DNA from: Adhaeretor mobilis
GTDB taxonomy: Bacteria; Planctomycetota; Planctomycetia; Pirellulales; Lacipirellulaceae
DNA: 64,000 nucleotides
Direction of reading: 5' to 3'
NCBI RefSeq assembly: GCF_007741515.1
Contig: NZ_CP036263.1
Location: forward strand, 4,947,178-5,011,177
Shown here: in pieces, positions 1 through 64,000 of the stretch
How the letters are laid out: each line of letters starts with the position of its first letter
How positions within the stretch are numbered: position 1 is the stretch's first letter
Program-made: the position numbers and the translations under genes
The notes under the pieces: generated by a model
The model's database searches: none
What the model was told of the DNA's origin: nothing
Seen by the model: only the letters and a program-made list of their open reading frames with translations

Positions 1-374
1 AGGATCAAAAGAAATTCGATGAAGCGCTCGACGAAAAGCTGGCTGCTGCTGAGAAGGAATTTCGCGAGAAGATCGAGGCAATCCAAGACGCTAAGGGCCT
101 GAGCTCGATGGAGAAAATGCAGCAACTCAGTCTAGTATCTCGTCGTGCCGAGTCGAAGTTTGAAGCCGAGAAAGCCGCCATCGACACGGAGCGAAGCCGC
201 AATCAAAAGAAGACCAAGAACGACATGGACGAGGCTGTCGAATCCGTGCAGCTCAAGTACAAACTGTTCGGCCTGTTTATTCCGCTCATCCCGCCGTTGC
301 TCCTGGCGACCGCGGTGTTCTTCCACCGCCGCGAGCAGGAACGCATCGGCGTGGTGAAGGAACGACTACGATAA
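1..374 (+). CDS. GldG-like ABC transporter auxiliary protein, C-terminal part
   Basis: The frame is open from the left edge, starting at base 3, and ends at TAA 372-374, so only the last 123 residues are seen. The visible part is a charged, probably coiled-coil stretch rich in K, E and R, then one membrane helix (LFGLFIPLIPPLLLATAVFF) and a short basic tail ending KERLR. This is the usual C-terminus of the GldG family (uncharacterised ABC system related to gliding motility). The next gene encodes a DUF4340 protein, the common neighbour of GldG in planctomycetes, which is the main reason for the call. GldG is thought to act with GldA/GldF-like ABC subunits in the inner membrane; its substrate is unknown. 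The N-terminal domain lies outside the window, so the family call is an inference. Confidence 0.6.
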   Translation, partial: DQKKFDEALDEKLAAAEKEFREKIEAIQDAKGLSSMEKMQQLSLVSRRAESKFEAEKAAIDTERSRNQKKTKNDMDEAVESVQLKYKLFGLFIPLIPPLLLATAVFFHRREQERIGVVKERLR

Positions 375-396
375 CGCTACTCCACTTAGAATTTGA

Positions 397-521
397 ACCA
401 CGAAGGGCACAAAGGACACTAAGAGAAAGAGTTGAGCTTGGTTTGCTCAGTTCTTGTTGAGAATAGCTTCTCTGCGAGTGTTCTCCTGAAATTACTTCGT
501 AATCTTTGTGCCCTTCGTGGT
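397..521. repeat. Inverted pair of an 18-bp dispersed motif
   Basis: ACCACGAAGGGCACAAAG at 397-414 is exactly complementary to 504-521, with about 89 bases between the arms. The pair fills the gap between the GldG-like and DUF4340 genes. A related copy (CTTTGTGTCCTTCGTCGTT) lies at about 5721-5739. The motif looks like a dispersed intergenic repeat. Its spacing is too wide for a simple terminator, though a long stem-loop in the transcript is possible. Confidence 0.7.
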
Positions 522-568
522 AATCAGTTACTACTTTCATTTTTCAATAGACATAAACGATTGCTACC

Positions 569-2362
569 ATGAGTGAATCTGCGAAAACGCTACTATTTCT
601 TGCCATTGGGGTAGTTGCCATTGGGGCCGGCGTATGGGGCTCGCGTGTGGGGGAGGACTTCGACCCAGAGGAACTTGTCGGCGATGAACTCACCGCGGAC
701 TTTGATGTCGAAGAACCCAATCGCATGCGGCTTGTGCGATACGATTCCGCAACGGCTGAGGCCCGCGAATTCGAAGTAGCCGAAGCAGACGGCCTGTGGA
801 CCATTCCCTCCAAAGAAGGCTACCCAGCCGACGCCGCCGATCAAATGGCCGATGCCGCTACGGGGCTCGTCGGCTTGGAAGTGCTTCGCATTGCGGCGAG
901 TACAGCCGAAGACCACGCGAAGTACGGCGTGGTCGACCCTAGTTCCTCTGGACTTGACGCGAACAGCGAAGGTATCGGCATACGCGTCAGCATGACCGGC
1001 AAGGATGATGAAAACCTGATTGACCTTATCGTGGGTGACGAAGTGAAAGGCACACCCGAGTTGCGCTACGTACGTCGTGCCAATCAAGATATTGTGTACG
1101 TTGTGGAACTCGATGCAGAGAGCCTCTCGACCGACTTCTCCGACTGGATCGAAGCGGACTTACTCAAGCTCAACGCGTTCGACATCGATCGCATCAACAT
1201 GAACGACTACTCGATCGAACTGGGCCTCGTGATGACCCAGGGCGGATTGAGCCGCGACATCACTGGTGGCGATCGCCGCGAACAAATGATGTTCACTTAC
1301 GACCGCGAAGATGCGAAGTGGGCCATTGAAGAGATCCGCGAATTCAATAAAGAGAAAGGTACTTTCAACAAGGTCGAGCTCACCGACGACAAACAACTCA
1401 ACCAGGAAGCACTCAAGGAACTGGCCACTGCAATCGACGACCTGAAAATTGTCGATGTCGAACACAAGCCAGAAGGACTAGGCGTGTCGCTGACCGCTGG
1501 TGAGCTACTCCTGGAGAGCCAAGACGCCATCGAGAACTTGAAAGAACGTGGCTTCGCTCCGACTCGTTTGGAGGAGAACGGTCCCATCGAGATCCTCTCT
1601 AGCGAAGGTGAAGTGATCGTCACCATGAACGACGGAGTGGAATACCTCCTCCGCTTCGGCGGACTGCAAATGGGAGACGAAGCAGGAGCCAATAGCGAAG
1701 ATGGCGAAGGCGTGAATCGTTACCTATTTATTACCGCCCGCGTGAATGAGGATGCCATCGAGCAGCCTGAGCTGGAAACACTTCCCGAATTACCCGCCGG
1801 TGCTGAGGAACCAGAGCAGGCGCCTGCGACAGAAGAAGAGTCAACGGAGACTGATGCTGAAGAGGAAGAAGAAGAAGAGGAGCAAGCGGAAGAAATGACT
1901 GGCGACAACTCCGCTGAAAATGTCACCGAAACAGCTGACTCCGATGCAGAAGTCGACTCCGAAGAAGCCGACCCCGAAGAGGTATCGCCCGACGCTCCCC
2001 CCGAAGCTGAAACCAAAGCGGCGGCTGAGACTGACACAGAAATGAGTGAGCCCGCGGCCAATGGCGAAGAGGTACTCGCAGAACTGTCCATTGAAGAAAT
2101 CAAGGCTGAGCGGGAACGCATCAAACGCGACAACCAGCGCAAGCAAGGTGAATTCAATGAAAAAGTAAAGCAAGCAGAGCAGCGCGTTGCCGAACTGAAC
2201 GAACGTTTTGGCGACTGGTACTACGTAATCGACAACAGCGTCTACCAGAAGATTCACCTGAGCCGCGATCAAGTGATCGTCGAAAAAGGCGATGAAGAAG
2301 AGAATACAGGCGGCGCACCTGCCAACCCGCTGCAAGGCTTGCCAAGTTTGCCCGGGCAGTAA
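569..2362 (+). CDS. DUF4340 domain-containing membrane-anchored protein
   Basis: The protein has 597 residues. An N-terminal membrane helix (residues about 8-25, LLFLAIGVVAIGAGVWG) is followed by an extracytoplasmic DUF4340-type beta-rich region (about 35-400). A very acidic linker rich in E, A and T comes next (about 405-490), then a charged helical stretch (about 495-550), and a C-terminal segment FGDWYYVIDNSVYQKI typical of the end of DUF4340. The role of DUF4340 is not established; it is regularly encoded directly after GldG and is presumed to be an accessory part of that ABC system. The gene follows the GldG-like gene after 194 bases that hold a large inverted repeat. The acidic insert is long and low in complexity. 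The ATG at 569 is chosen because the helix begins right after it. Confidence 0.8.
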   Translation: MSESAKTLLFLAIGVVAIGAGVWGSRVGEDFDPEELVGDELTADFDVEEPNRMRLVRYDSATAEAREFEVAEADGLWTIPSKEGYPADAADQMADAATGLVGLEVLRIAASTAEDHAKYGVVDPSSSGLDANSEGIGIRVSMTGKDDENLIDLIVGDEVKGTPELRYVRRANQDIVYVVELDAESLSTDFSDWIEADLLKLNAFDIDRINMNDYSIELGLVMTQGGLSRDITGGDRREQMMFTYDREDAKWAIEEIREFNKEKGTFNKVELTDDKQLNQEALKELATAIDDLKIVDVEHKPEGLGVSLTAGELLLESQDAIENLKERGFAPTRLEENGPIEILSSEGEVIVTMNDGVEYLLRFGGLQMGDEAGANSEDGEGVNRYLFITARVNEDAIEQPELETLPELPAGAEEPEQAPATEEESTETDAEEEEEEEEQAEEMTGDNSAENVTETADSDAEVDSEEADPEEVSPDAPPEAETKAAAETDTEMSEPAANGEEVLAELSIEEIKAERERIKRDNQRKQGEFNEKVKQAEQRVAELNERFGDWYYVIDNSVYQKIHLSRDQVIVEKGDEEENTGGAPANPLQGLPSLPGQ

Positions 2363-2416
2363 GGTTGCCATCTAGCTTCATTCAGTGCTAGGCCCTTCGT
2401 TCAGTGGCAGGGCGTT

Positions 2417-2451
2417 CATGGTACGCCTCGCTCCACTCGACGGTACCCTAC
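2417..2451. repeat. Half copy of a palindromic repeat
   Basis: The 35-base segment beginning CATGGTACGCCTCG and ending GGTACCCTAC closely matches the right arm of the hairpin at 5635-5708, with two extra bases in the middle. It overlaps the last codons of the DUF971 gene. Only one arm is evident here. Confidence 0.6.
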
Positions 2452-2768
2452 GCGAGTTCTTCGCCCAGCGCCCGTAGGAAGTCCAGCGTGAACAGCCCGG
2501 TATCATGGCCGTCGCTAAAGTGAATCGAGTACGCGTATCGTCCCATTGGATTCATTTGGGCAATTGCCAGCGGGCGAGTTTCTTCCGGAGCCAACACATT
2601 CAACTGCGTCGACGGCGGTGGCGGGGCTTTACGTTTCTCGTTGCAACTCGCACAAGGGCAACGCTCACGCAAAGTTCGCAGAGGATAGACGTGCTCGACA
2701 TCGTCGCTCCATACGATCTGTAGATGCTGATCGTCCAGCAAAGTTAAAGTAGTAGGCTGTAGGGTCAT
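2448..2768 (-). CDS. DUF971 domain-containing protein
   Basis: A small protein of 106 residues matching the DUF971 (gamma-butyrobetaine hydroxylase-like, N-terminal) family over its whole length. The cues are LQIVWSDDVEHVYPLRTLRERCPCASC near the N-terminus (here given only as landmarks W19 to C42), with cysteines in a CPCASC arrangement, and the C-terminal YSIHFSDGHDTGLFTLDFLR. In eukaryotic dioxygenases this domain binds zinc; stand-alone bacterial copies have been linked to iron-sulfur cluster handling, but no function can be assigned here. It lies downstream of the CoA ligase on the same strand, separated by a hairpin, so co-transcription is uncertain. The last codons overlap a dispersed repeat. 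Confidence 0.8.
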   Translation of the reverse strand: MTLQPTTLTLLDDQHLQIVWSDDVEHVYPLRTLRERCPCASCNEKRKAPPPPSTQLNVLAPEETRPLAIAQMNPMGRYAYSIHFSDGHDTGLFTLDFLRALGEELA

Positions 2769-2806
2769 GATGCTGCTCTTGGATTTCCTCTAGCAGAGTA
2801 GGCCGT

Positions 2807-2837
2807 ATCTCGGAACGCAGTTACAGCGTTCCGAGAT
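2807..2837 (-). terminator. Perfect 12-bp hairpin after the CoA ligase gene
   Basis: ATCTCGGAACGC (2807-2818) pairs perfectly with 2826-2837 around a 7-base loop. It sits about 34 bases past the stop of the minus-strand CoA ligase and before the DUF971 gene. There is no T-run on the minus strand after the stem, so it may be a terminator, a processing site or a simple palindrome. Confidence 0.5.
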
Positions 2838-2870
2838 CGTTTGCCGCAACTGCTCGTTGCTTGTTAAGGC

Positions 2871-4202
2871 TTACGCCCCACGCTGATCAATGAATCGTCG
2901 CGCCTTGCCCTCAAATCTTGGCAAAGACATCGCTGGTGCCAATCGTACTTCGACTTTCAAGCCTAACCGCAAGCCTAGCTCTTCGGCAATACGCTGGGGG
3001 CTTTGCAGGCGGTCTTCGACTTCAACGATCAACTCGTCCATTTCCCCCCGTTTACGCACTGTCAGGCGATACTCGGTCACCTCTGGGAAGCTGCGGAGGA
3101 TTTGCTCGACGGAACTGGGGAAAATGTTCACGCCTCGAATGACCATCATGTCGTCGGCTCGCCCGAGGACGCCCCCATCAAGGAATACAAACCGATTCGT
3201 GCCCGCCCCGAGCTCCGCTGAGGGGACTTCTTCGCTAGACAGCGACTCACTCGACCAGCGTGGGCGAACGAGGTCGCCTGTTCGATAACGCAGGATCGGC
3301 ATTCCATAGCGGCCCAGTGAGGTGAGCACCAAATGAGCCAACTCACCCTCCGCGGCCGATCCTTCGTGTTCGACAGAATAGAATTCGGCGAGGAATTCGC
3401 TTTCCAACACGTAGAGTCCCTTGCCTGCCGGATCACCATAGCCCCAGGGGCCAACTTCGCTCGCGCCACTGTGGTCGGTGACGCGCGCCTGCCAAGCGGT
3501 TTCGATGCGCGACCGCACACTCTCTACGGAGCCACCCGGCTCACCCGCCACGATGATTCTCTCGACAGCAAACTTCCCGAGGTTAATTTTGTGCTCTTCA
3601 GCCACCTCAACCAAGTGCAGTGCATAAGTCGGCGTGCAAAGCAAAACGGTAGTAGCCGTGCGCTGCATGAGATCCAGCCGCGCGAGAGTGTTCATGCCGC
3701 CACCGGGCACTACTAAAGTTCCGCGGGCGACCAACGCATCGCGCGCGCTCCAGAAACCAATGAAGGGCCCAAAGGAAAAAGCGAGCATCACTCGATCTGC
3801 CGAAGTCACTTCCGCAGCATCAAGCACGTACTGCCAACAATCCATCCACCACTGCCAATCTTCCTCCGTGTCGAACACGCCCAGCGGCTTACCGTGCGTT
3901 CCGGAAGTTTGGTGAAAACGCACATACTGATCGATGGGCCAGGTGAGGTTCGCCGGCGTGGCGAGTGCCCCGCCCTCAGTATGAGGCGCGCGAGAGAGCT
4001 CGTCCTTGACGGTCATCGGTAGTTCGGCCAATTGCTCAAAACTGCGCAGAGGCAACGCTAATCCAGCAAGCTTTTCTGCATAGAAGCTATTGGTTGGTAA
4101 GATGGTCGCGAGCAGTTCATTCACACGCGTGAGCTGATACGCCTGGAGCGCCTCGCGATCGAGTGCTTCACTTCGCCGGCGGTGTTCAAAGGAGCCACGC
4201 AT
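2871..4202 (-). CDS. Phenylacetate-CoA ligase family protein (PaaK-like AMP-forming ligase)
   Basis: The protein has 443 residues, the normal length for the PaaK branch of adenylate-forming enzymes. The phosphate-binding motif TSGTHGKP lies at residues 99-106. Motif RYRTGDLV follows in the C-terminal third, and MMVIRGVNIFPSSVEQIL marks entry to the small C-terminal domain (AMP-binding_C_2 type). Such enzymes activate an aryl or related carboxylic acid with ATP and then form the CoA thioester in the cytoplasm. No phenylacetate degradation genes are nearby, so the true substrate is unknown. Neighbours on both sides share the strand but not the pathway. The ATG at 4202 gives the full conserved N-terminus. 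Confidence 0.8.
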   Translation of the reverse strand: MRGSFEHRRRSEALDREALQAYQLTRVNELLATILPTNSFYAEKLAGLALPLRSFEQLAELPMTVKDELSRAPHTEGGALATPANLTWPIDQYVRFHQTSGTHGKPLGVFDTEEDWQWWMDCWQYVLDAAEVTSADRVMLAFSFGPFIGFWSARDALVARGTLVVPGGGMNTLARLDLMQRTATTVLLCTPTYALHLVEVAEEHKINLGKFAVERIIVAGEPGGSVESVRSRIETAWQARVTDHSGASEVGPWGYGDPAGKGLYVLESEFLAEFYSVEHEGSAAEGELAHLVLTSLGRYGMPILRYRTGDLVRPRWSSESLSSEEVPSAELGAGTNRFVFLDGGVLGRADDMMVIRGVNIFPSSVEQILRSFPEVTEYRLTVRKRGEMDELIVEVEDRLQSPQRIAEELGLRLGLKVEVRLAPAMSLPRFEGKARRFIDQRGA

Positions 4203-4360
4203 AGAGCAATGCTTAGAAAATGGTCTGGAAAATCTGCAAAGGACTCGTTAGCCGCTAACTTTGTCAGCGCTCGGCCTATCTAGAGAACCAGCGCCAACCA
4301 AGGTCGGCGGCTAAATTTCTCCTGGCTTGTTTGGGTACCGCGTCCGGCTCAACACAATGG

Positions 4361-5596
4361 CTACCCATCCGAGGGCAAGCAAAACAGTTTCGCGCCGGCG
4401 CGAAGATACATCTTACCTTGATATACTGCCGGTGTGGAGTTAGTCGCTTCGCCCAGTTCCGTACGGCCCAGAAGTTCGAACTTCTCACCGGCACTGATAG
4501 CCACAACTGTGCCTTCTGTGGAAATACAATAAATCTTATCGCCCACCACAATCGGTGAACCGAAATAGTTTCCGCCCACACGCTCTACCCAGAGGCTCTT
4601 CCCGGTGTCGATATCGAAACAATTCACCTTGCCGCGATCGTGCCACAAATACATTCTATTTTCGACCACCACGGGCGTCGGCACGTAGGGAATGTTGCGA
4701 GTAAACACTTCGGGCTTGCCGGGATTGTCTCCATCGGGTGGAATCGTCACGGCTACAAGTGCCTTGCCATTTCCCCCACCACCGCACTGGCCGTAGACAC
4801 GCGTCCCAACAAGCAGTGGCGAACTTACCGTGCGCGCCGGAAAAACCTTGGGCATCTCCCACAGCAAGTCACCGGACGCGACGTCAATCGCTTGCATGCC
4901 GCCTTCCATACTGTTGGAAACGACTGCCTGCACTGCCCTACCCTCTTTGGTAGTCTTGAGCACACAGGGAGTCGAGTACGTCGCTTTGCCGGCAGGCCGC
5001 TCGACCTTCCAGCGAAGCTCGCCCGTCGTTGCTTCGAGTCCCGCCAAGAAACCGCCACTCGGCGTATCGCATTGAATGCAAACCGTATCTCCAACGACAA
5101 CAGGTGATATACCAAACCCGTGAACGCCGGCATATTCGCCCAGATTGCGATTCCATACAAACTCACCAGCGTGAGTTGTTGCGATAACCCGCAACTGACC
5201 TGCTTCGCCGAGACAGAAGTAGACGTGTTGCTCGTCAGCAGCCGGCGTGCAGGAAGCAAAACTATTCGCAGCATGCATGGGATACGAGCCTGCTTGAGCT
5301 TCGTACCCCCAGCGTTTGACTCCATCGCTTGCACCGTAGCATAGAAGCGAAACATCACCCTCCTGCTGGCCTCCACACGTTACATAAATGGAATCGCCCC
5401 AGCCAATGGGTGACCCGTGCCCCGCGCCTGGTAAATCGTCTTGCCAAGCGTAGTCGTCCTCCTTCCACTGGGCAGGAAACGCTACTTCCTCTGCAACTCC
5501 TGAGCCATTGGGGCCACGAAAGCGTGACCATTCCTGGGCGTCCGCGTTCGAAAACGAGAGTGCCAATAAGAAGAGGCAAGATGCTATGGTTTTCAT
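4361..5596 (-). CDS. Exported PQQ-binding-like beta-propeller repeat protein
   Basis: The protein has 411 residues. A signal peptide (residues 1-20, ending SNADA before QEW) is followed by WSRFRGPNGSG, the usual start of planctomycete PQQ_2 propeller proteins. Repeating blades with W-containing strands (for example GDLLWEMPK, GKSLWVERV) and D/G-rich turns run through the protein. The fold is that of BamB-like or quinoprotein beta-propellers, but no quinone-binding or catalytic residues can be asserted, and such proteins are mostly of unknown role in this phylum. The gene stands alone between the CoA ligase and the sigma-54 activator, all on the minus strand, with the hairpin repeat at 5635-5708 just upstream. 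Confidence 0.8.
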   Translation of the reverse strand: MKTIASCLFLLALSFSNADAQEWSRFRGPNGSGVAEEVAFPAQWKEDDYAWQDDLPGAGHGSPIGWGDSIYVTCGGQQEGDVSLLCYGASDGVKRWGYEAQAGSYPMHAANSFASCTPAADEQHVYFCLGEAGQLRVIATTHAGEFVWNRNLGEYAGVHGFGISPVVVGDTVCIQCDTPSGGFLAGLEATTGELRWKVERPAGKATYSTPCVLKTTKEGRAVQAVVSNSMEGGMQAIDVASGDLLWEMPKVFPARTVSSPLLVGTRVYGQCGGGGNGKALVAVTIPPDGDNPGKPEVFTRNIPYVPTPVVVENRMYLWHDRGKVNCFDIDTGKSLWVERVGGNYFGSPIVVGDKIYCISTEGTVVAISAGEKFELLGRTELGEATNSTPAVYQGKMYLRAGAKLFCLPSDG

Positions 5597-5634
5597 ACAG
5601 GTGCTTTCGAGATCCAGTACATCAATATTATGAC

Positions 5635-5708
5635 GTAGGGTATTACCGAGGAATTAGGCACACCATGTCCCTGTTCATGGTATGCCTCGTTCCTCGGCAA
5701 TACCCTAC
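5635..5708. repeat. Long palindromic repeat, 33-bp arms
   Basis: The left arm 5635-5667 (GTAGGGTATT...ACCATG) pairs with the right arm 5676-5708 (CATGGTATG...ACCCTAC) at 29 of 33 positions, around an 8-base loop. It lies in the 151-base gap between the sigma-54 activator stop and the propeller gene start. A related arm occurs at 2417-2451. It looks like a mobile palindromic element of the BIME/REP kind and could also end transcription of the regulator. Confidence 0.8.
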
Positions 5709-5747
5709 ACTAGCAGTGGTCTTTGTGTCCTTCGTCGTTCAAGATCA

Positions 5748-7592
5748 TCAACGTTCGATATTGTACGATTCCACCTTGCGATACAGCGTCGCTCGCCCAA
5801 TGCCCAACAGTTTGGCGGCTTCGGGGATGTTGTCATTTGTGCGTTTGAGCGCCTCGACAATCAGTCTCTTTTCCCATGCTTCAATTTCTAGTGTTTCAAG
5901 AACCGGTTCACCGCTGTCCCGTAGGCCCAGATCTGTAGGCAGAATCTCTTCTCCCTCGGCTAGTACCACAGCACTATCCATCACATTGCGCAACTGGCGC
6001 ACATTGCCTGGCCAGTGATAGTCGACCAGCTTCGCTCGGGCCGCTTTGCTGAGCGTCAGACCTGGCCGGCCACGTTCCACCCGATAGTGATCGAGAAAGA
6101 AATCGATCAACAGCGCCACATCATCGCCGCGCTCTCGCAACGGCGGCACCTGGAGCTCAAAGATGCTGAGGCGGTAGTAGAGGTCTTCGCGAAATTTCTT
6201 CTCCCGAACAAATGACTGCAAATCCCGGTTGGTCGCTGCGACCAGACGCACATCGACAGTCACCTCGTGTGTTGCACCTACCGGCAGGAACGGATGTCCT
6301 TCGAGAATGCGCAGTAGCTTCGCTTGCCCCTCCAATGGTAACTCGCCGACTTCATCCAGGAACAGCGTGCCAAGATTCGCCTGTTGAAAATAGCCGATGT
6401 GGTCACGATCTGCGCCAGTAAATGCTCCCTGCTTGTGCCCGAATAGGTGGCTTTCGATCAAATCTGCGGGAATGGCTGCACAGTTTACGGACACCAATGG
6501 CTGCTCGGCTCGGGGACTGAGCCGATGGATCGCCCGTGCTACTAATTCCTTGCCCGCCCCGCTTTCCCCACGAATCAACACTCCACCCGGCGCCTTTGCC
6601 ACGCGATCAATCTTCCGCTTCAGGGCTTGCATCGGCTTGCTATCGCCAATCAGATCCCCATAGCCTGGCGAGGCAGCGACCAGTCGTTCGTGCTCAGTCT
6701 GCAAGCTACGATTCGCATGTGCGCGCACCAGTGCGATGGTTAACAGGTTGGCAACCGCGATGATAAAATCGAAGTCCGACTGACGAAAACGCCCGTCTTC
6801 CAAATAGACATGCAACGCTCCGAGCGTCGCACGCTCGCCATCGTCACCTTTGCGCACCAAGGGGGCACAAACGGCATCAGCGTAGGGTGAATCCTCCGAG
6901 TCGTTTTTTTCCGAAGGTTGATTCGCAACCCAAATCGCGTGCCCCTGCTGCAACACCAACTCGGTCAGGCTCTCACTCAGCTTTAGACGATCCGCCTTTT
7001 CTTGAGGATACACCAACTGCGGACGCAAATTCCCCTCGTCATCGACCCACAAGAACGCGACGACGGCTGCTTTCGTGCGTTCCTCCAAAAGACCAAGTGC
7101 GATACGCACGGCACTATCAGGATCTTCTCGCCCCAGCAGTTGAATGCTCAACTGGTAGAGCAGTACTAACTCCTGAGCTTGTTCCGGTGTGGGCAATGCG
7201 GCAAGAACTTCTTCGTTGCTCTGCTGGACGGCGATCGGCATGTCTTGCACGATCGTTTGCACGAGTAGCGGGTCGGTCGTCTCTGCGGTCGGAGGGTCAT
7301 CCGAAAGGTGAAACGAAAACTCGTTCGAGCCCACGTGCAGGTGGTGAGTGTCGGCAAGGGTCGCCTCGTGCACCTTCTGGCCGTTAACGGCAATGCCGTT
7401 GCGGCTTTTCTGATCGACAATTTCCCAACCCGAGTCGGACAGGTGGATGATGGCATGCACCCGCGAACACTTCGGATCGAGCAGAGTCACATGGCAATCG
7501 CTACCGCGACCGATCAACGTCTCACGCGTCGGGTCCAACGAAAAGTTCGTACCCGATCGCTTGCCAGTAAGTAGTGTTAGATAAGCGTACAA
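5748..7592 (-). CDS. Sigma-54-dependent transcriptional activator with FHA and GAF domains
   Basis: The 614-residue protein has all parts of a bacterial enhancer-binding protein. An FHA domain occupies residues about 2-97 (LIGRGSDC at 26-33, SRVH at 43-46, SRNG at 63-66). A GAF-type sensor follows (about 135-295). The AAA+ domain has Walker A GESGAGKE (342-349), the sigma-54 contact loop GAFTGA (389-394) and Walker B LFLDEVGE (410-417). A Fis-type helix-turn-helix closes the protein (about 575-612, NIPEAAKLLGIGRATLYRKV). It would drive open-complex formation at sigma-54 promoters in response to a phosphothreonine protein and/or a ligand bound by GAF. FHA input suggests a link to Ser/Thr kinases. 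No target is evident from the neighbours. Confidence 0.93.
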   Translation of the reverse strand: MYAYLTLLTGKRSGTNFSLDPTRETLIGRGSDCHVTLLDPKCSRVHAIIHLSDSGWEIVDQKSRNGIAVNGQKVHEATLADTHHLHVGSNEFSFHLSDDPPTAETTDPLLVQTIVQDMPIAVQQSNEEVLAALPTPEQAQELVLLYQLSIQLLGREDPDSAVRIALGLLEERTKAAVVAFLWVDDEGNLRPQLVYPQEKADRLKLSESLTELVLQQGHAIWVANQPSEKNDSEDSPYADAVCAPLVRKGDDGERATLGALHVYLEDGRFRQSDFDFIIAVANLLTIALVRAHANRSLQTEHERLVAASPGYGDLIGDSKPMQALKRKIDRVAKAPGGVLIRGESGAGKELVARAIHRLSPRAEQPLVSVNCAAIPADLIESHLFGHKQGAFTGADRDHIGYFQQANLGTLFLDEVGELPLEGQAKLLRILEGHPFLPVGATHEVTVDVRLVAATNRDLQSFVREKKFREDLYYRLSIFELQVPPLRERGDDVALLIDFFLDHYRVERGRPGLTLSKAARAKLVDYHWPGNVRQLRNVMDSAVVLAEGEEILPTDLGLRDSGEPVLETLEIEAWEKRLIVEALKRTNDNIPEAAKLLGIGRATLYRKVESYNIER

Positions 7593-7859
7593 CGCAACTG
7601 CATCCCGAGGGCTGTGTTAGCAGAGAGGCTCTATGGTACTGGATGCGAAGCCCATTGAAAACGATCCCCTGCTCTAATAGCCGGCGAGCTACGCCTCGAC
7701 CGGAAGCCAACCCAGGATCGGGATCGAAGACAACGAGGCTCGCACTACCTACTCCACACTACCTTTCCCTTGCCTTCTTGCGCCTTTATACTTTTAGAAG
7801 TGCGGGACTCCCAGAAACGCGAATCGCTCAGCGAACCAATCACGCGGGGAGCCCCATGA

Positions 7860-7934
7860 CGGGCTGTAGCTCAGCTTGGCTAGAGCGCTGCGTTCGGGAC
7901 GCAGAGGTCGGAGGTTCAAATCCTCTCAGCCCGA
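7860..7934 (+). tRNA. tRNA-Pro (CGG)
   Basis: A full cloverleaf can be drawn: acceptor CGGGCTG (7860-7866) with CAGCCCG (7927-7933) and discriminator A at 7934; D stem GCTC/GAGC; anticodon stem CTGCG/CGCAG around the loop TTCGGGA (7893-7899) with anticodon CGG at 7895-7897; T arm GGAGG-TTCAAAT-CCTCT. C1-G72 is the typical first pair of bacterial tRNA-Pro. CCA is not encoded. Confidence 0.95.
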
Positions 7935-8322
7935 CTGTACAAACAAGCAGGTAATTTTCGCTGACCACATGTCAGATCTCTCTGCACAAATGCAAAGAAG
8001 AATGCAGAGTTCCGATTATCCAGTAACGTACCCTTGGACTGGAAAAAACGGACAATGCAAATCCCACAACTGTGGAAGAGTTTTGGGAGCTGCATTTGCC
8101 AAGTCTGTGCCTGTCAATTTCAAAGTATCGAAGTTGAAAGCCTTCCACCGTCGACAGAGCTATTGGATTCGCTACGCTCAAAGTCGAATTGATCGAGGCA
8201 GGAAGCTCGATATTTGCCAGATTCCCGGCCTCATCCGCGACGCGAAATCCATCGACTATTAGTCAAATACAATGTAAGATGCGTGCCTTCGCTCCCGGCT
8301 TCAATCTTGCGATGGCTACAGC
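7935..8322. other. Gap after tRNA-Pro, no supported gene
   Basis: This stretch of 388 bases separates the tRNA from the phosphatase-cytochrome gene. A frame open through it starts inside the tRNA and resembles no known family. No direct repeat of the tRNA 3' end was seen that would mark an integration site. Confidence 0.5.
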
Positions 8323-9321
8323 ATGTACAAGAGTATTGTTTTGTTGTTGATGGCTGCTCTATCAATTGGATGCTCTCCAGAAACGGTTTTACAACAAGCC
8401 GAAGATACTCCACCGCGCCCAGCGGGTGATATAACTACTGCAGATGCAGGGCACCCCCATAAGATTGCAACAAAGCACCTACCTAATCCAGTCCAAGTTC
8501 ATCCGAAGGTGATTTCCGGCGGCTTGCCAGAGGGTGACAGAGCGTTTCAGGAACTCCAAGACTTGGGCGTCAAGACAGTTATCAGCGTCGATGGTGCAAG
8601 GCCCGATGTGGCGATCGCTAAGAAATATGGACTTCGATACGTTCACCTACCACACGGGTACGATGGTGTGCCAGAAAATCGCATCAAAGAATTGGCCAAG
8701 GCAGTCCGTGATTTGGACGGACCAGTATACATTCATTGCCACCATGGAAAACACCGCAGTCCGGCTGCGGCCAGCGTGGCCTGTGTCGCGGCTGGGTTGA
8801 TACCACAAGTAGATGGTTTGTCAGTTCTTAAAATCGCAGGCACTAGCCCGAACTATCGTGGGCTGTATGAATCTGCCCGCACGACAACACCTTTTGAGGA
8901 CGCCTTGTTGGATGAACTCGACGTAGAGTTTCGAGAGTCGATGGAAGTGCCACCGATGGCCGAAGCGATGGTGGCGTTGGAGCACACGCACGACCACCTC
9001 AAGGCGATTGCTGCTGCCGGGTGGCGTTCCCCCGGTGATCATCCCGACCTGGACCCGGCCCACGAAGCATTGCTCTTCCGAGAACACTTCACTGAGCTAC
9101 TTAGAACGGACTACGTGCAGCAGAAGTCGGAAGAGTTTCAGCAACTTATGCGGGGCTCTGAGGAAGCTGCACAGAAGTTGGAGGACACCCTACGCCAATG
9201 GCAACCAACGGAATCTCGGCCTGCTCCACCACCCGCCTTGGAACAAATATTCACCAGCATTACAGCCGACTGCAAGACGTGTCATCAAAAGTTTCGCGAC
9301 GTTCCACTTAGTGAGAAGTAG
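8323..9321 (+). CDS. Lipoprotein with tyrosine-phosphatase domain and C-terminal heme-c motif
   Basis: The protein has 332 residues and two unlike halves. A lipobox LSIGC (Cys17) predicts a lipoprotein. Residues about 55-190 form a dual-specificity/tyrosine phosphatase domain with the signature HCHHGKHRS: Cys139 and Arg145 make the C-X5-R phosphate loop. Residues about 205-325 are helical and end with CKTCH (317-321) followed by QKFR, the covalent heme attachment pattern at the end of cytochrome c'/b562-type four-helix bundles. A phosphatase attached to a c-type cytochrome, both outside the cytoplasm, suggests heme-linked redox or gas sensing of phosphatase activity, but this is inference. 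The porin gene converges on it with one base between the stops. Confidence 0.8.
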   Translation: MYKSIVLLLMAALSIGCSPETVLQQAEDTPPRPAGDITTADAGHPHKIATKHLPNPVQVHPKVISGGLPEGDRAFQELQDLGVKTVISVDGARPDVAIAKKYGLRYVHLPHGYDGVPENRIKELAKAVRDLDGPVYIHCHHGKHRSPAAASVACVAAGLIPQVDGLSVLKIAGTSPNYRGLYESARTTTPFEDALLDELDVEFRESMEVPPMAEAMVALEHTHDHLKAIAAAGWRSPGDHPDLDPAHEALLFREHFTELLRTDYVQQKSEEFQQLMRGSEEAAQKLEDTLRQWQPTESRPAPPPALEQIFTSITADCKTCHQKFRDVPLSEK

Positions 9322-9322
9322 T

Positions 9323-10813
9323 TCAGAACTCCGCTTGGAATTGAGTGCGAAATAAGACGCCACTGTCGCCTACGAGTATGTCGCTGGTTGTGTTCTGTTC
9401 TGGGCTACCATCCAAAGCCGTTACGTCGAAAGACACTTTCACAGCTGGCGATTCAAGTGGATACCAATTCAATCCTGCGGCGTATTCGGTGCGCTCGCCA
9501 AATAACCCACTCACCTGTGAGTAACGAACGTTCCAGTCGAGTCGCTGTGGGACTATGAAACGCCCGCCTTCGACGTAGAATCCTCGTTGGAATAGATCAT
9601 TGACAGACAGTGCCCCGTCTCCGCGAATGTCTTCGATCCACCGCAAAAAAAGTTCCGTATTGACACTCCAACCACGCCATTTCATAGCCGCATCGACGCC
9701 ATAAAAGTAGATGTCGAATTCCGATACGGCAACTCCGGCGGTTAGGGCGCCCGTTTGGGTCAATCTTGTACCGTCCGTAAGCCGTATGAAGTCGGTTTCA
9801 TCAAGTGGTACGCCTACGGCGTCTGCGGCTTGCGACGAGTACACAAACGAGTGGCCGAACCGGACAAGGGGGTCGCTAGTACATTCGAAGTCTACGATTT
9901 GGCCGCCAAAGTCTCCGAACGGATCAAAGTAGTTTGTGGAAGCGAACGCAAAGCGATTGTCGGTCGTTGAATTAGGCAGGTTGGCGGTTCGGTATCCGTT
10001 ACCCGCCATAATCTCATAGTGTCCCGTGTTCCCAATTTTGCCAATGCCAAACAGACCGATCGTCCGATCAGGGCGAAAGAAATCGCAGGCCATCGGTCGG
10101 TCGATAAATCGGGTCCGACGTGCTCCCAGTAGCCATTGTCGGCTTGCGACGACTTTCCGCTTACCCATTTGAATCAGAAATCGGTCACTACACTCCCATG
10201 CCCACCAGTAATCGAAAAAATCAACTGTGTGGCCCCCGTCAGTGTCGCCGTCAAGCTGCAAGAAATAGGTTAGTCTTGGGTCTTGTGCATACCCTGAAAA
10301 AATCAAACGTGCGCGTTCAATGTCGAAAGCGTTTCGGTTGCGTATCGGGCGAGTTACGCCGGCATTGTCTGTCCAACTGTCTGCGTCACGGCTAAAGGCA
10401 TGGTGGCGAAACTGAATCCATCCATTGACCTTCAACTCAAGCGGATGCTTTTCCGAGTCGAAGGGTCGCAGCACAAACCCCTTATCGTGGTCCGTGTAGT
10501 ATCGCAGTGTGCGGAAGTCTGGGGATGACCCCGCGTCGCATAATGGTTCGCATGAATCTTCTACCACCACGGGCAAACGGCGGATGGTAGACGCGACGCC
10601 GCAGAAAGGTTCGTCTTTACTAGCAGATTCGTAGACCGACGCTTGGCGTTCTACTTGGTCGCGTAGTTCGCTGATTTCAGCCGCTTGTTTATCTAGTAAC
10701 GACTTGAGTTCTGCTGTCGTGGGGTTGGCGAAAACGTCTTGCGAGCAGACAGCCCCCAGGAGCAAACAAGTACTCGCAAGGACTGAGAATATCCGATTAG
10801 AAACACGTAGCAT
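9323..10813 (-). CDS. OprO/OprP-type outer-membrane porin
   Basis: With the start at 10813 the protein has 496 residues. That ATG has GGAG 8 bases upstream and leads directly into a signal peptide (MLRVSNRIFSVLASTCLLLG). A longer frame from 10882 adds 23 basic residues with no role. A short coiled coil follows the signal (LKSLLDKQAAEISELRDQVE), typical of planctomycete porins of the phosphate-selective O/P family. Many aromatic-rich beta strands then run to a C-terminal FRTQFQAEF ending in Phe, the outer-membrane assembly signal. Such trimeric porins pass anions such as phosphate or pyrophosphate; specificity cannot be read here. A pairing with the phosphatase-cytochrome gene, which it faces, is possible but unproven. 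Confidence 0.85.
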   Translation of the reverse strand: MLRVSNRIFSVLASTCLLLGAVCSQDVFANPTTAELKSLLDKQAAEISELRDQVERQASVYESASKDEPFCGVASTIRRLPVVVEDSCEPLCDAGSSPDFRTLRYYTDHDKGFVLRPFDSEKHPLELKVNGWIQFRHHAFSRDADSWTDNAGVTRPIRNRNAFDIERARLIFSGYAQDPRLTYFLQLDGDTDGGHTVDFFDYWWAWECSDRFLIQMGKRKVVASRQWLLGARRTRFIDRPMACDFFRPDRTIGLFGIGKIGNTGHYEIMAGNGYRTANLPNSTTDNRFAFASTNYFDPFGDFGGQIVDFECTSDPLVRFGHSFVYSSQAADAVGVPLDETDFIRLTDGTRLTQTGALTAGVAVSEFDIYFYGVDAAMKWRGWSVNTELFLRWIEDIRGDGALSVNDLFQRGFYVEGGRFIVPQRLDWNVRYSQVSGLFGERTEYAAGLNWYPLESPAVKVSFDVTALDGSPEQNTTSDILVGDSGVLFRTQFQAEF

Positions 10814-11028
10814 CTTGCCACTCCGAGCCTTGCAAATCCTTCGCTGGGCCATCGGAGTCTTGCAGACAGACTTTGGTTCCACCGTCGTGGTACACCGACG
10901 GCAAGATACATCGGCACTTGCACTGGTCGTTGTTTAGGTTTTTACAGAAATACGGGCAGTTCGGGGGAAGGAACTCTTGCTTGCTCTTGTCCTACCCCAG
11001 GGAAACGGTTCTAGCCGACAATCTCGTT

Positions 11029-11322
11029 TCACGAAGCTGGAGCCACAACAAAATCCACACTCTCACGTTTTTCTTCCAAAGACAACATGGTAGATCGTAG
11101 ATCGGGGTAGCTTCGCGTGTCACACCACTGGACATGGTTGTAGTTAGAGCGGTGCTGGGGTCGTTCGCCGCTGCCACTGCCGGCGAACACTGTAATCTCG
11201 GCAGGTCCTTTATAGCGGTCCTCCAACCAACGTTGTAACAATTGCTCTTGATCGCCCAGCGAGCGAATATCTTGCTTGCCCTCACCAGGGCTACTAACTC
11301 GGCAGATCATGATTACCTGCAA
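11029..11322 (-). pseudogene. Truncated serine recombinase (resolvase N-terminal fragment)
   Basis: The first 50 residues or so match the start of a resolvase/invertase catalytic domain: MICRVSSPGEGKQDIRSLGDQ includes the R-x-S nucleophile region (landmarks R8, S10), followed by QEQLLQRWL and a segment ending GSGSGER. After GER the reading frame no longer resembles the family and stops soon afterwards. Full-length enzymes have at least 180 residues. This is a decayed end of a site-specific recombinase, and its presence beside the ECF42/YCII block suggests a former mobile element. Confidence 0.6.
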
Positions 11323-11648
11323 GGTGGGGCCATGCTTGGGGGCCAGGGGGGGCGTCGAGAAACATCATGTCTATATCTCCTTCGTGACTGTGGTTGGAAA
11401 TACCACCCATCAAGTATGCATTGGCAGAGGCTCGACGCTCGACGGGGTTAGCCGTCCAGCGGCTTACAGGCGTAGAAGTCCTCGAACGTAAACCGGACAG
11501 TTTTCGCGAGGATTGGGCCTAAAACGCGAGTGCTCATCAAGTCGTTAGGAAACGTGAATCGTCAGTCGGCCCGACTTAAAATCAAAACAGCAGTCTGGTT
11601 CAAGTCGTAACCGCGGAGACATGTGATTCGTAACCATCGCGCCAAGGA
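11323..11648. other. Gap between recombinase and DinB fragments
   Basis: About 326 bases with no supported gene. It includes a G-rich stretch near 11340-11352 and lies between two broken genes, so it is probably decayed coding DNA. Confidence 0.4.
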
Positions 11649-11864
11649 ATGATGGAACACATTGCCGTTTCGCGGTCTCGCACAATCGACTGGACGCGGA
11701 CGTTGGAGGGAGATGCGTTGTGGCAACCTTCGCCTGATTCGATTGCTCAGATCACGCCGAATGCCTTATCGGCATTGCACACGCTGGCCAAACACGACTT
11801 TCTTCATGCCGGGCAGATCGCTGCCGTGCGAAGTTCGTTAAATATGAAGCCAGCGTTCTTCTAG
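11649..11864 (+). pseudogene. DinB-family C-terminal fragment
   Basis: The 71-residue frame ends with ALHTLAKHDFLHAGQIAAVR, the last helix region of DinB-like metal-binding four-helix proteins, including the HxxxHxGQ pattern. The first three helices of a normal protein of about 150 residues are missing. It may be translated, but is most likely the remaining end of a broken gene. It precedes the ECF42-type sigma factor on the same strand. Confidence 0.55.
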
Positions 11865-11966
11865 GGAGCGACGTCGATTGCCGAAAACGATTGTCGCCGA
11901 AAACCTACCGCTTTCACGTTTGGATTTGTCCTGCAAGAATTAGCTGCAAGGGAGAAAGCAGGTATC

Positions 11967-13229
11967 GTGCAGGACTTCAGCGCAATCATTAACGAATTAT
12001 TTCGATCGGAATCTCGCCGTGTGCTGGCGACACTAATTCGTGCGCTGGGCGATTTCAATTTGGCGGAAGACGCAATGCAGGAAGCGTTTGCAGCGGCTTC
12101 TGCGGATTGGGAATCAAATGGCATTCCCGACGATCCCGTTGCATGGCTGATTTCTGCAGGCAGATTTCGGGCAATTGACCTGATTCGCAGAGAAGCCCAG
12201 TTTCGGGAATTGCTGCCGGGTATTGTTTCGCGAGTCGAAGAGATTACATCGCGCAACATGGTCGTCGCGGGACGTGAGATCGAAGACGATCAATTGCGAC
12301 TGATCTTCACTTGTTGTCATCCTGCGATCGATCCGAGGATTCAGGTGCCGCTCACTCTGAGGGAGGTTTGCGGGCTGTCTACGGAGGAGATCGCCGACGC
12401 ATTCCTGACAGCTCCCGCCACGATGGCTCAGCGGATTGTGCGGGGAAAAGCTAAGATTCGCAGTGCCGGAATCCCGTATGTCATCCCTTCTCGCGACGAA
12501 CTTCCGGATCGAATCGACGCTGTGCTGTCGGTCATCTATCTCGTTTACAACGAAGGTTATTCCGCGTCAATGGGCAGTCAACTGCTGCGCGTCGAGCTTT
12601 CGAGCGAAGCCATTCGCCTTGGTCGGCTTCTAGTGAAACTGCTTCCGGATCCCGAAGTCATGGGTTTGCTTGCGCTGATGTTGCTGCACGAGTCTCGGCG
12701 TGATGCACGCGTTGATAAAACGGGAGACATCGTCCTGCTCGAACAACAGGATCGCTCAACCTGGAACTACCAATTCATCGAAGAAGGACAACGGCTGGTT
12801 CAGCAGTCGCTGGCTTCGCGACGCATCGGTGCCTACACATTGCAGGCCGCAATATCGGCTGTTCATGCGGACGCAACAGTTGCCTCAGAGACCGACTGGC
12901 ATCAGATCGTCGCTCTGTACGACGTGCTGTTCCAGATTGACACATCGCCAGTGGTCGAGTTGAACCGGGCGGTTGCTGTCGCGATGCGTGACACACCGAC
13001 AGCGGGACTGCAGTTGATCAACGGGATACTCGATCGAGGCGAATTAACCGACTACTACCTGACTCATTCGGCTCGCGGCGAGTTGTTGCGGCGAAGCGGC
13101 GATTTGGTGGGGGCGAAGGTTGCATTCGAACGAGCGTTTGAGCTTGCCAAGCAGGACTCGGAACGACGTTTTCTTGCGAAACGCCTGAAATCCCTTGTGA
13201 ATCACAGGGAAGAACGTGACAAGAATTAA
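11967..13229 (+). CDS. ECF42-type RNA polymerase sigma factor with C-terminal extension
   Basis: The protein has 420 residues, about twice the size of a plain ECF sigma. Region 2 lies at about 10-80 (LGDFNLAEDAMQEAF, DPVAWLISAGRFRAIDLIRR) and region 4 at about 110-165 (LTLREVCGLSTEEIADAFL). The rest is the helical extension (DUF6596 and TPR-like, with FNEGYS-like VYNEGYSAS and later YDVLFQIDTSPVVELNRAVA) that defines group ECF42. The start is a GTG at 11967 with AAGGGAG upstream. ECF42 factors lack a classical anti-sigma and are known to be encoded beside YCII (DGPF) proteins, which is exactly the case here. The extension is thought to control activity. The likely regulon is the genes directly downstream. 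Confidence 0.92.
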   Translation: MQDFSAIINELFRSESRRVLATLIRALGDFNLAEDAMQEAFAAASADWESNGIPDDPVAWLISAGRFRAIDLIRREAQFRELLPGIVSRVEEITSRNMVVAGREIEDDQLRLIFTCCHPAIDPRIQVPLTLREVCGLSTEEIADAFLTAPATMAQRIVRGKAKIRSAGIPYVIPSRDELPDRIDAVLSVIYLVYNEGYSASMGSQLLRVELSSEAIRLGRLLVKLLPDPEVMGLLALMLLHESRRDARVDKTGDIVLLEQQDRSTWNYQFIEEGQRLVQQSLASRRIGAYTLQAAISAVHADATVASETDWHQIVALYDVLFQIDTSPVVELNRAVAVAMRDTPTAGLQLINGILDRGELTDYYLTHSARGELLRRSGDLVGAKVAFERAFELAKQDSERRFLAKRLKSLVNHREERDKN

Positions 13230-13340
13230 TTTCGTGGAATTTTTGGACAGCATGTCGATTCTCGCCGTCCCCGTTCGACTACTGATGAAATGAGAGGCGC
13301 TGACCCTGCCTTGGCAACCAATCACTGTGGAGAGCTCAAT

Positions 13341-13739
13341 ATGAAATTCATCTGTCTTGGGTACGCTGACCACTCAAAGTTTGCAGCAATGAGCGAGCAG
13401 GAGATGCAAAGCGTCATGGAAGAGTGCATGGCGTACGATGACGTTCTGCGGCAGGGCGGGCATTTTGCTGGTGGCAATGCGCTAGAGGACGCGGCGAAGG
13501 CAGTCACGCTTCGCTTTCGCGATGGCAACATTCAGGCTACCGACGGGCCCTACGCGGAGACCAAAGAACAAATCGGTGGCATCCTGATTCTCGAAGCGGA
13601 CAACATGGAACACGCCGTCGAACTCATGTCGAAGCACCCGGGCGTCCGCATCGGACCGTTCGAGATTCGTCCCACCGATGAAACAATCGATAAGATGGTT
13701 GCCCAGCGCGATGCTGCGTTCATGGAAAGGAAGAGCTGA
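13341..13739 (+). CDS. YCII-related (DGPF) protein
   Basis: The 132-residue protein starts at the ATG at 13341, which has GGAGAG 8 bases upstream; a longer frame from 13290 is not needed. It shows the YCII landmarks: [14 protein letters not shown] at the start, [15 protein letters not shown] (the DGPF core) in the middle, and IGPFEIRP near the end. YCII domains form small ferredoxin-like dimers of uncertain chemistry. In ECF42 loci they are the signature partner of the sigma factor. The gene lies 111 bases after the sigma stop, on the same strand. Confidence 0.9.
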
Positions 13740-13764
13740 GATTCACCAGCAGGAGGAATAACCG

Positions 13765-14238
13765 ATGTTTGCGAAACCGCAGAAAGAGCACGAATGGCTG
13801 CATCAACTGGTTGGACGTTGGAAGGTCCATCATGACTGCGAAATGCCCGACGGAACCAAGTCCACAACAGAAGGCACGATGAATTGTCGATCGCTTGGCG
13901 GAATGTGGTTGATTTGCGAAAGCACGGGTGAGTCACCTGAAGGCGAAGCTTGGTCATCCATCATGACACTTGGGTTTGATCCGACGAAGGGGCATTACGT
14001 GGGCACGTTCGTCGGGTCGATGATGCCAAACATCTGGAAATATAAAGGTAAACTCGACGCATACGGTAAGCGGCTGCCGCTGAATTCGTTCGGGCCACAG
14101 TTCGACGGAGGTGGAACGTGCAACTATCGGGACACGATCGACATCTTGGACGCCGACACGTGGCTGTTCGGCAGCGAAATGCAGAACGAAGATGGATCGT
14201 GGGTACAATTCATGCATGGGAAACATACTCGCAGTTGA
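13765..14238 (+). CDS. DUF1579 domain-containing protein
   Basis: The 157-residue cytoplasmic protein matches DUF1579: HEWLHQLVGRWKVHHDCEMP at the N-terminus, SLGGMWLICES in the first third, and LGFDPTKGHYVGTFVGSMM before the C-terminal beta strands. The family is a beta-barrel of unknown function, perhaps a small-ligand binder. A Shine-Dalgarno AGGAGG lies just upstream (near 13750), and only 25 bases separate it from the YCII gene, so the two are likely in one operon. Confidence 0.85.
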   Translation: MFAKPQKEHEWLHQLVGRWKVHHDCEMPDGTKSTTEGTMNCRSLGGMWLICESTGESPEGEAWSSIMTLGFDPTKGHYVGTFVGSMMPNIWKYKGKLDAYGKRLPLNSFGPQFDGGGTCNYRDTIDILDADTWLFGSEMQNEDGSWVQFMHGKHTRS

Positions 14239-14266
14239 ACCAATTCTAAATGAAAGAGAGACAAAA

Positions 14267-15112
14267 ATGAGAGTCATGGTCATGGTCAAGGCGACCAAGA
14301 GCTCCGAAGCCGGTGAAATGCCGAGTGAAGAACTGCTGTCACGGATGGGTAAGTTCAACGAGGAACTCGTAGCCGCTGGAATTATGAAATCCGGCGAGGG
14401 CCTCAAGCCAAGCTCCAATGGCGTGCGCGTTCATTTTTCCGGAACCAACCGGACTGCAACAGACGGTCCTTTTGCGGAAACGAAGGAACTCGTGGCCGGT
14501 TACTGGTTGTGGGAAGTGAAGTCAATGGACGAGGCAGTTGAGTGGGTCAAACGCTGTCCGAATCCGATGCTGGAAGATTCAGATATTGATATCCGCCCAC
14601 TTTTCGAAATAGAAGATTTCGCGGAGAGCGACCCCACGGGCGAACAAGCGTCGCAAGAGGAGGATCTGCGACGCGCAGTAGCGTTACATCAATCGACGAC
14701 GCAGCCCTATCTCTTCTTCGCCGGTCGGTGCGACGAAGCTCTCGCATTCTACGAGCAGGCAATCGGAGCACAGATTCTCATGAAAATGCGATTCAGCGAA
14801 AGCCCTGAACCGCTTCCCGAGGGCGTGCTGCAATCCGGCTTTGGAGATAAGGTCATGCACGCATCATTCAAAGTTGGGAAGATGAACTTGATGGCGTCTG
14901 ACGGATGTAATGACGCAACAAAATTCGAAGGCTTTCGGCTGGCGTTGACGGTCGAAAACGAATCCGCCTGCGATTTGGCATTCAATGCACTCGCAGAAGA
15001 CGGAACAATTGACATGCCATTGGAAGCCACCTTCTGGTCACCACGATACGGTCAGGTTACGGACAAATTCGGAGTCGGCTGGATGGTAATGGTCACGGGC
15101 GAGCAACCATAG
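14267..15112 (+). CDS. YCII-VOC fusion protein
   Basis: The protein has 281 residues from the ATG at 14267; the longer frame from 14111 overlaps the DUF1579 gene and is rejected. Residues 1-115 are a YCII domain (MRVMVMVKATKSSEAG, ATDGPFAETKELVAGYW, IDIRPLFE). After a polar linker, residues about 145-281 form a VOC (PhnB/glyoxalase-like) domain with YLFFAGRCDEALAFYEQAIG at its start and WSPRYGQVTDKFGVGWMV at its end. PhnB-like VOC proteins are metal-dependent enzymes or binding proteins of mostly unknown substrate. In other genomes the two domains are often separate neighbours, so this looks like a true fusion within the ECF42 regulon. Confidence 0.88.
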   Translation: MRVMVMVKATKSSEAGEMPSEELLSRMGKFNEELVAAGIMKSGEGLKPSSNGVRVHFSGTNRTATDGPFAETKELVAGYWLWEVKSMDEAVEWVKRCPNPMLEDSDIDIRPLFEIEDFAESDPTGEQASQEEDLRRAVALHQSTTQPYLFFAGRCDEALAFYEQAIGAQILMKMRFSESPEPLPEGVLQSGFGDKVMHASFKVGKMNLMASDGCNDATKFEGFRLALTVENESACDLAFNALAEDGTIDMPLEATFWSPRYGQVTDKFGVGWMVMVTGEQP

Positions 15113-15182
15113 TGGTTTGTTACAGCCTTGTATCAGCGGAGTGGAATTTGACTGCTAATTGTAAAGAAGAGTACAGATCCTC

Positions 15183-15560
15183 ATGAAATACATGCTCTTA
15201 ATCTACAGTGACGAAAGCTGTTGGACAGAAGAATCACGCAAAGCATGCATGATCGACTCGATGGAGATCGCGAAAGAGTTGGAGGCCAATGGGAAATGGC
15301 TCGACTCCGCGCCGCTCCATTCGGTTACAACGGCGACAGCTGTTCGTGTCCGCAACGGCAATCGCCAGATTACCGATGGCCCGTTCGCTGAGACCACAGA
15401 GCAACTCGGAGGGTACTACATCATCGACGTTGATAATCTGGATGAAGCCATTGCAATCGCTGGTCGGCTGCCGCCTGCCACGAAGGGAACGGTTGAGATT
15501 CGGCCTCTGTTTCCCTTGCCGGAAATATGGGAAGAAAGAGCCCGGAAAAGCGATGCGTGA
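15183..15560 (+). CDS. YCII-related (DGPF) protein
   Basis: The 125-residue protein is a full YCII domain: MKYMLLIYSDESCW at the start, ITDGPFAETTEQLGGYYIID in the centre and GTVEIRPLF at the end. It is the third YCII domain of the block and lies 70 bases after the YCII-VOC gene. Its stop overlaps the start of the next gene by 8 bases, which suggests coupled translation. Confidence 0.92.
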   Translation: MKYMLLIYSDESCWTEESRKACMIDSMEIAKELEANGKWLDSAPLHSVTTATAVRVRNGNRQITDGPFAETTEQLGGYYIIDVDNLDEAIAIAGRLPPATKGTVEIRPLFPLPEIWEERARKSDA

Positions 15561-16185
15561 AAAACCCAACGACGTTGATCAGTATCTGGACATCGGTTGC
15601 GGACGGTGTAAGTTCGGTGGGACCCCGAACTGCAAAGTGAATTCTTGGACCGACGAGCTCACGTTGCTTCGAAGCATCTTGCTGCAGTCTGACCTTACCG
15701 AAGAAATCAAATGGAGTGTCCCGTGTTACACGTACGAAGGCCGAAACGTCCTGACGCTCAGTGCGCTGAAAGAGAGTGCGGTCATTTCATTCTTCCGCGG
15801 CGCCGAATTGGCAGACTCTGAGGACATCCTGGAGAAGCCGGGGGAGAATTCTCGTTTTGCTCGATACATCCGGTTCACCGATACGAAACAGATCAAGTCG
15901 CTGAAGGATGTGCTTCTAGACTACATTCGACTTGCCATCCAAGTAGAGAAAACCGGCTCGAAACCAAAAGCCATTGAAGAGGTAGAGAAACAACATCCCG
16001 CCGAACTGACTGAGATGTTCGAGTCAATTCCAAAGTTTGCGAAAGCGTTTTTAGCACTGACTCCCGGACGTCAGCGCGGCTACCTCATTCACTTCTCATC
16101 AGCGAAGCAATCAAAGACAAGAATCGCACGCATCAGGAAGTGCATGCCGAAAATCTTCGAGGGCAAGGGCTGGAACGAACGATAA
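15553..16185 (+). CDS. YdeI/OmpD-associated family protein with DUF1801-like domain
   Basis: The 210-residue protein starts at the ATG at 15553, inside the end of the YCII gene. Residues about 25-125 resemble DUF1801 (WTDELTLLRSILLQSDL, IKWSVPCYTYEGRNVL). Residues about 150-205 match the YdeI C-terminus (AFLALTPGRQRGYLIHFSS, AKQSKTRIARI, KIFEGKGWN). The family is linked by name to bacteriocin protection and envelope stress, but its activity is unknown. Being the last gene of the ECF42/YCII operon suggests shared control. Confidence 0.85.
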   Translation: MREKPNDVDQYLDIGCGRCKFGGTPNCKVNSWTDELTLLRSILLQSDLTEEIKWSVPCYTYEGRNVLTLSALKESAVISFFRGAELADSEDILEKPGENSRFARYIRFTDTKQIKSLKDVLLDYIRLAIQVEKTGSKPKAIEEVEKQHPAELTEMFESIPKFAKAFLALTPGRQRGYLIHFSSAKQSKTRIARIRKCMPKIFEGKGWNER

Positions 16186-16711
16186 TGCGGAAGGTACGAG
16201 ACCATACGCCGAGTACTCCACCTTGCCCAACCGTTTCAACACCTGCGTGTCGCGAGCCCTGCTGACACCCATTTGCCGGGCCAATAGGACTTGAATCTGT
16301 TGACCGTTCCGCTCCGAATTTCGAGACCGATGCGAGTTGGATGGAGTAAGGGTGAGATTGTGCGAAGTTGGACAAATTTCTATGACGATCTGCTTCGTGC
16401 AATCGCATCGGTGTTTCGACCGCTGGACGAAATCTTCACGGTAAACCTAACTCATGTAAACGAATTACGCCATTACAACCGCATTGTGGCTGAATACTTC
16501 GAATTGCGATGTTTGCAGTTCAACGACGCCACGACGAAAAAGTCTTAACCGTGGCTTGTCGCCACGACTCGACGCAGAACGTCGCTGGTGGTCCAGCCGA
16601 CGCCACTTTTCGTGGTATCGTCGACTACCTCAGCCCGTAGGATCGAATATGACCAACTGATCCCTGAAACACTTTTGAACCGTTAGGGTGGCGAACCATT
16701 CTAGCGAAGCC
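16186..16711. other. Decayed region between the ECF42 block and the pilin operon
   Basis: No intact gene is supported in these 526 bases. An HTH fragment is visible on the minus strand (listed separately). A plus-strand frame at 16291-16548 shows no family resemblance. Around 16546-16575 there is CCGTGGCTTGTCGCCACG, a self-complementary motif that resembles one near 26990-27025. Confidence 0.5.
16201..16330 (-). pseudogene. Recombinase-type helix-turn-helix fragment
   Basis: Read on the minus strand, the segment gives RNGQQIQVLLARQMGVSRA then RDTQVLKRLGKVEYS (read continuously). This matches the HTH found at the C-terminal part of planctomycete recombinases and their partner proteins (usual form: ..ARQMGISRARVTQVL..). 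No full gene surrounds it. Together with the resolvase fragment at 11029-11322 it brackets the ECF42/YCII block. Confidence 0.45.
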
Positions 16712-17635
16712 TCAATAGCTGGCTTTCAATAACTTGCCATCCGCCCGATTGCCCAATTGTTGCAGGACTTGCGGTTCGATGTCTTCCTGGACAAAGCGAC
16801 TCGAACCATCGGCAAAAGCAAATTGTGCGCCGCCCGGGTGTGCACTACCAAAGCCACCGGTCACCAGCGGGCCCATCGGCGGGAGGGGATCCTCTCCCTT
16901 TTGATCACGCTTCCACCGGCGAGATTTCCGGAGGAAGTCGTTCTCGTCGAACCGTGAAGCATTTCTTAAGGTAGCCCGCGTACCGCTGACCCAACCGAGC
17001 TCGTCTTCATCCGCGCGGTACTCGCCGAAAAGAAGTGTCTGCGAACTACCATCGAGAATGTCCGTGTAGCGGAGCTTGCTATTCAGGAACAGTAGCCCGT
17101 TATTGTCGGCTGCGATGGGCTCTTCTCGACTATGGTAGTTGCCGGCGTAAGTTGTGCGTGCCGCAGTTCCCGCTTCGTTGATTTCCGCCCCTGGGAAAGA
17201 GGGGCATATGAACAAATCAACCGTCAACGCACGCACTTCGCTGTTCTCCTTGGCATATGCACCTGCCGATTGATCGAAGTGCCGGTAGGCATTGCTCATC
17301 TCCACGTAGGGAAGAATTTGCACAAGCCAACTCACGTGTTGGCCTTCAGGTTCACTGCGGATCGGCCCCTCAGGATTAATCGAGCCCGCGGGCAGGTGCT
17401 CGGTGGCGAATTCATAATTGTGCACCGCTAGGGCGAGTTGCGAGACGTTGTTCAAGCAGGAGCAACGCCGCGCCGCCTCGCGCGCCGCTTGCACCGCCGG
17501 TAAGAGCAGCCCCACCAGTACGCCGATGATCGCGATCACGACCAATAGTTCGACGAGGGTAAAGCCGCGGCGCCTTGTGCAGTGCTGCGATGTTCTTGGA
17601 CGAACGGGATTTTGACGGGAGGGGTTGGTAGGCAT
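16712..17635 (-). CDS. DUF1559 domain-containing prepilin-like protein
   Basis: The 307-residue protein starts with a type IV prepilin signal: [20 protein letters not shown], cleaved after Gly and with Glu5, then [10 protein letters not shown], the hallmark of DUF1559. The C-terminus has the H-X9-DG motif (HPGGAQFAFADGS). These proteins are extremely expanded in planctomycetes and are thought to be pseudopilin-like surface or periplasmic proteins, perhaps the main subunits of giant fibres. Here the gene is the last member of a minus-strand operon with pseudopilin and GspF genes, after a 146-base gap that contains a dispersed repeat. Confidence 0.93.
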   Translation of the reverse strand: MPTNPSRQNPVRPRTSQHCTRRRGFTLVELLVVIAIIGVLVGLLLPAVQAAREAARRCSCLNNVSQLALAVHNYEFATEHLPAGSINPEGPIRSEPEGQHVSWLVQILPYVEMSNAYRHFDQSAGAYAKENSEVRALTVDLFICPSFPGAEINEAGTAARTTYAGNYHSREEPIAADNNGLLFLNSKLRYTDILDGSSQTLLFGEYRADEDELGWVSGTRATLRNASRFDENDFLRKSRRWKRDQKGEDPLPPMGPLVTGGFGSAHPGGAQFAFADGSSRFVQEDIEPQVLQQLGNRADGKLLKASY

Positions 17636-17667
17636 GTGGAATCTCCTTGAGTTTAGGTTTGCTTAGA

Positions 17668-17760
17668 TGTCATTCCGAAGGGAGTCGAGCGAGCGAAGAA
17701 TCGCGATTGAACCTTGGGTTGAGCGGATTTCTCGGTCGCTGTCGCTCGGTCGAAATGACA
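17668..17760. repeat. Dispersed TGTCATTCCGA-type inverted repeat
   Basis: The element begins TGTCATTCCGA (17668-17678) and ends TCGAAATGACA (17750-17760), imperfectly complementary, with GAGCGAGCGAAG and CGGTCGCTGTCGCTCG inside. This is a familiar type of intergenic repeat (GTCATTCCGAGCG...CGGAATGAC). It separates the last DUF1559 gene from the pseudopilin genes and could reduce read-through. Confidence 0.7.
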
Positions 17761-17781
17761 TGATGTTGGACTCTTGCTTCT

Positions 17782-18207
17782 TTACGGTTCGTTAGTTGCT
17801 TCGGGCTCAGTTGAAAACCTATACGAACGCTTAATAGTACGAGTCGCGACCGAAAGCCGCGCCGTTACTTGAACTTCGCGCACCGTGCTTTCGTCGCCTA
17901 TCGATTTGGCGGCATCGCCGATGGCAATCTCAACTTGTGCGGCATCCAGGCTGGGGATCGTGCCGGCGGGGAGTTCCCAGGTCTCGCCGCGATAGTCGGC
18001 TGAGCTTTGTAGTTGTTGCCAGGCACGTTGGATACCGGCGGCTAACAGCAGCTCGGTCTGTCGTACTTGGTGCTGCGTGCGCAATGCTCGTCGCGTGTCC
18101 AGCGCGGTACGCACGGATGTCGTGACTATTGAAGTAGCGATCGCCAAGCACACCAGCACTCCGATGAGTATGGAACCCGCTCGGCTTGTTCTCGAACGTG
18201 CGATCAT
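17782..18207 (-). CDS. PilX/GspK-like minor pseudopilin candidate
   Basis: The 141-residue protein has a basic start and one hydrophobic helix (RAGSILIGVLVCLAIATSIV, about residues 10-29) preceded by Gly-Ser, a possible prepilin cleavage site. It lacks the FTLVE consensus and the Glu at +5, as GspK and PilX do. The rest is soluble with an RRAL..QVRQTELLLAAGIQRA helix. The start overlaps the end of the upstream pseudopilin gene by 4 bases (ATGA), showing translational coupling. The role as a minor subunit is inferred from position. Confidence 0.6.
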   Translation of the reverse strand: MIARSRTSRAGSILIGVLVCLAIATSIVTTSVRTALDTRRALRTQHQVRQTELLLAAGIQRAWQQLQSSADYRGETWELPAGTIPSLDAAQVEIAIGDAAKSIGDESTVREVQVTARLSVATRTIKRSYRFSTEPEATNEP

Positions 18208-18773
18208 GGCGACCCTCCTGTCGTTGTGTCGTTGCCCAGAAACCGACCGAGAACCGCTTCAACATGGAGTCGCACCTGTGGCGGAACGCCGACCAAGTGC
18301 GTTTCCTTGAGGAGAGTCAACACAGCGCGTGCCGGTTCGGCCAGCTCGGTGAATTGCACTTGGTAGTCTTGCGGGAAGGCGTACAGATCGTGGTAGGCCT
18401 GATTCTGCTGCGTCTTAGCATCCATACGTTGTTGCAAGCGAATCAAACCGGCCGGCTGCACTTGGTAGGTGATGGGACCTTGCCCGGGCACTTCGAGCTG
18501 CAAGGTTGGTGCTTGCTTTGATGCGAGTTGAGTCTGCTGGACAATGAACGTGATGCTCGTAGCTTGGTGAACATCGCTACGGAATTGCCGTGAAAGTCGC
18601 AGTGCTGTGCGCTCGACCTGAGATTGAGTGCGAGTGCCCGACTCGACGCGCATCGTACGGCTAACCATATTGATAGCCAAACCGAGCAGCACGCTGCCCA
18701 CGGAGATCGAAATCAACAATTCCACGAGCGTGAATCCCCGGGAGCGATGACGGCGATGCCTAGTTACTTTCAT
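18204..18773 (-). CDS. Prepilin-type N-terminal cleavage/methylation protein (GspJ-like)
   Basis: The 189-residue protein begins with basic residues then [20 protein letters not shown], a class III prepilin signal with Glu5. The C-terminal domain (SGTRTQSQVERTALRLSRQF, then a beta-rich segment) resembles GspJ/PilW-type minor pseudopilins in layout. The start overlaps the upstream gene by 4 bases. It likely joins a type II secretion or type IV pilus-like fibre tip in the periplasm. Confidence 0.8.
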   Translation of the reverse strand: MKVTRHRRHRSRGFTLVELLISISVGSVLLGLAINMVSRTMRVESGTRTQSQVERTALRLSRQFRSDVHQATSITFIVQQTQLASKQAPTLQLEVPGQGPITYQVQPAGLIRLQQRMDAKTQQNQAYHDLYAFPQDYQVQFTELAEPARAVLTLLKETHLVGVPPQVRLHVEAVLGRFLGNDTTTGGSP

Positions 18774-19255
18774 GGCGTGCCCTCGTCTGTTTTCACCTCG
18801 GTATTCGGTTCAGCTTCGCTCGCGGTCTTTGGGAGCGGATCGACCCAACCGACTAGCGACACGGGGGAACTCTTGCCGAGACGATCCCAAGCTAACTGCA
18901 TGAGAAGCCGCGTGCCGTATTCATCGGAGAGCAGCTCAACGGAAAGTTTGGGATTGGGCAACGCGGCCTCGATTTGTTCTGAGGGCTTAATCTCTTGGAT
19001 TGCCGTGGCGAGGTTCGCCTGGTCCAGGGTCGTGAGACGGTCGAGTTGATTGGAAAGCTCATCAAGGGCAAGGCGATAGTGGCGTGAGTCTTGCCACAGG
19101 CGACCCGTGCGTACCGTGAGAGAACCGACCACCGACAGGGCCACCACCAGCAACGTGGCAGCGACAAGCAACTCGGTAAGCGTAAAACCAGCGCGGTCTG
19201 GTGCCTTGCCTTGGGCAGAGGTCCGTCCTTTTCGCTTTGTGTTAAATCGGTTCAT
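18770..19255 (-). CDS. Prepilin-type N-terminal cleavage/methylation protein (GspI-like)
   Basis: The 161-residue protein has RAGFTLTELLVAATLLVVAL as its prepilin helix, with Glu5 conserved. The ATG at 19255 lies 4 bases after the stop of the upstream GspF-type gene; a TTG at 19276 would add 7 residues and overlap that gene. The soluble part is short and helical at first (LDELSNQLDRLTTLD), then beta-rich, ending in an acidic tail with many Glu and Thr. The GspI-like label rests on size and operon order only. Confidence 0.78.
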   Translation of the reverse strand: MNRFNTKRKGRTSAQGKAPDRAGFTLTELLVAATLLVVALSVVGSLTVRTGRLWQDSRHYRLALDELSNQLDRLTTLDQANLATAIQEIKPSEQIEAALPNPKLSVELLSDEYGTRLLMQLAWDRLGKSSPVSLVGWVDPLPKTASEAEPNTEVKTDEGTP

Positions 19256-19259
19256 CTGG

Positions 19260-20375
19260 TTAACCCAGCATTTCAATTAGTTGGTACAGGGGAGTCATCG
19301 TGGCGAGGGCAACAAACAGCACAGCCGCAGCCATGAGCAGAACGACGCAGGGCAGTAGCGCGTCGAGATAGGCATCCAGGCGTTGCGCTACACGGCTTTC
19401 CTTCCAGTCGGCCAAGTGCCGGAGGGTCCAAACGGTCGAATCGGTTGTTGTGGTATGCTGCAAGGCGCGAGATTCGGCGGGCGAGAGCAGTCGCGCTGTC
19501 GCGAGACTTTGCCACAGGTTGGCTCCCTGTTCCACTTCGTTGCGCACGAACAGCAATCGCTGCCGCACCCAAGAGTCGTAGTGATAGCGGGCTAAGGTCG
19601 ATAGCGTGCCTGGCAACGGCCGTCCCGCTTGGTGCGCAATCGCCAGTAGGTTCAGCAGGCTACCAGAGCGAAGCTGCCTGATCGGTTTGAAGAGTCTCGT
19701 TACAACATGACGCCGAAAAAAACGTCTTGGCCATTTCGCTCGCGTAAGCCAAACTCCCAGCAGCAGGACCACGATCAGTAGCGGGGTGAGTTGAATCGCT
19801 AAATTTGCAATGCGATTGAGAAGGTGAAACGACTCTGTGCCTTCCAAATAAAAGTCTCGTAAGATGGCATGGAATTGGGGGAATATCTTGACCACCAAAA
19901 AAGACAGCACCAGTAGGAGAAACACTCCGAGCAGCGTCATGTAGGCGCCGATCTGCCTGAGTCGATGGCCAACCTGACGAATCGTTTGATCAGATTGGTC
20001 GGTCAATCCGTCGAAGACTTCTGCAATGGTTCCCGATTGCATGCCAAAACGCACGGCGAGCGACTGTTCGTCAGAAAGTGTGCCGGGGGTTTGCTCCAGC
20101 GCATCGGGTAAGGGAGTTCCCGTGTTCAAGCGTTGCGCAAGGCGATAGAGTCGCCGCCGATAGCGGCCCCGATGTTCCTTGGCAAAACTTTCCACCAGCG
20201 GCGCAAGTTCCAGGCGCTCGGCGAGGCCCGCCGACAGAATCCGTAGTAGCCCCTGCTGCTTGGAAGCAAGCGTATCGGCCGGCCACCAGGGCGTGCTGGT
20301 CCAACGCGACCAGGGCCACGCGGGAAGATCAGAACGCCCAAAGAAGCGTGCAAAGGTAGGAAACAACTCACTCAA
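19260..20375 (-). CDS. GspF-type (T2SF) inner-membrane protein, third in the operon
   Basis: The 371-residue protein starts at a TTG (20375) with AAAGG upstream; no other start gives the N-terminal domain. Two T2SF cytoplasmic domains are seen: residues about 45-120 (LSAGLAERLELAPLVESFA, NTGTPLPDALEQTPG) and about 240-345 (LLAIAHQAGRPLPGTLSTLA, EQGANLWQSLATARLLSP). Each is followed by hydrophobic helices (ILVVKIF region at about 145-170 and the C-terminal VVLLMAAAVLFVALATM). GspF forms the inner-membrane platform that links the secretion ATPase to pseudopilus assembly. The gene is followed closely by pseudopilin genes. Confidence 0.85.
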   Translation of the reverse strand: MSELFPTFARFFGRSDLPAWPWSRWTSTPWWPADTLASKQQGLLRILSAGLAERLELAPLVESFAKEHRGRYRRRLYRLAQRLNTGTPLPDALEQTPGTLSDEQSLAVRFGMQSGTIAEVFDGLTDQSDQTIRQVGHRLRQIGAYMTLLGVFLLLVLSFLVVKIFPQFHAILRDFYLEGTESFHLLNRIANLAIQLTPLLIVVLLLGVWLTRAKWPRRFFRRHVVTRLFKPIRQLRSGSLLNLLAIAHQAGRPLPGTLSTLARYHYDSWVRQRLLFVRNEVEQGANLWQSLATARLLSPAESRALQHTTTTDSTVWTLRHLADWKESRVAQRLDAYLDALLPCVVLLMAAAVLFVALATMTPLYQLIEMLG

Positions 20376-20415
20376 AACGAAAGCCTTTCATGTTCTCTAG
20401 CTAACTCTTCTCTCA

Positions 20416-21681
20416 CTAATCAATCAAACCGTTAATCAAGCTCACCAACGGCATGAACAATGCGATCACAACGAAACCGACGACCAGTCCTACCGCAATC
20501 ACTGCAAAATGGGCCAAGTAGCCACTCGACCAACTCTGCCGGTCGCGAACGCGCGTGGAATAAAGTTTGGCCAACTGCCGCAGCAGCCGGATGCTCGGTC
20601 CGCTGTGCTTGCTGGGTTGCAGAGCATGGACCAACGAGGTGGGTAAACGTCGTGCCGCGACAGACTCCTGGAAATTAAGTTCCTGGCGCATCCGCTGTGC
20701 TTGCTCGACCTCTTCTGCGAGTTTCCAAGCTGTTCGCCGCGTTGTGATTAATTCGACACCGTTGCTCGCCAAGCGTAGTGCCGCCGGCAGTGTGAGCCCT
20801 GCGTTGAGAGATTCGGCCACCAGCCGCGATAGGCGTCCCATCGATGCAACTTGCAAGGAACTACCCATCGTGAGCGCGTTGCCCAAACGTCCCGGGGGGC
20901 CGCCCTTGCGCACCGCGCGAAACACGCTATGAATCCCAAGCGAGAGTGCGAGAATCGTCAGCGAGAAAGCGACCGGATGATCGAGAGTGAAACGCGATAT
21001 GGCCACCAACAGTCGAGTGATCGTTGGAAGTTGTATTTCGAAGTCGTTGTACATACTGTCAAAGACCGGGACGATGGAGACGCTCATGAAGATGAGCACG
21101 AGCAGCGCGCCCAAGCAAACAAGCGCCGGATAGAGTAGTGCTCGAATCCACTGCGAGCTGTTTTTATTCTCACGCAGAGCTTCGCCAAACATGGCGCTTA
21201 AATCTAAAACACTGCCTAAAGATTGCTGAGCATTGCCTCCCTGTCCGAGTAGCAACAACCACGGAGTGTCGGGATCTTTCGGATCACAGATCTCCTCGGC
21301 AGTGGCGCCGGATTCTAGTCGAGCAACGAGACGGCTCAGCTTGCGGCGCGAACTCCCTGGCGGTAATTCCTCTGCAAAGGCAGCGAGCGCCGGCACGAGC
21401 TGCTCGCGCTGCTCAAGCACTTGGGAAACTCGCTGAACGAGAGGCTGCTGCTCTTGCGATAGTTTATTGACGAGCGGCACCTCCAGGGATGGGGCACTTG
21501 CCGCCAGCTCGATGGCTGTTGACTCGACCACGATTTTTTCCAGCGATGTTACCTGCCTACCCTGAGCTTCGAGTTGCGCGGCCGCATCGGCAGCGCTATC
21601 GGCGGTGATTTGGCCGCGTTCCACGGAGCCCCCTTCATTTGGGCCCTCTGTATTCAGTGCTTCGTAAATGAATTCAGGCAT
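20416..21681 (-). CDS. GspF-type (T2SF) inner-membrane protein, second in the operon
   Basis: From the ATG at 21681 the protein has 421 residues and starts with MPEFIYEALNTEG, the standard GspF beginning. A TTG at 21705 overlapping the upstream stop would add 8 residues and cannot be excluded. Two T2SF repeats follow: about 80-165 (LVPALAAFAEELPPGSSRRK) and about 285-385 (SLNAGLTLPAALRLASNGVE), with membrane helices at about 180-205, 235-260 and at the C-terminus (VGLVVGFVVIALFMPLVSLI). It is the longest and most canonical of the three paralogues. Confidence 0.85.
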   Translation of the reverse strand: MPEFIYEALNTEGPNEGGSVERGQITADSAADAAAQLEAQGRQVTSLEKIVVESTAIELAASAPSLEVPLVNKLSQEQQPLVQRVSQVLEQREQLVPALAAFAEELPPGSSRRKLSRLVARLESGATAEEICDPKDPDTPWLLLLGQGGNAQQSLGSVLDLSAMFGEALRENKNSSQWIRALLYPALVCLGALLVLIFMSVSIVPVFDSMYNDFEIQLPTITRLLVAISRFTLDHPVAFSLTILALSLGIHSVFRAVRKGGPPGRLGNALTMGSSLQVASMGRLSRLVAESLNAGLTLPAALRLASNGVELITTRRTAWKLAEEVEQAQRMRQELNFQESVAARRLPTSLVHALQPSKHSGPSIRLLRQLAKLYSTRVRDRQSWSSGYLAHFAVIAVGLVVGFVVIALFMPLVSLINGLID

Positions 21682-21701
21682 GACGTTGTGGAAAGGACGG
21701 C

Positions 21702-22736
21702 TCAAAAATTAGGAAAAGTCGTGCGAGCGGCGAGGCCCTCAAGCAGTTGGGAAAACGGGCCGAACAGACACAGGCCATAGGCGAGCACTATGAGGCCCCC
21801 TACTGTGACACCTATGGCAGTCGGTAGCACCACCCGCCACGTTGCCGCGCGGTGTTGCGCGCGGCTGCGATAAGTCATTTCTGCGAAGAGCAATATCTCT
21901 GGCAACGATTGCTCGCCCAAATCACCGGTGAGCGCCCACCTCAACAGGGGCGGCAACGGGCGCAGGTGCTGGGAATCCGCAGGCAGGGTGTTCTCTTGCG
22001 CGTGCGATCTCGACAGCGCGTGTGCCGCGGCAATCAACGTCTGATCCTCCGTCACGGCCGCGGCCACGGGTAAGCTCTCGGACATCGACAAGCCGTTCTC
22101 GAGGAGCAGCCCTAGTTGATGCGCAAAGTTCGCATGCAGGGTGTCAGCTTGGTAGCGCCGTGAGCCGGGCACCAGTCGCTGCCAATTCCCTCGCCCACAT
22201 CGCCACAGCAACACGCCGACGAACATAAGCAGCGGAACGCCGATCGCCCAAATTGGTAGGCTCGTGCGTAGAAACATGAGCACTTGGGTATACCAACCGG
22301 GCGTCTGGCCAACTTGCACGTACATATTTTCGACCGTCGGTGCATACACCAGGCACAACACGATCAGGCCCAAGTAAGCGAGCCCAAGAATGATTAGTGG
22401 AGAGATCAACGAGCGCGTAAGCGTGCCGCGAAGCTTTCCCTCTGCGGTGGCTGTACGGCTTAAGGCGTCAAGCGTTGCAGAGAGCCGATTGCTCCGTAGC
22501 CCCGCTTCCAAAGCACTGCGGTAAACAGGCGGGAGTTCCCCGTTCTCTGTCGTTGCCGCGATTAACGATTGCCCTAAATCCGATCGCAGCGTGAGACTGC
22601 GATCGATCCGGCTTAACTCCTCTGCGACGACATCTTCGTTGTCCTGAGGGGCAAGCTGCGAAGGAATACCCACCTCAGCCAGCGCCGCCAGCTCGTCGTT
22701 AAGTGCCAACACATCTTGGAGAGTGATTTCGGACAT
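21702..22736 (-). CDS. GspF-type (T2SF) inner-membrane protein, first in the operon
   Basis: The 344-residue protein opens the operon. Residues about 8-85 form a shortened first T2SF domain (LALNDELAALAEVGIP, YRSALEAGLRSNRLSATLDA), followed by a helix (SPLIILGLAYLGLIVLCLVY). The second domain lies at about 205-310 (FAHQLGLLLENGLSMSESLP, LFAEMTYRSRAQHRAATWRV), and the last helix is VVLPTAIGVTVGGLIVLAYG. The pattern is that of GspF/PilC. No GspE ATPase or GspD secretin is present in the window, so these must be encoded elsewhere or the three F proteins serve another assembly. Confidence 0.83.
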   Translation of the reverse strand: MSEITLQDVLALNDELAALAEVGIPSQLAPQDNEDVVAEELSRIDRSLTLRSDLGQSLIAATTENGELPPVYRSALEAGLRSNRLSATLDALSRTATAEGKLRGTLTRSLISPLIILGLAYLGLIVLCLVYAPTVENMYVQVGQTPGWYTQVLMFLRTSLPIWAIGVPLLMFVGVLLWRCGRGNWQRLVPGSRRYQADTLHANFAHQLGLLLENGLSMSESLPVAAAVTEDQTLIAAAHALSRSHAQENTLPADSQHLRPLPPLLRWALTGDLGEQSLPEILLFAEMTYRSRAQHRAATWRVVLPTAIGVTVGGLIVLAYGLCLFGPFSQLLEGLAARTTFPNF

Positions 22737-23112
22737 ACCTTAGAAGCAAGAGAATTTCGTAACAAACCAGAAACGAGATGTGACCAGCCCTGATGAGGCG
22801 AGGGACGGCGCGACTATCCCATTGATGCGCGGAATCGAGGGATCTGTCTAAAGAAATGGTTTTTTAAGTTTTACCGCGAAGCGGTTTCTTCTTTCAGCCC
22901 AGGGTTGCGGCGCCAGCCTCTACCCTGGGACGAGAGATAATTTTGATCATTTACGCGTCACACGCGCTCTGATGCAGCCAGGACGGAACCCCTGCGGGGT
23001 ACGTGACTTTGCACTTCGAAAACCAGGGTAGGCCACTGCGTGACCAACCCTGGGCTGAAAGTCGCAACGCCGTTGGTGTACACGAATCCCAATACGGTTC
23101 CGAAGCCGGCAA
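22737..23112. repeat. Intergenic region with nested inverted repeats
   Basis: CTTTCAGCCCAGGGTTG (22891-22907) is perfectly complementary to 23045-23061. Between the arms are further paired motifs, such as TACCCTGG near 22921 and CCAGGGTA near 23022. No gene is supported here. The structure is that of a dispersed palindromic element, placed between the divergently spaced ends of the GspF operon and the membrane-protein gene. Confidence 0.7.
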
Positions 23113-23559
23113 TCACTTTAATGGTTTCGATCCAGCCTGCGGAAGTCGTGAAGCTTGTTCGCGACGAAGATCGGAGAACACTTCGAAGAGCGCCCAGGGG
23201 GCATCGACACTGCCCTTAACCACCTTGTGGGTGGCTCGGCGGTGGAGTTCCTCGCTATCGGCCGAGGCAACTTTGGGGAACGCAGCGGCAAGGTAACCGG
23301 GCAGTCCCATGATGATTGCCAACAGAACGGCAAACGACAAGCTGCCTAGTGAACGATTCAGACGCTGCATCCGGCGAGCATCCCGTGCTGCCTCGATAAC
23401 TCTCGGTCGCAGGTCCTCGGTCGGTTGGGCATAGCTGGCGGCGGCACGCACGATCGACTCCAACTGTGCGAAATCAGATGGCGGTTCGCTCGAATTGCTC
23501 TTGCTTAAATCCCCATTGAACAAGTCAGGACTAAACGGATTATGGTTGAAGCTAGGCAC
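23113..23559 (-). CDS. Small membrane protein coupled to an ECF sigma factor (putative anti-sigma)
   Basis: The protein has 148 residues from the GTG at 23559, which overlaps the sigma stop by 8 bases; the longer frame to 23700 runs inside the sigma gene and is rejected. The N-terminal 75 residues are polar, with a helical part (LESIVRAAASYAQPTEDLR). One membrane helix follows at about 88-108 (LSFAVLLAIIMGLPGYLAAA), then an outer segment of about 40 residues. No zinc-binding ZAS motif is seen. Gene overlap and topology fit a membrane anti-sigma factor, which is an inference. Confidence 0.65.
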   Translation of the reverse strand: MPSFNHNPFSPDLFNGDLSKSNSSEPPSDFAQLESIVRAAASYAQPTEDLRPRVIEAARDARRMQRLNRSLGSLSFAVLLAIIMGLPGYLAAAFPKVASADSEELHRRATHKVVKGSVDAPWALFEVFSDLRREQASRLPQAGSKPLK

Positions 23560-24145
23560 GCGGCACCGTCCTCTCTGTGCCGTTGGCCCTTTCGGGTCGG
23601 TCCACAGGGTCGAGCTTCTGCTGAAGCTTAGCCATCGCGTAGCGATAGCGACTGGCTGCGGTGTCGGGCGGGACTTCGAGGACTTCGGCGATCTGGGCAA
23701 ACGTCATGTCCTCCCAAATCTTCAGCACAACGACTTCGGACTGCTTGGTGGGAAGAGTACGCAACGCACTCCACACGGCCCGATAGTTCTCTTCCGTTTC
23801 TAGCTCGTCGACCGAGCGATGCGTCGATAGATCGATCAGACTGCCCGCGAAGATCAACCGCTTCTGCCGGCGGGCAATGAGCAACGACTCATTGCGAACC
23901 ATGCGTAACAAGTAAGGCCACGGCTGATCTGTCCGGCAAAATTTCCTCAGATTTCGCGCAACCAGAACCAGAGTCGCCTGCACGGCATCTTCCGCGTCGT
24001 GCTGGTTCCGCGTGATCGTTGTGGCATAGCGCACCAGTCGCTGAGAAGTGAGATCAAACAGCCCGCTGAGCGCAGACACACCACTCTGGGTGAGACGTTC
24101 GACGCAGACCGTCAACTTTTCAGGAAAAGTGGGGAGCTGATCCAT
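23552..24145 (-). CDS. ECF-type RNA polymerase sigma factor
   Basis: From the ATG at 24145 the protein has 197 residues; in-frame alternatives are ATG 24220 and GTG 24235. Region 2 is clear (RLVRYATTITRNQHDAEDAV, QATLVLVARNLRKF) with the following WPYLLRMVRNESL, and region 4 includes LPTKQSEVVVLKIWEDMTFA and AEVLEVPPDTAASRYRYAMA. This is a group common in planctomycetes. It overlaps the small membrane protein gene, which probably controls it. Confidence 0.88.
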   Translation of the reverse strand: MDQLPTFPEKLTVCVERLTQSGVSALSGLFDLTSQRLVRYATTITRNQHDAEDAVQATLVLVARNLRKFCRTDQPWPYLLRMVRNESLLIARRQKRLIFAGSLIDLSTHRSVDELETEENYRAVWSALRTLPTKQSEVVVLKIWEDMTFAQIAEVLEVPPDTAASRYRYAMAKLQQKLDPVDRPERANGTERTVPRA

Positions 24146-24235
24146 ACCCCTTAACGATGCGCGTTCCGGGGGAGTTTGTCTACAATTCCCGATATTTTCC
24201 CTGAAGGACGTACATGCCATGCAGTCAGTGCTCAC

Positions 24236-24628
24236 ACCTCACTTCAATAGCAGCAGTTAGCAGACATTCCTGCGTCCTTCGGGCCTGCCGCCGCCCGTGA
24301 GGCGTGGGCCGTCGCAGGTCAAGCCAACTTCCATAGAGATAGGGTATGACGACCTCCGGTGGTAGCTAGATATTCAGGGTATGCAGGTTCGAACTCGCAG
24401 TGCAATCCAATTACTGGCCGTATTTCGCCACAAGTCACATGCCAGTAACTACTTAGGGTCCCCCCGGGTGGCTATGTCGCCTTCTTTATCCGTTTTTTCG
24501 GAAATTCAGGATACCAATTTCCCCCTCGGCGCGCCTTACTAGGGTGTGGCTTTTAGCGGAGACCTATCGAGAGATACTGACCTGCCGGCCGCCTTCACTT
24601 CAGGCCGGGCCTTCACTTGAGATAGCGG
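24236..24628. other. Divergent intergenic region between two sigma-factor genes
   Basis: No gene is supported in these 393 bases. The genes on either side are transcribed away from it, so it should hold both promoters; I cannot place boxes with confidence. Confidence 0.5.
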
Positions 24629-25249
24629 ATGAGTGCCGAGTTCCAGAACGAGCCAGGTGGCGAACGAGGAAGCAATGGCTCTGCCCATTCTGCGCAAAGC
24701 ATGCCTAAACAGAATACCGCTGAGCAAGACAAGCACCGAGACGCGTTCGCGAGGCTCTTTGCGAAGCACGATCGCTGGTTGTTTGCTTATTTGGTAACAC
24801 TGCTGTCCAGCCCGGCAGATGCAGAAGAAGTATTTCAGGAGATCAGTGTGGTGATCTGGCGGAATTATGAGCGGTTTGAGCTGGGTACGGACTTTGTGAA
24901 GTGGGCAAGCGTGATTGCTCACAACCAGGTCCGCAAGTTTCGCCGTCAGGGTCGCCGGCGAGGATTTCAACTGAGTGATGCGACGTTGGATTTGATGGCC
25001 CAAGAGACAACTCGCCGGGCAGATCTTTTTGAATTTCGTCGCGAAGCGCTCCGCCACTGCATAGAGCAACTACCTGAGAATGACCAGCAACTAGTCCAAC
25101 TTTGCTACAGCGACGACGGCGGTAATTTCAAGACCGTCGCGGAGAGCATCGGCCGACCCGTGAATACCGTTTACAAAGCCTTGAATCGCATCCGTCGTGT
25201 CTTGCACGAATGTATCGACAGGAAGATTGCGCAGGAAGGCCTGCTATGA
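24629..25249 (+). CDS. Sigma-70 family RNA polymerase sigma factor (planctomycete ECF group)
   Basis: The 206-residue protein has region 2 at about 40-110 (FARLFAKHDRWLFAYLVTLL, SSPADAEEVFQEISVVIW, FVKWASVIAHNQVRKFRR) and region 4 at about 135-200 (ALRHCIEQLPENDQQLVQL, IGRPVNTVYKALNRIRRVL). The first 30 residues are a polar extension. Its stop overlaps the start of the FecR/LamG gene (ATGA), the usual two-gene arrangement in this phylum. Position at the head of the alpha-glucan gene run suggests that it controls that run. Confidence 0.92.
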   Translation: MSAEFQNEPGGERGSNGSAHSAQSMPKQNTAEQDKHRDAFARLFAKHDRWLFAYLVTLLSSPADAEEVFQEISVVIWRNYERFELGTDFVKWASVIAHNQVRKFRRQGRRRGFQLSDATLDLMAQETTRRADLFEFRREALRHCIEQLPENDQQLVQLCYSDDGGNFKTVAESIGRPVNTVYKALNRIRRVLHECIDRKIAQEGLL

Positions 25250-27033
25250 CTCGCCCCAGTTACACTAAATTCAACTACTCGAAGCCGCGCATGCTGACAC
25301 TCCTGGGCGAGCTTTGCAACGATACGCTTACTGATGCCAACACGAACCAGATCGCGCATTGGTTGGAAACCGAGCCGCAAGCCCGAATCATCTACGCCAA
25401 CTACATGGCGATGCACGCCGAGCTTTATAGCGAGCCGGCGTTACTTAGCACTCCAACTTCTCTCGTTAATTTGGATCAGCCCGCAGGCGCTAGAGTGAAG
25501 AAGTCGCCATTTCGCGGTTGGCATTTACGGGGCTGGCACCTGGCTTTGGCCGCATCGTTGGCGGCAGTGGCACTAACTGTGGGGGCCTGGCTAGTTCGCG
25601 ACGGTAGCAACCTAAGCAGTGGACCGGCTATGGCAGATGCTAACGACGCATCTCCAGGCTTACCTGTTGCACAAATCACTGGCACGCACAATTGCTTGTG
25701 GAAAGACAATAGGCAGTCCGTTGGTTATGGCGAGCAGCTTGCAGCGGGCCGTCGTTTGGAATTGGCCGAGGGATTGGCGGAGATCACCTTCAACGATGGC
25801 GCTACCATTTTGCTAGAAGGCCCCGCTTCGTTCGTGGTCAGCGGACCTGCCACTGCTGAACTCGATGCCGGTCGCCTTGCAGCGGTGGTACCCAGTCGTG
25901 CAAGTTCGTTCCGTGTATCGACCCAAACGCTTGACTTGCTAGACGCCGGCACGGAATTTGGGCTGCACGCCCTCGACTCAGGCGCTTCTGAGGTTCATGT
26001 ATTTAACGGCATCGTAAGGGCCGACGTACTCGACGCGAGGGGGCGGCCACGCGAGCGATTGCAGCTCAACGCCACCGAAGCGGTACGCATCAATCCTGTC
26101 TCAACAACGGTTATGGAGTTTCCTGCGGATGACGGCAAGTTCATTCGCAGCTTGGCCTCTTCAACAGGTCCGCACGATGGACTGCTCGCCTACGAAGGGT
26201 TTACGTATCCGGCCGGTCCGCTGACCGCTCAGAATGGCGGCTTCGGGTGGGCGGGGCCTTGGTTCAGCATTGCTGCCGACAAGGTCAAAGGCCGCGATAC
26301 CAATAGCGTCGCCAAGGGAAGCCTCGCCGTCGAAGGCATCGTTCCCCTGGGTAATCGCGCCGCACTAACCGGTCACGAGAATCGCATTCGTCGAAGCTTG
26401 GCAACCTCTGTCGGGGGGGGCTTTGATGCCGCCGGACTCGTCGAAAACCAGGATGGCGTGCGGCTGATTGGGCGGGATGGCAAGCAGGTTTTTCTGAGCT
26501 TCGTACAGAGAGTTTCCAAAACCGAAGACGAATTCTATGGCCTGGAGTTGCATCGGGGTGACGGAAACGCCAATCGCGTTCTCTGCCTGGGCCACGGTGA
26601 CGAGGGTGCGGGTTACTGTGCGACATCGAACTTCAACATCTATCGAGCGGAAAACGCGGTTCCACTAGGGACTGAAGACACTACAGCCCACCTGTTTGTA
26701 GTTAAAATATCCTACGGCACGGATAATCGTGACACCTTGGAGGTGTTCCGCGACCCACGACCGCTGCATGAAGAATCGCGACTGCAGCCCGTGGCGAAGT
26801 TGCGCGGGAACTTCGCTTTCGATCGCGTGAGCTTGGCAAACTTCCACGGAGAGAAAATTCACGAAGTAGATGAACTGCGAGTGGGTACCAATTACGCAGC
26901 AGTCACGAAGCGTTGGGGCGGTAATCGAGGGCGACTGATTCGTCGGGTGGCGAACCGTCAGTTCACTTATCCAAGCCTAAAAGAAACAAAACACGGCTTG
27001 TCACTCGTAGTGGCGAGCCACGGATGGAATTGA
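25246..27033 (+). CDS. FecR domain protein with LamG-like C-terminal domain
   Basis: The 595-residue protein starts at ATG 25246 inside the sigma stop. Residues 1-85 are cytoplasmic, with an anti-sigma-like helix bundle (LTLLGELCNDTLTD, IAHWLETEPQARIIYANYM). A membrane helix follows (about 98-118, LALAASLAAVALTVGAWLV). Then comes a FecR domain (about 145-270, LAEITFNDGATILLEGPASF, FRVSTQTLDLLDAGTEFG) and a LamG-like beta-sandwich (about 300-550, LLAYEGFTYPAGPL...VDELRVGT). It likely senses a surface ligand, perhaps a glycan, and restrains the partner sigma factor. The last 40 residues, basic and unlike the domain, seem to be encoded by a repeat-like sequence. Confidence 0.88.
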   Translation: MTRPSYTKFNYSKPRMLTLLGELCNDTLTDANTNQIAHWLETEPQARIIYANYMAMHAELYSEPALLSTPTSLVNLDQPAGARVKKSPFRGWHLRGWHLALAASLAAVALTVGAWLVRDGSNLSSGPAMADANDASPGLPVAQITGTHNCLWKDNRQSVGYGEQLAAGRRLELAEGLAEITFNDGATILLEGPASFVVSGPATAELDAGRLAAVVPSRASSFRVSTQTLDLLDAGTEFGLHALDSGASEVHVFNGIVRADVLDARGRPRERLQLNATEAVRINPVSTTVMEFPADDGKFIRSLASSTGPHDGLLAYEGFTYPAGPLTAQNGGFGWAGPWFSIAADKVKGRDTNSVAKGSLAVEGIVPLGNRAALTGHENRIRRSLATSVGGGFDAAGLVENQDGVRLIGRDGKQVFLSFVQRVSKTEDEFYGLELHRGDGNANRVLCLGHGDEGAGYCATSNFNIYRAENAVPLGTEDTTAHLFVVKISYGTDNRDTLEVFRDPRPLHEESRLQPVAKLRGNFAFDRVSLANFHGEKIHEVDELRVGTNYAAVTKRWGGNRGRLIRRVANRQFTYPSLKETKHGLSLVVASHGWN

Positions 27034-27148
27034 GAAGAAGGCATGTATTGAATTCGGAGGGACGTTGTTTTGGGCACAGCACATTGAACTCTGTGACTGA
27101 GACCACACATTTTTTCTTTCTTAGGGGTTAGTCCCCGGAGGTAGCATC

Positions 27149-28126
27149 ATGAAGTTTATTGGAAGTTTACTGGCCGTAGCACTGCTAGCGATGCCGGCTT
27201 TCGCGCAGCCGCTTGTGGATGGTACGCGTGACGCCAGCTACGGCGCGGCGCTAGCCGTTCAGACTGTGCAGACTCAGTTTGGCGACAACACCGACCCTGC
27301 CGGCTTTAGCAATGAAGGCGAACTCGACGCGGGTTATGCCACGATCAGCGGTGGCAGGCTCTACGTCATGCTCACTGGCAACATTGGGCAAAACTTTAAC
27401 AAAGTGAGCGTGTTTATCGATTCAGTAGCGGGCGGTGAGAATGTGCTCAATGGCGCTCTCGCCTACGACTTCGGGGACGTGTCGCAAAACTTTGGCGGCT
27501 TGACCTTCGATACCGGTTTTGAAGCGGACTATCACCTGTTCGGTCGTTGGAATGGCGGCCCGTTCGAGTTGGATATCGTCGATCGCGCTGCAAGTACTGC
27601 GGGCAACGAATTCGGCAACTTTGGCGCAGCATCAGTTGTTGCTGGCGCTGTTCAGAGCGGAACCATCTCCGCGGGCGGTACCGCAACAACCAATGCTGAT
27701 GGCGGAGGGTTCTTAACCCAAGATGTCGATTTTGGTTTCAACAACACCAACATCCTCGGTGTTACGGGCGGAACGGCTGCTTCTGACCCAGTTGCAGCTG
27801 CTGCGGTTCTGACTGGATTGGAATTCTCGATTGATCTTGCGGACCTGGGTAGCCCAGGGGTCGGTGATGAAATCAAGATCCACGCCGCCTACGGCAATGG
27901 CGACAACAACTACCATTCCAATCAGATCCTCGGTGGCCTACCTGCCCCTCAGGGCAACCTAGGCAGCGATGGAAGCGGGAACGGCACTGGGAATCTGGCT
28001 GGAATTGATTTCAACCAGTACGGTGGAGATCAGTTCTTTACCATTACGGTTGTGCCCGAACCGACCTCGATGCTCCTCTTCGGCCTCGGCTTAGTAGGAC
28101 TCGGCTTAGGACGTCGTCGCAGCTAG
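27149..28126 (+). CDS. PEP-CTERM protein of the VDGT-DA-YG family
   Basis: The 325-residue protein has a signal peptide (1-19, ending AFA before QPLVDGT). Residues about 20-295 form a repetitive beta-rich domain with VDGTRDASYGAALAVQ, LYVMLTGNIGQNFNKVSVFI and LTGLEFSIDLADLG. The C-terminus is a PEP-CTERM signal: VPEP, a helix (SMLLFGLGLVGLGLG) and RRRS. PEP-CTERM proteins are exported and then processed by an exosortase. GGAGG lies upstream of the ATG. A paralogue with an inserted dockerin-like domain is encoded at 33334. The gene is the first after the sigma/FecR pair and is followed by a strong hairpin, so its transcript may be most abundant. Confidence 0.88.
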   Translation: MKFIGSLLAVALLAMPAFAQPLVDGTRDASYGAALAVQTVQTQFGDNTDPAGFSNEGELDAGYATISGGRLYVMLTGNIGQNFNKVSVFIDSVAGGENVLNGALAYDFGDVSQNFGGLTFDTGFEADYHLFGRWNGGPFELDIVDRAASTAGNEFGNFGAASVVAGAVQSGTISAGGTATTNADGGGFLTQDVDFGFNNTNILGVTGGTAASDPVAAAAVLTGLEFSIDLADLGSPGVGDEIKIHAAYGNGDNNYHSNQILGGLPAPQGNLGSDGSGNGTGNLAGIDFNQYGGDQFFTITVVPEPTSMLLFGLGLVGLGLGRRRS

Positions 28127-28176
28127 TTGGCGGTGCGGAGAGTTGTACAGAAAGATTGACGAACCTGGCAATCCGC

Positions 28177-28200
28177 CCCGTCGCACAACTGTGCGACGGG
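28177..28200 (+). terminator. Hairpin after the first PEP-CTERM gene
   Basis: CCCGTCGCAC (28177-28186) pairs perfectly with GTGCGACGGG (28191-28200) around AACT. It starts 51 bases past the stop codon, and TTTACTTTT follows about 10 bases later. It may end or attenuate transcription before the DUF1559 gene. Confidence 0.65.
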
Positions 28201-28261
28201 CGGGGAGTCGGTTTACTTTTCAAGCGAGCCAAGACCTTGGTTCCAAATCAACGGAAGAATT

Positions 28262-29350
28262 ATGAATCGTCAGAACAGAACAAATCCCAGGGCAAGACAA
28301 CTTCGCGGCTTCACCCTCGTGGAACTGCTCGTGGTGATCGCAATCATTGGCGTCCTGGTAGGCTTGCTCTTGCCCGCGGTGCAAGCCGCCCGCGAAGCGG
28401 CCCGGCGGATGAGCTGTGGGAATAACTTAAAACAGCTGGGGCTGGCTTGTTTGACGTTCGAGAGCTCCAACGGGCACTTGCCGGTAAGCATCATGCGCTA
28501 TCCTGAAGATCAGTCCTACGAAGGTGGATCTTCGCCTGTTTGGGTTGGTCCGCCAGGTGGTAAAATGGCTGCCGACAACGGGGGCCCCGGTTACAGCGGC
28601 AAGGGTTGGATTGTCGATGTGCTGCCGCAGATGGAACAGCAAGCTGCGTATGACCGAATCATCGAGGCTTGCAAGCTGAGGCCAGGCAAGCAGTTCGCTG
28701 CTTTAGCGACCGCTGGTCGAGGAATGGGCGATGCTGCGATACGCGACATTGTAAGTACACAACAACCCTTCTTAACCTGCCCCTCGGACGGCTCGGCTGT
28801 GGCTTCTGACAAGCAGTACTGGTGGGGAAGCTGGCCCACCGGCGCTGGCATCCTGGTGGGGACGACTTCCTACAAAGGTGTTATCGGGGATTCGATTATC
28901 TCCGGAACGGCCAATGGACAGGACACAATCTTCATTGACTCCGGTTCCACACCCGATTGCCACAACACGGTCGACTGCAATGGACTGATCTGGAGGAATA
29001 CGTCTTACGATCCTGTCGAACTACGTCAGATCTCTGACGGACAAAGCAATACTTTCATGGTGGGTGAAGGGGTCGTCTCTCAAGACTTTCATTCGGCAGC
29101 TTTTTTCGCCGATGGAGACTGGGCAACCTGTGGAATACCGCTGAACTTCTTTATCTTAGACCTCTCTGAAGAGGAGATAAAGTCGTCGCATTGGCACGAG
29201 ACCCGTGGCTTCAAGAGCCTACACCCGGGCGGTTCTCAATTTGTACTGGCCGATGGATCGATGCATTTCGTGGCCGAGGGTATCGACACGCAAACTTATC
29301 GTGGACTAGCCACGCGCAATGGTGAAGAGGTTGTTTCCCTAAACAACTAG
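28262..29350 (+). CDS. DUF1559 domain-containing prepilin-like protein
   Basis: The 362-residue protein has the prepilin helix [20 protein letters not shown] with Glu5, followed by [18 protein letters not shown], and ends with the H-X9-DG motif [18 protein letters not shown] is upstream of the ATG. It is followed by a small lipoprotein gene, a pair repeated in reverse orientation at 41380-42981. Within the alpha-glucan block it may supply a surface fibre that carries or positions the amylase and binding proteins; this is inference. Confidence 0.93.
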
Positions 29351-29420
29351 ATGACGAGACAACTAGCAGGTCAAACAACGAGTAAGCCTAGTAAGCACAG
29401 ACATTTAGCAGGGTTTTCGA

Positions 29421-29885
29421 ATGACAAGTAAGCGTTGGTTTCGAGAGGTCCTGACCGTTGCGCTAGTTGCAGTCACCGTGGGCTGTGGTGGTGTCTACGA
29501 TTCAACGATCAGCGGCAAAGTATCGCTCGACAATCAAGCGCTTTCCCGTGGTGCCATTACCTTTCAACCGATCACATCAGGTCCCCCCTCAACGGGGCGA
29601 ATCAAAAGCGACGGGAGCTATCGAATAAGAACCGGCAGTGAAATCGGACTACCTCCGGGGGAATACAAAGTAACCATCCGTGCGAACGAGGCTCCAGCGA
29701 ATGCCGTCAGCAAAGATGGCGGACCGCCACCAATAGGAAAACGCATCACACCCGTCTGGTACGACCGTGCGAGCACCACTCCACTGTCGTTTCAAGTCCA
29801 ACCAGGACCCAATACTTACGACATTGAACTTTCCGAAAAACCACCCGAAGGCTGGGTCGATCCAGCCAAGAAACGTCGGCGTTAG
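29421..29885 (+). CDS. Small lipoprotein with carboxypeptidase-regulatory-like fold
   Basis: The 154-residue protein has a signal ending TVGC (Cys22), a likely lipid attachment site. The remainder is a single beta-sandwich typical of small planctomycete lipoproteins: ISGKVSLDNQALSRGAITF, GSYRIRTGSEIGLPPGEYKV and a strand ending YDIELSEKP. Such transthyretin-like domains have no known activity. The gene sits 70 bases after the DUF1559 gene and 24 bases before the amylase gene. Confidence 0.75.
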   Translation: MTSKRWFREVLTVALVAVTVGCGGVYDSTISGKVSLDNQALSRGAITFQPITSGPPSTGRIKSDGSYRIRTGSEIGLPPGEYKVTIRANEAPANAVSKDGGPPPIGKRITPVWYDRASTTPLSFQVQPGPNTYDIELSEKPPEGWVDPAKKRRR

Positions 29886-29909
29886 AAAGCAAGCAAAGAA
29901 ACCTCTTCC

Positions 29910-32900
29910 ATGCATGACACTCAAGCACCAGCACGAAACAGACCGCGCATTGCCTGCTGGGCTTTGGCGCTGTCCTGCGCGGCTTGGGTAGCTGCAACGA
30001 GCGGAATGCAGCCTGCATCCGCACAAGATGCTTCGGCTCCTGCGATGCTGCAAATTTTTGAAGCTCGTTGGGAGACCGTTGAGAACCGCATGGCCGATAT
30101 TTTTGACATCGGCTACGGTCGCCTCTGGATACCTCCGACCAGTCGTGCCGATTCAGGTGACCAATCGGTGGGCTACGACGTCTACGACCGCTTCGACCTG
30201 GGCACGGGCCGTCGCCCAACTGCCTATGGTTCGAAGGTGTCGCTCCAACGCATGATTGAAGATGCCCACGACGCGAGTGTCGATGTCTATGCCGACTTGA
30301 TTCTCAATCATGCCGGCTTCAGCGACCTCTCCAACTTCGATAACTATGGCACCCCAAACGATCCGTCCGACGATGTGACTTTTGCGGAAGCGGGCGGATA
30401 CCCGGGCCTGGCAATCACACTACCTGGAGATATTGATGGCGATTTTCACAGCTCCTTTGAAACGGGCGATCTGAATGGTCGTTTGGCCGGACTCGTGGAT
30501 ATTGCTCAAGAGAAGAATCACCAGTTCATTCGCAATCCCGTCGCCGTGGGCGATCCTAATAATATTCCTGCTGGTACGGCTGCCGCTTTCGGTCGCATTG
30601 CCAACTTGCCCGACGCGAATAACGCCCGTTTCTATCCGGACCAAGACCTCGGTGGCACACAATTCGACGTCGACCCCGGTCCAGGCGAATTCCTTGTCAC
30701 GCGTTACGACTTCAACCGGGTTAACCCACTAGCCGGCGATGCGGTTGTCGAGACGGCCGAGCAACTCTTGATGCGCCATGCACAATGGATGATTCAAGAA
30801 GTGGGCCTCGATGGTTTCCGCTTAGATGCGGTCAAGCATATGCCAACCAACACGCTCACGCTGCTGGATCAGGCTGTCTACAAGGTGAACGACCGGTTGC
30901 AGCACGATGGGAGCTACAAGCCCGTGTTCTCTTTTGGTGAAGTACTGGATGGCAACACGGGCACGCTGCAGAATTACATCAACTCCAATTTGCCCAACCC
31001 CTCAGCCATCCCGGCCGACAACTTCGAAGTGCGCGGCAATCGCGATGTGCTCGATTTCCCCCTCTTTTTTGCTATGCGTAGCAATCTCACCAGCAATGGT
31101 TTGGGAAACAACTGGCACAACATTCGTAACGCAAGCCAGGACCTCAACGACGACGGGCTGCACAACGGCAGCCAGGGCGTGTCATTTGTCGACAGTCACG
31201 ACAATCTGGGAGGCGGTTTCCCCTTCCTCAAGAATGTCGCTTACGCCTACACCCTCATGCGACCGGGCAACGCGCTGGTTTATACCAATGCGAAAGAATT
31301 TGGCAGTGGACGAGATTTCCCAAATACTGGTAAGGTCGATGCGCTGGGCGGCGTTTTCGGCGAGACGATCACCAAGCTGGTTGAAATTCGCAACACGCAT
31401 GGCCGCGGAGATTTCCGCGAACGCTGGCTCGACGACGGGTTCAATCCCGATGGTTTTTCCAATGTTTACATCTACGAGCGTTCCAACTCTGCGATCGTCG
31501 GGTTGAACAGTCGCAACGACGACTTTGTAGAAACGCGGAACGGTGTGCAGACTGATTTTGCGCCCGGCACGGTGCTGGTTGAGCTCACCGGTAATGCCGC
31601 CGACTCGACAGTCGATCCGGGGGGAGCGATTCCCGATACCCTTCGTGTGAACGACAACGGGGGTGGCATTGGCGTTATCGACATGAGCATTCCCAGCAAC
31701 GGTTCGCACGGACGCGGCTACGTGATCTACGGGCTGGCGACTCCCCAGGGGTCGCTTTCGTTAAGCAACGTCTCGTCCACGATGCAGGGGGCGACCCCCA
31801 CGGTGGCAACCAACGGAACCGCACGACTGGCGGATATCGATGTCATCACCTCAGACACGTTCGAATTGCAACTCAACACAACCGCCGTGACCTTGCCCGC
31901 GCCCCCCGGGGAAGCAACTCCCTATCGAGACTTTGATGCCGACGGCGACAACGCACTTTTCAAGTTTGACGAAGGCCAAGACCTCAACGGCAACTCAGGA
32001 ATCGACCACACGACTCCCGGATCCGTGGTGTACGGATTTGAATTTTTCACGGATACGCGCATCCCCGGTTATATCGACGATGGCAGCGGTGGGAACTCAG
32101 GCTCGGGCAGTGGAACCTACACTCAGACAATTGATGCGACGCAACTGGCTGAGGGGCGGCACTATGTAACCACCCGTGCTTTCCGTCACCGCGACGACGG
32201 TCCAGCTGTGTTCACCGACTTCAAGAAAACCATCTATATCGATCGGTTGCCCGCCGATAGTGCGGTCGTAAGTTTCCAGCCGTATGAGAGTAACCCCGCA
32301 GCGGTGGAGGATCGCGACCTGATCGTGCGGAACCCAGATGGTACGGCCAACAATATGCATATCTTCCTGGATAAAGCAGCCGCTTTGTCGGACGCACAAA
32401 TCCTGGCACTCGCACAAGGCTCGTCGAACAACGGGCAAGCTGGGCAATACGATCGCGACGCGTGGGTCTCTGGCTTTGAGAACGTACCATTCGGCAACCA
32501 TGTGGCAACGGTGGTTACCTACGAGGCGACCGGAAATGTTGGGATTCAGCGCCATGTGGGACTGTTCGTCGATGCGGGAATTGGCGCTGGCTTCGGTGAT
32601 CTGGACGCCGACGGCGTTTATGAGAACAGCGATCTGTCGGGCACGACAAATGGCTCGTTTGAGGCGGTGCTCTATTCGCAAGACACCCAGTTCAACCCAG
32701 CAGCGGATGTCGATGGCGATGGTCGCGTCACGAATCTTGATTTGTTCCTCCTCGGCGACGAGCTGATCGAGGGAGGGGCCGGCTTTCTCACCCAGCAAGC
32801 TTTCGATGGCGTGCTGGTCCGCCGCGGCGATGTGAACAACTCGGGTACCACCGATGGCAACGACGTGGCTGAGCTCCATGCTGGCTTTGGCGGCACCGCT

Positions 32901-33278
32901 TGGATCGACGACTTGAATGCTGATGGCAGCGTTGACATCGACGATGTGGCGACGCTTGTCGACGATTTGGTCGGCACCAGCCGCGGGGATTTTGATTTGG
33001 ATCGTGATGTTGACGGCGGAGACTTTCTCGCTTGGCAACTGGGAATCGGCGGCAATCGTTTCGACCAGGGAGATGCCAACCTCGACGGCGTCGTCGATGC
33101 AACCGACCTCGGCATTTGGCAAGCTGAGTACGGCTTCATCGCCGCAGGATTCGGATCTGCGATAGCCGCATCCTCAGCGATACCCGAACCGTCGTCACTC
33201 GTGCTCGTCAGCCTCGGCTTGCTAGTCGTTTGTAGCAGTCGCAAGAAGTCAGTTCGCCACAACCAATTTATGCAGTAA
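29910..33278 (+). CDS. GH13 alpha-amylase with dockerin-like repeats and PEP-CTERM anchor
   Basis: The 1122-residue exported protein has a signal peptide (to about residue 38, PASAQ). The GH13 barrel shows the four conserved regions: I, DLILNH (D129, N133, H134); II, GFRLDAVKH with nucleophile D306; III, FSFGEV with acid/base E344; IV, VDSHD with H430 and D431. Beta-rich domains follow (about 520-860). From about residue 885 come calcium-loop repeats of dockerin type (DLDADGVYENSD, DVDGDGRVTNLD, DVNNSGTTDGND, DLNADGSVDIDD, DFDLDRDVDGGD, DANLDGVVDATD), then IPEPSSLVLVSLGLLVV and a basic end, the PEP-CTERM signal. It likely cleaves starch or related alpha-glucans at the cell surface, passing products to the GH13 lipoprotein and ABC importer downstream. 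Confidence 0.9.
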   Translation: MHDTQAPARNRPRIACWALALSCAAWVAATSGMQPASAQDASAPAMLQIFEARWETVENRMADIFDIGYGRLWIPPTSRADSGDQSVGYDVYDRFDLGTGRRPTAYGSKVSLQRMIEDAHDASVDVYADLILNHAGFSDLSNFDNYGTPNDPSDDVTFAEAGGYPGLAITLPGDIDGDFHSSFETGDLNGRLAGLVDIAQEKNHQFIRNPVAVGDPNNIPAGTAAAFGRIANLPDANNARFYPDQDLGGTQFDVDPGPGEFLVTRYDFNRVNPLAGDAVVETAEQLLMRHAQWMIQEVGLDGFRLDAVKHMPTNTLTLLDQAVYKVNDRLQHDGSYKPVFSFGEVLDGNTGTLQNYINSNLPNPSAIPADNFEVRGNRDVLDFPLFFAMRSNLTSNGLGNNWHNIRNASQDLNDDGLHNGSQGVSFVDSHDNLGGGFPFLKNVAYAYTLMRPGNALVYTNAKEFGSGRDFPNTGKVDALGGVFGETITKLVEIRNTHGRGDFRERWLDDGFNPDGFSNVYIYERSNSAIVGLNSRNDDFVETRNGVQTDFAPGTVLVELTGNAADSTVDPGGAIPDTLRVNDNGGGIGVIDMSIPSNGSHGRGYVIYGLATPQGSLSLSNVSSTMQGATPTVATNGTARLADIDVITSDTFELQLNTTAVTLPAPPGEATPYRDFDADGDNALFKFDEGQDLNGNSGIDHTTPGSVVYGFEFFTDTRIPGYIDDGSGGNSGSGSGTYTQTIDATQLAEGRHYVTTRAFRHRDDGPAVFTDFKKTIYIDRLPADSAVVSFQPYESNPAAVEDRDLIVRNPDGTANNMHIFLDKAAALSDAQILALAQGSSNNGQAGQYDRDAWVSGFENVPFGNHVATVVTYEATGNVGIQRHVGLFVDAGIGAGFGDLDADGVYENSDLSGTTNGSFEAVLYSQDTQFNPAADVDGDGRVTNLDLFLLGDELIEGGAGFLTQQAFDGVLVRRGDVNNSGTTDGNDVAELHAGFGGTAWIDDLNADGSVDIDDVATLVDDLVGTSRGDFDLDRDVDGGDFLAWQLGIGGNRFDQGDANLDGVVDATDLGIWQAEYGFIAAGFGSAIAASSAIPEPSSLVLVSLGLLVVCSSRKKSVRHNQFMQ

Positions 33279-33333
33279 CCAACCAACCTAGTAACCAATT
33301 CACTCAGTTCTTGTTTATTTGAGAGGGACAAAA

Positions 33334-34830
33334 ATGACACGCAAACTAAAATCAGTGAGTGTTCTCGCAGGGCTGTTGTGCCTGAGCTTAACGCTCACCG
33401 CCGAGGCACAAATCATCGTGGATGGCACGGCCGATGCTAATTACGGCCCCGCGCTATCAACACAAAACACCAATACCGAGTTTGGCAACGCCGACTCGGG
33501 TGATCCGCTGAACCCAGGCGGTGGATCGGAGATCAACCAGGTATTCGCAACCGTTAGCAATGGCCGGCTTTACGTTTCGATTACTGGCAACTTGGAAGCG
33601 AATTTCAACAAGCTGGATGTTTTTCTCGATGTCAATGCTGGTTCAGGTCAAAACACGATCGATGGCTCGACGCTTCCTACCGACGTCGATCACTTTTGCT
33701 GTGGTGGCGAAAATTCTTCGACAAACGCCTTGCAAAACATTGAAGGATTGCATTTTGACACCGCTTTCAAAGCAGACCATTACCTCACATTTGCTAACGG
33801 CTTCGAAACGGTCCGCCCCGGTGAGAATGAGTTGAAATTCTATGCTCTCACCTCGCACTATTCCGACCTCAATGGAGGTGTCAACGGTCGTCGTGGGGCC
33901 TTAGGAATGCAACTCGCCCAGAACGGGCTGCCCCAAGTCCTGCGCGGCACGACGGGTGACTTCGATACCGATGGCAATGTGGATGGCGGTGAGTTTCTCA
34001 CTTGGCAACAGAACAACGGCGGCACTGAGCTCACGCGTGCTGCTGGTGATGCCACTGGCGAAGGAACTGTCGACGCGGCTGACCTGGATGTTTTTCAAGC
34101 TACCTATGGCTTCGATGTGGCGACTTCGAGCTTCGATTCCTACTACTTCGCTCCGCAGAACCCTAGCGCTGACAACTCCAACGCTCTTTTAGGTCCGACA
34201 CTGCCCAATTTGGCACAAGGCCAGTTGATCGATAAGAACTACGCACTCTCGCCCACCGGCGGGGAAGGAACCGACGACGAAGGCACGAATCTAATCACAC
34301 GCGAGCTAGAGTTCGTGCTGCCAGTTGCCGCCAGCGATCCTACAAATGCCTTCAACCATCGCGATATGGAAAATATTGTTGATCTGGAAATGGCGATCAA
34401 CAACAGTAACACGGCAGGGGTGAATGGCGACTCTGGTAACACGGGCGAACCTGGCGATCCTCCTCCTTATGAGACTCCTACCGCAGGAGACCCAGGAAAC
34501 GTAGTCACCGGCATCGAGTTCTCCATTCCTCTTTCTGAAATTGGCAATCCCACTGGCGACATTCGTATCGCAGCATTTGTCAATAGCGGCGATCACAACT
34601 ACGCATCTAACCAATTCGCCGGAGACGGTATCCTCAGAGGGAATCTCGGCGGTGATGGCGTGGGTGGGTCCATTGGCGATCTGCTCGGAGTAGATCTCAG
34701 CGCGATCGCTGGCGACCAGTTCGTCACCGTGAGCCAAGCAGTGCCAATCGCCTCAGCAGTTCCAGAACCAAGCAGCTTGGTTCTGTGCTTGCTGGCCGGT
34801 TGCAGTGGGTTAATTCGCCGCAAACGTTAA
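33334..34830 (+). CDS. PEP-CTERM protein of the VDGT family with an inserted dockerin-like domain
   Basis: The 498-residue protein starts at ATG 33334, with GAGAGG 8 bases upstream. After the signal peptide (to about residue 25), the family domain begins IIVDGTADANYGPALSTQ and continues to LQNIEGLHFDTAFKADHYL. A dockerin-like EF-hand pair lies inside the domain (DFDTDGNVDGGEFLTWQQNN and DATGEGTVDAADLDVFQATY, residues about 208-257). The second half then resumes (GIEFSIPLSEIGNPTGDIRI, NLGGDGVGGSIGDLLGVDLS). The end is VPEPSSLVLCLLAGCSGLIR with basic residues, a PEP-CTERM signal. It is a paralogue of the 27149 protein, which lacks the insert. Confidence 0.87.
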   Translation: MTRKLKSVSVLAGLLCLSLTLTAEAQIIVDGTADANYGPALSTQNTNTEFGNADSGDPLNPGGGSEINQVFATVSNGRLYVSITGNLEANFNKLDVFLDVNAGSGQNTIDGSTLPTDVDHFCCGGENSSTNALQNIEGLHFDTAFKADHYLTFANGFETVRPGENELKFYALTSHYSDLNGGVNGRRGALGMQLAQNGLPQVLRGTTGDFDTDGNVDGGEFLTWQQNNGGTELTRAAGDATGEGTVDAADLDVFQATYGFDVATSSFDSYYFAPQNPSADNSNALLGPTLPNLAQGQLIDKNYALSPTGGEGTDDEGTNLITRELEFVLPVAASDPTNAFNHRDMENIVDLEMAINNSNTAGVNGDSGNTGEPGDPPPYETPTAGDPGNVVTGIEFSIPLSEIGNPTGDIRIAAFVNSGDHNYASNQFAGDGILRGNLGGDGVGGSIGDLLGVDLSAIAGDQFVTVSQAVPIASAVPEPSSLVLCLLAGCSGLIRRKR

Positions 34831-34845
34831 AGGTCGTTTTCATGC

Positions 34846-34893
34846 GAGGGGCTGCGTTCATTTGCTCAAATGCGAGGGCAGACGCGGCCCCTC
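34846..34893 (+). terminator. Hairpin between PEP-CTERM and GH13 lipoprotein genes
   Basis: GAGGGGCTGCGT (34846-34857) pairs with ACGCGGCCCCTC (34882-34893), one pair being G-T, with a smaller CATTTG/CAAATG stem inside. TTTCTCT follows. It ends 16 bases after the PEP-CTERM stop at its left arm. It covers the TTG at 34862, which argues for a later start of the next gene. Confidence 0.65.
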
Positions 34894-34927
34894 TTTCTCT
34901 ATCAAGTTAGCTCTTGGGGCGGTGGTT

Positions 34928-36928
34928 GTGGCTGGAAATATTGACTTTGCTCAGGGACGGCTAACTCGCATCCCCTCAGCGCTAACGCTGGCTGCAAGCT
35001 TAGTACTGGTACTGCCGGTCGGTTGCAGCCCTAATCAAGGGCCACGCACCGAGCAAGCCTCTGCGGAGCTTGAGTCAGTAAAGACGAGTGAAGTCGCAGC
35101 CGCGAATCGCGATGAGGCGGCTATCCCTTCGCCCGCTTGGCCAGAGGTGAAGGGAAATGCGACCGTCCCGGAGTGGGCCGTGGATGCGGTGTTCTATCAG
35201 GTGTTCCCGGAACGCTTCCGCAATGGCGATAGCTCCAACGATCCCACGCGCGAGTCGCTAGAGTTTCCTGATACCGTCGCAGAGAACTGGGCCATCACAC
35301 CTTGGACGGGCGACTGGTACGCGCGAGCTGATTGGGAACAAGCCGACGGTGACAATTTCTATGAGCACGGTGTTTTCAATCGACGCTACGGCGGAGACTT
35401 GCAGGGCATTCTCGATGGGCTGGACTACCTGCAATCGCTCGGCGTGAACACGCTGTATCTAAATCCTGTATTTTACGCTCGCTCGTTGCACAAGTACGAC
35501 GGCGCTTCGATGCACCACATCGATCCCTACTTTGGCCCCGATCCGGCGGGCGATTTCGCTCTAATGGCTAAAGAAACAAGCGCTCCCGAGACGTGGCAAT
35601 GGACGGCGGCAGACAAGTTGTTTCTCAAGCTTATTGCCGATCTGCACCAGCGCGAAATGCGGATCATCATTGACGGCGTGTTCAATCATACAGGGCGCGA
35701 CTTTTTCGCTTTTGCGGATCTGATGAAGAACCAAAAGAAATCGCCCTACAAAGAGTGGTATATCGTCTCGACTTTCGACGATCCCGAGACGCCAGGCGAT
35801 GAGTTCAAGTACAAAGGTTGGTGGGGCGTACACACGCTGCCCGAGTTCACCGACATTCATCAGGGTGCCGATCTTCACCCGGGCCCGAAGCAGTATGTCA
35901 TGGACATTACCAGCCGCTGGATGGATCCCAACGGCGATGGCGACCCGAGTGACGGCATCGATGGCTGGCGATTGGATGTGGCGAACGAAGTACCCATTGC
36001 CTTCTGGAAGGATTGGAACGCACATGTGAGGCAGCTCAACGGAGCGGCTTATACCGTCGCCGAGCATTGGGAGGACGCGGCTCAGTTCCTAGCAGAAGGC
36101 GGGTTTTCCGCTACGATGAATTACCATGCCTTTGCATTCCCAGTGAAGGGATTTTTGATCGACGGGCAACTCTCGGCTCATGATTTCGCCCGCGAGCTAA
36201 CGCTCCGCCGCCAAGACTTCCCGCCAGCGACGTCGTTTGTGCTGCAAAACTTGATCGACTCGCACGACACCAACCGCCTGGCGTCGATGATTGTGAATCG
36301 CCCTGACTATGAAAAAGCACAACCTTACTTGCAGCCTCACAAATTTGACTACGATGTCAGCGAACGTGTCTCGCCACGTTACTGGAAAGAGTGCAATGTC
36401 CAGGCACCCAATGCCGAGGAGCGAAAGATTCAGCGGCTCGTCGTGCTCATGCAGATGACCTACGTTGGCGCTCCGATGATCTATTACGGCGACGAAGCCG
36501 GTATGTGGGGTGCCGACGATCCGTGTGATCGTATGCCGATGGTTTGGCAAGACATGACGTTCGAGGACCAGTCGCATGATCCACTCAATCGCCAGCGCAC
36601 TCCCGATCCCGTGAGCTTCGCTCAAGGGCTATTCGACTTCTACCAGCAGGCGATTTCGCTTCGCAGCGAGCTTCCCGTGTTACGCCGCGGCTCGATAGCG
36701 AAAGTGCTAACCGACGACGATGCGCAAGTCTATGTGTTTCAGCGGAAGCTGGGTGATCGCCAAGTGATCATAGCGATCAATCGCGGTGCAGAAGCATTTA
36801 CAGTTACATTGCCCGAGGTGAGTGAGTCGAAGTGGGAGGTAAAACTGACGACTGGCTTTGAAGGGGACGAGTCCCCGCAGAAAGAATTCACCCTGCCGGC
36901 CCACGAAGGCGTGGTCCTCTATCGCTAA
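34928..36928 (+). CDS. GH13 alpha-glucosidase lipoprotein (cyclomaltodextrinase/neopullulanase-like)
   Basis: The start is uncertain: the frame is open from TTG 34862, but that lies within a hairpin, so GTG 34928 (or 34922) is preferred, giving 666 residues. The lipobox LPVGC follows the hydrophobic LTLAASLVLV (lipid Cys33). The enzyme part begins WAVDAVFYQVFPERFRNGD, as in cyclomaltodextrinase and neopullulanase. Active-site regions: I, IIDGVFNH; II, GWRLDVANE with nucleophile D350; III, VAEHWED with E379; IV, IDSHDTNR with H446 and D447. It probably shortens maltodextrins or cyclodextrins on the periplasmic face before uptake. The fused importer gene starts 19 bases after its stop. Confidence 0.9.
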   Translation: MAGNIDFAQGRLTRIPSALTLAASLVLVLPVGCSPNQGPRTEQASAELESVKTSEVAAANRDEAAIPSPAWPEVKGNATVPEWAVDAVFYQVFPERFRNGDSSNDPTRESLEFPDTVAENWAITPWTGDWYARADWEQADGDNFYEHGVFNRRYGGDLQGILDGLDYLQSLGVNTLYLNPVFYARSLHKYDGASMHHIDPYFGPDPAGDFALMAKETSAPETWQWTAADKLFLKLIADLHQREMRIIIDGVFNHTGRDFFAFADLMKNQKKSPYKEWYIVSTFDDPETPGDEFKYKGWWGVHTLPEFTDIHQGADLHPGPKQYVMDITSRWMDPNGDGDPSDGIDGWRLDVANEVPIAFWKDWNAHVRQLNGAAYTVAEHWEDAAQFLAEGGFSATMNYHAFAFPVKGFLIDGQLSAHDFARELTLRRQDFPPATSFVLQNLIDSHDTNRLASMIVNRPDYEKAQPYLQPHKFDYDVSERVSPRYWKECNVQAPNAEERKIQRLVVLMQMTYVGAPMIYYGDEAGMWGADDPCDRMPMVWQDMTFEDQSHDPLNRQRTPDPVSFAQGLFDFYQQAISLRSELPVLRRGSIAKVLTDDDAQVYVFQRKLGDRQVIIAINRGAEAFTVTLPEVSESKWEVKLTTGFEGDESPQKEFTLPAHEGVVLYR

Positions 36929-36947
36929 GGCGTTACTCCCCCTCAAT

Positions 36948-39251
36948 ATGCTCGACGCCACTCGCGAACTTCCCGCCAACCTGTATCGCCGAAAGCCGGC
37001 CTGGCGTCTTCTTGCCATAATCGGTCTCTTAATCACGCTCTCAGGCTGCAGCAAGCAGGATGACCGTCACGTGATCCAGCTTTGGCACCAAATGGTCGTC
37101 AACGAACGCCTGTTTCTCAATGAACTCGTAACCGAATACGAAAAGCAGCATCCCGAGATCGATGTTCGGCTCGTGTTCAAAGACACAGAAGAACTCCGCA
37201 GCAGCTTTCAAGCTGCCGCTCTCGCGGGCGTGGGCCCAGCGATTGTTTATGGGCCGAGTGATGTGCTGGGCGCATATCACACAATGGGAATCATCGCTGA
37301 TATGACTCCTTGGTTGGATGAGAACGCGCGTGCGAAATTCAAACCGGGCGGGCTCACCTACCTTCCTGCCAAAGACGGTCCTCAACGCGATGATTCTCAA
37401 AATAGGGATCTCGTGCAGGTGTCGGATCGCTTTGGCAATCATTTGGCACTAGTCTACAATCGCAAGTTTGTAGAGACTCCTCCGCAGACTGTCGAAGAAC
37501 TGATTGAGATCGGCCGCCGCAACACGCTCGACGAGGACGGCAACGGACGCAACGAGCGCTACGGATTGGTTTGGAACTACGAAGAGCCCTATTTTGCTGT
37601 ACCGTTCATCACAGGCTCGGGTGGCTGGCTGTTTGCCAATGAGGAGAACACCGAGCCGGATCTGGATACTCCGCAGATGGTGGCGGCTCTGCAGTTGATC
37701 GACGATCTCCAACGTGTCCACGGAATCGTTCCTCGCGGCTGCGACTATGAGACGGCCGACTCGCTCTTCAAATCGGGCAATGCCGCTATGATCATCAATG
37801 GCGATTGGAGTTGGGGGGACTACCTTGCTTTGGAGCGTATCGATGCTGCCATCGCTCCACTGCCAATCGTCACGGAAACGGGACAGCCCATGGGACCGAT
37901 GATCTCCCCCAAGGGATACTCGCTAAATAAGAATGCGACGCCTGCCCAGCGCGATGCTGCGATGCAACTAATCACCTACCTCACAAGCGAATCTTCGCAG
38001 CGACGTGCCCTGCACTCGCTTCGTATTCTGCCCTCTCGCACTGCGCTGTACGACGATCCCCTGCTCACGCAAGATCCCACGCTCAAAGCATCGCGAGAAC
38101 AGTTTGAACAAGGGCACCTAATGCCTTCCGGCTCAGAGATGCGTGCCGTGTGGGATGCCATGCGGCCACCCTACCAAGCTGTGCTGGGAGGAGCAATCTC
38201 CGCGAAAGACGCCGCCGCCGCCATGCAAGCTAATGCCGAGCAGGCCATCTCCTTGCTGCAGCGCGACGACCAGGAGATCGGCGGAAGTTGGTTGTGGGCA
38301 GCTCTGGCAAGTGCGACCACGCTGGGATTGTTGTTCTGGCAACGTCGCGGACTGGCAACTTTGCTGCCCGACATGCGCCGCCAACCGTTGGCCTACTTGC
38401 TTGTTGGCCCGGCCATTGTGCTGATCTTCCTGACCGTTGTGTTTCCCTTTTTCTACAATCTGCTGCTCTCCTTCTCGAACATGTCGCTCACACATTTTCA
38501 AGATTGGGGATTCGCTGGTTCACAAAACTACATCGACGTGCTTGGCGACGGCCAGTTCTACGCGGTTCTGCTGAAGACCATCATCTGGACGATTGTAAAT
38601 GTCGTGTTCCATGTTGGCATTGGCATACTGCTGGCTGTAGCACTGAACGGACCGATTCGAGGCAAGGCGATTTACCGCGTGTTGTTGATTCTCCCTTGGG
38701 CAGTGCCGGCTTACATTACGGCACTCACTTGGCGCAGCATGTTTCATTTGGAGTATGGAGCGGTGAACTTGCTGGGCAATCAGTTGTTCGGCATACCGCC
38801 GGTCAACTGGCTTGGCGAAGCAACCAACGCGTTCATCGCCTGCATTATCGCAAATGTATGGCTCGGGTTTCCTTTCATGATGGTCATTGCCTTGGGCGGA
38901 CTACAAGGAATCCCACAAGACATGTACGAAGCCGCGCGAATCGATCGCGCATCGCGTTGGCAACAATTCCGTCATATTACGCTCCCGTTGCTCAAGCCGG
39001 TCCTCGCTCCGGCGGCCACGCTCGGCGCTATTTGGACATTCAACAACTTAAACGTCGTCTGGCTCGTGTCCAATGGTGGCGCTCCTTCTAACAAGACACA
39101 CATCCTCGTGTCCTACGTATACAAGGAAGTTTTCAATCTGTACCGCTATGGCTACGGTGCGGCGCTCTCCATGATTGTCTTCGTCATCCTGCTCGCCTTC
39201 TGCCTGGTCTTCCTGCATCGAGCAAAAGCCACGGAGAACGTATATGGTTAG
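36948..39251 (+). CDS. Maltodextrin ABC importer: binding protein fused to MalF-like permease
   Basis: From ATG 36948 the protein has 767 residues; an open frame from 36858 runs inside the GH13 gene and is rejected. A signal with lipobox LSGC (Cys34) leads into a sugar-binding protein of family 1 (about 40-440: IQLWHQMVVNERLFLNELVT, AAMIINGDWSWGDYLALERI, PKGYSLNKNATPAQRDAAMQ). An extra membrane helix (about 447-462) is followed by six MalF-type helices, with the EAA loop YEAARIDRASRWQQFRHITL at about 659. E. coli MalE and MalF are separate proteins, so this is a fusion giving each importer a tethered receptor. The next gene overlaps by 8 bases. Confidence 0.9.
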   Translation: MLDATRELPANLYRRKPAWRLLAIIGLLITLSGCSKQDDRHVIQLWHQMVVNERLFLNELVTEYEKQHPEIDVRLVFKDTEELRSSFQAAALAGVGPAIVYGPSDVLGAYHTMGIIADMTPWLDENARAKFKPGGLTYLPAKDGPQRDDSQNRDLVQVSDRFGNHLALVYNRKFVETPPQTVEELIEIGRRNTLDEDGNGRNERYGLVWNYEEPYFAVPFITGSGGWLFANEENTEPDLDTPQMVAALQLIDDLQRVHGIVPRGCDYETADSLFKSGNAAMIINGDWSWGDYLALERIDAAIAPLPIVTETGQPMGPMISPKGYSLNKNATPAQRDAAMQLITYLTSESSQRRALHSLRILPSRTALYDDPLLTQDPTLKASREQFEQGHLMPSGSEMRAVWDAMRPPYQAVLGGAISAKDAAAAMQANAEQAISLLQRDDQEIGGSWLWAALASATTLGLLFWQRRGLATLLPDMRRQPLAYLLVGPAIVLIFLTVVFPFFYNLLLSFSNMSLTHFQDWGFAGSQNYIDVLGDGQFYAVLLKTIIWTIVNVVFHVGIGILLAVALNGPIRGKAIYRVLLILPWAVPAYITALTWRSMFHLEYGAVNLLGNQLFGIPPVNWLGEATNAFIACIIANVWLGFPFMMVIALGGLQGIPQDMYEAARIDRASRWQQFRHITLPLLKPVLAPAATLGAIWTFNNLNVVWLVSNGGAPSNKTHILVSYVYKEVFNLYRYGYGAALSMIVFVILLAFCLVFLHRAKATENVYG

Positions 39252-40077
39252 CGAACCCAAACGCATCACGTTCTTGCGGCATGCCGTGCTCTTGTTGTTC
39301 GTGGCGATCAGCGTCTACCCGGCGCTCAATGTGCTATCGATCTCCCTGCGCCCCGGCGATCAACTCAAAACGACCGATCTTTCGATCATCCCGGACAACT
39401 GGACGTTCGATTCCTACATCGCGTTGTTCACGGAGCAACCATTCCTGCGTTGGCTAGCAAACTCGCTGTTGGTTTCCTTCGCGGTAACCGTCACCGGCGT
39501 GGCGCTCGCTGCAATGGGAGGATACGCGCTTAGTCGATTTCGTTTCGTGGGGCGGCAAGCCCTAATGCTCTCGATCCTCACGACGCAGATGTTTCCCGCC
39601 ACAATGCTCCTGCTGCCTTTGTACATTCTGGTGGCCAAGCTGAACCTGATGAATACTTTCCTGGGCTTGCTTGTGTTTTATGTCTCCACTGCCCTGCCCT
39701 TCTGCGTGTGGCAAATGAAAGGGTTTTACGACACGATCTCGCCTTCGCTGGAAGAGGCGGCCCGAGTGGACGGTTGCTCGCGAATGGTCGCCTTTCGCCG
39801 GGTCATCTTGCCACTGGCGGCGCCCGGCTTGGTGATCACGGCCTTGTTCAGCTTTATGACCGCCTGGAGCGAGTACATCGTTGCCGCCCAGGTCTTGCAA
39901 GATCGCGACATGTTCACTCTCCCGTTGGGTGTGAAGAGTTTTCAAGCCAGTATGTCTACCCAGTGGGGGCTCTACGCAGCGGCCGCCATTTTGGTTAGCG
40001 TGCCGGTGGTCATCGTTTTTATTGTGCTTAGCAAATACCTGGTATCCGGCATGACTGTCGGAGCTGTCAAAGAGTAG
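39244..40077 (+). CDS. MalG-like sugar ABC transporter permease
   Basis: The 277-residue protein starts at ATG 39244, inside the end of the fused binding protein-permease gene. It has six hydrophobic helices, starting with HAVLLLFVAISVYPALNVLS. The EAA loop, which couples to the ATPase, is LEEAARVDGCSRMVAFRRVI (about residues 178-197), and the C-terminal helix (ILVSVPVVIVFIVLSKYLV) is followed by SGMTVGAVKE, the typical MalG ending. It pairs with the fused MalF-like protein to form the channel. Confidence 0.93.
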   Translation: MVSEPKRITFLRHAVLLLFVAISVYPALNVLSISLRPGDQLKTTDLSIIPDNWTFDSYIALFTEQPFLRWLANSLLVSFAVTVTGVALAAMGGYALSRFRFVGRQALMLSILTTQMFPATMLLLPLYILVAKLNLMNTFLGLLVFYVSTALPFCVWQMKGFYDTISPSLEEAARVDGCSRMVAFRRVILPLAAPGLVITALFSFMTAWSEYIVAAQVLQDRDMFTLPLGVKSFQASMSTQWGLYAAAAILVSVPVVIVFIVLSKYLVSGMTVGAVKE

Positions 40078-40134
40078 TCCCTTCGCTTTCGTTTCCCTTT
40101 CAAGAGTTCTCCTTTCAGAATAAGTATAACTGTC

Positions 40135-41232
40135 GTGGCAACTGTCAGCTTTCGCAATGTGAACAAGGTCTATCCCGATGGATTTCACGCCGTTCATGAT
40201 TTGAATTTAGAAGTGAAAGAGGGAGAGTTCCTTGTGCTGGTCGGGCCCTCAGGGTGCGGAAAAAGCACCACGCTGCGCATGCTCGCCGGGCTGGAGGAGA
40301 TTTCCTCCGGTGAGATCGCCATTGAAGATCGCGTAGTGAACGCCATCGAGCCGGGTGATCGCGACATCGCCATGGTCTTCCAAAACTACGCGCTCTACCC
40401 GCACATGTCGGTTCGCGAGAACTTGGCCTTCGGCCTAAAAATGCGCCGCACGCCAAAGCAGGAGATCGCCGAGCGCACCGCCGAAGTGGCGAGTACTTTG
40501 GGAATTGAGTCGCTGTTGGATCGCCGACCGCGCGAGCTCTCCGGCGGGCAACGGCAGCGTGTGGCACTCGGGCGGGCAATCGTGCGGCAACCGAAGGTAT
40601 TCCTGTTTGACGAGCCGCTCTCCAATCTCGATGCCAAACTGCGCGTGCAAATGCGTGCCGAGATTGCATCATTGCACCATCGTTTAAAGACCACCATGGT
40701 GTACGTAACGCACGACCAAGTGGAAGCGATGACTCTCGGCGAGCGCATCGTCATCATGAACCACGGACGCATTCAACAAGCTGCCGCTCCACTGGAGCTC
40801 TATCGCCGCCCGGCAAACCGTTTCGTCGCGGGTTTCATCGGCAGTCCGCCTATGAACTTCCTGCGAGGGACTCTCAAAGACAGTATGTTTCAGAGCGAGG
40901 GCATGTCGATCCAACTTGCCAACGTTTCCAACGAAGCCTTGTCGCACGAGGGGAACGTGTGGCTAGGTTTCCGCGCGGAGGACCTCGTCTTGAATAGCGA
41001 TGGGCCCAGCCTGCCTGAAGTTGAGTTAGAAGTCGTGGAACAAATGGGGCACGAGTCGATTGGCTACTTCACGCTCCTGGGCGAGCGACATTCGATTCGT
41101 CTTCCCGCCACCAGCGAAGTCAACCCAGGCAGCCGCATCGTGCCGCGACTTCGCCCTGCGGGTTGGCACTTATTTGCTGATGACGAAGAAGGTTGCCGCT
41201 TTGCCCGCGAAAATGAGACAGCGCAGGTTTGA
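40135..41232 (+). CDS. MalK/UgpC/MsmK-family sugar ABC transporter ATPase
   Basis: The 365-residue protein starts at GTG 40135. Walker [10 protein letters not shown] is at 37-45, the Q-loop lies in [15 protein letters not shown], the signature is [14 protein letters not shown], and Walker B is [12 protein letters not shown], followed by the H-loop [12 protein letters not shown]. After about residue 235 comes the TOBE/OB regulatory domain characteristic of MalK-type ATPases ([21 protein letters not shown]). It is the motor of the importer and the last gene of the co-directional block. One such ATPase may serve several importers. Confidence 0.94.
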
Positions 41233-41249
41233 AATCTGCCTCGTTGAGG

Positions 41250-41312
41250 AACGCTGCCTGGCAATATACTCAGTCGCAATGCGCCAACGGAGTCCCCGAT
41301 TCAGGCAGCGTT
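41250..41312. terminator. Inverted repeat between convergent genes
   Basis: AACGCTGCCTG (41250-41260) is complementary to CAGGCAGCGTT (41302-41312) with a 41-base spacer. It lies between the ends of the convergent MalK-like gene and the lipoprotein gene, where a two-way terminator would be expected, but the long spacer and lack of a clear T-run weaken the case. Confidence 0.35.
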
Positions 41313-41379
41313 ATTCAGCATCAACGTCTCGCCTCAATCGTACCAACTGCGATGGAGCGGATGGTCGTTTCTCAATCGC

Positions 41380-41838
41380 TTAGCGCCGCCGCCTGGTCTG
41401 TTTTGGCTTCTCCAGGTCGAAATTGAGATCGTCGCGGTCGCCAGAGATCTCGGCCTTGAGAGTTGTACGGTCGTTGTAGATGGAGGGAATGTATTGTTCA
41501 GGCACGTCGACTAATTCGCTACTGCCTTCGTCAGCCGGAACTCTCTTGCCGCTGGGGCGGTTGGCAACGATCATCACGAGATAGGGTCCTTGCTCAGGGC
41601 CTTCTAATTGGGGAATCTCGTACCGGCCGTCGATAATCTTGGCACCCGCAGACTTGCCGTCAAATCCGTTGGCGGGAATCAGGTCGATCGTGCCGTTTGT
41701 GATTTGTTGGCCGTCGTACGCTACGGTGCCGCTGACTGCAAAGCGTCCCACCGCATTCTCGTCGGCGCACCCGCCAAGTGGTGCGACACACCCGAGGGCA
41801 CAAAACAGCAGCGTACGTAGCGACATTGAATTAGGCAT
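41380..41838 (-). CDS. Small lipoprotein paired with DUF1559
   Basis: The 152-residue protein (or 148 from the ATG at 41826) has a signal ending LGGC (lipid Cys24), then a single beta-sandwich domain: FAVSGTVAYDGQQITNGTID, GRYEIPQLEGPEQGPYLVMI, and a C-terminal strand DDLNFDLEKP followed by a basic tail (TRRRR). Layout and length match the lipoprotein at 29421, also next to a DUF1559 gene, though sequence similarity is modest. It lies 9 bases after the DUF1559 stop, on the same strand. Function unknown. Confidence 0.75.
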   Translation of the reverse strand: MPNSMSLRTLLFCALGCVAPLGGCADENAVGRFAVSGTVAYDGQQITNGTIDLIPANGFDGKSAGAKIIDGRYEIPQLEGPEQGPYLVMIVANRPSGKRVPADEGSSELVDVPEQYIPSIYNDRTTLKAEISGDRDDLNFDLEKPKQTRRRR

Positions 41839-41847
41839 ATTTGGAAA

Positions 41848-42981
41848 CTACAGCTGTCCCGCGTCGACGATTTCGCCGCCTTCAGGGGTCGCCAAAGCCC
41901 ACCAGACGACTTGATCGATCGAGTCGTTAATGAACCTCGTCGAGGCATCAGCCATGGCGACGTTGACACCGCCGGTGTGGTAGCTGCGTGAATGTTGTTG
42001 CCAGACGCCGGCATACGTGCCAGCGGAGGTCGGTTGGCACGGTGCAATCAGTTCGGCGTTTTCAGCCTCGCACCAGCGCGTGTAATCGGCAAGCTTGAGG
42101 GAAGGTCGATACGGATGCCCAGTCCCGGGCGGCAAATTCGGCGGCCAGTCGTGCATGTAAAGCGCAGCCGGACCGAAGTGCATCGCGCCGCGGGTGTCTT
42201 GCCCGGGCACCAGCCGCAATTCAGAGATCGCGGCAGTATTGCTAGTGCCGTCGCCGAATTGTCCAAATGTGCGACCCTTGATCGTCCCCTTGATTGGATC
42301 GTCGGCGTCGCCTCTCGTGGGTGGCAAGTCTGCGACGACGAATGTCCCCAGTCCCGTCATGTGCGGAACTCCATCGGCATGCGACGGCGTGACCTTCAAC
42401 GGATCGGCATTCGGATCGCCAGCGAGTCGATCTTCCCACCCCTGGATTGCTTGCTGCGGGGTGATGTCGTGAGCGTAATAGAATCCGCGCCCTGCGTTCG
42501 CAACGTAGTTTCCACGGGCTCCATAGAATCCGTTTACGATGCCAATATCTGCCGGCTGATTTGCCTCCGAAGGGCAACTAAACGAATTCAGTACGATGTG
42601 ATGTGCCGTGTCGTCGTTCCTGTCTCGCTCTTCCAGGCGAATTCTCCAATCGGTGCTCGCAAACACATTCGCTTCTTCAAGGTAGGGCATTAGCAAAGTG
42701 ACCCAGCTTAGGAGAGTCTTTGAATCGTTACCCGCTTGTTCACGCACCTCTGCCGGTGGCAACGATCCCTGACTCGTCGCATAGTTCTGCACTGCCAGTC
42801 CAAGGTTGTGCAAATTATTCACACACTGCGTACGACGAGCCGCTTCGCGCGCAGCTTGCACCGCGGGGAGCAATAGTCCGACGAGCACGCCGATGATAGC
42901 GATTACGACCAACAGTTCGACCAGCGTAAAACCGCGTTGCGCTTGTTTAATCTGCAGGGCGCGCTTAAAGCTTCGGGACAT
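41848..42981 (-). CDS. DUF1559 domain-containing prepilin-like protein
   Basis: The 377-residue protein has the prepilin segment [20 protein letters not shown], then [20 protein letters not shown]. The C-terminal motif is HTGGVNVAMADAS, where the usual DG is DA, a small deviation. GGGGAGA lies about 10 bases upstream of the ATG. Together with the following lipoprotein gene it repeats the DUF1559-lipoprotein pair at 28262-29885, in the opposite orientation and on the other side of the importer genes. Confidence 0.93.
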   Translation of the reverse strand: MSRSFKRALQIKQAQRGFTLVELLVVIAIIGVLVGLLLPAVQAAREAARRTQCVNNLHNLGLAVQNYATSQGSLPPAEVREQAGNDSKTLLSWVTLLMPYLEEANVFASTDWRIRLEERDRNDDTAHHIVLNSFSCPSEANQPADIGIVNGFYGARGNYVANAGRGFYYAHDITPQQAIQGWEDRLAGDPNADPLKVTPSHADGVPHMTGLGTFVVADLPPTRGDADDPIKGTIKGRTFGQFGDGTSNTAAISELRLVPGQDTRGAMHFGPAALYMHDWPPNLPPGTGHPYRPSLKLADYTRWCEAENAELIAPCQPTSAGTYAGVWQQHSRSYHTGGVNVAMADASTRFINDSIDQVVWWALATPEGGEIVDAGQL

Positions 42982-43485
42982 CAGGATGTCTCCCCAGAAG
43001 AAATGAAAGTGCTCGGACGTACGGCAAAGTACCCGCTAGGAGAGTTTCTTCTCCACGGGCTGCATTCCGCTGCTCTGTTCCAATTGCGATAGTAGCACAA
43101 TCGCTGCTCCTGCACCATTTTAATCTGCTGCATCCCAGGCCTCAGGAGGGTTCGCCGGAAGGTCAAGCTGTTAGGTCAGCTTCTGGGCGTGACTAGCCTG
43201 CAGGTGTCCTGAGACCGGCCTGCCGCAAATGTGACTACTCACAACAACTGGTGGAAAAACGCGGTTTGTTAGAGCGAGCCCCCACCCACAACTCGGCCGG
43301 TTCGCGTGGAATTCTCCCAAATAATCTGCAGGTGGGGCTCATTTTAGTTGGCAGTCACGCTTGCGGGTCGGTATCATAACCATTGATACAAAGAAGGAAG
43401 AAAGAGTCATGGTCGGCGGGATCGATCCGGTCGATTCGGGGGAGTTCACACTCTCAACACCACGGTCTATTAGGAGGGAAGTCTA
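42982..43485. other. Divergent intergenic region
   Basis: These 504 bases separate the divergent DUF1559 and PEP-CTERM genes and should hold both promoters. GAGCCCCCACC (43276-43286) is nearly complementary to GGTGGGGCTC (43331-43340), followed by ATTTTAG; it may form a leader hairpin of the plus-strand transcript. No gene is supported. GGAGGG lies just before the ATG at 43486. Confidence 0.5.
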
Positions 43486-44304
43486 ATGAGAAGTTTCGGA
43501 ATTTGTTCGGTTTTTTTGGCGGTGATTGCTCTATGCCAACTGCCGCTTGCGTCGGCGGGCATCATTGAAGACTTTCAATTCAGTGATGTTTCAGGTACCG
43601 AAATTGAGAATGCAGCGAACGACGCCGGCACGGGACATCAGTTTGATGTCGACTCTGATTTAGCCGGCGTAGTAACTAATGGCTCAGGCCAGCTTGACTT
43701 GTCCACAAAAACAAATCCCGAGTTTGGCTCTACTTATGTAGATCTTGATCCAGATTTTGCCTCAGGCACCCTGTACGGCGTGATGGAGTTGACTTGGGAC
43801 TTTGACGCGAATTCACTCGACCCTGCGGAGAACGAAGAGATACGTCTCTCGCTTATTCAGTTCGACCCTCGCTCAACGTTCGTTACTGCCGAGTTCGAGA
43901 TTCAGCGCGAAGACGATCTCTCGGTGACACTCTTTGGAAATGCCGTCGGCACGGGATCAGTTGATACTGGCTCAGCGACGCTCAATGCCGCACAAACGAG
44001 CAACTTCATCGCAGTCCTTGCAATTAATTTGGATTCCGATGACTTGTCTCTCCACTATTCCGACGACAACGGTGCTACCTTCAATACATTGGGTGGCGGT
44101 TCACTCGATCCAACCCGCGGCGTCGCTTCGCTACGTGCCGTCTTTAACAATGACTTCCTCAACGATCGTGTGTTAATTGACCGCGTCTATTTAACCGACA
44201 CGAACCCGTTCCCTGGTCAGATTCCGAGCATCCCCGAACCAGCCAGCTTTGCCCTGTTCGCACTTGGGCTGATTGGTTTGTCAGCAGGTCGCCGTCGTCA
44301 GTAG
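43486..44304 (+). CDS. PEP-CTERM protein, first of three related paralogues
   Basis: The 272-residue protein has a signal peptide (to about residue 25, SASAG-like LASAG), then IIEDFQFSDVSGTEIENAAN, the family start. The beta-rich body ends in DRVYLTDTNPFPGQ, and the C-terminus is IPEPASFALFALGLIGLSAG with RRRQ, a PEP-CTERM signal. The N-terminal FxFxDxxGTxLxxAANxA pattern and the DRVxLTDTNPF end recur in the proteins at 47686 and 49090, which have dockerin-like motifs that this one lacks. The fold resembles a concanavalin-like beta-sandwich, so glycan binding is possible but unproven. A strong terminator follows. Confidence 0.87.
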   Translation: MRSFGICSVFLAVIALCQLPLASAGIIEDFQFSDVSGTEIENAANDAGTGHQFDVDSDLAGVVTNGSGQLDLSTKTNPEFGSTYVDLDPDFASGTLYGVMELTWDFDANSLDPAENEEIRLSLIQFDPRSTFVTAEFEIQREDDLSVTLFGNAVGTGSVDTGSATLNAAQTSNFIAVLAINLDSDDLSLHYSDDNGATFNTLGGGSLDPTRGVASLRAVFNNDFLNDRVLIDRVYLTDTNPFPGQIPSIPEPASFALFALGLIGLSAGRRRQ

Positions 44305-44348
44305 GCACTTCTGCTGGCAAGACATCGACATTCATCATTGGCTTTCCA

Positions 44349-44381
44349 CCAAGGCTCCGCACGTTTCGTGCGGAGCCTTGG
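44349..44381 (+). terminator. Strong hairpin terminator after the PEP-CTERM gene
   Basis: CCAAGGCTCCGCAC (44349-44362) pairs perfectly with GTGCGGAGCCTTGG (44368-44381) around GTTTC, followed by CCTTGTTATT. It lies 45 bases after the PEP-CTERM stop and ends 23 bases before the start of the transpeptidase gene, and it also argues against the long frame from 44273. Confidence 0.8.
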
Positions 44382-44404
44382 CCTTGTTATTCGTGAAAGT
44401 AGTT

Positions 44405-46117
44405 ATGCGTTCTCGCACGACCACAGCGATACTGTTTCTGTGCCTAACAACGCCTTGCGTTGACGGATTGGCGCAGCAACGCATCGAAGCTCAGAAGTAC
44501 GCCGTCGTCAGCGGCCATCCCGCAGCGACCGTCGTGGGGCTGGAAGTGCTGCGCCAGGGCGGTAATGTCGTTGATGCGGCCGTTGCTACTTCGTTGGCGC
44601 TCGGCGTTGCCGAGCCTTACGGTTCAGGGCTCGGCGGCAAACTGGTCATGCTCTATCGCGACGCACAGACTGGCAAAGTGCATTCCATCGTGGCGCTGTG
44701 CGCTTCGCCTGCGGCACTGGATGCCGGGGAGTTCACAAAGCTTTCGGACTCGAAACGCAAATATGGCTACAAGGCCGTCGGCGTACCTGGCTTGATCGCC
44801 GGACTCCATGAAGCTCACAGCCGTTGGGGCTCGCAACCGTGGAACGACTTAGTAGAACCGGCAGCTGTATTGGCTGACCGTGGCGTCGAGATTGATGCCA
44901 CCATGCATGACATGTTCCTCCCGAAAGTGGGGAGTCTGAGAAAAGATGAAGAAGCCTCGCAACTCTACCTCGTCGACGGGCAGGCTCCGCCGGTGGGTAC
45001 GCTCATGCGAAATGCCGACTTGGCAAATACCTTGCGAGACATCGGAGCAGGCGGCGGGAAAGCGTTTTACAACGGCCCCATTGCTGAGAGGGTCGTGGCC
45101 GCCTCGCGTGCCAGTGGCGGCTATCTCGTAAAAGAGGACTTTGAGGACTACCGTGCAGAGGTGGGCGAACCACTGGAGATCGAATATCGGGGACATCGCA
45201 TTTACTCGTGCCCTCCTCCGCTCACCGGCGGAGTCACTGTGCTTGCAGCGCTTGAGTGCTTGGAACACATGCACTCCAAGCTACCCGGGAATAATTCCAG
45301 TGATGGAGCATTTGTTCAATTCACTGATCAGGCTTGCCGATCGCTGCAATGCTTGTATCCACCAATTCGCGACCACGTGGCCGATGTGCCTACGGCTGCG
45401 CAATCTTGCCGTACGATGCTTAGTGAAACATCGGCTAAGCAATTCGCTCGTGCGGCTAGCGAACTTGATCCGCGCAATCCACTGCAAGACCCCAAGCGGA
45501 CTGAGGAGAGAGAGACAACTCTGGAGGGTCTACCCGCGGCAAGCACTTCACACCTGCTGGTCGTTGACCGGGCTGGCAATATGGTGAGCCTCACGCAGTC
45601 GCTGAGCCTGCATTTCGGTGCAAGTGTCGTTGCGCCTGAGACGGGTTTCCTACTGAACGACAGCATGAGTAACTTCGCCACCCAAAGCCAAAAGTCGGTA
45701 AATCACGTTGCCGCCAAGAAGCGGGCACGCAGCACCATCGCCCCGATCATCGTGACCAAGCAGGACAAGCCATGGTTAGCTTTGGGAATCCCTGGGGGGC
45801 AGCGGATTCCTACTACTACACTTCAATTACTCTGGAGGGTGATCGACCAGCAATCTCCGCTGGAGGATGCCTTCGCTGCGTCACGTTTTCATCTGCGCAG
45901 ACCGCTCCGAAAAAACGCTCCTGAGAACGTCATCGATTACGAAGTAGATGCACCCTCGGAATGGGTAGCACAGGTGAAGGATCACGGCTGGCAGCTCGAA
46001 CCGCGCCCGCGAGATGGCCACTACTTCGGTGGCGGAGGAGCAGCCCAATACCAAGAGAGTGGAACCATTGTCGGCGTTGCCGATCCCCGTCGCACCAATT
46101 TTGCCGCAGGAGACTGA
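44405..46117 (+). CDS. Gamma-glutamyltranspeptidase family protein
   Basis: From ATG 44405 the protein has 570 residues with a signal peptide (to about 24, VDGLAQQ). The large-subunit part shows YAVVSGHPAATVVGLEVLRQ, GGNVVDAAVATSLALGVAEP and GSGLGG. The self-processing site is TSHLLVVDRAGNMVSLTQSL with the catalytic Thr381, the N-terminal residue of the small subunit after cleavage. ETGFLLNDSMSNF and GIPGGQRIPTTTLQ complete the signature. The enzyme cleaves or transfers gamma-glutamyl groups, for example from glutathione, outside the cytoplasm. It stands between PEP-CTERM genes and is followed after 13 bases by the M14 peptidase gene, so a joint role in peptide breakdown is possible. Confidence 0.92.
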   Translation: MRSRTTTAILFLCLTTPCVDGLAQQRIEAQKYAVVSGHPAATVVGLEVLRQGGNVVDAAVATSLALGVAEPYGSGLGGKLVMLYRDAQTGKVHSIVALCASPAALDAGEFTKLSDSKRKYGYKAVGVPGLIAGLHEAHSRWGSQPWNDLVEPAAVLADRGVEIDATMHDMFLPKVGSLRKDEEASQLYLVDGQAPPVGTLMRNADLANTLRDIGAGGGKAFYNGPIAERVVAASRASGGYLVKEDFEDYRAEVGEPLEIEYRGHRIYSCPPPLTGGVTVLAALECLEHMHSKLPGNNSSDGAFVQFTDQACRSLQCLYPPIRDHVADVPTAAQSCRTMLSETSAKQFARAASELDPRNPLQDPKRTEERETTLEGLPAASTSHLLVVDRAGNMVSLTQSLSLHFGASVVAPETGFLLNDSMSNFATQSQKSVNHVAAKKRARSTIAPIIVTKQDKPWLALGIPGGQRIPTTTLQLLWRVIDQQSPLEDAFAASRFHLRRPLRKNAPENVIDYEVDAPSEWVAQVKDHGWQLEPRPRDGHYFGGGGAAQYQESGTIVGVADPRRTNFAAGD

Positions 46118-46130
46118 ACCTAGGATTTTC

Positions 46131-47684
46131 ATGTCATTCAAACTGCTAACGTCGAAGGTATTACTGGCCGCAATTCTTGGAATCTGGCTAGGTATGCTGC
46201 TAGGTACCGGCAATGCGCTAGGTCAGATTACCCTCGATGGGGATTTTGATCACGGTAGCTTGGACGAAGCGAACTCGTCTGTGAGCGGGAGCCTGGTATC
46301 ACTAGCTGGCCGCGATAACTTTAATTCAGGCGACTGGAAGTGGCTCTATTTTTCCGCCGACAATGTAAACGGCCTGCAACCCACATTCCAAATTGACGAC
46401 GACTTTGCCACGGGGGGTAGCAGTCTTAACAACCACGAAATGGTCTATAGCTACGACCAACAAACGTGGCAGTTTTTCGACAATAATGCCCGTAGTTCCG
46501 GGGCGGGGACTTTCACGTTTTCGAACAACGCGCCGTTTAGCCAGAATGAAGTTTATGTGGCGTACGGCCTACCATATTCCAATGGACGCTCAGTCGCACA
46601 CACGGCACAAGCTGCCACAAGTCCCTGGGTTTCGCCGACCGTTAGCGGCAATGCATCGCTAGTGATCGGCCAGTCACCCGGCGGGATCGACGATCTGGGT
46701 CGGCCGATCGCGTCCCGCGACATGTACGGCTACAAGATCACCGACTCCTCAGCCACGGGACCTAAGCAGAAGATCGCCGTGATGGGTGGCGTGCATGCGA
46801 ACGAAACAGTGGCCAACTACACGCTTGAAGGTCTTGTCGACTTCCTGTTGAGCGACGATCTCGAAGCGGGCCGGCTACGGAGTCTGGCTGAGATTTACGT
46901 CTATCCGATGGTCAACCCCGATGGCCGCCATGCCGGGTACAATCGCAGTACGGTCCAGCGCCCTAACCATGATCCGAACCGTTTCTGGGATTCCCCCTCC
47001 TACGGCGGTATGAGCGACGTGAAGGTCGTGGGCGATGCACTACTGGCCGACACCGGCGGCGATGTGGATTACTTCATCGATTTTCATTCGACCGTCAATG
47101 GCAAAGATGGGCACTACGGATACGTTCACCCCGATTTCCAAGCCGACCCCTTCTGGCAGACGTTGCTGCAGCTCGAACCAAGCGTCAACACGCAAAGTGC
47201 AAGTTTGGTTTCGCTCACAGGGCAAAAATTCGGTCGCGACGAGCTCAACGCCGAATTCACAATGACGTTTGAAACACAATTCATCGCCGGGGAGAACATC
47301 GACCGCTTTCACGATTTGGGTGCCAACTTTGGCCGGTCGCTTGAGCAGACCTTTCGAGTTGCTGCCGACGTGAATTTCGATCGCGTACTCGACAGCCAGG
47401 ATTGGCTGCAGTTCATTGCCGGTGCAGAAACCGATCTCTCTGGACTCACGGCGGTCGAAGCCTACGCCGCTGGCGATCTCGACGGCGACGGCGTCAATAG
47501 CATTGAGGATCTTAGTATTTTCAAGAATGCTTACATTGCTGAGTACGGTATCGCGAGCTTCGCAGCACTTCTAGTTCCCGTCCCTGAACCGACTACAATG
47601 GCACTGCTGCTACTCGCGCTTGCGGCCAGGCCGCGGTCCAGCAGAAAACAATTTGATTCATACCCAACCCATCGGAGGATTTAG
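46131..47684 (+). CDS. M14-family zinc carboxypeptidase with dockerin-like motif and PEP-CTERM
   Basis: From ATG 46131 (AGGA 7 bases upstream) the protein has 517 residues. A signal peptide (to about 31) is followed by a beta-sandwich (about 40-180, WKWLYFSADNVNGLQP, EVYVAYGLPYSNG) resembling the N-terminal domain of cytosolic-type M14 carboxypeptidases. The catalytic domain has zinc ligands H222 and E225 (GGVHANETVANY), YPMVNPDGRHAGYNR, the third ligand H319 (DFHST) and the likely catalytic E381 (FETQF). EF-hand-like loops (DVNFDRVLDSQD, DLDGDGVNSIED) precede VPEPTTMALLLLALAA, the PEP-CTERM signal. It would trim peptides at the cell surface. The next gene starts 1 base after its stop. Confidence 0.87.
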   Translation: MSFKLLTSKVLLAAILGIWLGMLLGTGNALGQITLDGDFDHGSLDEANSSVSGSLVSLAGRDNFNSGDWKWLYFSADNVNGLQPTFQIDDDFATGGSSLNNHEMVYSYDQQTWQFFDNNARSSGAGTFTFSNNAPFSQNEVYVAYGLPYSNGRSVAHTAQAATSPWVSPTVSGNASLVIGQSPGGIDDLGRPIASRDMYGYKITDSSATGPKQKIAVMGGVHANETVANYTLEGLVDFLLSDDLEAGRLRSLAEIYVYPMVNPDGRHAGYNRSTVQRPNHDPNRFWDSPSYGGMSDVKVVGDALLADTGGDVDYFIDFHSTVNGKDGHYGYVHPDFQADPFWQTLLQLEPSVNTQSASLVSLTGQKFGRDELNAEFTMTFETQFIAGENIDRFHDLGANFGRSLEQTFRVAADVNFDRVLDSQDWLQFIAGAETDLSGLTAVEAYAAGDLDGDGVNSIEDLSIFKNAYIAEYGIASFAALLVPVPEPTTMALLLLALAARPRSSRKQFDSYPTHRRI

Positions 47685-47685
47685 A

Positions 47686-49029
47686 ATGTCTAGAATTAAC
47701 TCTTGGCAAGCCTCGTGTTTAGTCGCCCTGCTCATGACAGCCACAGTTTCGGTCGCCCAAGGTGTCGACCTTGAGGCATTCGAGTTCAGCGACTCTGGCG
47801 GCACCCAGCTCAGCGCAGCGGCGAACTCCGTGAATGCTAGTAACATGTGGTCTGCCGATATTTCTGGTTCAAGCGTCCAAAGTGGTGCATTCTTTGTCGG
47901 CAAAGATCTGGACGACTTGGCAAGCAGCTACCTGCAAATCGACAACATCAACGCCGCAACCGGCAGCAGTCGATATATCGTTGCCACAATGTCAGGCTGG
48001 GAATTCTTCGACAGTGTTGTTGGCCAAGGCGAGGAAGTAAGGTTCGCTTTCATCGACGAAGACACTGGCAATAGCGGCAATACGGTTATCGGCGAAGTGC
48101 GGATCGATCGCAACACCGACAACGAGACCATCGAGTTGCGGGGCGTCGCCTCGGGGAATGGGTCGGTCGATATTGGCAACCGGGCAACCCTTGCCACTGC
48201 GCAATCAAATCCCTTTACGATGGCTTTGGAGTACAACCCGGTCTCCAGGACTTACGAAGTGTTCTACAAAGATGGCTCGAATCCCTCACAGTCCCTTGGC
48301 ATCGGCAGTGTGGCTCCTGGTCGCGACGCCAACTCTGTTCGCCTTGTCGTGAACAACAATTTTTTTAGCGATTTCAGCGAGTTTCTCAACATCGATCGCG
48401 TCGCATTGACCGACACGAATCCGTTCAGCGATTTGTTAACGCTAGAAGTAAATCGCGACACGGGCGTGACCAAGCTGATCAACACGACAGGTGCGACGCT
48501 CAGTGGAATTACGTCCGGGACGCTGAGTTCCGATGTCGGGGCTGTGAATTCTGGCAGCATCAACGCGCCGCCAAGCTCCTTGGCAATCGGAGCGGAAGTG
48601 ACCCTCAGCACCGGTTCCGGACCTTGGATCAAGAATAATACCGAAGATTTACTCTACGAGCTCGTCGCCAGTGGCGTCACGCGTAGTGCCAACGTCAACT
48701 TCGTCGGCAACGGCGGCCAGCGGTTTGACGTCGGCGATCTCGACTTCATGAATGGCATCACCGCTGCCGATTGGAACATTTTCATTGCCGGCGCTGAAAC
48801 TGATCTTTCAGCACTGACCGTGGCCGAAGCTTACCAGGCTGGCGACCTCGATGGCGACGGCGTTAATAGCGTAGTCGATTTCGACATCTTCAAAGCCGCG
48901 TTCGACGAGGCCAACGGAGTCGGCGCTTTTCAGGCGATGCTGGCTAGCGTGCCTGAGCCGAGTTCGTTTCTCCTGGTCGCCTTCGGAGCCAGCATCTTGC
49001 TCACAACCAATCGACGGCGTACGGCTTAG
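47686..49029 (+). CDS. PEP-CTERM protein with dockerin-like motif, second paralogue
   Basis: The 447-residue protein starts at ATG 47686, with GGAGG 7 bases upstream, directly after the peptidase stop. The signal peptide ends near TVSVAQG, and the family start is VDLEAFEFSDSGGTQLSAAA, then YLQIDNINAATGSSRYIVAT and DRVALTDTNPF. A second beta domain follows (about 265-355). Calcium loops (DLDFMNGITAADWN, DLDGDGVNSVVDFD) match those of the peptidase upstream, including the AGAETDLS stretch, so the two genes share a recently exchanged dockerin-like module. The C-terminus VPEPSSFLLVAFGASILLTT with RRRTA is a PEP-CTERM signal. Confidence 0.86.
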   Translation: MSRINSWQASCLVALLMTATVSVAQGVDLEAFEFSDSGGTQLSAAANSVNASNMWSADISGSSVQSGAFFVGKDLDDLASSYLQIDNINAATGSSRYIVATMSGWEFFDSVVGQGEEVRFAFIDEDTGNSGNTVIGEVRIDRNTDNETIELRGVASGNGSVDIGNRATLATAQSNPFTMALEYNPVSRTYEVFYKDGSNPSQSLGIGSVAPGRDANSVRLVVNNNFFSDFSEFLNIDRVALTDTNPFSDLLTLEVNRDTGVTKLINTTGATLSGITSGTLSSDVGAVNSGSINAPPSSLAIGAEVTLSTGSGPWIKNNTEDLLYELVASGVTRSANVNFVGNGGQRFDVGDLDFMNGITAADWNIFIAGAETDLSALTVAEAYQAGDLDGDGVNSVVDFDIFKAAFDEANGVGAFQAMLASVPEPSSFLLVAFGASILLTTNRRRTA

Positions 49030-49089
49030 CCAATTGATCAACCAGACCGCAACCTCAAGTGACTTCCAATCTCGATAAGGATTCAACTC

Positions 49090-50469
49090 ATGCTACGCAA
49101 ACTTACAAATAGAATCATCCCGTGGGGAGCCATCGGCCTATCATTGGTGTTCATTTGCACGTCACATGCAGGCGTACTGGAGGACTTCCAATTCAACGAC
49201 TCCAACGGCACGACTCTCGGCGATGCGGCCAATAGTGCGAATAACGGGAACAACTGGGAACCGTCGACACAACTCAATAATTCGTCGGTACTCAATGGCG
49301 TATTTCGCATCCAGAATGACGATCCGGGATTGAACTCGAGTTACTTGCAGATCGACAACATCACTAGTGGCACGGTCTGGATGGTTGCCGAGATGGACGG
49401 GTGGAACTTCACCCCCGACCCTTCGGGCGTTTCAGGAGATTTTGAAGAAATTCGCTTTGGGTTTCTCACTAACGACGACCTCACCGGCAGCACCATCACT
49501 GCGCAAATGGAAATTGAACGAAACAGCACAACCGGCGGCATCGAGATTAACGGGCAAGCATTGGGAGTCGGATCGAATATAAGTGCCACTTCGTTATCGT
49601 TCAATCAAGCTCAACCTTTTACTTCGGTGCTCAAGCTGGATAAGACTGCGAACACCTACCAGATTCTTATCGACGACGGTTCTGGGTTTACTTCGATTGG
49701 CAGCGGCAATGTCGATCCCGCACGTGATGGCAATTCCATTCGCTTCTCGATCGGCGACAACTTTGCCGGTTCCGGTGAGTTTTTTGACGTCGATCGTTTC
49801 TATATCACCGACGTTGATCCGGTTGGTATAGAGACCGACAACCTCACGCTGCAAGTGAATACTACAACCGGCATGATGGAGATTCTCAATGACGGCACAA
49901 CCCCGTTCGACATCGATTGGTATCGGATCGAAAGCACGACTGACGACCTTAACTTCAACGGCTGGAGCAGCCTCAGCGATCGTAGCGTCGACGCCATCGA
50001 CGGCATCGACCCCGATTCAACAGTCGGCAACGGCATTGGCGAGACCTGGGACGAAGCGGGCGGCTCCGACGACGGGGTACTCTCTGAGTCGTTTCTGCAA
50101 AGCAGTTCGGTCTTCGGCAACAATCGCTCCGAGACTTTGGGCAGTGCGTTCAAAGTTGGTGGAGATACCGACTCGCTCACGTTCGAGTACCGTAGCGCAA
50201 TCAATGGAGCTGTGTTCACCGGTGATATCGACTTCGTCACGGGTGGCCTTGCAGCCGACATCAATGGGGACCTCAAAGTCGATGGAGCTGACTTTTTGCA
50301 GATTCAGCGCGACAACCCGTCGCTGATCCCGAATTTCCAAGCCGAGTACGGCGCTGGCTCCAGTGCCCAAGCTTCCTCAAGTGCCGTGCCAGAGCCGACA
50401 GCCTTGAGTTTGCTCGCGGTGATGCTGGCCGTCACTACGTTAGGAGTCCGCCGGCGGGAAGTCGCGTGA
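49090..50469 (+). CDS. PEP-CTERM protein with dockerin-like motif, third paralogue
   Basis: The 459-residue protein has a signal peptide (to about 27, CTSHAG) and begins VLEDFQFNDSNGTTLGDAAN, then SSYLQIDNITSGTVWMVAEM, closely like the 47686 protein. DRFYITDVDPVG ends the first domain. A second beta domain contains VDAIDGIDPDSTVGNGIGE. One calcium loop (DINGDLKVDGADFLQIQRD) precedes VPEPTALSLLAVMLAVTTLG and a basic end. It is probably surface-attached with its neighbours; ligand unknown. It is 60 bases after the second paralogue. Confidence 0.86.
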   Translation: MLRKLTNRIIPWGAIGLSLVFICTSHAGVLEDFQFNDSNGTTLGDAANSANNGNNWEPSTQLNNSSVLNGVFRIQNDDPGLNSSYLQIDNITSGTVWMVAEMDGWNFTPDPSGVSGDFEEIRFGFLTNDDLTGSTITAQMEIERNSTTGGIEINGQALGVGSNISATSLSFNQAQPFTSVLKLDKTANTYQILIDDGSGFTSIGSGNVDPARDGNSIRFSIGDNFAGSGEFFDVDRFYITDVDPVGIETDNLTLQVNTTTGMMEILNDGTTPFDIDWYRIESTTDDLNFNGWSSLSDRSVDAIDGIDPDSTVGNGIGETWDEAGGSDDGVLSESFLQSSSVFGNNRSETLGSAFKVGGDTDSLTFEYRSAINGAVFTGDIDFVTGGLAADINGDLKVDGADFLQIQRDNPSLIPNFQAEYGAGSSAQASSSAVPEPTALSLLAVMLAVTTLGVRRREVA

Positions 50470-50584
50470 TTCAACCAGGCGACCCAGTCCTGCTGCACCA
50501 AGTTCGTCGAACCTGCGATAGACTGCTGACTCTTGACAGCGGGCCGTCTGACAGGGCTACCATAGAGACCAACTACAAGGCAAA

Positions 50585-51505
50585 CTAGGCGAATGCCTTG
50601 CGGATCTCGGCGAGGTGCTTGGGGCACTCTGTGCGCGGGTCGCCCGCTTCTTCGTACTCCAGGACGATATATCCGCGGTAATTGGAGTCCTTTAAGATGC
50701 GAGCGAGTCGATCGTAGTCCGTCGGCTGCTTGTTGGTTCGCTCTTCGTTGTTAGAAGTCACCACTTTCACCTGCACGTTCAGTGCGTAGGGGGCAATCTT
50801 CGCCAAGTCGGTGTAAGGGTCGTCGTAGTAAAAGTTCCCACTGTCGAGATTCACGCCAAACCACGGGCTGCGGACATCTCGCACAAACGACAACACGCCT
50901 TCTGCCGTGCTCGTCGGACCGCCGTGATTTTCCAACGCTAGGTGAATGCCATGCTCGCCCGCGTACTGGCAGCACGCTTCGATTCCTTCGACCATCAAGT
51001 CGTGCGTTTGCTGCTGCGACTGACCCTGCTTCGGTTTGCCGGCGAAGATGCGAATCACCGGCGCGCCGAGCACCTCCGCGCGGTCGATCCATCGCTTAAC
51101 GTCGGCAATTTGCCGATCTCGTTCCGCACCGGGAGGAAACCCAAAGTCGTTCCCCACTGCTGTGCCCGAAACGCTCAGGCCCAAGTGAAAACATTGCTGC
51201 TTGAGCTTGCGAAGATCGGCGTCGGTTGTATCAGCGGGGAAGTAGTACGATGTGAGCTCGGTCGCATCCAAATTCATCTTCGCACAATCGTCCACGAAGT
51301 CCGCCAGCGTGAGCTCTGCAGGATCGCCGGTGAGCAAGTCGCGATAGCTGTAGGCAGCCAAGCTCAACTTGAACTTGTGCGATCCATTCCTCGCGATGGG
51401 CTCGATCGCCGAAGCATGCTTCCCTGGAGAACCAACTCCACCAGTGGCCGCTGTTGCGGCAGCGCAGCCCAGCATGAACTTTCGACGATCAAAATTCAGT
51501 GACAT
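50585..51505 (-). CDS. Exported sugar phosphate isomerase/epimerase-like TIM-barrel protein
   Basis: The 306-residue protein has a Tat-type start (NFDRRKFMLGCAAATAATGG). Residues about 45-300 form an AP-endonuclease-2-type TIM barrel: LSLAAYSYRDLL, APVIRIFAGKP, GIHLALENHGGPTSTAEGVL, WFGVNLDSGNFYYDDP, YIVLEYEEAGDP, with E, D and H/E metal-ligand positions typical of xylose isomerase-like barrels (E192-like ENHGG, D in LDSGN, E in LEYEE). Exported members of this family are abundant in planctomycetes, and most have no known substrate. It is transcribed toward the third PEP-CTERM gene and lies after the sulfatase on the same strand. Confidence 0.88.
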   Translation of the reverse strand: MSLNFDRRKFMLGCAAATAATGGVGSPGKHASAIEPIARNGSHKFKLSLAAYSYRDLLTGDPAELTLADFVDDCAKMNLDATELTSYYFPADTTDADLRKLKQQCFHLGLSVSGTAVGNDFGFPPGAERDRQIADVKRWIDRAEVLGAPVIRIFAGKPKQGQSQQQTHDLMVEGIEACCQYAGEHGIHLALENHGGPTSTAEGVLSFVRDVRSPWFGVNLDSGNFYYDDPYTDLAKIAPYALNVQVKVVTSNNEERTNKQPTDYDRLARILKDSNYRGYIVLEYEEAGDPRTECPKHLAEIRKAFA

Positions 51506-51673
51506 GTAATGGCTCTCCGTAGATGGAAAAGGATAAAGTGTAACCGCCCATGACCTACGGTCAGCGCGGGCGCAGATGCGAGCAACCTGCCAATCTCTGC
51601 CAGACTGCGCATCCTCAAGGCGCGCAACGGCTTAGTCAACTTCGTATCGCTCTAGCAACTACAGACCCAGCAT

Positions 51674-53944
51674 CTATAGTCCCAGTTCCTGAAGCTTCGG
51701 CTCGAGCGCTTCGGCCCAGCGCTGGTAGCCTTGTTTGCTGAGGTGGAGTGCATCGGGCATGATCTCTGCGCTGAGACTGTTATCGGGTTCCAGGAAAACC
51801 TTGCCGATATCCAACCAATGAACTTGCTTACCATCGGCAAAGCGGCGAATGCGTTGGTTGATTGCCTGATTGTTCAGGCGCTGTTCGTCTAACTCGGTCC
51901 GCCCACGCGGGAAGATGCCGTGCAGCACGACCTTGGTTTCGGGCGATTGGTCGGCGATAATCTCCAAGATTCGCTCGATGCCCGCTGCTACTTCCGCCGG
52001 GTCCTGCATCATGTGCCCCGTGTTGTTCGTTCCGATCATCAGAACAGCGACTTCGGGCTTGATCTCCGAAAAACCTCCACCATGTTGCAATCGCCAAATG
52101 ATGTGCTCAGTGCGGTCGCCGCTGATACCTAGGTTCACCGCATTGCGAGGCGCAAATGTTTCTTCCCAAATACTCTTACCCCCATTTTCCCAGCTATGGG
52201 TAATGGAGTCTCCAATAAATGCCAGTCGAACCGGATCACTACCCTTCTTTACACGACTCTTAAGCAGGTCTTCACGTTGCTTCCAATTCTTATCGTCGCC
52301 GCGCGTCTCGGGAATGACTGCCGAATTTACTTCGTAGAACGATCGCTGGTTTCGGTAGAGCTGCTTCATGCCACGTAACACCTCTGCATATTCTGGATCG
52401 TCGTGGAAGCTGGTCAGTTCTTGTGGATCGACCTCCAGGTCGAACAGGTTCCACTCCCTCGTTCGTGGGAAGTACATCAGCTTGTAACGCTCCGAGCGAA
52501 CACCGTCGTGCTTGGGTACGTTGTGCACAGCATCGTTTTCGTAGTAAGCATAGTAGACCGCGTCGCGCCAGTCTGAAGGGGCTTCGCAGTTTCCCCGGAG
52601 CACGGGCACGAGGCTCCGCCCTTGAATCTCTGGCGGAACGGGCGCCCCGGCTAGCTCCAGAAAGGTAGGAGCGTAGTCGATGTTTTGAATTAAAGTTGGA
52701 GTGCGCGACCCCTCAGTAATCTTACCAGGCCAACGGATAAGGAACGGCATTTTCATCGACTCTTCGAACATCCAGCGTTTATCGTACCAACCATGGTCGC
52801 CCAAGTAGAAGCCCTGGTCTGAGGAGTAGATCACAATCGTATTCTCTGCCAATCCCGTCTCGTCGAGGTAGGCCAATAGCCGCCCTACCCCGTCGTCCAC
52901 AGCGGCGATGCAGCGCAAATAGTCTTTGATATATCTTTGGTACTTCCAACTGAGGATCTGCGTATCGGACAGACTGCCGGCGCGCATCTTTGCTAGGAAG
53001 TCTTGGTTTTCTGGCTCATACTGTGCATCCCATGCTTGCTTTTGCTCCTCCGTCATGCGGGCATACTCCCCATTGCGCCCTTCCGTCTTAAAATGCTTTG
53101 GGAACTCAATTTTCCCATGCAGTTTCATGTCATGTCTCCACATCATGTGATCGCGGATCGACATCTCGTTTTGCTTGAGCAACTCCGAACGATTAGAGTA
53201 GTTGTCGTGAAGTGTCGGAGGTTCAGGAATATCCGACTCTTTATATAAGTCAAAGTGACGCTGCGGTGGCGCCCAATTGCGATGAGGGGCCTTGTGCTGG
53301 CACATCAACAGGAACGGTTTCTCAGTATCGCGATCTTGGAGCCAGTCTAATGAAAGGTCGGTAATAATATCGGTGCAGTAACCCATCCGCCGGTGTCGAC
53401 TACCATCCATCTGAATAAAGTCGGGGTTGTAGTACGAACCTTGTCCAGGCAGCACTTCCCAATGATCGAAACCGGTCGGATCGGACGACAAATGCCATTT
53501 GCCGATCAAGGCAGCTTGATAACCGGCTTGTTGAATCAGTTTAGGGAATGTCGTCTGATTCCCATCAAAACGATTCCCGTTGCGTAAGAACCCGTTCTTG
53601 TGGCTATGCTTGCCCGTCAAGATGCAAGCTCGCGAGGGACCGCAAATGGAGTTGGCGCAAAAGGAGTTAAGAAACACAGCACCTTCTTGAGCAAGCCGAT
53701 CGATGTTCGGGGTCTCGTTGATCTTCGATCCGTACGCGCCAATTGATTGCAAAGCGTGATCGTCGGAGAAGATGAAAACGATGTTCGGTTGCTGATCAGC
53801 CGCGAAATTTTCGGCAGAGCCGATAGTCCCCAGCACGAAAGCCCAAAGCAAGAAAACACCGAGAAGCTGCGGCGAATGCAACGCTACCTTTGTGGGGGTG
53901 CAGTTTCCAGGGAGATAGAGAGCTCTCATCATGATTTGGGGCAT
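51674..53944 (-). CDS. Sulfatase fused to a C-terminal SGNH/GDSL hydrolase
   Basis: From ATG 53944 the protein has 756 residues; later ATGs at 53932 and 53929 are equally possible, and the 73 residues before it (to 54163) are unlikely to be coding. After a signal helix (LLGVFLLWAFVLGTIGSAEN) the sulfatase domain has the metal-binding DD in VFIFSDDHALQSIGAYGS and the formylglycine motif CGPSRA with Cys101. It ends near residue 530. The fused domain starts about residue 572 with the four SGNH blocks: GDSITHSW (Ser580), GISGDRT, GTNN and DALH (Asp731, His734). An enzyme that removes both sulfate and acyl groups from a polysaccharide would need such a pair; the substrate cannot be read from sequence. 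Confidence 0.88.
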   Translation of the reverse strand: MPQIMMRALYLPGNCTPTKVALHSPQLLGVFLLWAFVLGTIGSAENFAADQQPNIVFIFSDDHALQSIGAYGSKINETPNIDRLAQEGAVFLNSFCANSICGPSRACILTGKHSHKNGFLRNGNRFDGNQTTFPKLIQQAGYQAALIGKWHLSSDPTGFDHWEVLPGQGSYYNPDFIQMDGSRHRRMGYCTDIITDLSLDWLQDRDTEKPFLLMCQHKAPHRNWAPPQRHFDLYKESDIPEPPTLHDNYSNRSELLKQNEMSIRDHMMWRHDMKLHGKIEFPKHFKTEGRNGEYARMTEEQKQAWDAQYEPENQDFLAKMRAGSLSDTQILSWKYQRYIKDYLRCIAAVDDGVGRLLAYLDETGLAENTIVIYSSDQGFYLGDHGWYDKRWMFEESMKMPFLIRWPGKITEGSRTPTLIQNIDYAPTFLELAGAPVPPEIQGRSLVPVLRGNCEAPSDWRDAVYYAYYENDAVHNVPKHDGVRSERYKLMYFPRTREWNLFDLEVDPQELTSFHDDPEYAEVLRGMKQLYRNQRSFYEVNSAVIPETRGDDKNWKQREDLLKSRVKKGSDPVRLAFIGDSITHSWENGGKSIWEETFAPRNAVNLGISGDRTEHIIWRLQHGGGFSEIKPEVAVLMIGTNNTGHMMQDPAEVAAGIERILEIIADQSPETKVVLHGIFPRGRTELDEQRLNNQAINQRIRRFADGKQVHWLDIGKVFLEPDNSLSAEIMPDALHLSKQGYQRWAEALEPKLQELGL

Positions 53945-54163
53945 GGACCTGACAGTCGGGGTAAGAGAAATCTGGATGGTAGGGGCAGGCTTAATACTCT
54001 CGGCAGCGCCGCTAGCGAGCGACCTAGCACAGAAAATAGCTGGGGCAGGAAACGCTGGAAATAGTTTACCTGAAACCAGATAATCTTCCAGCAAATTCTG
54101 CTCTCGCGGCAATTGACTATGTTGCCATTGGTCAGCAACTTTGCCGATGCAACACCTGTTCAC

Positions 54164-54552
54164 GCACTGTCACTTTGTGGCTCTAAAAACCCGGAGTTTG
54201 GGGAAATCCGCCTGCTGTTTGTGTCTTGCCTACATGTGTGCGACAATTGATGAAGTTGACCCGAAATGTATTGGGTCTCCCAAACGGTAACCCTTATATG
54301 GAGAACTGATTTCGCTTAAGGAAGTCGGCTGGCCGCTCGTCAATACTCTTATCTTGTTTGATCTGCCAGAAGGCGCTCGTGTTTTCTTCCACCTCAGGTG
54401 ACGTAATAGTCGTGCTAGGTGGGAGAAAACGCCAGCGCCTTTTTGCCTGCGTTGATGAAGGAGATCCGTAAGGTAAGTCCAGACTCCGACGGAGATCTCA
54501 GCAGCAGGAAATTGCTGCGAAGTCGATTCGACCTACATTGAAAGACCATTTC
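54164..54552. other. Divergent gap upstream of the giant gene
   Basis: These 389 bases lie between the sulfatase frame and the giant gene, transcribed apart. No gene or clear promoter box was recognised. Confidence 0.4.
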
Positions 54553-57500
54553 ATGTCTCGCATGCGACTCTTTGAGTGGCTTAACAGCCATCGCAACTTC
54601 CGCTTCAATAATCTCCCTCGCCACGATCGACGTCTAGGGTTCGAGCCGCTTGAAGCTCGCCACCTATTAGCAACCTTCATGGTAACCAACACCAACGACA
54701 GTGGTGCCGGTTCACTTCGCGAAGCGATGAGCGATGCTAACACAACTGCCAATGTCGGAGGAATCGACGAGATCCACTTTAGCATTGGATCGGGCACGCA
54801 ATCGATTCAGCCTCTGAGCCCGTTACCGACCATCACCGACCCCGTGGCGATTCTTGGCAATACGCAACCAGGTTTCACCGGGGTGCCCCTGATCGAGCTG
54901 GATGGCGCATCGCAAGTTTCCGGTGCCGGGTTAAGGATCGACTCGGGAGGTTCCGAAATCCGAGGCATGGTTATCAACCGATTTTCGTCTCATGGAATCG
55001 TTCTTGAATTCGGTGGTGGCAACCAAGTGACCGGCAACTATGTGGGAATGAATTCCACGGGGCAGACGATACTCGAGAATGAAGGGAATGGGATCATTAT
55101 CTTTGAGTCAAATGACAATGAGATTGGCGGAGTCCTTGAAGTAGAAAGGAACGTCATTTCCGGCAACGCTCTCAATGGAATAACGATAGTCAGCAGCTCG
55201 GGTACCAAGATCAAGGGAAATTATATCGGGCTCGACGCAGGAGACGGAATAGTTCGAGGCAACGAAGGCGATGGCATCGCGATCTTTCGATCGCCAAACA
55301 CTATAGTTGGTGGTGATAATCCTGGCGAAGGGAATGTCATCTCAGGCAATAAGGCCAATGGAATTGTCGTTTTTGGAACTGACTCAACCGAAAGTGTGAT
55401 CCAAGGAAATACTATTGGCTTAGATAGCACCGGGATGCTCTCCAGGGGCAACACAAGAGCGGGAGTCGTAATCACCCATGAAGAAGGACTTCCTGAGACG
55501 GGGGCTTCAAAAACGGCCATCGGCGGCTTTACGCCTGGGGCGGGGAACGTGATATCCGGGAACGGGCGGAGCGGGATCGAGCTGCTTCGCGTCCACGAGA
55601 ATGTCATTCAAGGAAACCGAATCGGCTTAACAAGTGATGGCTTAGGGGTGCGAGCGAATGGGATGAGTCAGGATGCTTCTTTCTCCCATGGCATCGATCT
55701 CTATGATTCTTTTGACAACTTCATTGGGGGCGACGATGACGATGATGGCGTGCTCGATGACATGATCTTGGCACGCAACTATATTGCAGGCAGTATCGAG
55801 TCGGGTATTAGTATCGCTGGCGCTGCTTCATCGGGGAACGTAGTCCGCGGTAATTATATTGGGACGGATATCAACGGCCTAGGTGCGAGTAGTACCTTCG
55901 GCAACGGGCTCTCAGGAGTACATATCGATACCGCGTCGAACAACACCATTGGCGGCGTCGAGCCCGGTGCGGGCAATCTGATCAGTGGCAATAAAGAAGG
56001 CATTCGCATCTCGGGCTCAACTTCCACCGCCAATGGCATCTACGGCAATGTTATCGGGCTAGACGAGCAGGGCGACAAACGGGGCAACGAGTTCGGTGGT
56101 GTCGTCATCGAAGGAGCCTTTGGGAATTTCATCGGCGCTTTCACTGGAACTCCTGGCACCAATCCAGGAAACGTGATCTCAGGAAACGACAGTCATGGTG
56201 TCATCATTCAGGGTGTTACGGCGAAGGAAAACATTGTCCTGGGGAATCTTATTGGCGTAAATTCTTCGGGTGAACCGGCGGGCAACGATGGTGACGGAGT
56301 GTTCATTGACAACGCGCCTGACAATCGGGTTGGCAATACCGATTTCATTTCCCTCAAAGGAATGAATGTCATCTCAAAGAATGTCGCAAATGGCATCCGT
56401 ATCGAGGGTATTTTGGCTTCAGGCAATCGTATCGCTGCCAATCACATCGGAGTTAATCTTGCCGGAACAGTTGCTGCCGGAAACCTTGGGCGGGGAGTCG
56501 CTATTATTGGTGCTCCCGATAACTTTGTCGAAGAGGGCAACGTCATCTCGGGCAATCTTAGTGCCGGAGTTGTCATTTCTGGCGCGCTGGCAATCGGGAA
56601 CGCGCTAACGGGCAATCTGATCGGCGTTGCCTCTAATGGCAATGATCCTCTCGGCAACTTATTGCACGGTATTTTTGTCACTCAGAATGCAAGCTCCAAC
56701 ATCATTGGAGATCCGGTCGGCGATGCGGGCAACGTTATTGCATTCAACGGCGTCGTGCTGGGATTACAAGGACATGGCGTCGTGATAGAGTCAGGTCTTT
56801 TTAACCAAATTCGAAAGAATAGTATCCACAGCAACAGTGGCCGAGGTATCGATCTTAACAACGATTCGTTTACGGTGAACGACCATCTCGATGTTGATGG
56901 AGGTGCAAATGCATCTCAGAATTTCCCTGTCGTCTCGAAGGTTGGATTTGCTGGGCCTGTCAAAACGATCACTTGGTCATTGACGGGGCCTGCGCTGGCG
57001 ACATTTACATTCGACTTTTTCGCCAGCGATTCCCTAGACCCTTCCGGATTTGGCGAGGGGAAAACCTATCTAAATACCCAAACCGCGATAGCCGATGACA
57101 ATGGCTTGGTCAGCCATACGACAGTGTTCGATTCGAGCGACCAGTATATTTCGGCAACTGCCACCGACGTGTTAGGCAACACTTCCGAATTCTCGATGGT
57201 CGACACCGATGGCGACGCCTTGGCCGACGCTTGGGAGCTGACAGGAATTGACTTCGACGAGAATGGTACGATCGATCTGCCGCTCAATTCCAATCCGAAT
57301 CATAAAGATATTTTCGTTGAGGTCGACGCGATGGTTGGTCGCGCGCCCGACCCCGGTGCCCTCACAGATGTCGTCGCAGCGTTCGCTTCGGCTCCAAACA
57401 CCCTGGTGCAGAATCCGGACGGTGAGAATGGAATCTTTCTGCACGCAGCGCTCGACGAGACGGACGTTTCGCTTTCTGCATTTCCTAATAAATGGATGGA

Positions 57501-60500
57501 AGCTAGCGTTGTAAAGTTGGCCCAGTTCGGCACCGAGGCAGAACGAGACGATGCCAATGCGGCGAACATCCTAGCGGCAAAAGGACTGACCCACCGCTGG
57601 TCGATCTTTGCAGACACGCATTCTGGTGATAGCAGTGGTGGTTCGTCGGAGCCGTCAAGCAACGACTTTTTTGTCTCGCTGGGTTTATGGAGCACAACTC
57701 CAGGCGTACCTGGTGGCATGCCCGGCGGTACACACCAGCAACAAGCCGGCACCTTCATGCACGAACTGGGGCATACTTTGGGTCTCGGCCATGGGGGCGA
57801 TGATGCTATCAGATATAAGCCCAACTACCACAGTGTGATGAACTATATTTGGCAGACGCCCGGCCAAAAACTTCCGACAACTGGCCGCCCTACTAATGCC
57901 AACGAGCATGCCTACTTCGATAGTTGGGTCCTAGACTACTCACGCCAGGTCTTTCCTGATCTCGATCAGCTTAATCTCATCGAATCCGAGGGGATTGGAG
58001 GCGACCCAGGAAACACTGTGAGAATTCAGAGCACCAGCCGATATGTGAAAGAAGGCGGGCCTGTCGATTGGGACAAAGATGGCCTATTCAATGAGACGGT
58101 GCATGTTACCCTTACCCCGGATTGGAGGTTTGGACTCACGGGTCATGAGGATTGGTCGAATTTGCAGTATTATTTTGTCGAATCGAAAGACTTCGCCGAC
58201 GGGGCATCAACAACTAGCTCAGATAACGAATTGACCTTCGAATTGTGGCAGAGCCTGGTCGACTGGCACGCGCTACCCGGCGACTACAACCTTAGCGGCA
58301 CCGTCGATGCAGGGGACCTGACCGAGTGGCAGGACACCTACGGACAGGCCGCAATTTCTCCGTTCGCATACGCGGATGGCAACGGCAATAGCCTTATCGA
58401 TGGTGCCGACTTTCTGAGGTGGCAAAGGAACTTCGGTAGCGATATCGATGACCCCGGGCAACTTCAGTTTCTGCAACCCAGCTATACTGTCACTGAAACC
58501 GCTGGCGTGTTCAACGTGATCGTGGAACGAATCGGCGGGACCCAAGGCGCCATCACAGTTGACTATGAATTGGAAGACGGCACGGCCTTGTCCACTGAAG
58601 ATTACGTTGACGCCAGCGGGACATTATCTTTTGCTGACGGCCAAACGAGCCAGTTCATCAGCGTCGAGATTATCCACGACGAGTCGGCCGAGAGCGACGA
58701 GTATTTTAATATCACGCTGAGCAACCCCACAGGGGGCGCCTCGCTGGGCAATCCGTCAACCACAACCTTTACGATTAGCGAAACTGAACCGCCGATCGTA
58801 GTCACCAACATCAACGACTCGGGCGGCGGTTCCTTGCGCCGAGCAATTCAAACAGCTAATCTCCGACCCGGTGCCGATACGATCACGTTCGATGTCGGCA
58901 TATTCGCCACACCGCAAACAATTTCGCTGAACACGGGTGAAATCGCAATTAGCGAAGCGGTCACCATCGATGCGACGGCACTGGCGAATAACGTGACGAT
59001 CGATGCCAACTTGCTATCGCGTATTTTCAACATCACCACCACCACCGGCGATTTTCAGTTCAACGGCCTCACGCTCAAGGGCGGCCAAACTACCGGCTTT
59101 CATGCCAACTCCTCAGACAATACCTACAGTGGCGGAGCCATCCGATCGCTCACTACCGGGAATCTTACGTTGGATAGCAGCACGATTTCCGGGAACAGCA
59201 CTGCGGGATATTATGTTTCAGGAGGAGGGGTGTTCGCTGCTGGCGATGTCACGCTCACGAGCTCCACCATCAGCGGGAACAATAGTTATGGCTATGGCGG
59301 AGGGGTGTCTGCCGATGGCAATGTCACGCTCACCAACTCCACCGTCAGCGGGAACAGTAGTTATAGCAGTGGCGGAGGGGTGTCTGCCGATGGCAATGTC
59401 ACACTCACGGGCTCCACCGTCAGCGGAAACAGTGTTACAGGAAGTTATTCCTATGGCGGCGGGGTGTTTGCTGCTGGCGATGTCACCCTCACGGGCTCCA
59501 CGGTCAGCGGGAACAGCGGTGTTGACGATGGCGGTGGGGTGTTCGCCTTTGGCAATGTCACGCTCACAGGCTCCACGGTCAGCGGGAACAGCAGTTTTGG
59601 CGATGGCGGAGGGGTGTCTTCCTTTTTTGGCAATGTCTCGCTCACCAACTCCACGGTCAGCGGGAACAGTATTTCCGGATTTTATGCCTATGGCGGAGGG
59701 GTGTTCGCCCGTGGCAATATCACGCTCTCTCAAAGTACCGTCACGGACAACGAGGCGATCGGCACAACCGCAACCGGCGGTGGCATTCGGAACTTCAACG
59801 GTACGATCATCATCGATGGTTCGATCGTAGCTGGCAACACGGCTGGCGGCGGCATGGATGACATCCACCCAGGCACGGGCACGCTCAATGTCAACTTCAG
59901 CTTGATTGAACAGACCGGCCTGACGATCACCGGCACCAATAACATCATCGGGCAATCGGCAAGCCTGGCGCCACTCGCCGACAATGGCGGACCAACCCTG
60001 ACGCATGCCCTGCTCGCCGATAGCCCGGCGATCGACGCGGGCGACCCCAACCTTTTGTTCGACGCCAATGAGTTCGATCAACGTGGCGCGCCGTTTTTCC
60101 GCGTGTTTGACGATCCGGCGGTAGGCACGGGTCAGGACATGGGCGCCTACGAACGTCAGAACCTGCCCGGAACTCACATAGTGGTCGACACGTTCATGGA
60201 CGAGAACGATGGCGACTACAGCGCCGGCGATCTGAGCTTACGCGAGGCGGTCGAACTCGCCAACAGCAACGTGGGAGACCACACAATTACGTTCGACCCA
60301 GGGGTGTTCGCCACTCCGCAAACGATCTTGCTGACACTCGGTGAAATCGAGATTACCGAAGCGGTTACCATCGATGGCCCTGGGCAGGAACTGCTCACGA
60401 TCGACGCCCAGCAGCAGTCGCGCATCTTCCATATCACCGCCTTCACTGGTGTCAATGTCTTCGCTGGGGATTTTCTACTCGCCGGGCTCACCCTCACCGG

Positions 60501-61878
60501 CGGCCTGACGACGGGCGACAGTAACATATCCGGGGGATCTGCCTCGTCCGGCGGCGGCGCCATTCGAGTATCGAGAGGCCATCTCACCATTGACCAGAGC
60601 ACCATCAGTGGAAATAGCACGACGGGCCTCAACTCGAAAGGCGGCGGGATTCATACGTATTTTGCCGATGTGACGCTCACTAACAGCACGGTCAGCGGAA
60701 ACAGTACCGCCGGCGACGGCGCCCATGGCGGCGGCATCTCTTCGCACTTCGGCACGGTGACGCTCACCAACAGCACGGTCAGCGGAAACAGCACGACCGG
60801 AGACTATGCCTCTGGCGGCGGGATTCATAAGAGTGTCGGCGCGTTGAATCTGACCAACAGCACGGTCAGCGGAAACAGCACATCCGGTTACCGTGGCAGA
60901 GGCGGCGGGATCTCTACCAGTGGTGCTGAGGTGACTCTCACCAACAGCACGGTCAGCGGAAACAACACCGCCGGCCAGAATGCCAATGGCGGCGGGATAT
61001 TAACTTATGGCGCTATTGCGATGATCCATAGTACCATTACCGCCAATCACACCTATCATGCTATCTCGACCGGTGGGGGCATCTGGAGCTTCAACAACCC
61101 GATCACCATCACCAATTCGATCGTAACGGGCAACACGGCCGGCGACGGGATGGATGACATCCGCCCAGGTACAGGCGCGCTCGATATCGACTTCAGCCTG
61201 ATCCAGCAAACGGGGCTGACGTTCACAGGCACCGATAACATCATCGGGCAATCGGCCGACTTGGGGCCGCTTGCAGACAACGGCGGGCCAACCCAGACGC
61301 ATGCGTTGCTCGCCAGTAGCCCGGCGATCGACGCAGGTGATCCTAGTATTGTGTTTAACGTGAGCGAATTCGATCAACGCGGCGTCGGCTACGCTCGGGT
61401 AGAAAATGGTCGCATCGACATCGGTTCCTTCGAAAGTAGCGAGCCGATTGGTGCCTCTGCCAACTTCGATAGCGATGTCGTCGGGGGTGACTTCCTGGCT
61501 TGGCAGCGTGGCTGCGGTATTCAACTGCCGAATGCCCTGAAAGCCGATGGGGACACAGAAAATGACCTGGACGTGGAACTGGGATCCCACCTGCGCGGGA
61601 ATGACAGGAACTCTCAAGTGTTGTTGAGTGATGACCTTACTGCTGTCGCGATGGCTATGGAGTGGATAGGACAGACTTCCCTTGAAGTCGATCCTATTAC
61701 CGAGGATGAATCGACGCCGGATGGGGCGGCACTCGATGTGGTATTTACGTCGGATTACTCAATCCCAGTGTCTCCTGTTAGTGCGGACAGCGAAGCATTT
61801 CAAGCAAGGTCCGATGATGAGCATCAACGCGAGGTGACTTGGCTGTCGGGCGAGTTGTTGGAGCGAGTGTTTGGGTAG
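54553..61878 (+). CDS. Giant secreted beta-helix protein with metzincin-like, Calx-beta and dockerin-like domains
   Basis: From ATG 54553 the protein has 2441 residues; a TTG 15 bases earlier is less likely. The N-terminal LEARHLLA (33-40) is an LEPR-XLL-type motif of giant planctomycete proteins. Order of parts: a beta-helix of about 750 residues with repeated GNVISGN and G-I-x-I turns (40-790); a beta-rich link (about 800-880); a zinc-protease-like region with HELGHTLGLGH (H1070, E1071, H1074, H1080) and a Met-turn SVMNY; a dockerin-like pair (about 1243-1298); a Calx-beta domain (about 1309-1412); two further beta-helices (1416-1871, 1874-2296), each starting with an SLREA/SLRRA segment and ending with a choice-of-anchor Q-type NIIGQSA...SPAIDAGDP; and a last EF-hand-like stretch. 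It is likely a surface or secreted adhesin or polysaccharide-binding protein with peptidase activity. Confidence 0.85.
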   Translation: MSRMRLFEWLNSHRNFRFNNLPRHDRRLGFEPLEARHLLATFMVTNTNDSGAGSLREAMSDANTTANVGGIDEIHFSIGSGTQSIQPLSPLPTITDPVAILGNTQPGFTGVPLIELDGASQVSGAGLRIDSGGSEIRGMVINRFSSHGIVLEFGGGNQVTGNYVGMNSTGQTILENEGNGIIIFESNDNEIGGVLEVERNVISGNALNGITIVSSSGTKIKGNYIGLDAGDGIVRGNEGDGIAIFRSPNTIVGGDNPGEGNVISGNKANGIVVFGTDSTESVIQGNTIGLDSTGMLSRGNTRAGVVITHEEGLPETGASKTAIGGFTPGAGNVISGNGRSGIELLRVHENVIQGNRIGLTSDGLGVRANGMSQDASFSHGIDLYDSFDNFIGGDDDDDGVLDDMILARNYIAGSIESGISIAGAASSGNVVRGNYIGTDINGLGASSTFGNGLSGVHIDTASNNTIGGVEPGAGNLISGNKEGIRISGSTSTANGIYGNVIGLDEQGDKRGNEFGGVVIEGAFGNFIGAFTGTPGTNPGNVISGNDSHGVIIQGVTAKENIVLGNLIGVNSSGEPAGNDGDGVFIDNAPDNRVGNTDFISLKGMNVISKNVANGIRIEGILASGNRIAANHIGVNLAGTVAAGNLGRGVAIIGAPDNFVEEGNVISGNLSAGVVISGALAIGNALTGNLIGVASNGNDPLGNLLHGIFVTQNASSNIIGDPVGDAGNVIAFNGVVLGLQGHGVVIESGLFNQIRKNSIHSNSGRGIDLNNDSFTVNDHLDVDGGANASQNFPVVSKVGFAGPVKTITWSLTGPALATFTFDFFASDSLDPSGFGEGKTYLNTQTAIADDNGLVSHTTVFDSSDQYISATATDVLGNTSEFSMVDTDGDALADAWELTGIDFDENGTIDLPLNSNPNHKDIFVEVDAMVGRAPDPGALTDVVAAFASAPNTLVQNPDGENGIFLHAALDETDVSLSAFPNKWMEASVVKLAQFGTEAERDDANAANILAAKGLTHRWSIFADTHSGDSSGGSSEPSSNDFFVSLGLWSTTPGVPGGMPGGTHQQQAGTFMHELGHTLGLGHGGDDAIRYKPNYHSVMNYIWQTPGQKLPTTGRPTNANEHAYFDSWVLDYSRQVFPDLDQLNLIESEGIGGDPGNTVRIQSTSRYVKEGGPVDWDKDGLFNETVHVTLTPDWRFGLTGHEDWSNLQYYFVESKDFADGASTTSSDNELTFELWQSLVDWHALPGDYNLSGTVDAGDLTEWQDTYGQAAISPFAYADGNGNSLIDGADFLRWQRNFGSDIDDPGQLQFLQPSYTVTETAGVFNVIVERIGGTQGAITVDYELEDGTALSTEDYVDASGTLSFADGQTSQFISVEIIHDESAESDEYFNITLSNPTGGASLGNPSTTTFTISETEPPIVVTNINDSGGGSLRRAIQTANLRPGADTITFDVGIFATPQTISLNTGEIAISEAVTIDATALANNVTIDANLLSRIFNITTTTGDFQFNGLTLKGGQTTGFHANSSDNTYSGGAIRSLTTGNLTLDSSTISGNSTAGYYVSGGGVFAAGDVTLTSSTISGNNSYGYGGGVSADGNVTLTNSTVSGNSSYSSGGGVSADGNVTLTGSTVSGNSVTGSYSYGGGVFAAGDVTLTGSTVSGNSGVDDGGGVFAFGNVTLTGSTVSGNSSFGDGGGVSSFFGNVSLTNSTVSGNSISGFYAYGGGVFARGNITLSQSTVTDNEAIGTTATGGGIRNFNGTIIIDGSIVAGNTAGGGMDDIHPGTGTLNVNFSLIEQTGLTITGTNNIIGQSASLAPLADNGGPTLTHALLADSPAIDAGDPNLLFDANEFDQRGAPFFRVFDDPAVGTGQDMGAYERQNLPGTHIVVDTFMDENDGDYSAGDLSLREAVELANSNVGDHTITFDPGVFATPQTILLTLGEIEITEAVTIDGPGQELLTIDAQQQSRIFHITAFTGVNVFAGDFLLAGLTLTGGLTTGDSNISGGSASSGGGAIRVSRGHLTIDQSTISGNSTTGLNSKGGGIHTYFADVTLTNSTVSGNSTAGDGAHGGGISSHFGTVTLTNSTVSGNSTTGDYASGGGIHKSVGALNLTNSTVSGNSTSGYRGRGGGISTSGAEVTLTNSTVSGNNTAGQNANGGGILTYGAIAMIHSTITANHTYHAISTGGGIWSFNNPITITNSIVTGNTAGDGMDDIRPGTGALDIDFSLIQQTGLTFTGTDNIIGQSADLGPLADNGGPTQTHALLASSPAIDAGDPSIVFNVSEFDQRGVGYARVENGRIDIGSFESSEPIGASANFDSDVVGGDFLAWQRGCGIQLPNALKADGDTENDLDVELGSHLRGNDRNSQVLLSDDLTAVAMAMEWIGQTSLEVDPITEDESTPDGAALDVVFTSDYSIPVSPVSADSEAFQARSDDEHQREVTWLSGELLERVFG
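59158..59805 (+). repeat. In-gene tandem repeats, eight units
   Basis: Eight imperfect units of about 75-87 bases encode turns of the form VTLTxSTVSGNSxxxGGGVxAxGN. The DNA of neighbouring units is strongly alike (for example GGCTCCACGGTCAGCGGGAA recurs), so the array could expand or shrink by recombination. It forms part of the second beta-helix of the giant protein. Confidence 0.85.
60580..61101 (+). repeat. In-gene tandem repeats, six units
   Basis: Six imperfect units of about 84-90 bases encode VTLTNSTVSGNSTxGxxxxGGGI turns in the third beta-helix. AACAGCACGGTCAGCGGAAA is repeated four times. Sequence resembles the array at 59158-59805 but differs in codon choice, so the two arrays are older duplicates of each other. 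Confidence 0.85.
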
Positions 61879-62069
61879 GCAGAGGATCGGCTCGTTCCCG
61901 TAGAAGAACAATAAGTCGCCTGATGCATCGCAGATATGCCTGAAGCGTTTCGAGGACTCATTCCGTTCCAATTATACTGCCATTTGGCGGCAATTCATGC
62001 CAGCGTCGATAGCCTGAGAACACCGACAGTTGATGAGCACGTACCTCACAGCGAACAAGTCTACGGAAG

Positions 62070-63557
62070 TTAGCTTTCCCAGTTCATCGAGCGATCTACC
62101 GCTTGCTTCCAGCGGGATCGCAGTGCCGAAGACTGCTCGGCTGAGATTTGCGGCTCGAAACGAACATCAACGGCCCATTGGTTGGCGATTGTTTCGCAGT
62201 CTTTCCAAACCCCTGCGGCAAGACCAGCCAGATAGGCGGCCCCCAGCGCGGTAGACTCCGTAACGACGGGCCGTACGACGGAGATCTGCAACAGGTCGGC
62301 TTGGAACTGTAAGAGGTGCGCATTGACGCTCGCCCCCCCGTCGACACGCAATTCCCCCAGTTCGACACCCGAGTCGCTTTGCATGGCACCGACGAGGTCG
62401 GCCACTTGAAAAGCAATCGATTCGACCGCGGCCCGCGCGATGTGTGCTGCAGTGGTGCCGCCGGTGATACCGACGATCGTTCCGCGTGCGTAGGGGTCCC
62501 AGTGCGGAGCGCCGAGACCAGCAAAAGCAGGCACGACAAAGACGCCGCCATTATCCTTAACAGAATTAGCGAGCGCTTCCACTTCCGAAGAGCTCTTGAT
62601 GATGCCCAAGCCATCGCGAAGCCAACTCACGACTGCACCGCCGGTGAATACGCTCCCTTCAAGGGCGTACTCCAACTGGTCGCCCACTTGCCAGGCAACT
62701 GTGGTGAGCAGATTGTGCTCAGAAGTCACCGCTTCCGGGCCGGTGTTCATGAGCATGAAACAACCGGTGCCGTACGTGTTCTTCACGGATCCTGGCACAT
62801 AGCACGCTTGCCCGAACAACGCAGACTGTTGATCGCCGGCGATTCCGCCGATCTTGATTCCCTTGAGCTTATCCGAAGAGCTGACTTCGCCGTAGACTTC
62901 ACTCGAAGGACGTATCTCGGGCAGCAACGCACTCGGTACTCGGAAGCATTCGAGCAATTCATCGTCCCACTTGCCGGTATGAATGTTCATCAACAAGGTG
63001 CGCGAGGCGTTCGACACGTCGGTGATATGCAGCTTGCCACCAGTCAGATTCCAGATCAGCCAAGCGTCGATCGTGCCGCAAGCGAGCTCGCCCTGCACAG
63101 CTCGCTCGCGTGCTCCCGGCACCTTGTCCAAGATCCACGCGATTTTGGTGCCACTAAAATAAGGATCGAGCACGAGCCCTGTCTTCTTCTTGACAAGCGC
63201 CTCACGCCCTGCGTCTTTGAGTTCCTGACAGACCTTCGCAGTCCGTCGGTCCTGCCACACAATTGCTGGGTGGATCGGCGCTCCTGTCTTGCGATCCCAG
63301 ACGACGATGGTCTCTCGTTGATTGGTAATTCCCAGGGCCGCGATGTCAGCAGCTTGCACCCCATTGGACGCGAGCACCGCTTCTGTGACTTCCAACTGCG
63401 AAGCCCAAATTTCCTCTGGGTCGTGCTCTACCCAACCTGGTTGCGGGTAGTGCTGTTTAAATTCTTTCTGCTCGACGCCAACAATCTTTCCGTCATCAGA
63501 AAACAGGATTGCACGAGAGGAAGTCGTGCCTTGGTCTAAAGCAAGGATGAGGGCCAT
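62070..63557 (-). CDS. glpK: Glycerol kinase
   Basis: The 495-residue protein has the standard length and both FGGY signatures. The N-terminal phosphate-binding loop is [15 protein letters not shown], then [18 protein letters not shown] and AIVWQDRRT. The second half has [51 protein letters not shown], and [20 protein letters not shown]. It phosphorylates glycerol to glycerol-3-phosphate with ATP in the cytoplasm. The gene upstream on the same strand is a glycerophosphodiester phosphodiesterase, which releases glycerol-3-phosphate, so the two fit one pathway. No GlpF or GlpR gene is seen in the window. Confidence 0.97.
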
Positions 63558-63746
63558 CGAATTACCGATTGATAAGGAGGAAGTTGAGAAGGAGTTGCAC
63601 TGAAATTAGATAGGGTGGATTGCAGGAGCAATGAAGAACTCCGCATAGCAAAGACATCTCACATTTCGGCGCTATAGCACCGCAATACTTTGATTCACTA
63701 GGCTGCCCCCACTAACGCCCTCGGGCTGCTGCTAAAAGTCGTCTGG

Positions 63747-64000
63747 CTACTTGGCCGCAGGTTCGAGTGTCGGACTTGGTTTCAATGGAGCGTTTTCTAG
63801 TGAGCTCTCAAGTTGTTTCGCACTGGGCATTAACTGCTCCTGGGTCGCGTGTCGCAGAAGCTTGGGCACGTTTGTCGTTATTGATTCATAGCCGCTTTCT
63901 GCGAGCCGAATGGCTGCCTCGGGTTGATCAACGGTCCACGCATGGAGGCTCAGGCCGGCCTGTTGGCAGCGTAGGATAAATGCCTCATCATAGGCCGGTT
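63747..64000 (-). CDS. Glycerophosphodiester phosphodiesterase family protein, C-terminal part
   Basis: Read on the minus strand, a frame enters from the right edge and stops at TAG 63747-63749, showing 83 residues. It contains GLSLHAWTVDQPEAAIRLAE and then SGYESITTNVPKLLR, matching the last strands of the GDPD TIM barrel (usual form: G..V..WTVN....A..L...GVDGIITD.P). The final 30 residues are a polar tail. The start lies outside the window. These enzymes split glycerophosphodiesters into glycerol-3-phosphate and an alcohol, in keeping with the glycerol kinase gene downstream on the same strand. Confidence 0.75.
   Translation of the reverse strand, partial: PAYDEAFILRCQQAGLSLHAWTVDQPEAAIRLAESGYESITTNVPKLLRHATQEQLMPSAKQLESSLENAPLKPSPTLEPAAK

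Follow-up and report, generated by a model that had tools for sequence, protein, structure and literature searches.

The phosphatase TpbA (PA3885) of Pseudomonas aeruginosa, a periplasmic dual-specificity phosphatase (DSP) without a heme domain, employs Cys132 as nucleophile and Asp105 as general acid (PMC4409338). The inositol pyrophosphate phosphatases PFA-DSP1 and Siw14 are cytoplasmic, eukaryotic, and devoid of a general-acid Asp. They carry a Cys-x-x-Gly-Lys-His-Arg P-loop and, in PFA-DSP1, hold 5-InsP7 through Lys154, His155, and Arg156 (PMC9038691). Among class II cytochromes, classical cytochrome c' is five-coordinate, the His/Met members (c-556, b562-like) place a helix-1 Met opposite a helix-4 His, natural cytochrome b562 holds its heme without covalent attachment, and NaxLS (Kusta0087/Kusta0088) of anammox planctomycetes is a separate small cytochrome dimer with a distal Cys32 and no fused enzyme. 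Both domain types are thus known, and it is the enzyme class formed by joining them that is undescribed in the literature searched: neither a phosphatase-cytochrome fusion in planctomycetes nor a PTP-superfamily enzyme with covalent heme was found in these full texts, a body of literature that leaves subscription journals mostly outside. That both halves of the protein fall below threshold in Pfam partly explains why the pairing is easily overlooked.

The stretch of Adhaeretor mobilis DNA analysed here (the window, 64,000 nt) contains a gene whose predicted product combines two such domains in one chain, with the following features.

8323..9321, + strand: phosphatase-heme c lipoprotein gene, an open frame with homologues across Planctomycetota
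8323..8373, + strand: predicted lipoprotein signal peptide, with cleavage between SIG and C17, from the sequence and homologue N-termini
8458..8922, + strand: predicted dual-specificity phosphatase (PTP-fold) domain, residues ∼46–200, from the AF2 model and the TpbA match
8662..8664, + strand: Asp114, candidate general acid, Asp in 102/112 homologues and aligned with TpbA Asp105
8734..8760, + strand: phosphate-binding loop HCHHGKHRS with nucleophile Cys139 and Arg145, both residues in 113/113 homologues
8953..9297, + strand: predicted four-helix class II cytochrome c domain, residues 211–325, from AF2, VIA, and a profile match
8968..8970, + strand: Met216, predicted sixth (distal) heme ligand
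9271..9285, + strand: CKTCH heme-c attachment motif with proximal ligand His321, in 112/112 homologues that reach the motif
9295..9297, + strand: Arg325, the class II CXXCH-x3-R arginine, in 111/112 homologues

The frame begins with ATG and runs for 332 codons without a stop to give a product of 332 aa; the opposite strand is broken up by stops. The initial annotation had described the product as a lipoprotein joining a tyrosine phosphatase domain to a heme-c tail with both active motifs intact, and both are indeed present in the open frame at the residues it numbered, C139 to R145 in one half and CKTCHQKFR (residues 317–325) close to the C-terminus in the other. The N-terminus, MYKSIVLLLMAALSIGC, is of the lipoprotein type with C17 at the modification site; lipobox-like sites are found by a loose pattern in 41 of 76 homologues, and there are others with signal-like N-termini. 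The prediction of an exported lipoprotein is supported, and the earlier description stands as an exported lipoprotein with a predicted PTP-type phosphatase, a predicted c-heme tail in the fold class of cytochrome c', and a functional link between the two that is conserved. A tRNA-Pro lies upstream, 387 bp before the gene start, and a porin O/P-family gene (9323–10882, − strand) is convergent with the phosphatase-heme gene, the two stop codons being 1 base apart. Clustering of ORFs within 6 kb around 80 loci reveals no recurrent partner gene, the best-recurring neighbour (13/80 loci) belonging to a protein family common in planctomycetes. Since the porin does not recur around homologues, it is not taken as functional context. 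Elsewhere in the window, at 11967–13229 and 13290–15112, an ECF-type sigma factor that includes a DUF6596 region precedes several short ORFs on its own strand.

The full-length AF2 model, built with 77 family sequences, has a pLDDT of 92.8 and a pTM of 0.86, with pLDDT ∼97 in the phosphatase half. The best structural match of this half is TpbA (Z 16.3, rmsd 3.0, 155 residues); VHZ (Z 15.5–15.9), DUF442 structures (Z 14.8), and the DSP fold of PFA-DSP1/Siw14 (Z ∼14.5) also match. TpbA Cys132 and Asp105 align with Cys139 and Asp114, and the loop IHCHHGKHRSP shares with TpbA the HC-X5-R motif and a His at the same position, although the P-loops differ (CKHGNNR in TpbA, CHHGKHRS here) and overall identity is ∼20%. 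Assignment of this half to the TpbA-like dual-specificity phosphatase fold is well supported by the model. Residue 143 is K or R in 103/113 homologues, and the residue after the P-loop Arg is Gly rather than Ser in 27/113, which may slow hydrolysis of the phosphoenzyme. The candidate for a second, resolving Cys in the phosphatase half, C154, occurs in 92/113 homologues and hence is not invariant. The name tyrosine phosphatase given in the initial annotation is appropriate to the PTP fold, but at the level of the fold only, and it implies no substrate. Because the GKHR loop resembles that of PFA-DSP1, the substrate need not be phosphotyrosine; to our knowledge, extracytoplasmic protein tyrosine phosphorylation is not established in planctomycetes. 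Searches of the 332-aa protein with Pfam, NCBIfam, and PADLOC return sub-threshold matches or none. Membership in the DUF442/TIGR01244 sulfurtransferases was rejected at 18.9 bits versus a cut-off of 85.85, as was the polymorphic-toxin DSP-PTPase family (PF22785, Tc-R-P) at 23.3 versus 27 bits, and no toxin-like genes are found among the neighbours in the window.

The tail domain modeled alone has a pLDDT of 93.9 and comprises four helices. VIA alignments of the tail yield Z scores of 12.4 with NaxLS, ∼11.5 with cytochrome c', and 10.7–11.0 with cytochrome cb562, but Z ∼11 is also reached by unrelated four-helix bundles, and NaxLS, being within ∼1 of cytochrome c', is not clearly the closest. 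The class of the tail therefore rests on sequence and fold together, and, as Foldseek with the tail alone gives no match below E 0.001, its assignment rests on profile matches and VIA alignments. Sequence profiles of the tail match Thermochromatium cytochrome c' (E 2.2e-5) and also cytochrome b562. Against PF01322 (cytochrome c'/c-556) the tail of this protein (P0001) scores 25.8 bits versus a gathering cut-off of 26.5, and across the family 54/59 members match at E ≤0.1 (best 5.5e-9), whereas PF07361 (b562) matches in only 1/59, so that sequence membership in the b562 family is absent. The fold and the C-terminal CXXCH-x2-[FY]-R are shared with cytochrome c'/c-556, and the class II four-helix bundle, the C-terminal CXXCH, and the phylum with NaxLS. 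Sequence and model together give good support for placing the tail among four-helix bundles of the type seen in cytochrome c', b562, and NaxLS. The Adhaeretor mobilis genome contains a frame of 1248 aa in which a ResB region and a CcsA region occur together; ResB-CcsA, or system II, is machinery required for heme c attachment. At G000:C1:1662147-1662464 (L126) lies a protein of 305 aa that begins with a signal-like N-terminus and has a cytochrome c' domain scoring above threshold but no phosphatase.

Met216 occupies the sixth position of helix 1, is present in 113/113 homologues, and is the sole invariant candidate on the distal side of the heme. Read from alignment end points, and assuming no compensating gaps within helices 1 and 4, the VIA alignments with b562-type chains (model 16..131, chain 1..106) place Met216 on Met7 and His321 on His102, with the same register for the engineered heme-c cb562 entry 2bc5, and the alignment with Kusta0087 (model 15, chain 25) places Met216 on Cys32, the residue that the deposited mutant structures C32M and C32G alter. 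The helix-1 Met and helix-4 His of the His/Met class II cytochromes are thus found in the same places in the predicted tail, whereas the distal Cys of NaxLS is replaced by Met throughout the family. Some five-coordinate cytochromes c' have a non-ligating distal Met, so invariance of Met216 is no proof of ligation. Judged from sequence and model, ligation of the heme iron by Met216 is likely. Because this residue is both invariant and on the distal-ligand position, a six-coordinate His/Met heme is the likelier state, and the five-coordinate high-spin heme of cytochrome c' proper is argued against. A probable His/Met heme in turn favours redox state over NO, CO, or O2 as the input. The likeness to cytochrome c' initially proposed therefore holds for the fold class and the CXXCH-x3-R motif but was overemphasized, and the accompanying emphasis on gas sensing gives way to redox input, Met216 occupying the distal position of b562 and NaxLS.

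The same domain pair recurs in other genomes, as the initial annotation had proposed to check. When 59 related genomes were searched at the protein level in all six frames, a search unbiased for both motifs, matches were found in 27, with both domains at 25 places and both motifs in 25/25. A second survey scanned 84,980 species genomes for the phosphatase loop and a Y[VI]H[IL]P motif and gave at least 478 related loci; among the best 80, which were examined, both motifs are present in all 79 with an ORF complete at the 3' end, counts that are unbiased only for CXXCH and Met, since the survey was seeded on the phosphatase loop. A family profile matched 206 of 392 Planctomycetota genomes, most of the strong places listed covering almost all of the two-domain profile. 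In a merged alignment of 113 distinct homologue sequences (mean pairwise identity 43%, lowest pairs 23%), C139, G142, H144, and R145 are each conserved in 113/113, and C317, C320, and H321 in 112/112, the remaining sequence being truncated before CXXCH. Homologues usually lacking one of the motifs would have spoken against the original proposal, and essentially none do. Since phosphatase and heme motifs are kept throughout, the pairing is not due to chance, and the family is found in several orders and classes of Planctomycetota.

Several homologues are unusual in their location or architecture. Among the matches listed, the only one named as a group outside Planctomycetota is a clear homologue in a metagenome-assembled genome labelled Abditibacteriales (L103, JANWYM010000218.1), for which transfer or mis-binning is possible. 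Large plasmids carry the gene in Aquisphaera giovannonii (NZ_CP042998.1:87637-88572) and Planctomyces sp. SH-PL62 (NZ_CP011274.1:75978-76817), and these two annotated records name the product 'dual specificity protein phosphatase' or 'hypothetical protein'. In one case (L112:1957-4272, G420) a single 772-aa frame fuses a complete Na+-dependent nucleoside transporter (PF01773/PF07670/PF07662) to the homologue that follows it, another homologue has an N-terminal NPCBM domain (L018:280-2364), and a third has an N-terminal 3-keto-disaccharide hydrolase and GDSL lipase (L023:1510-3840). A second, truncated tail copy at G000:C1:713312-713536 (L028, L122), in an 87-aa frame with CKACP replacing CXXCH and the end ...HAPLGEK, is a decayed duplicate of the phosphatase-heme gene in the same genome.

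Two distant planctomycetes from different families of the phylum (L129, G059; L130, G189) encode the phosphatase without a tail, and in both the next same-strand gene encodes a small cytochrome, located 83 bp downstream in L129 and overlapping the phosphatase stop by 4 bp with its GTG start (GTGA) in L130. In both cases phosphatase and cytochrome each have their own lipoprotein-like N-terminus, and the cytochromes contain CXXCH-x3-R, retain a Met in the would-be helix 1, and, in a small search, give weak matches to the tail profile (E 3e-4 and 2e-3). Fusion in most members of a family together with adjacency in others is a classical sign of joint action, and the two halves, mostly fused and in these two cases adjacent, therefore appear to act together. 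In addition, a pTM as high as 0.86 in a chain of two domains suggests that these are held in a defined orientation to each other. The tail-less phosphatases L132–L135 and L138 (E 1e-18 to 1e-23), in which the loop ends in DRTG, belong to another subfamily and therefore do not contradict the pairing; the weaker places from the 392-genome search that were opened are likewise phosphatases of the other subfamily. A closer relative, L131, lacks the tail and is a tandem form close to the end of its contig.

The reading that we prefer, to which we assign a probability of roughly 50% for the chain from heme attachment through redox control, is that of a lipid-anchored, extracytoplasmic TpbA-like phosphatase whose C-terminal half would be a class II c-type cytochrome. 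Heme is very probably attached covalently via Cys317 and Cys320 by the system II machinery, the iron would probably be low-spin with His321 and Met216 as ligands, and outside the cytoplasm the phosphatase probably acts on a phosphorylated substrate, either a protein or a small molecule. The heme may exchange electrons with envelope carriers so that its redox state controls the phosphatase, a step to which we give even odds, either because the heme protects the Cys139 thiolate from oxidation in a compartment that is oxidising or because a conformational change is passed on where the two domains pack together. As far as a phosphatase that carries heme, the chain is supported by the conserved anatomy, in which domains and pairing are well supported; from there we infer redox coupling.

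Alternatively, the heme might be five-coordinate or have a displaceable Met, with binding of NO, CO, or O2 switching the phosphatase. The cytochrome c' fold class of the tail, the retained CXXCH-x3-R arginine, and the possible role as an NO carrier discussed for the closest structural match, NaxLS (PMC7438415), are compatible with such gas sensing, but a Met at the distal position in every homologue suits a fixed His/Met pair and genes of NO metabolism do not recur around the 80 loci, leaving it a small chance. A degenerate heme site, or a tail that serves only as a structural domain, is very improbable: the heme is predicted from sequence and the tail of P0001 lies under the Pfam cut-off, but CXXCH and Met216 remain invariant even as pairwise identities drop to 23%, and where the halves are separate genes these still lie side by side.

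The remaining two explanations concern the chemistry of the PTP-fold half. A scavenging phosphatase of small polyphosphorylated molecules (inositol phosphates, pyrophosphates, or nucleotides), with the cytochrome as anchor or general electron-transfer module, would account for the GKHR P-loop shared with plant PFA-DSP1, for the prevalent K/R143 and invariant H144, for the fusion to a nucleoside transporter in L112, and for the porin O/P-family neighbour in the window. We consider it unlikely, because the resemblance is confined to the loop and TpbA is closer overall, neither porin nor transporter fusion recurs, and the invariant heme ligand set is left unexplained. Thiol or sulfur chemistry of the DUF442/rhodanese-like kind, in which the heme would accept or donate electrons by analogy with periplasmic sulfur-oxidising cytochromes, would explain a heme more easily than hydrolysis does and draws on weak matches to BLH_phosphatase/TIGR01244 sulfurtransferases and on the DUF442 structures. 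Nevertheless, the TIGR01244 score is far below its cut-off, TpbA is the better structural match, and the general-acid Asp in 102/112 homologues is a signature of phosphate ester hydrolysis, making this explanation quite unlikely.

For the preferred reading, a heme-bearing phosphatase under redox control, two precedents are relevant: c-type heme domains usually serve in electron transfer, with sensing in a few receptors, and eukaryotic PTPs are known to be controlled by the reversible oxidation of cysteine. A redox cofactor held on a phosphatase in the oxidising envelope would allow direct redox control to be tested with the purified protein. Little is known of envelope signalling in planctomycetes, for which such a family would provide a widely distributed candidate signalling enzyme. 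We propose tentatively, and at somewhat less than even odds, that these phylum-wide envelope phosphatases are under direct redox control and use a His/Met c-heme, covalently part of the enzyme, to read respiratory electron flow and thereby switch dephosphorylation of envelope targets. If true, neither a response regulator nor a membrane-spanning kinase would be needed to link respiration to phospho-signalling in the envelope.

Follow-up and report, generated by a model that had tools for sequence, protein, structure and literature searches.

Planctomycetes are known for their ability to degrade complex polysaccharides. A set of eleven genes in Adhaeretor mobilis raises the question of whether alpha-glucan hydrolases, a sugar importer and an ECF sigma/FecR pair form one locus with a dedicated switch, and whether such a locus is a counterpart of the Sus and Mal systems, as the original prediction held. 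In the window (the whole 64-kb stretch of DNA analysed), the ORF list gives eleven ORFs spanning 24629-41232, all on the + strand, as are the other features given below with window coordinates, and with several gene overlaps. The predicted components are all there, with the amendment that MalE and MalF are a single fused gene.

The leftmost gene (24629..25249) encodes the predicted ECF sigma factor, a TIGR02989 member above cut-off (153.1 vs 124.55 bits), and its end overlaps by 40 nt the start of a FecR gene (25210..27033). The FecR protein has an N-terminal part, one transmembrane segment (approximately residues 111-130, by eye), a FecR domain (PF04773) and a large C-terminal domain conserved among orthologues. 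The FecR assignment stands, but the proposed LamG-like outer domain does not: none of 18 orthologues matches LamG in the C-terminus (Pfam, E up to 1), and we therefore drop this reading; a PDB sequence search with the C-terminus likewise gave no match, and its AlphaFold model is poor (mean pLDDT 36.6). Neither Pfam over the 18 orthologues nor the PDB sequence search recognised a signal-receiving domain, and we treat FecR as a putative anti-sigma factor that may receive a glycan signal.

To the right are PEP1 (27149..28126), a VDGT PEP-CTERM protein with a profile match, a DUF1559 gene (28262..29350; PF07596, with a prepilin N-terminus and an H-X9-DG C-terminus), and a small lipoprotein gene (29421..29885), present in two copies in many relatives' loci, with a weak CarboxypepD_reg match (20.9 bits, below the cut-off of 32.3). 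A leader hairpin, GGGG-N5-CCCC (27124..27142), abuts a GGAGGT immediately ahead of the start codon of PEP1 and is visible by eye in 14 of the 16 loci listed, and RNA folds of the leader (z 0.39 to -2.12) are not uniformly unusual. The second VDGT protein (PEP2, 33334..34830, within an ORF from TTG 33319) is homologous to PEP1 and has a dockerin-like insert; Pfam gave no match, and its PEP-CTERM-like tail is recognised by eye.

Two alpha-glucan hydrolases are encoded in the same locus, export being judged by eye from N-termini, and the four GH13 active-site motifs are legible by eye in each. The first (29910..33278) is a GH13 alpha-amylase of the Bacillus licheniformis type with a borderline PEP-CTERM match (20.6 bits vs a cut-off of 20.7). 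Its predicted dockerin-like repeats are seen by eye as EF-hand/dockerin-like repeats, but the Pfam scan of this protein did not report Dockerin. A cellulosome-like complex is rejected, the cohesin family PF00963 having no match in the whole genome. The second (34862..36928; true start unsure) is a GH13 lipoprotein, as predicted, of the neopullulanase/cyclomaltodextrinase/maltodextrin-glucosidase type.

The importer is complete, with MalE, MalF, MalG and MalK homologues, but occupies three ORFs because the binding protein and the MalF-type permease sit in one protein. This MalE-MalF fusion (36948..39251) lies in an ORF from TTG 36858 but probably starts at ATG 36948; it is a single 797-residue protein with SBP_bac_8 at 89-411, the permease at 586-788 and an N-terminal lipobox by eye. 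It is followed by a MalG-type permease (39244..40077; ORF from TTG 39175, ATG 39244 more likely) and a MalK-type ATPase with the MalK OB domain (40135..41232). The closest structure to the MalE half by sequence similarity is 6ffl (E 7.7e-95; other MalE structures also match), which we take to be a Mal importer of the MalE-MalF fusion type from Bdellovibrio. The A. mobilis importer resembles that type in joining MalE and MalF in one chain and in having MalG and a MalK with an OB domain, but differs in its setting, a surface amylase operon headed by an ECF sigma factor gene, and in that MalK is often unlinked in relatives. Maltodextrin binding and transport are its predicted functions.

The locus is not peculiar to this genome. 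Gene order is retained in all 20 loci from 19 other Lacipirellulaceae genomes and down to 38% protein identity, leaving aside MalK, truncation at contig ends and the divergent proteins that occupy two of the slots; the flanking-gene comparison extends no more than a few kb beyond each locus. One carrier is a cultured, named species, Bythopirellula polymerisocia (Pla144). Because the order is conserved across the family, the block is more than a chance neighbourhood. An exported GH13 amylase follows the sigma/FecR pair, on the same strand and within about 8 kb, in all 27 genomes whose contig extends far enough; a disrupted order in relatives with the sigma/FecR pair elsewhere was looked for, and this linkage and the conserved order were found instead, which supports a single alpha-glucan locus served by a sigma/FecR pair of its own. 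FecR orthologues (E up to 1e-50) were found in 29 of 43 family genomes and in one of 353 other sampled genomes of the order; the search found none in the remaining 14 family genomes. The window sigma and 27 sigmas from relatives' loci form one clade (98/96). MalK is attached in six of the 20 relatives' loci and absent within 2-3 kb downstream of MalG in 13 (in L043 the contig ends); it is probably replaced by an ATPase encoded elsewhere.

Relatives also show what may take the place of the surface proteins. Five loci give no match to PEP1, and its slot is taken there by a different PEP-CTERM protein, with an X25 domain in four of the five. Among the divergent slot proteins of five loci, six of seven have X25 above cut-off, and two of them pass the cut-off for AMPK1_CBM; X25 is present in five of seven slot proteins scanned from four further loci. 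Pfam finds no binding domain in the window's own VDGT proteins, and the PEP1 structure model is poor (pLDDT 44), but the domains in relatives' slots lead us to propose PEP1 as a surface alpha-glucan-binding protein. Three loci from genomes that lack the MalE-MalF fusion encode a GH97 SusB-type alpha-glucosidase, one of which was compared with solved structures, and a SusA-type GH13 occurs in relatives' version of the locus.

Upstream of the sigma gene is an ECF-type promoter motif, TACCAA-N13-GCGCCTTAC (24512..24539), conserved at fixed spacing and ending 89 nt before the sigma start codon. The motif was first spotted by eye, and 16 of these loci then served as its training set. The window site scores 36.1 bits, compared with 7.6 bits for the next best site in the window and 0.6 bits for the best at the genome's nine paralogous sigmas. 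A locus-best site lies within 300 nt upstream of the sigma gene in 26 of 29 loci, and in 10 of the 13 that were not used for training. The misses are L239, L241 and L245, while L238 and L240 pass at less than 2 bits and L243 scores 8.7; in the sigma tree, L238, L239, L240, L241 and L243 share one subclade with L057, and L245 lies outside. Strict sites number 22 in the 43 family genomes, compared with two for a reversed control, and 18 of the 22 stand at the locus sigma, which is consistent with autoregulation. The next best site inside the locus reaches 15-16 bits in L042 and L045, and the divergent PEP1 gene of L245 has a weak site of its own (15.5 bits); that of L239 has no convincing copy.

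The four remaining strict sites precede unlinked genes in the right orientation, all with exported-looking products. One encodes a GH57 protein (G027) whose CBM53 match falls short of the cut-off, and another a glucose/sorbosone dehydrogenase-dockerin protein; the products of the last two (G000 and G028) are small and have PEP-CTERM-like tails by eye. The G000 protein has no Pfam match at E 0.01. Profile comparison shows that it weakly resembles PEP1 and that the G028 protein does so in the PEP-CTERM-like tail only; the two share 26% identity over 242 residues (BLAST without composition correction), from which we claim no homology. A relationship of PEP1 to the C-terminal stretch of the GH57 protein is not supported by profile comparison. 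A place for unlinked MalK in the regulon is rejected: none of the MalK positions examined has a strict site.

The conserved order, the motif, the alpha-glucan-binding domains in the slots, and the GH97 in importer-less versions together make it very likely that these genes form a self-contained locus through which Lacipirellulaceae use alpha-glucans, controlled by a sigma switch of its own and lacking SusC. In the scheme that we propose, membrane-bound FecR would hold the ECF sigma factor until alpha-glucan or its breakdown products release it; sigma would then transcribe its own operon from the TACCAA motif, a site marked out by its conservation, and perhaps also a small number of unlinked genes whose products are exported. 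Surface PEP-CTERM proteins, judging by relatives' slot domains, would hold starch or glycogen, and from what is known of the families the exported amylase would cut these to maltodextrins, the GH13 lipoprotein would trim or debranch the maltodextrins at the membrane, and the MalE-MalF fusion, MalG and MalK would import them. Relatives appear to exchange parts of equal function, GH97 for a missing importer and X25 or AMPK-CBM proteins for the VDGT proteins.

How specific the switch is bears on its wider context. The genome holds ten TIGR02989 sigmas over cut-off, and BLAST shows that each of the other nine is followed by a FecR-like gene, with DUF1559 nearby in six and sulfatases or glycoside hydrolases beside five (the hydrolase sets include sulfatase, GH29, GH95 and GH42). 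The alpha-glucan genes could be one output of surface remodelling in which sigma/FecR answers a general signal such as envelope stress, attachment or starvation. The DUF1559, lipoprotein and PEP-CTERM-type genes that also accompany other TIGR02989 pairs fit this, as does the fact that two of the four unlinked motif genes encode small proteins of no named function and one a dehydrogenase. In Rhodopirellula baltica, some ECF sigma genes are stress-responsive and nine DUF1559 genes react to cold and salt shock (PMC2754498). We nonetheless think a general signal unlikely: the 18 genomes with any strict site have only one or two each, the amylase always follows sigma/FecR where this is testable, and the genome's other sigma/FecR pairs adjoin other substrate sets.

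It is also conceivable, though distinctly improbable, that the neighbourhood is conserved without common control, with sigma/FecR transcribing only itself and PEP1 and the rest having their own promoters. Gaps before PEP1 (115-275 nt) and DUF1559 (117-329 nt; loci with both genes parsed) leave space for additional promoters, PEP1 has the hairpin leader, and the window locus has no second strong motif; the single strand, gene overlaps and an order retained in all 20 loci (contig ends apart) argue for one unit. Mal-type import or recycling of short or internal alpha-glucosides, such as trehalose or glycogen debris, beside unrelated surface genes is very unlikely. In its favour, a GH13-MalEF-MalG-MalK core with no sigma/FecR linked to it occurs in 14 further genomes of the order, and MalE+MalF-spanning matches are spread over many phyla among the best 80 listed. 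Against it, the surface genes are attached in all 20 family loci (contig ends apart), the amylase is of the liquefying type and its N-terminus looks by eye like that of an exported protein, binding domains of starch/glycogen type occur in the slot replacements, and GH97 is present where the importer is missing.

In function the alpha-glucan locus is Sus-like, on the evidence of the GH97 enzymes, the SusA-type GH13 and the binding domains in relatives' versions, and the original prediction is supported in part. The Sus system of Bacteroides thetaiotaomicron, a starch PUL, comprises SusC/SusD, lipid-anchored binding proteins and the SusR regulator. The window locus shares with it a surface-type GH13 amylase, a neopullulanase-type GH13 and a dedicated regulator, and relatives add alpha-glucan-binding slot domains and, in some, the GH97 SusB-type enzyme. 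It differs in having PEP-CTERM proteins, ABC maltodextrin import, and sigma/FecR instead of SusR; profile scans find neither SusC nor SusD among its eleven genes, the SusC family TIGR04056 has no match in the whole genome, and because SusC is missing the locus is not a member of the Sus family. ECF sigma/FecR surface signalling is familiar from FecI/FecR and from the ECF/anti-sigma pairs of Bacteroidota PULs. As in FecI/FecR, the sigma gene here overlaps a membrane FecR gene and has a motif upstream, but the TIGR04056 search finds no SusC-type transducer and FecR has its extra C-terminal domain. Within TIGR02989, a Rhodopirellula/Verrucomicrobium family, the window sigma is set apart by being tied to a substrate class and a promoter motif; we found no family member with either assigned in the open-licence literature.

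Whether the alpha-glucan locus exemplifies a general SusC/D-independent PUL-like platform of planctomycetes, consisting of a TIGR02989 sigma, a long FecR and a substrate-class promoter followed by PEP-CTERM, DUF1559, lipoprotein and varying hydrolase genes, is in our judgement evenly balanced; if so, this would be a copy whose promoter, regulon and substrate class are all identifiable. A 2026 paper on two new Lacipirellulaceae species still describes the uptake system of planctomycetes as 'yet uncharacterized' (PMC13315336), and for one substrate class this locus supplies a list of components, the sequence of a promoter and a predicted regulon. A sigma/FecR switch with PEP-CTERM surface proteins and either ABC import or GH97 would be another route to the task that Sus performs, and suggests, in a form open to testing, how such bacteria may use polysaccharides without the machinery of gut Bacteroides.

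The locus spans 24629-41232 on the + strand, where eleven ORFs all run in one direction. The first encodes an ECF sigma factor matching TIGR02989 (153.1 bits against a cut-off of 124.55), and is followed by genes for a FecR protein, a VDGT PEP-CTERM protein (PEP1), a DUF1559 protein with a prepilin N-terminus, a small lipoprotein, an exported GH13 enzyme with EF-hand/dockerin-like repeats (noted by eye) and a borderline PEP-CTERM signal, a second VDGT protein (PEP2), a GH13 lipoprotein, a MalE-MalF fusion, MalG and MalK. The exported GH13 belongs with the liquefying amylases of Bacillus, and the GH13 lipoprotein with the neopullulanase/cyclomaltodextrinase/maltodextrin-glucosidase type; the amylase, neopullulanase and Mal functions here, and the GH97 function in relatives' loci, are presumed from what is known of these families. 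The complete sugar ABC importer of the original prediction holds up, with MalE, MalF, MalG and MalK all present, but the fusion of the first two had gone unnoticed. Among solved chains, the MalE half of the fusion matches best to 6ffl (E 7.7e-95), which we take to be the MalE part of a Bdellovibrio MalE-MalF fusion. Among the best 80 matches, those that cover MalE as well as MalF (part of stretches L136-L198) come from many groups: Ignavibacteria, Neomarinimicrobiota, Cloacimonadota, relatives of Bdellovibrio and more.

Judged by gene order, the eleven-gene block is a conserved unit. A full-length MalE-MalF match is present in 20 of the 43 Lacipirellulaceae genomes searched, A. mobilis included, in 21 copies, and genome G038 has a further fragment at a contig end; Bythopirellula polymerisocia is a named carrier of the locus. 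A search of other Pirellulales for the same gene order had been proposed, and comparison of all 20 copies outside A. mobilis, from 19 family genomes, finds it kept: sigma, FecR, the PEP1 slot, DUF1559, lipoprotein (one or two copies), GH13 amylase, the PEP2 slot, GH13 lipoprotein, MalEF and MalG. The exceptions are stretches that stop early: the contig runs out in L052 and L055, and L046 is too short, the sigma gene and promoter motif of that locus being present in L236. MalK is attached in 6 of the 20 loci; none is found within 2-3 kb downstream of MalG in 13, and the contig of L043 ends first. Across these loci plus L233, the best matches to the window's proteins have identities between 38% (PEP1) and 93% (MalG). 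Six of eight ORFs flanking the locus have no match in the relatives' loci, one is matched in part at the margin of a single locus, and one is itself a DUF1559 gene whose cross-matches are nearly all the locus's own DUF1559 genes; this comparison is partial because no stretch exceeds 19.9 kb or includes more than a few kb of flank.

Sigma/FecR and the amylase stay linked across genomes. A FecR orthologue (E up to 1e-50) is found in 29/43 family genomes versus 1/353 other genomes sampled in the order, and in 27 of these 30 a GH13 amylase lies no more than about 8 kb downstream of sigma/FecR, co-oriented and on one contig with it. The remaining three are G022, G035 and G266, whose contigs end before the amylase position; the rest of the G035 locus is on a separate contig (L055). 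No full-length fusion is found in nine FecR-bearing family genomes, whose loci were all examined together with that of G266; those of G021 and G022 are cut by contig ends and give no evidence of absence there. The G033 locus (L233) runs from sigma through the GH13 lipoprotein, and the stretch that follows lacks MalEF; that genome has a MalK-like gene, 73% identical, at another place.

Where the locus varies, its recognisable parts stay within alpha-glucan functions, as seen in the slot proteins and GH97 genes. Direct PEP1 matches are absent in five loci, and PEP2 matches also in two of these, the gaps being filled by other PEP-CTERM proteins. The PEP1-slot substitutes have a pullulanase X25 domain above cut-off in four of five (L042, L044, L045 and L048), and a domain scan matched no binding domain in that of L047. 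In L047 and L048 the PEP2 slot is filled by larger PEP-CTERM proteins, which have both X25 and AMPK1_CBM (glycogen-recognition) domains above cut-off. A PDB sequence search with two of these seven substitutes gave weak matches, the best being to GlgB branching enzyme (E 0.025) and AMPK beta (E 0.86). In genomes without the fusion, X25 is present in five of six scanned slot proteins of L238, L240 and L241; a seventh, in L242, is without it. A GH97 protein is encoded in L238, L239 and L240, and that of L238, the sole one compared, matches solved GH97 alpha-glucosidases including SusB (E 7.7e-235 and 3.3e-151); the corresponding ORF of L241 is similar in look. This function-keeping variation is the strongest sequence evidence for a predicted alpha-glucan substrate class and, indirectly, for a putative binding role of PEP1 and PEP2.

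Upstream of the sigma gene is the motif TACCAA-N13-GCGCCTTAC, spotted by eye and then searched for as a pattern and a matrix. Searched across the 43 genomes, the pattern TACYAR-N13-GCGCCTWAC gives 22 sites, spread over 18 genomes, versus 2 for a reversed control, and 18 of the 22 are upstream of the locus sigma, including those of G035 and G038 (the latter sigma visible only as a 103-residue start before the contig end). With a leave-one-out matrix on both strands, the best site of the locus falls in the 300 nt before sigma in 16/16 training loci; because the training sites were chosen by the pattern, the fair test is the 13 other loci only, in which this is so for 10, with L239, L241 and L245 missed and L238 and L240 passing at scores below 2 bits. 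Upstream of nine paralogous A. mobilis sigmas scores reach at most 0.6 bits versus 36.1 at the window site. By eye, L238, L239, L240, L241, L243 and partly L057 keep TACCAA and differ in the second half; these loci form one sigma subclade (support 100/98). In the same tree the 28 locus sigmas group as a single clade, apart from the nine paralogues (98/96). Each of the other four strict sites lies ahead of a correctly oriented ORF with an exported-looking product. In G027 this is a GH57 protein whose CBM53 and dockerin matches fall below cut-off, and in G020 a glucose/sorbosone dehydrogenase that carries a dockerin and a PEP-CTERM-like tail; G000 and G028 each have a small protein with such a tail, recognised by eye. 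The motif is promoter-like, with a small candidate regulon. Divergent from the locus and upstream of it, at 23552-24235 on the - strand, is a second TIGR02989-like ECF sigma (47.4 bits, below cut-off), unmatched in 20 relatives' loci, which include little upstream flank.

The A. mobilis genome encodes ten TIGR02989 sigmas above cut-off, and a FecR-like gene (by BLAST to the window FecR) follows each of the nine others. In six of these nine, one of the next three ORFs encodes a DUF1559 protein, a neighbour that alone is weak evidence because 74 DUF1559 genes are reported for R. baltica in PMC2754498. Pfam searches of 26 selected neighbours across the nine loci indicate that five pairs adjoin sulfatases or glycoside hydrolases: sulfatases are present in L089, L094 (with GH95 too), L096 and L097, and a GH42 in L092. 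L095 has DUF4832/4874, and no hydrolase is among the scanned neighbours of L090 (one), L091 (three) and L093 (two). L092 (3926700-3942700 in the genome) has sigma/FecR, a CBM96 protein with a PEP-CTERM-like tail, a sodium symporter, a GH42 and a phosphomannose-isomerase-like protein, and is likely a second glycan locus. In L097 (5095000-5111000) sigma/FecR is followed by DUF1559, a lipoprotein, a GH29 fucosidase-domain protein and three sulfatases, and it looks like a sulfated-fucan locus.

At 27112-27148 a U-rich stretch and small GGGG/CCCC hairpin abut the GGAGGU ahead of the PEP1 start. By eye the hairpin is present in 14/16 loci with differing arms (absent in L056 and L057) and is lacking before PEP2, DUF1559 and the amylase; it is possibly a processing or stability element raising PEP1 output. 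The PEP1-DUF1559 gap (28127-28261) has an unusually stable fold with a long GC stem (z -3.25; 1/200 shuffles at least as stable).

The composition, order and conservation of the locus are established here, as is a promoter-like motif that recurs at a few other sites. In the mechanism we propose, FecR would hold sigma and free it on an alpha-glucan signal, the PEP-CTERM proteins would capture starch or glycogen, and maltodextrin would pass to the fused binding protein for import. PEP-CTERM proteins are sorted by exosortase, and the genome has two exosortase matches. There are functional parallels with the Bacteroides Sus system, but no match to the SusC family in the A. mobilis genome; the importer is of the same family as that of Mal, here in fused form. 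Openly licensed PMC literature yielded no account of the locus or of sigma/FecR control of planctomycete glycan loci, and with the search confined to such texts its novelty is provisional. In PMC10877868, alpha-glucan PULs are sorted by enzyme content and alpha-glucan genes are noted in particle-attached Planctomycetota.

Beyond the Lacipirellulaceae, MalEF matches at E 1e-100 or better, some partial or in pieces, occur in 14 genomes of the order, and the 14 stretches concerned have no match to sigma, FecR, PEP1 or PEP2. Upstream of the fusion, a GH13 lipoprotein homologue is present in each of the 11 stretches long enough to show it, and MalK is downstream in 12/14, the other two contigs ending first. 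Five stretches (L105, L107, L111, L112 and L115) have a GH13 amylase homologue in divergent orientation, two of them also with DUF1559 and two lipoprotein genes. Together with the family distribution of FecR, these stretches lacking the sigma part suggest that the import core is wider than the Lacipirellulaceae, and that the sigma-led surface part may be close to a family trait.
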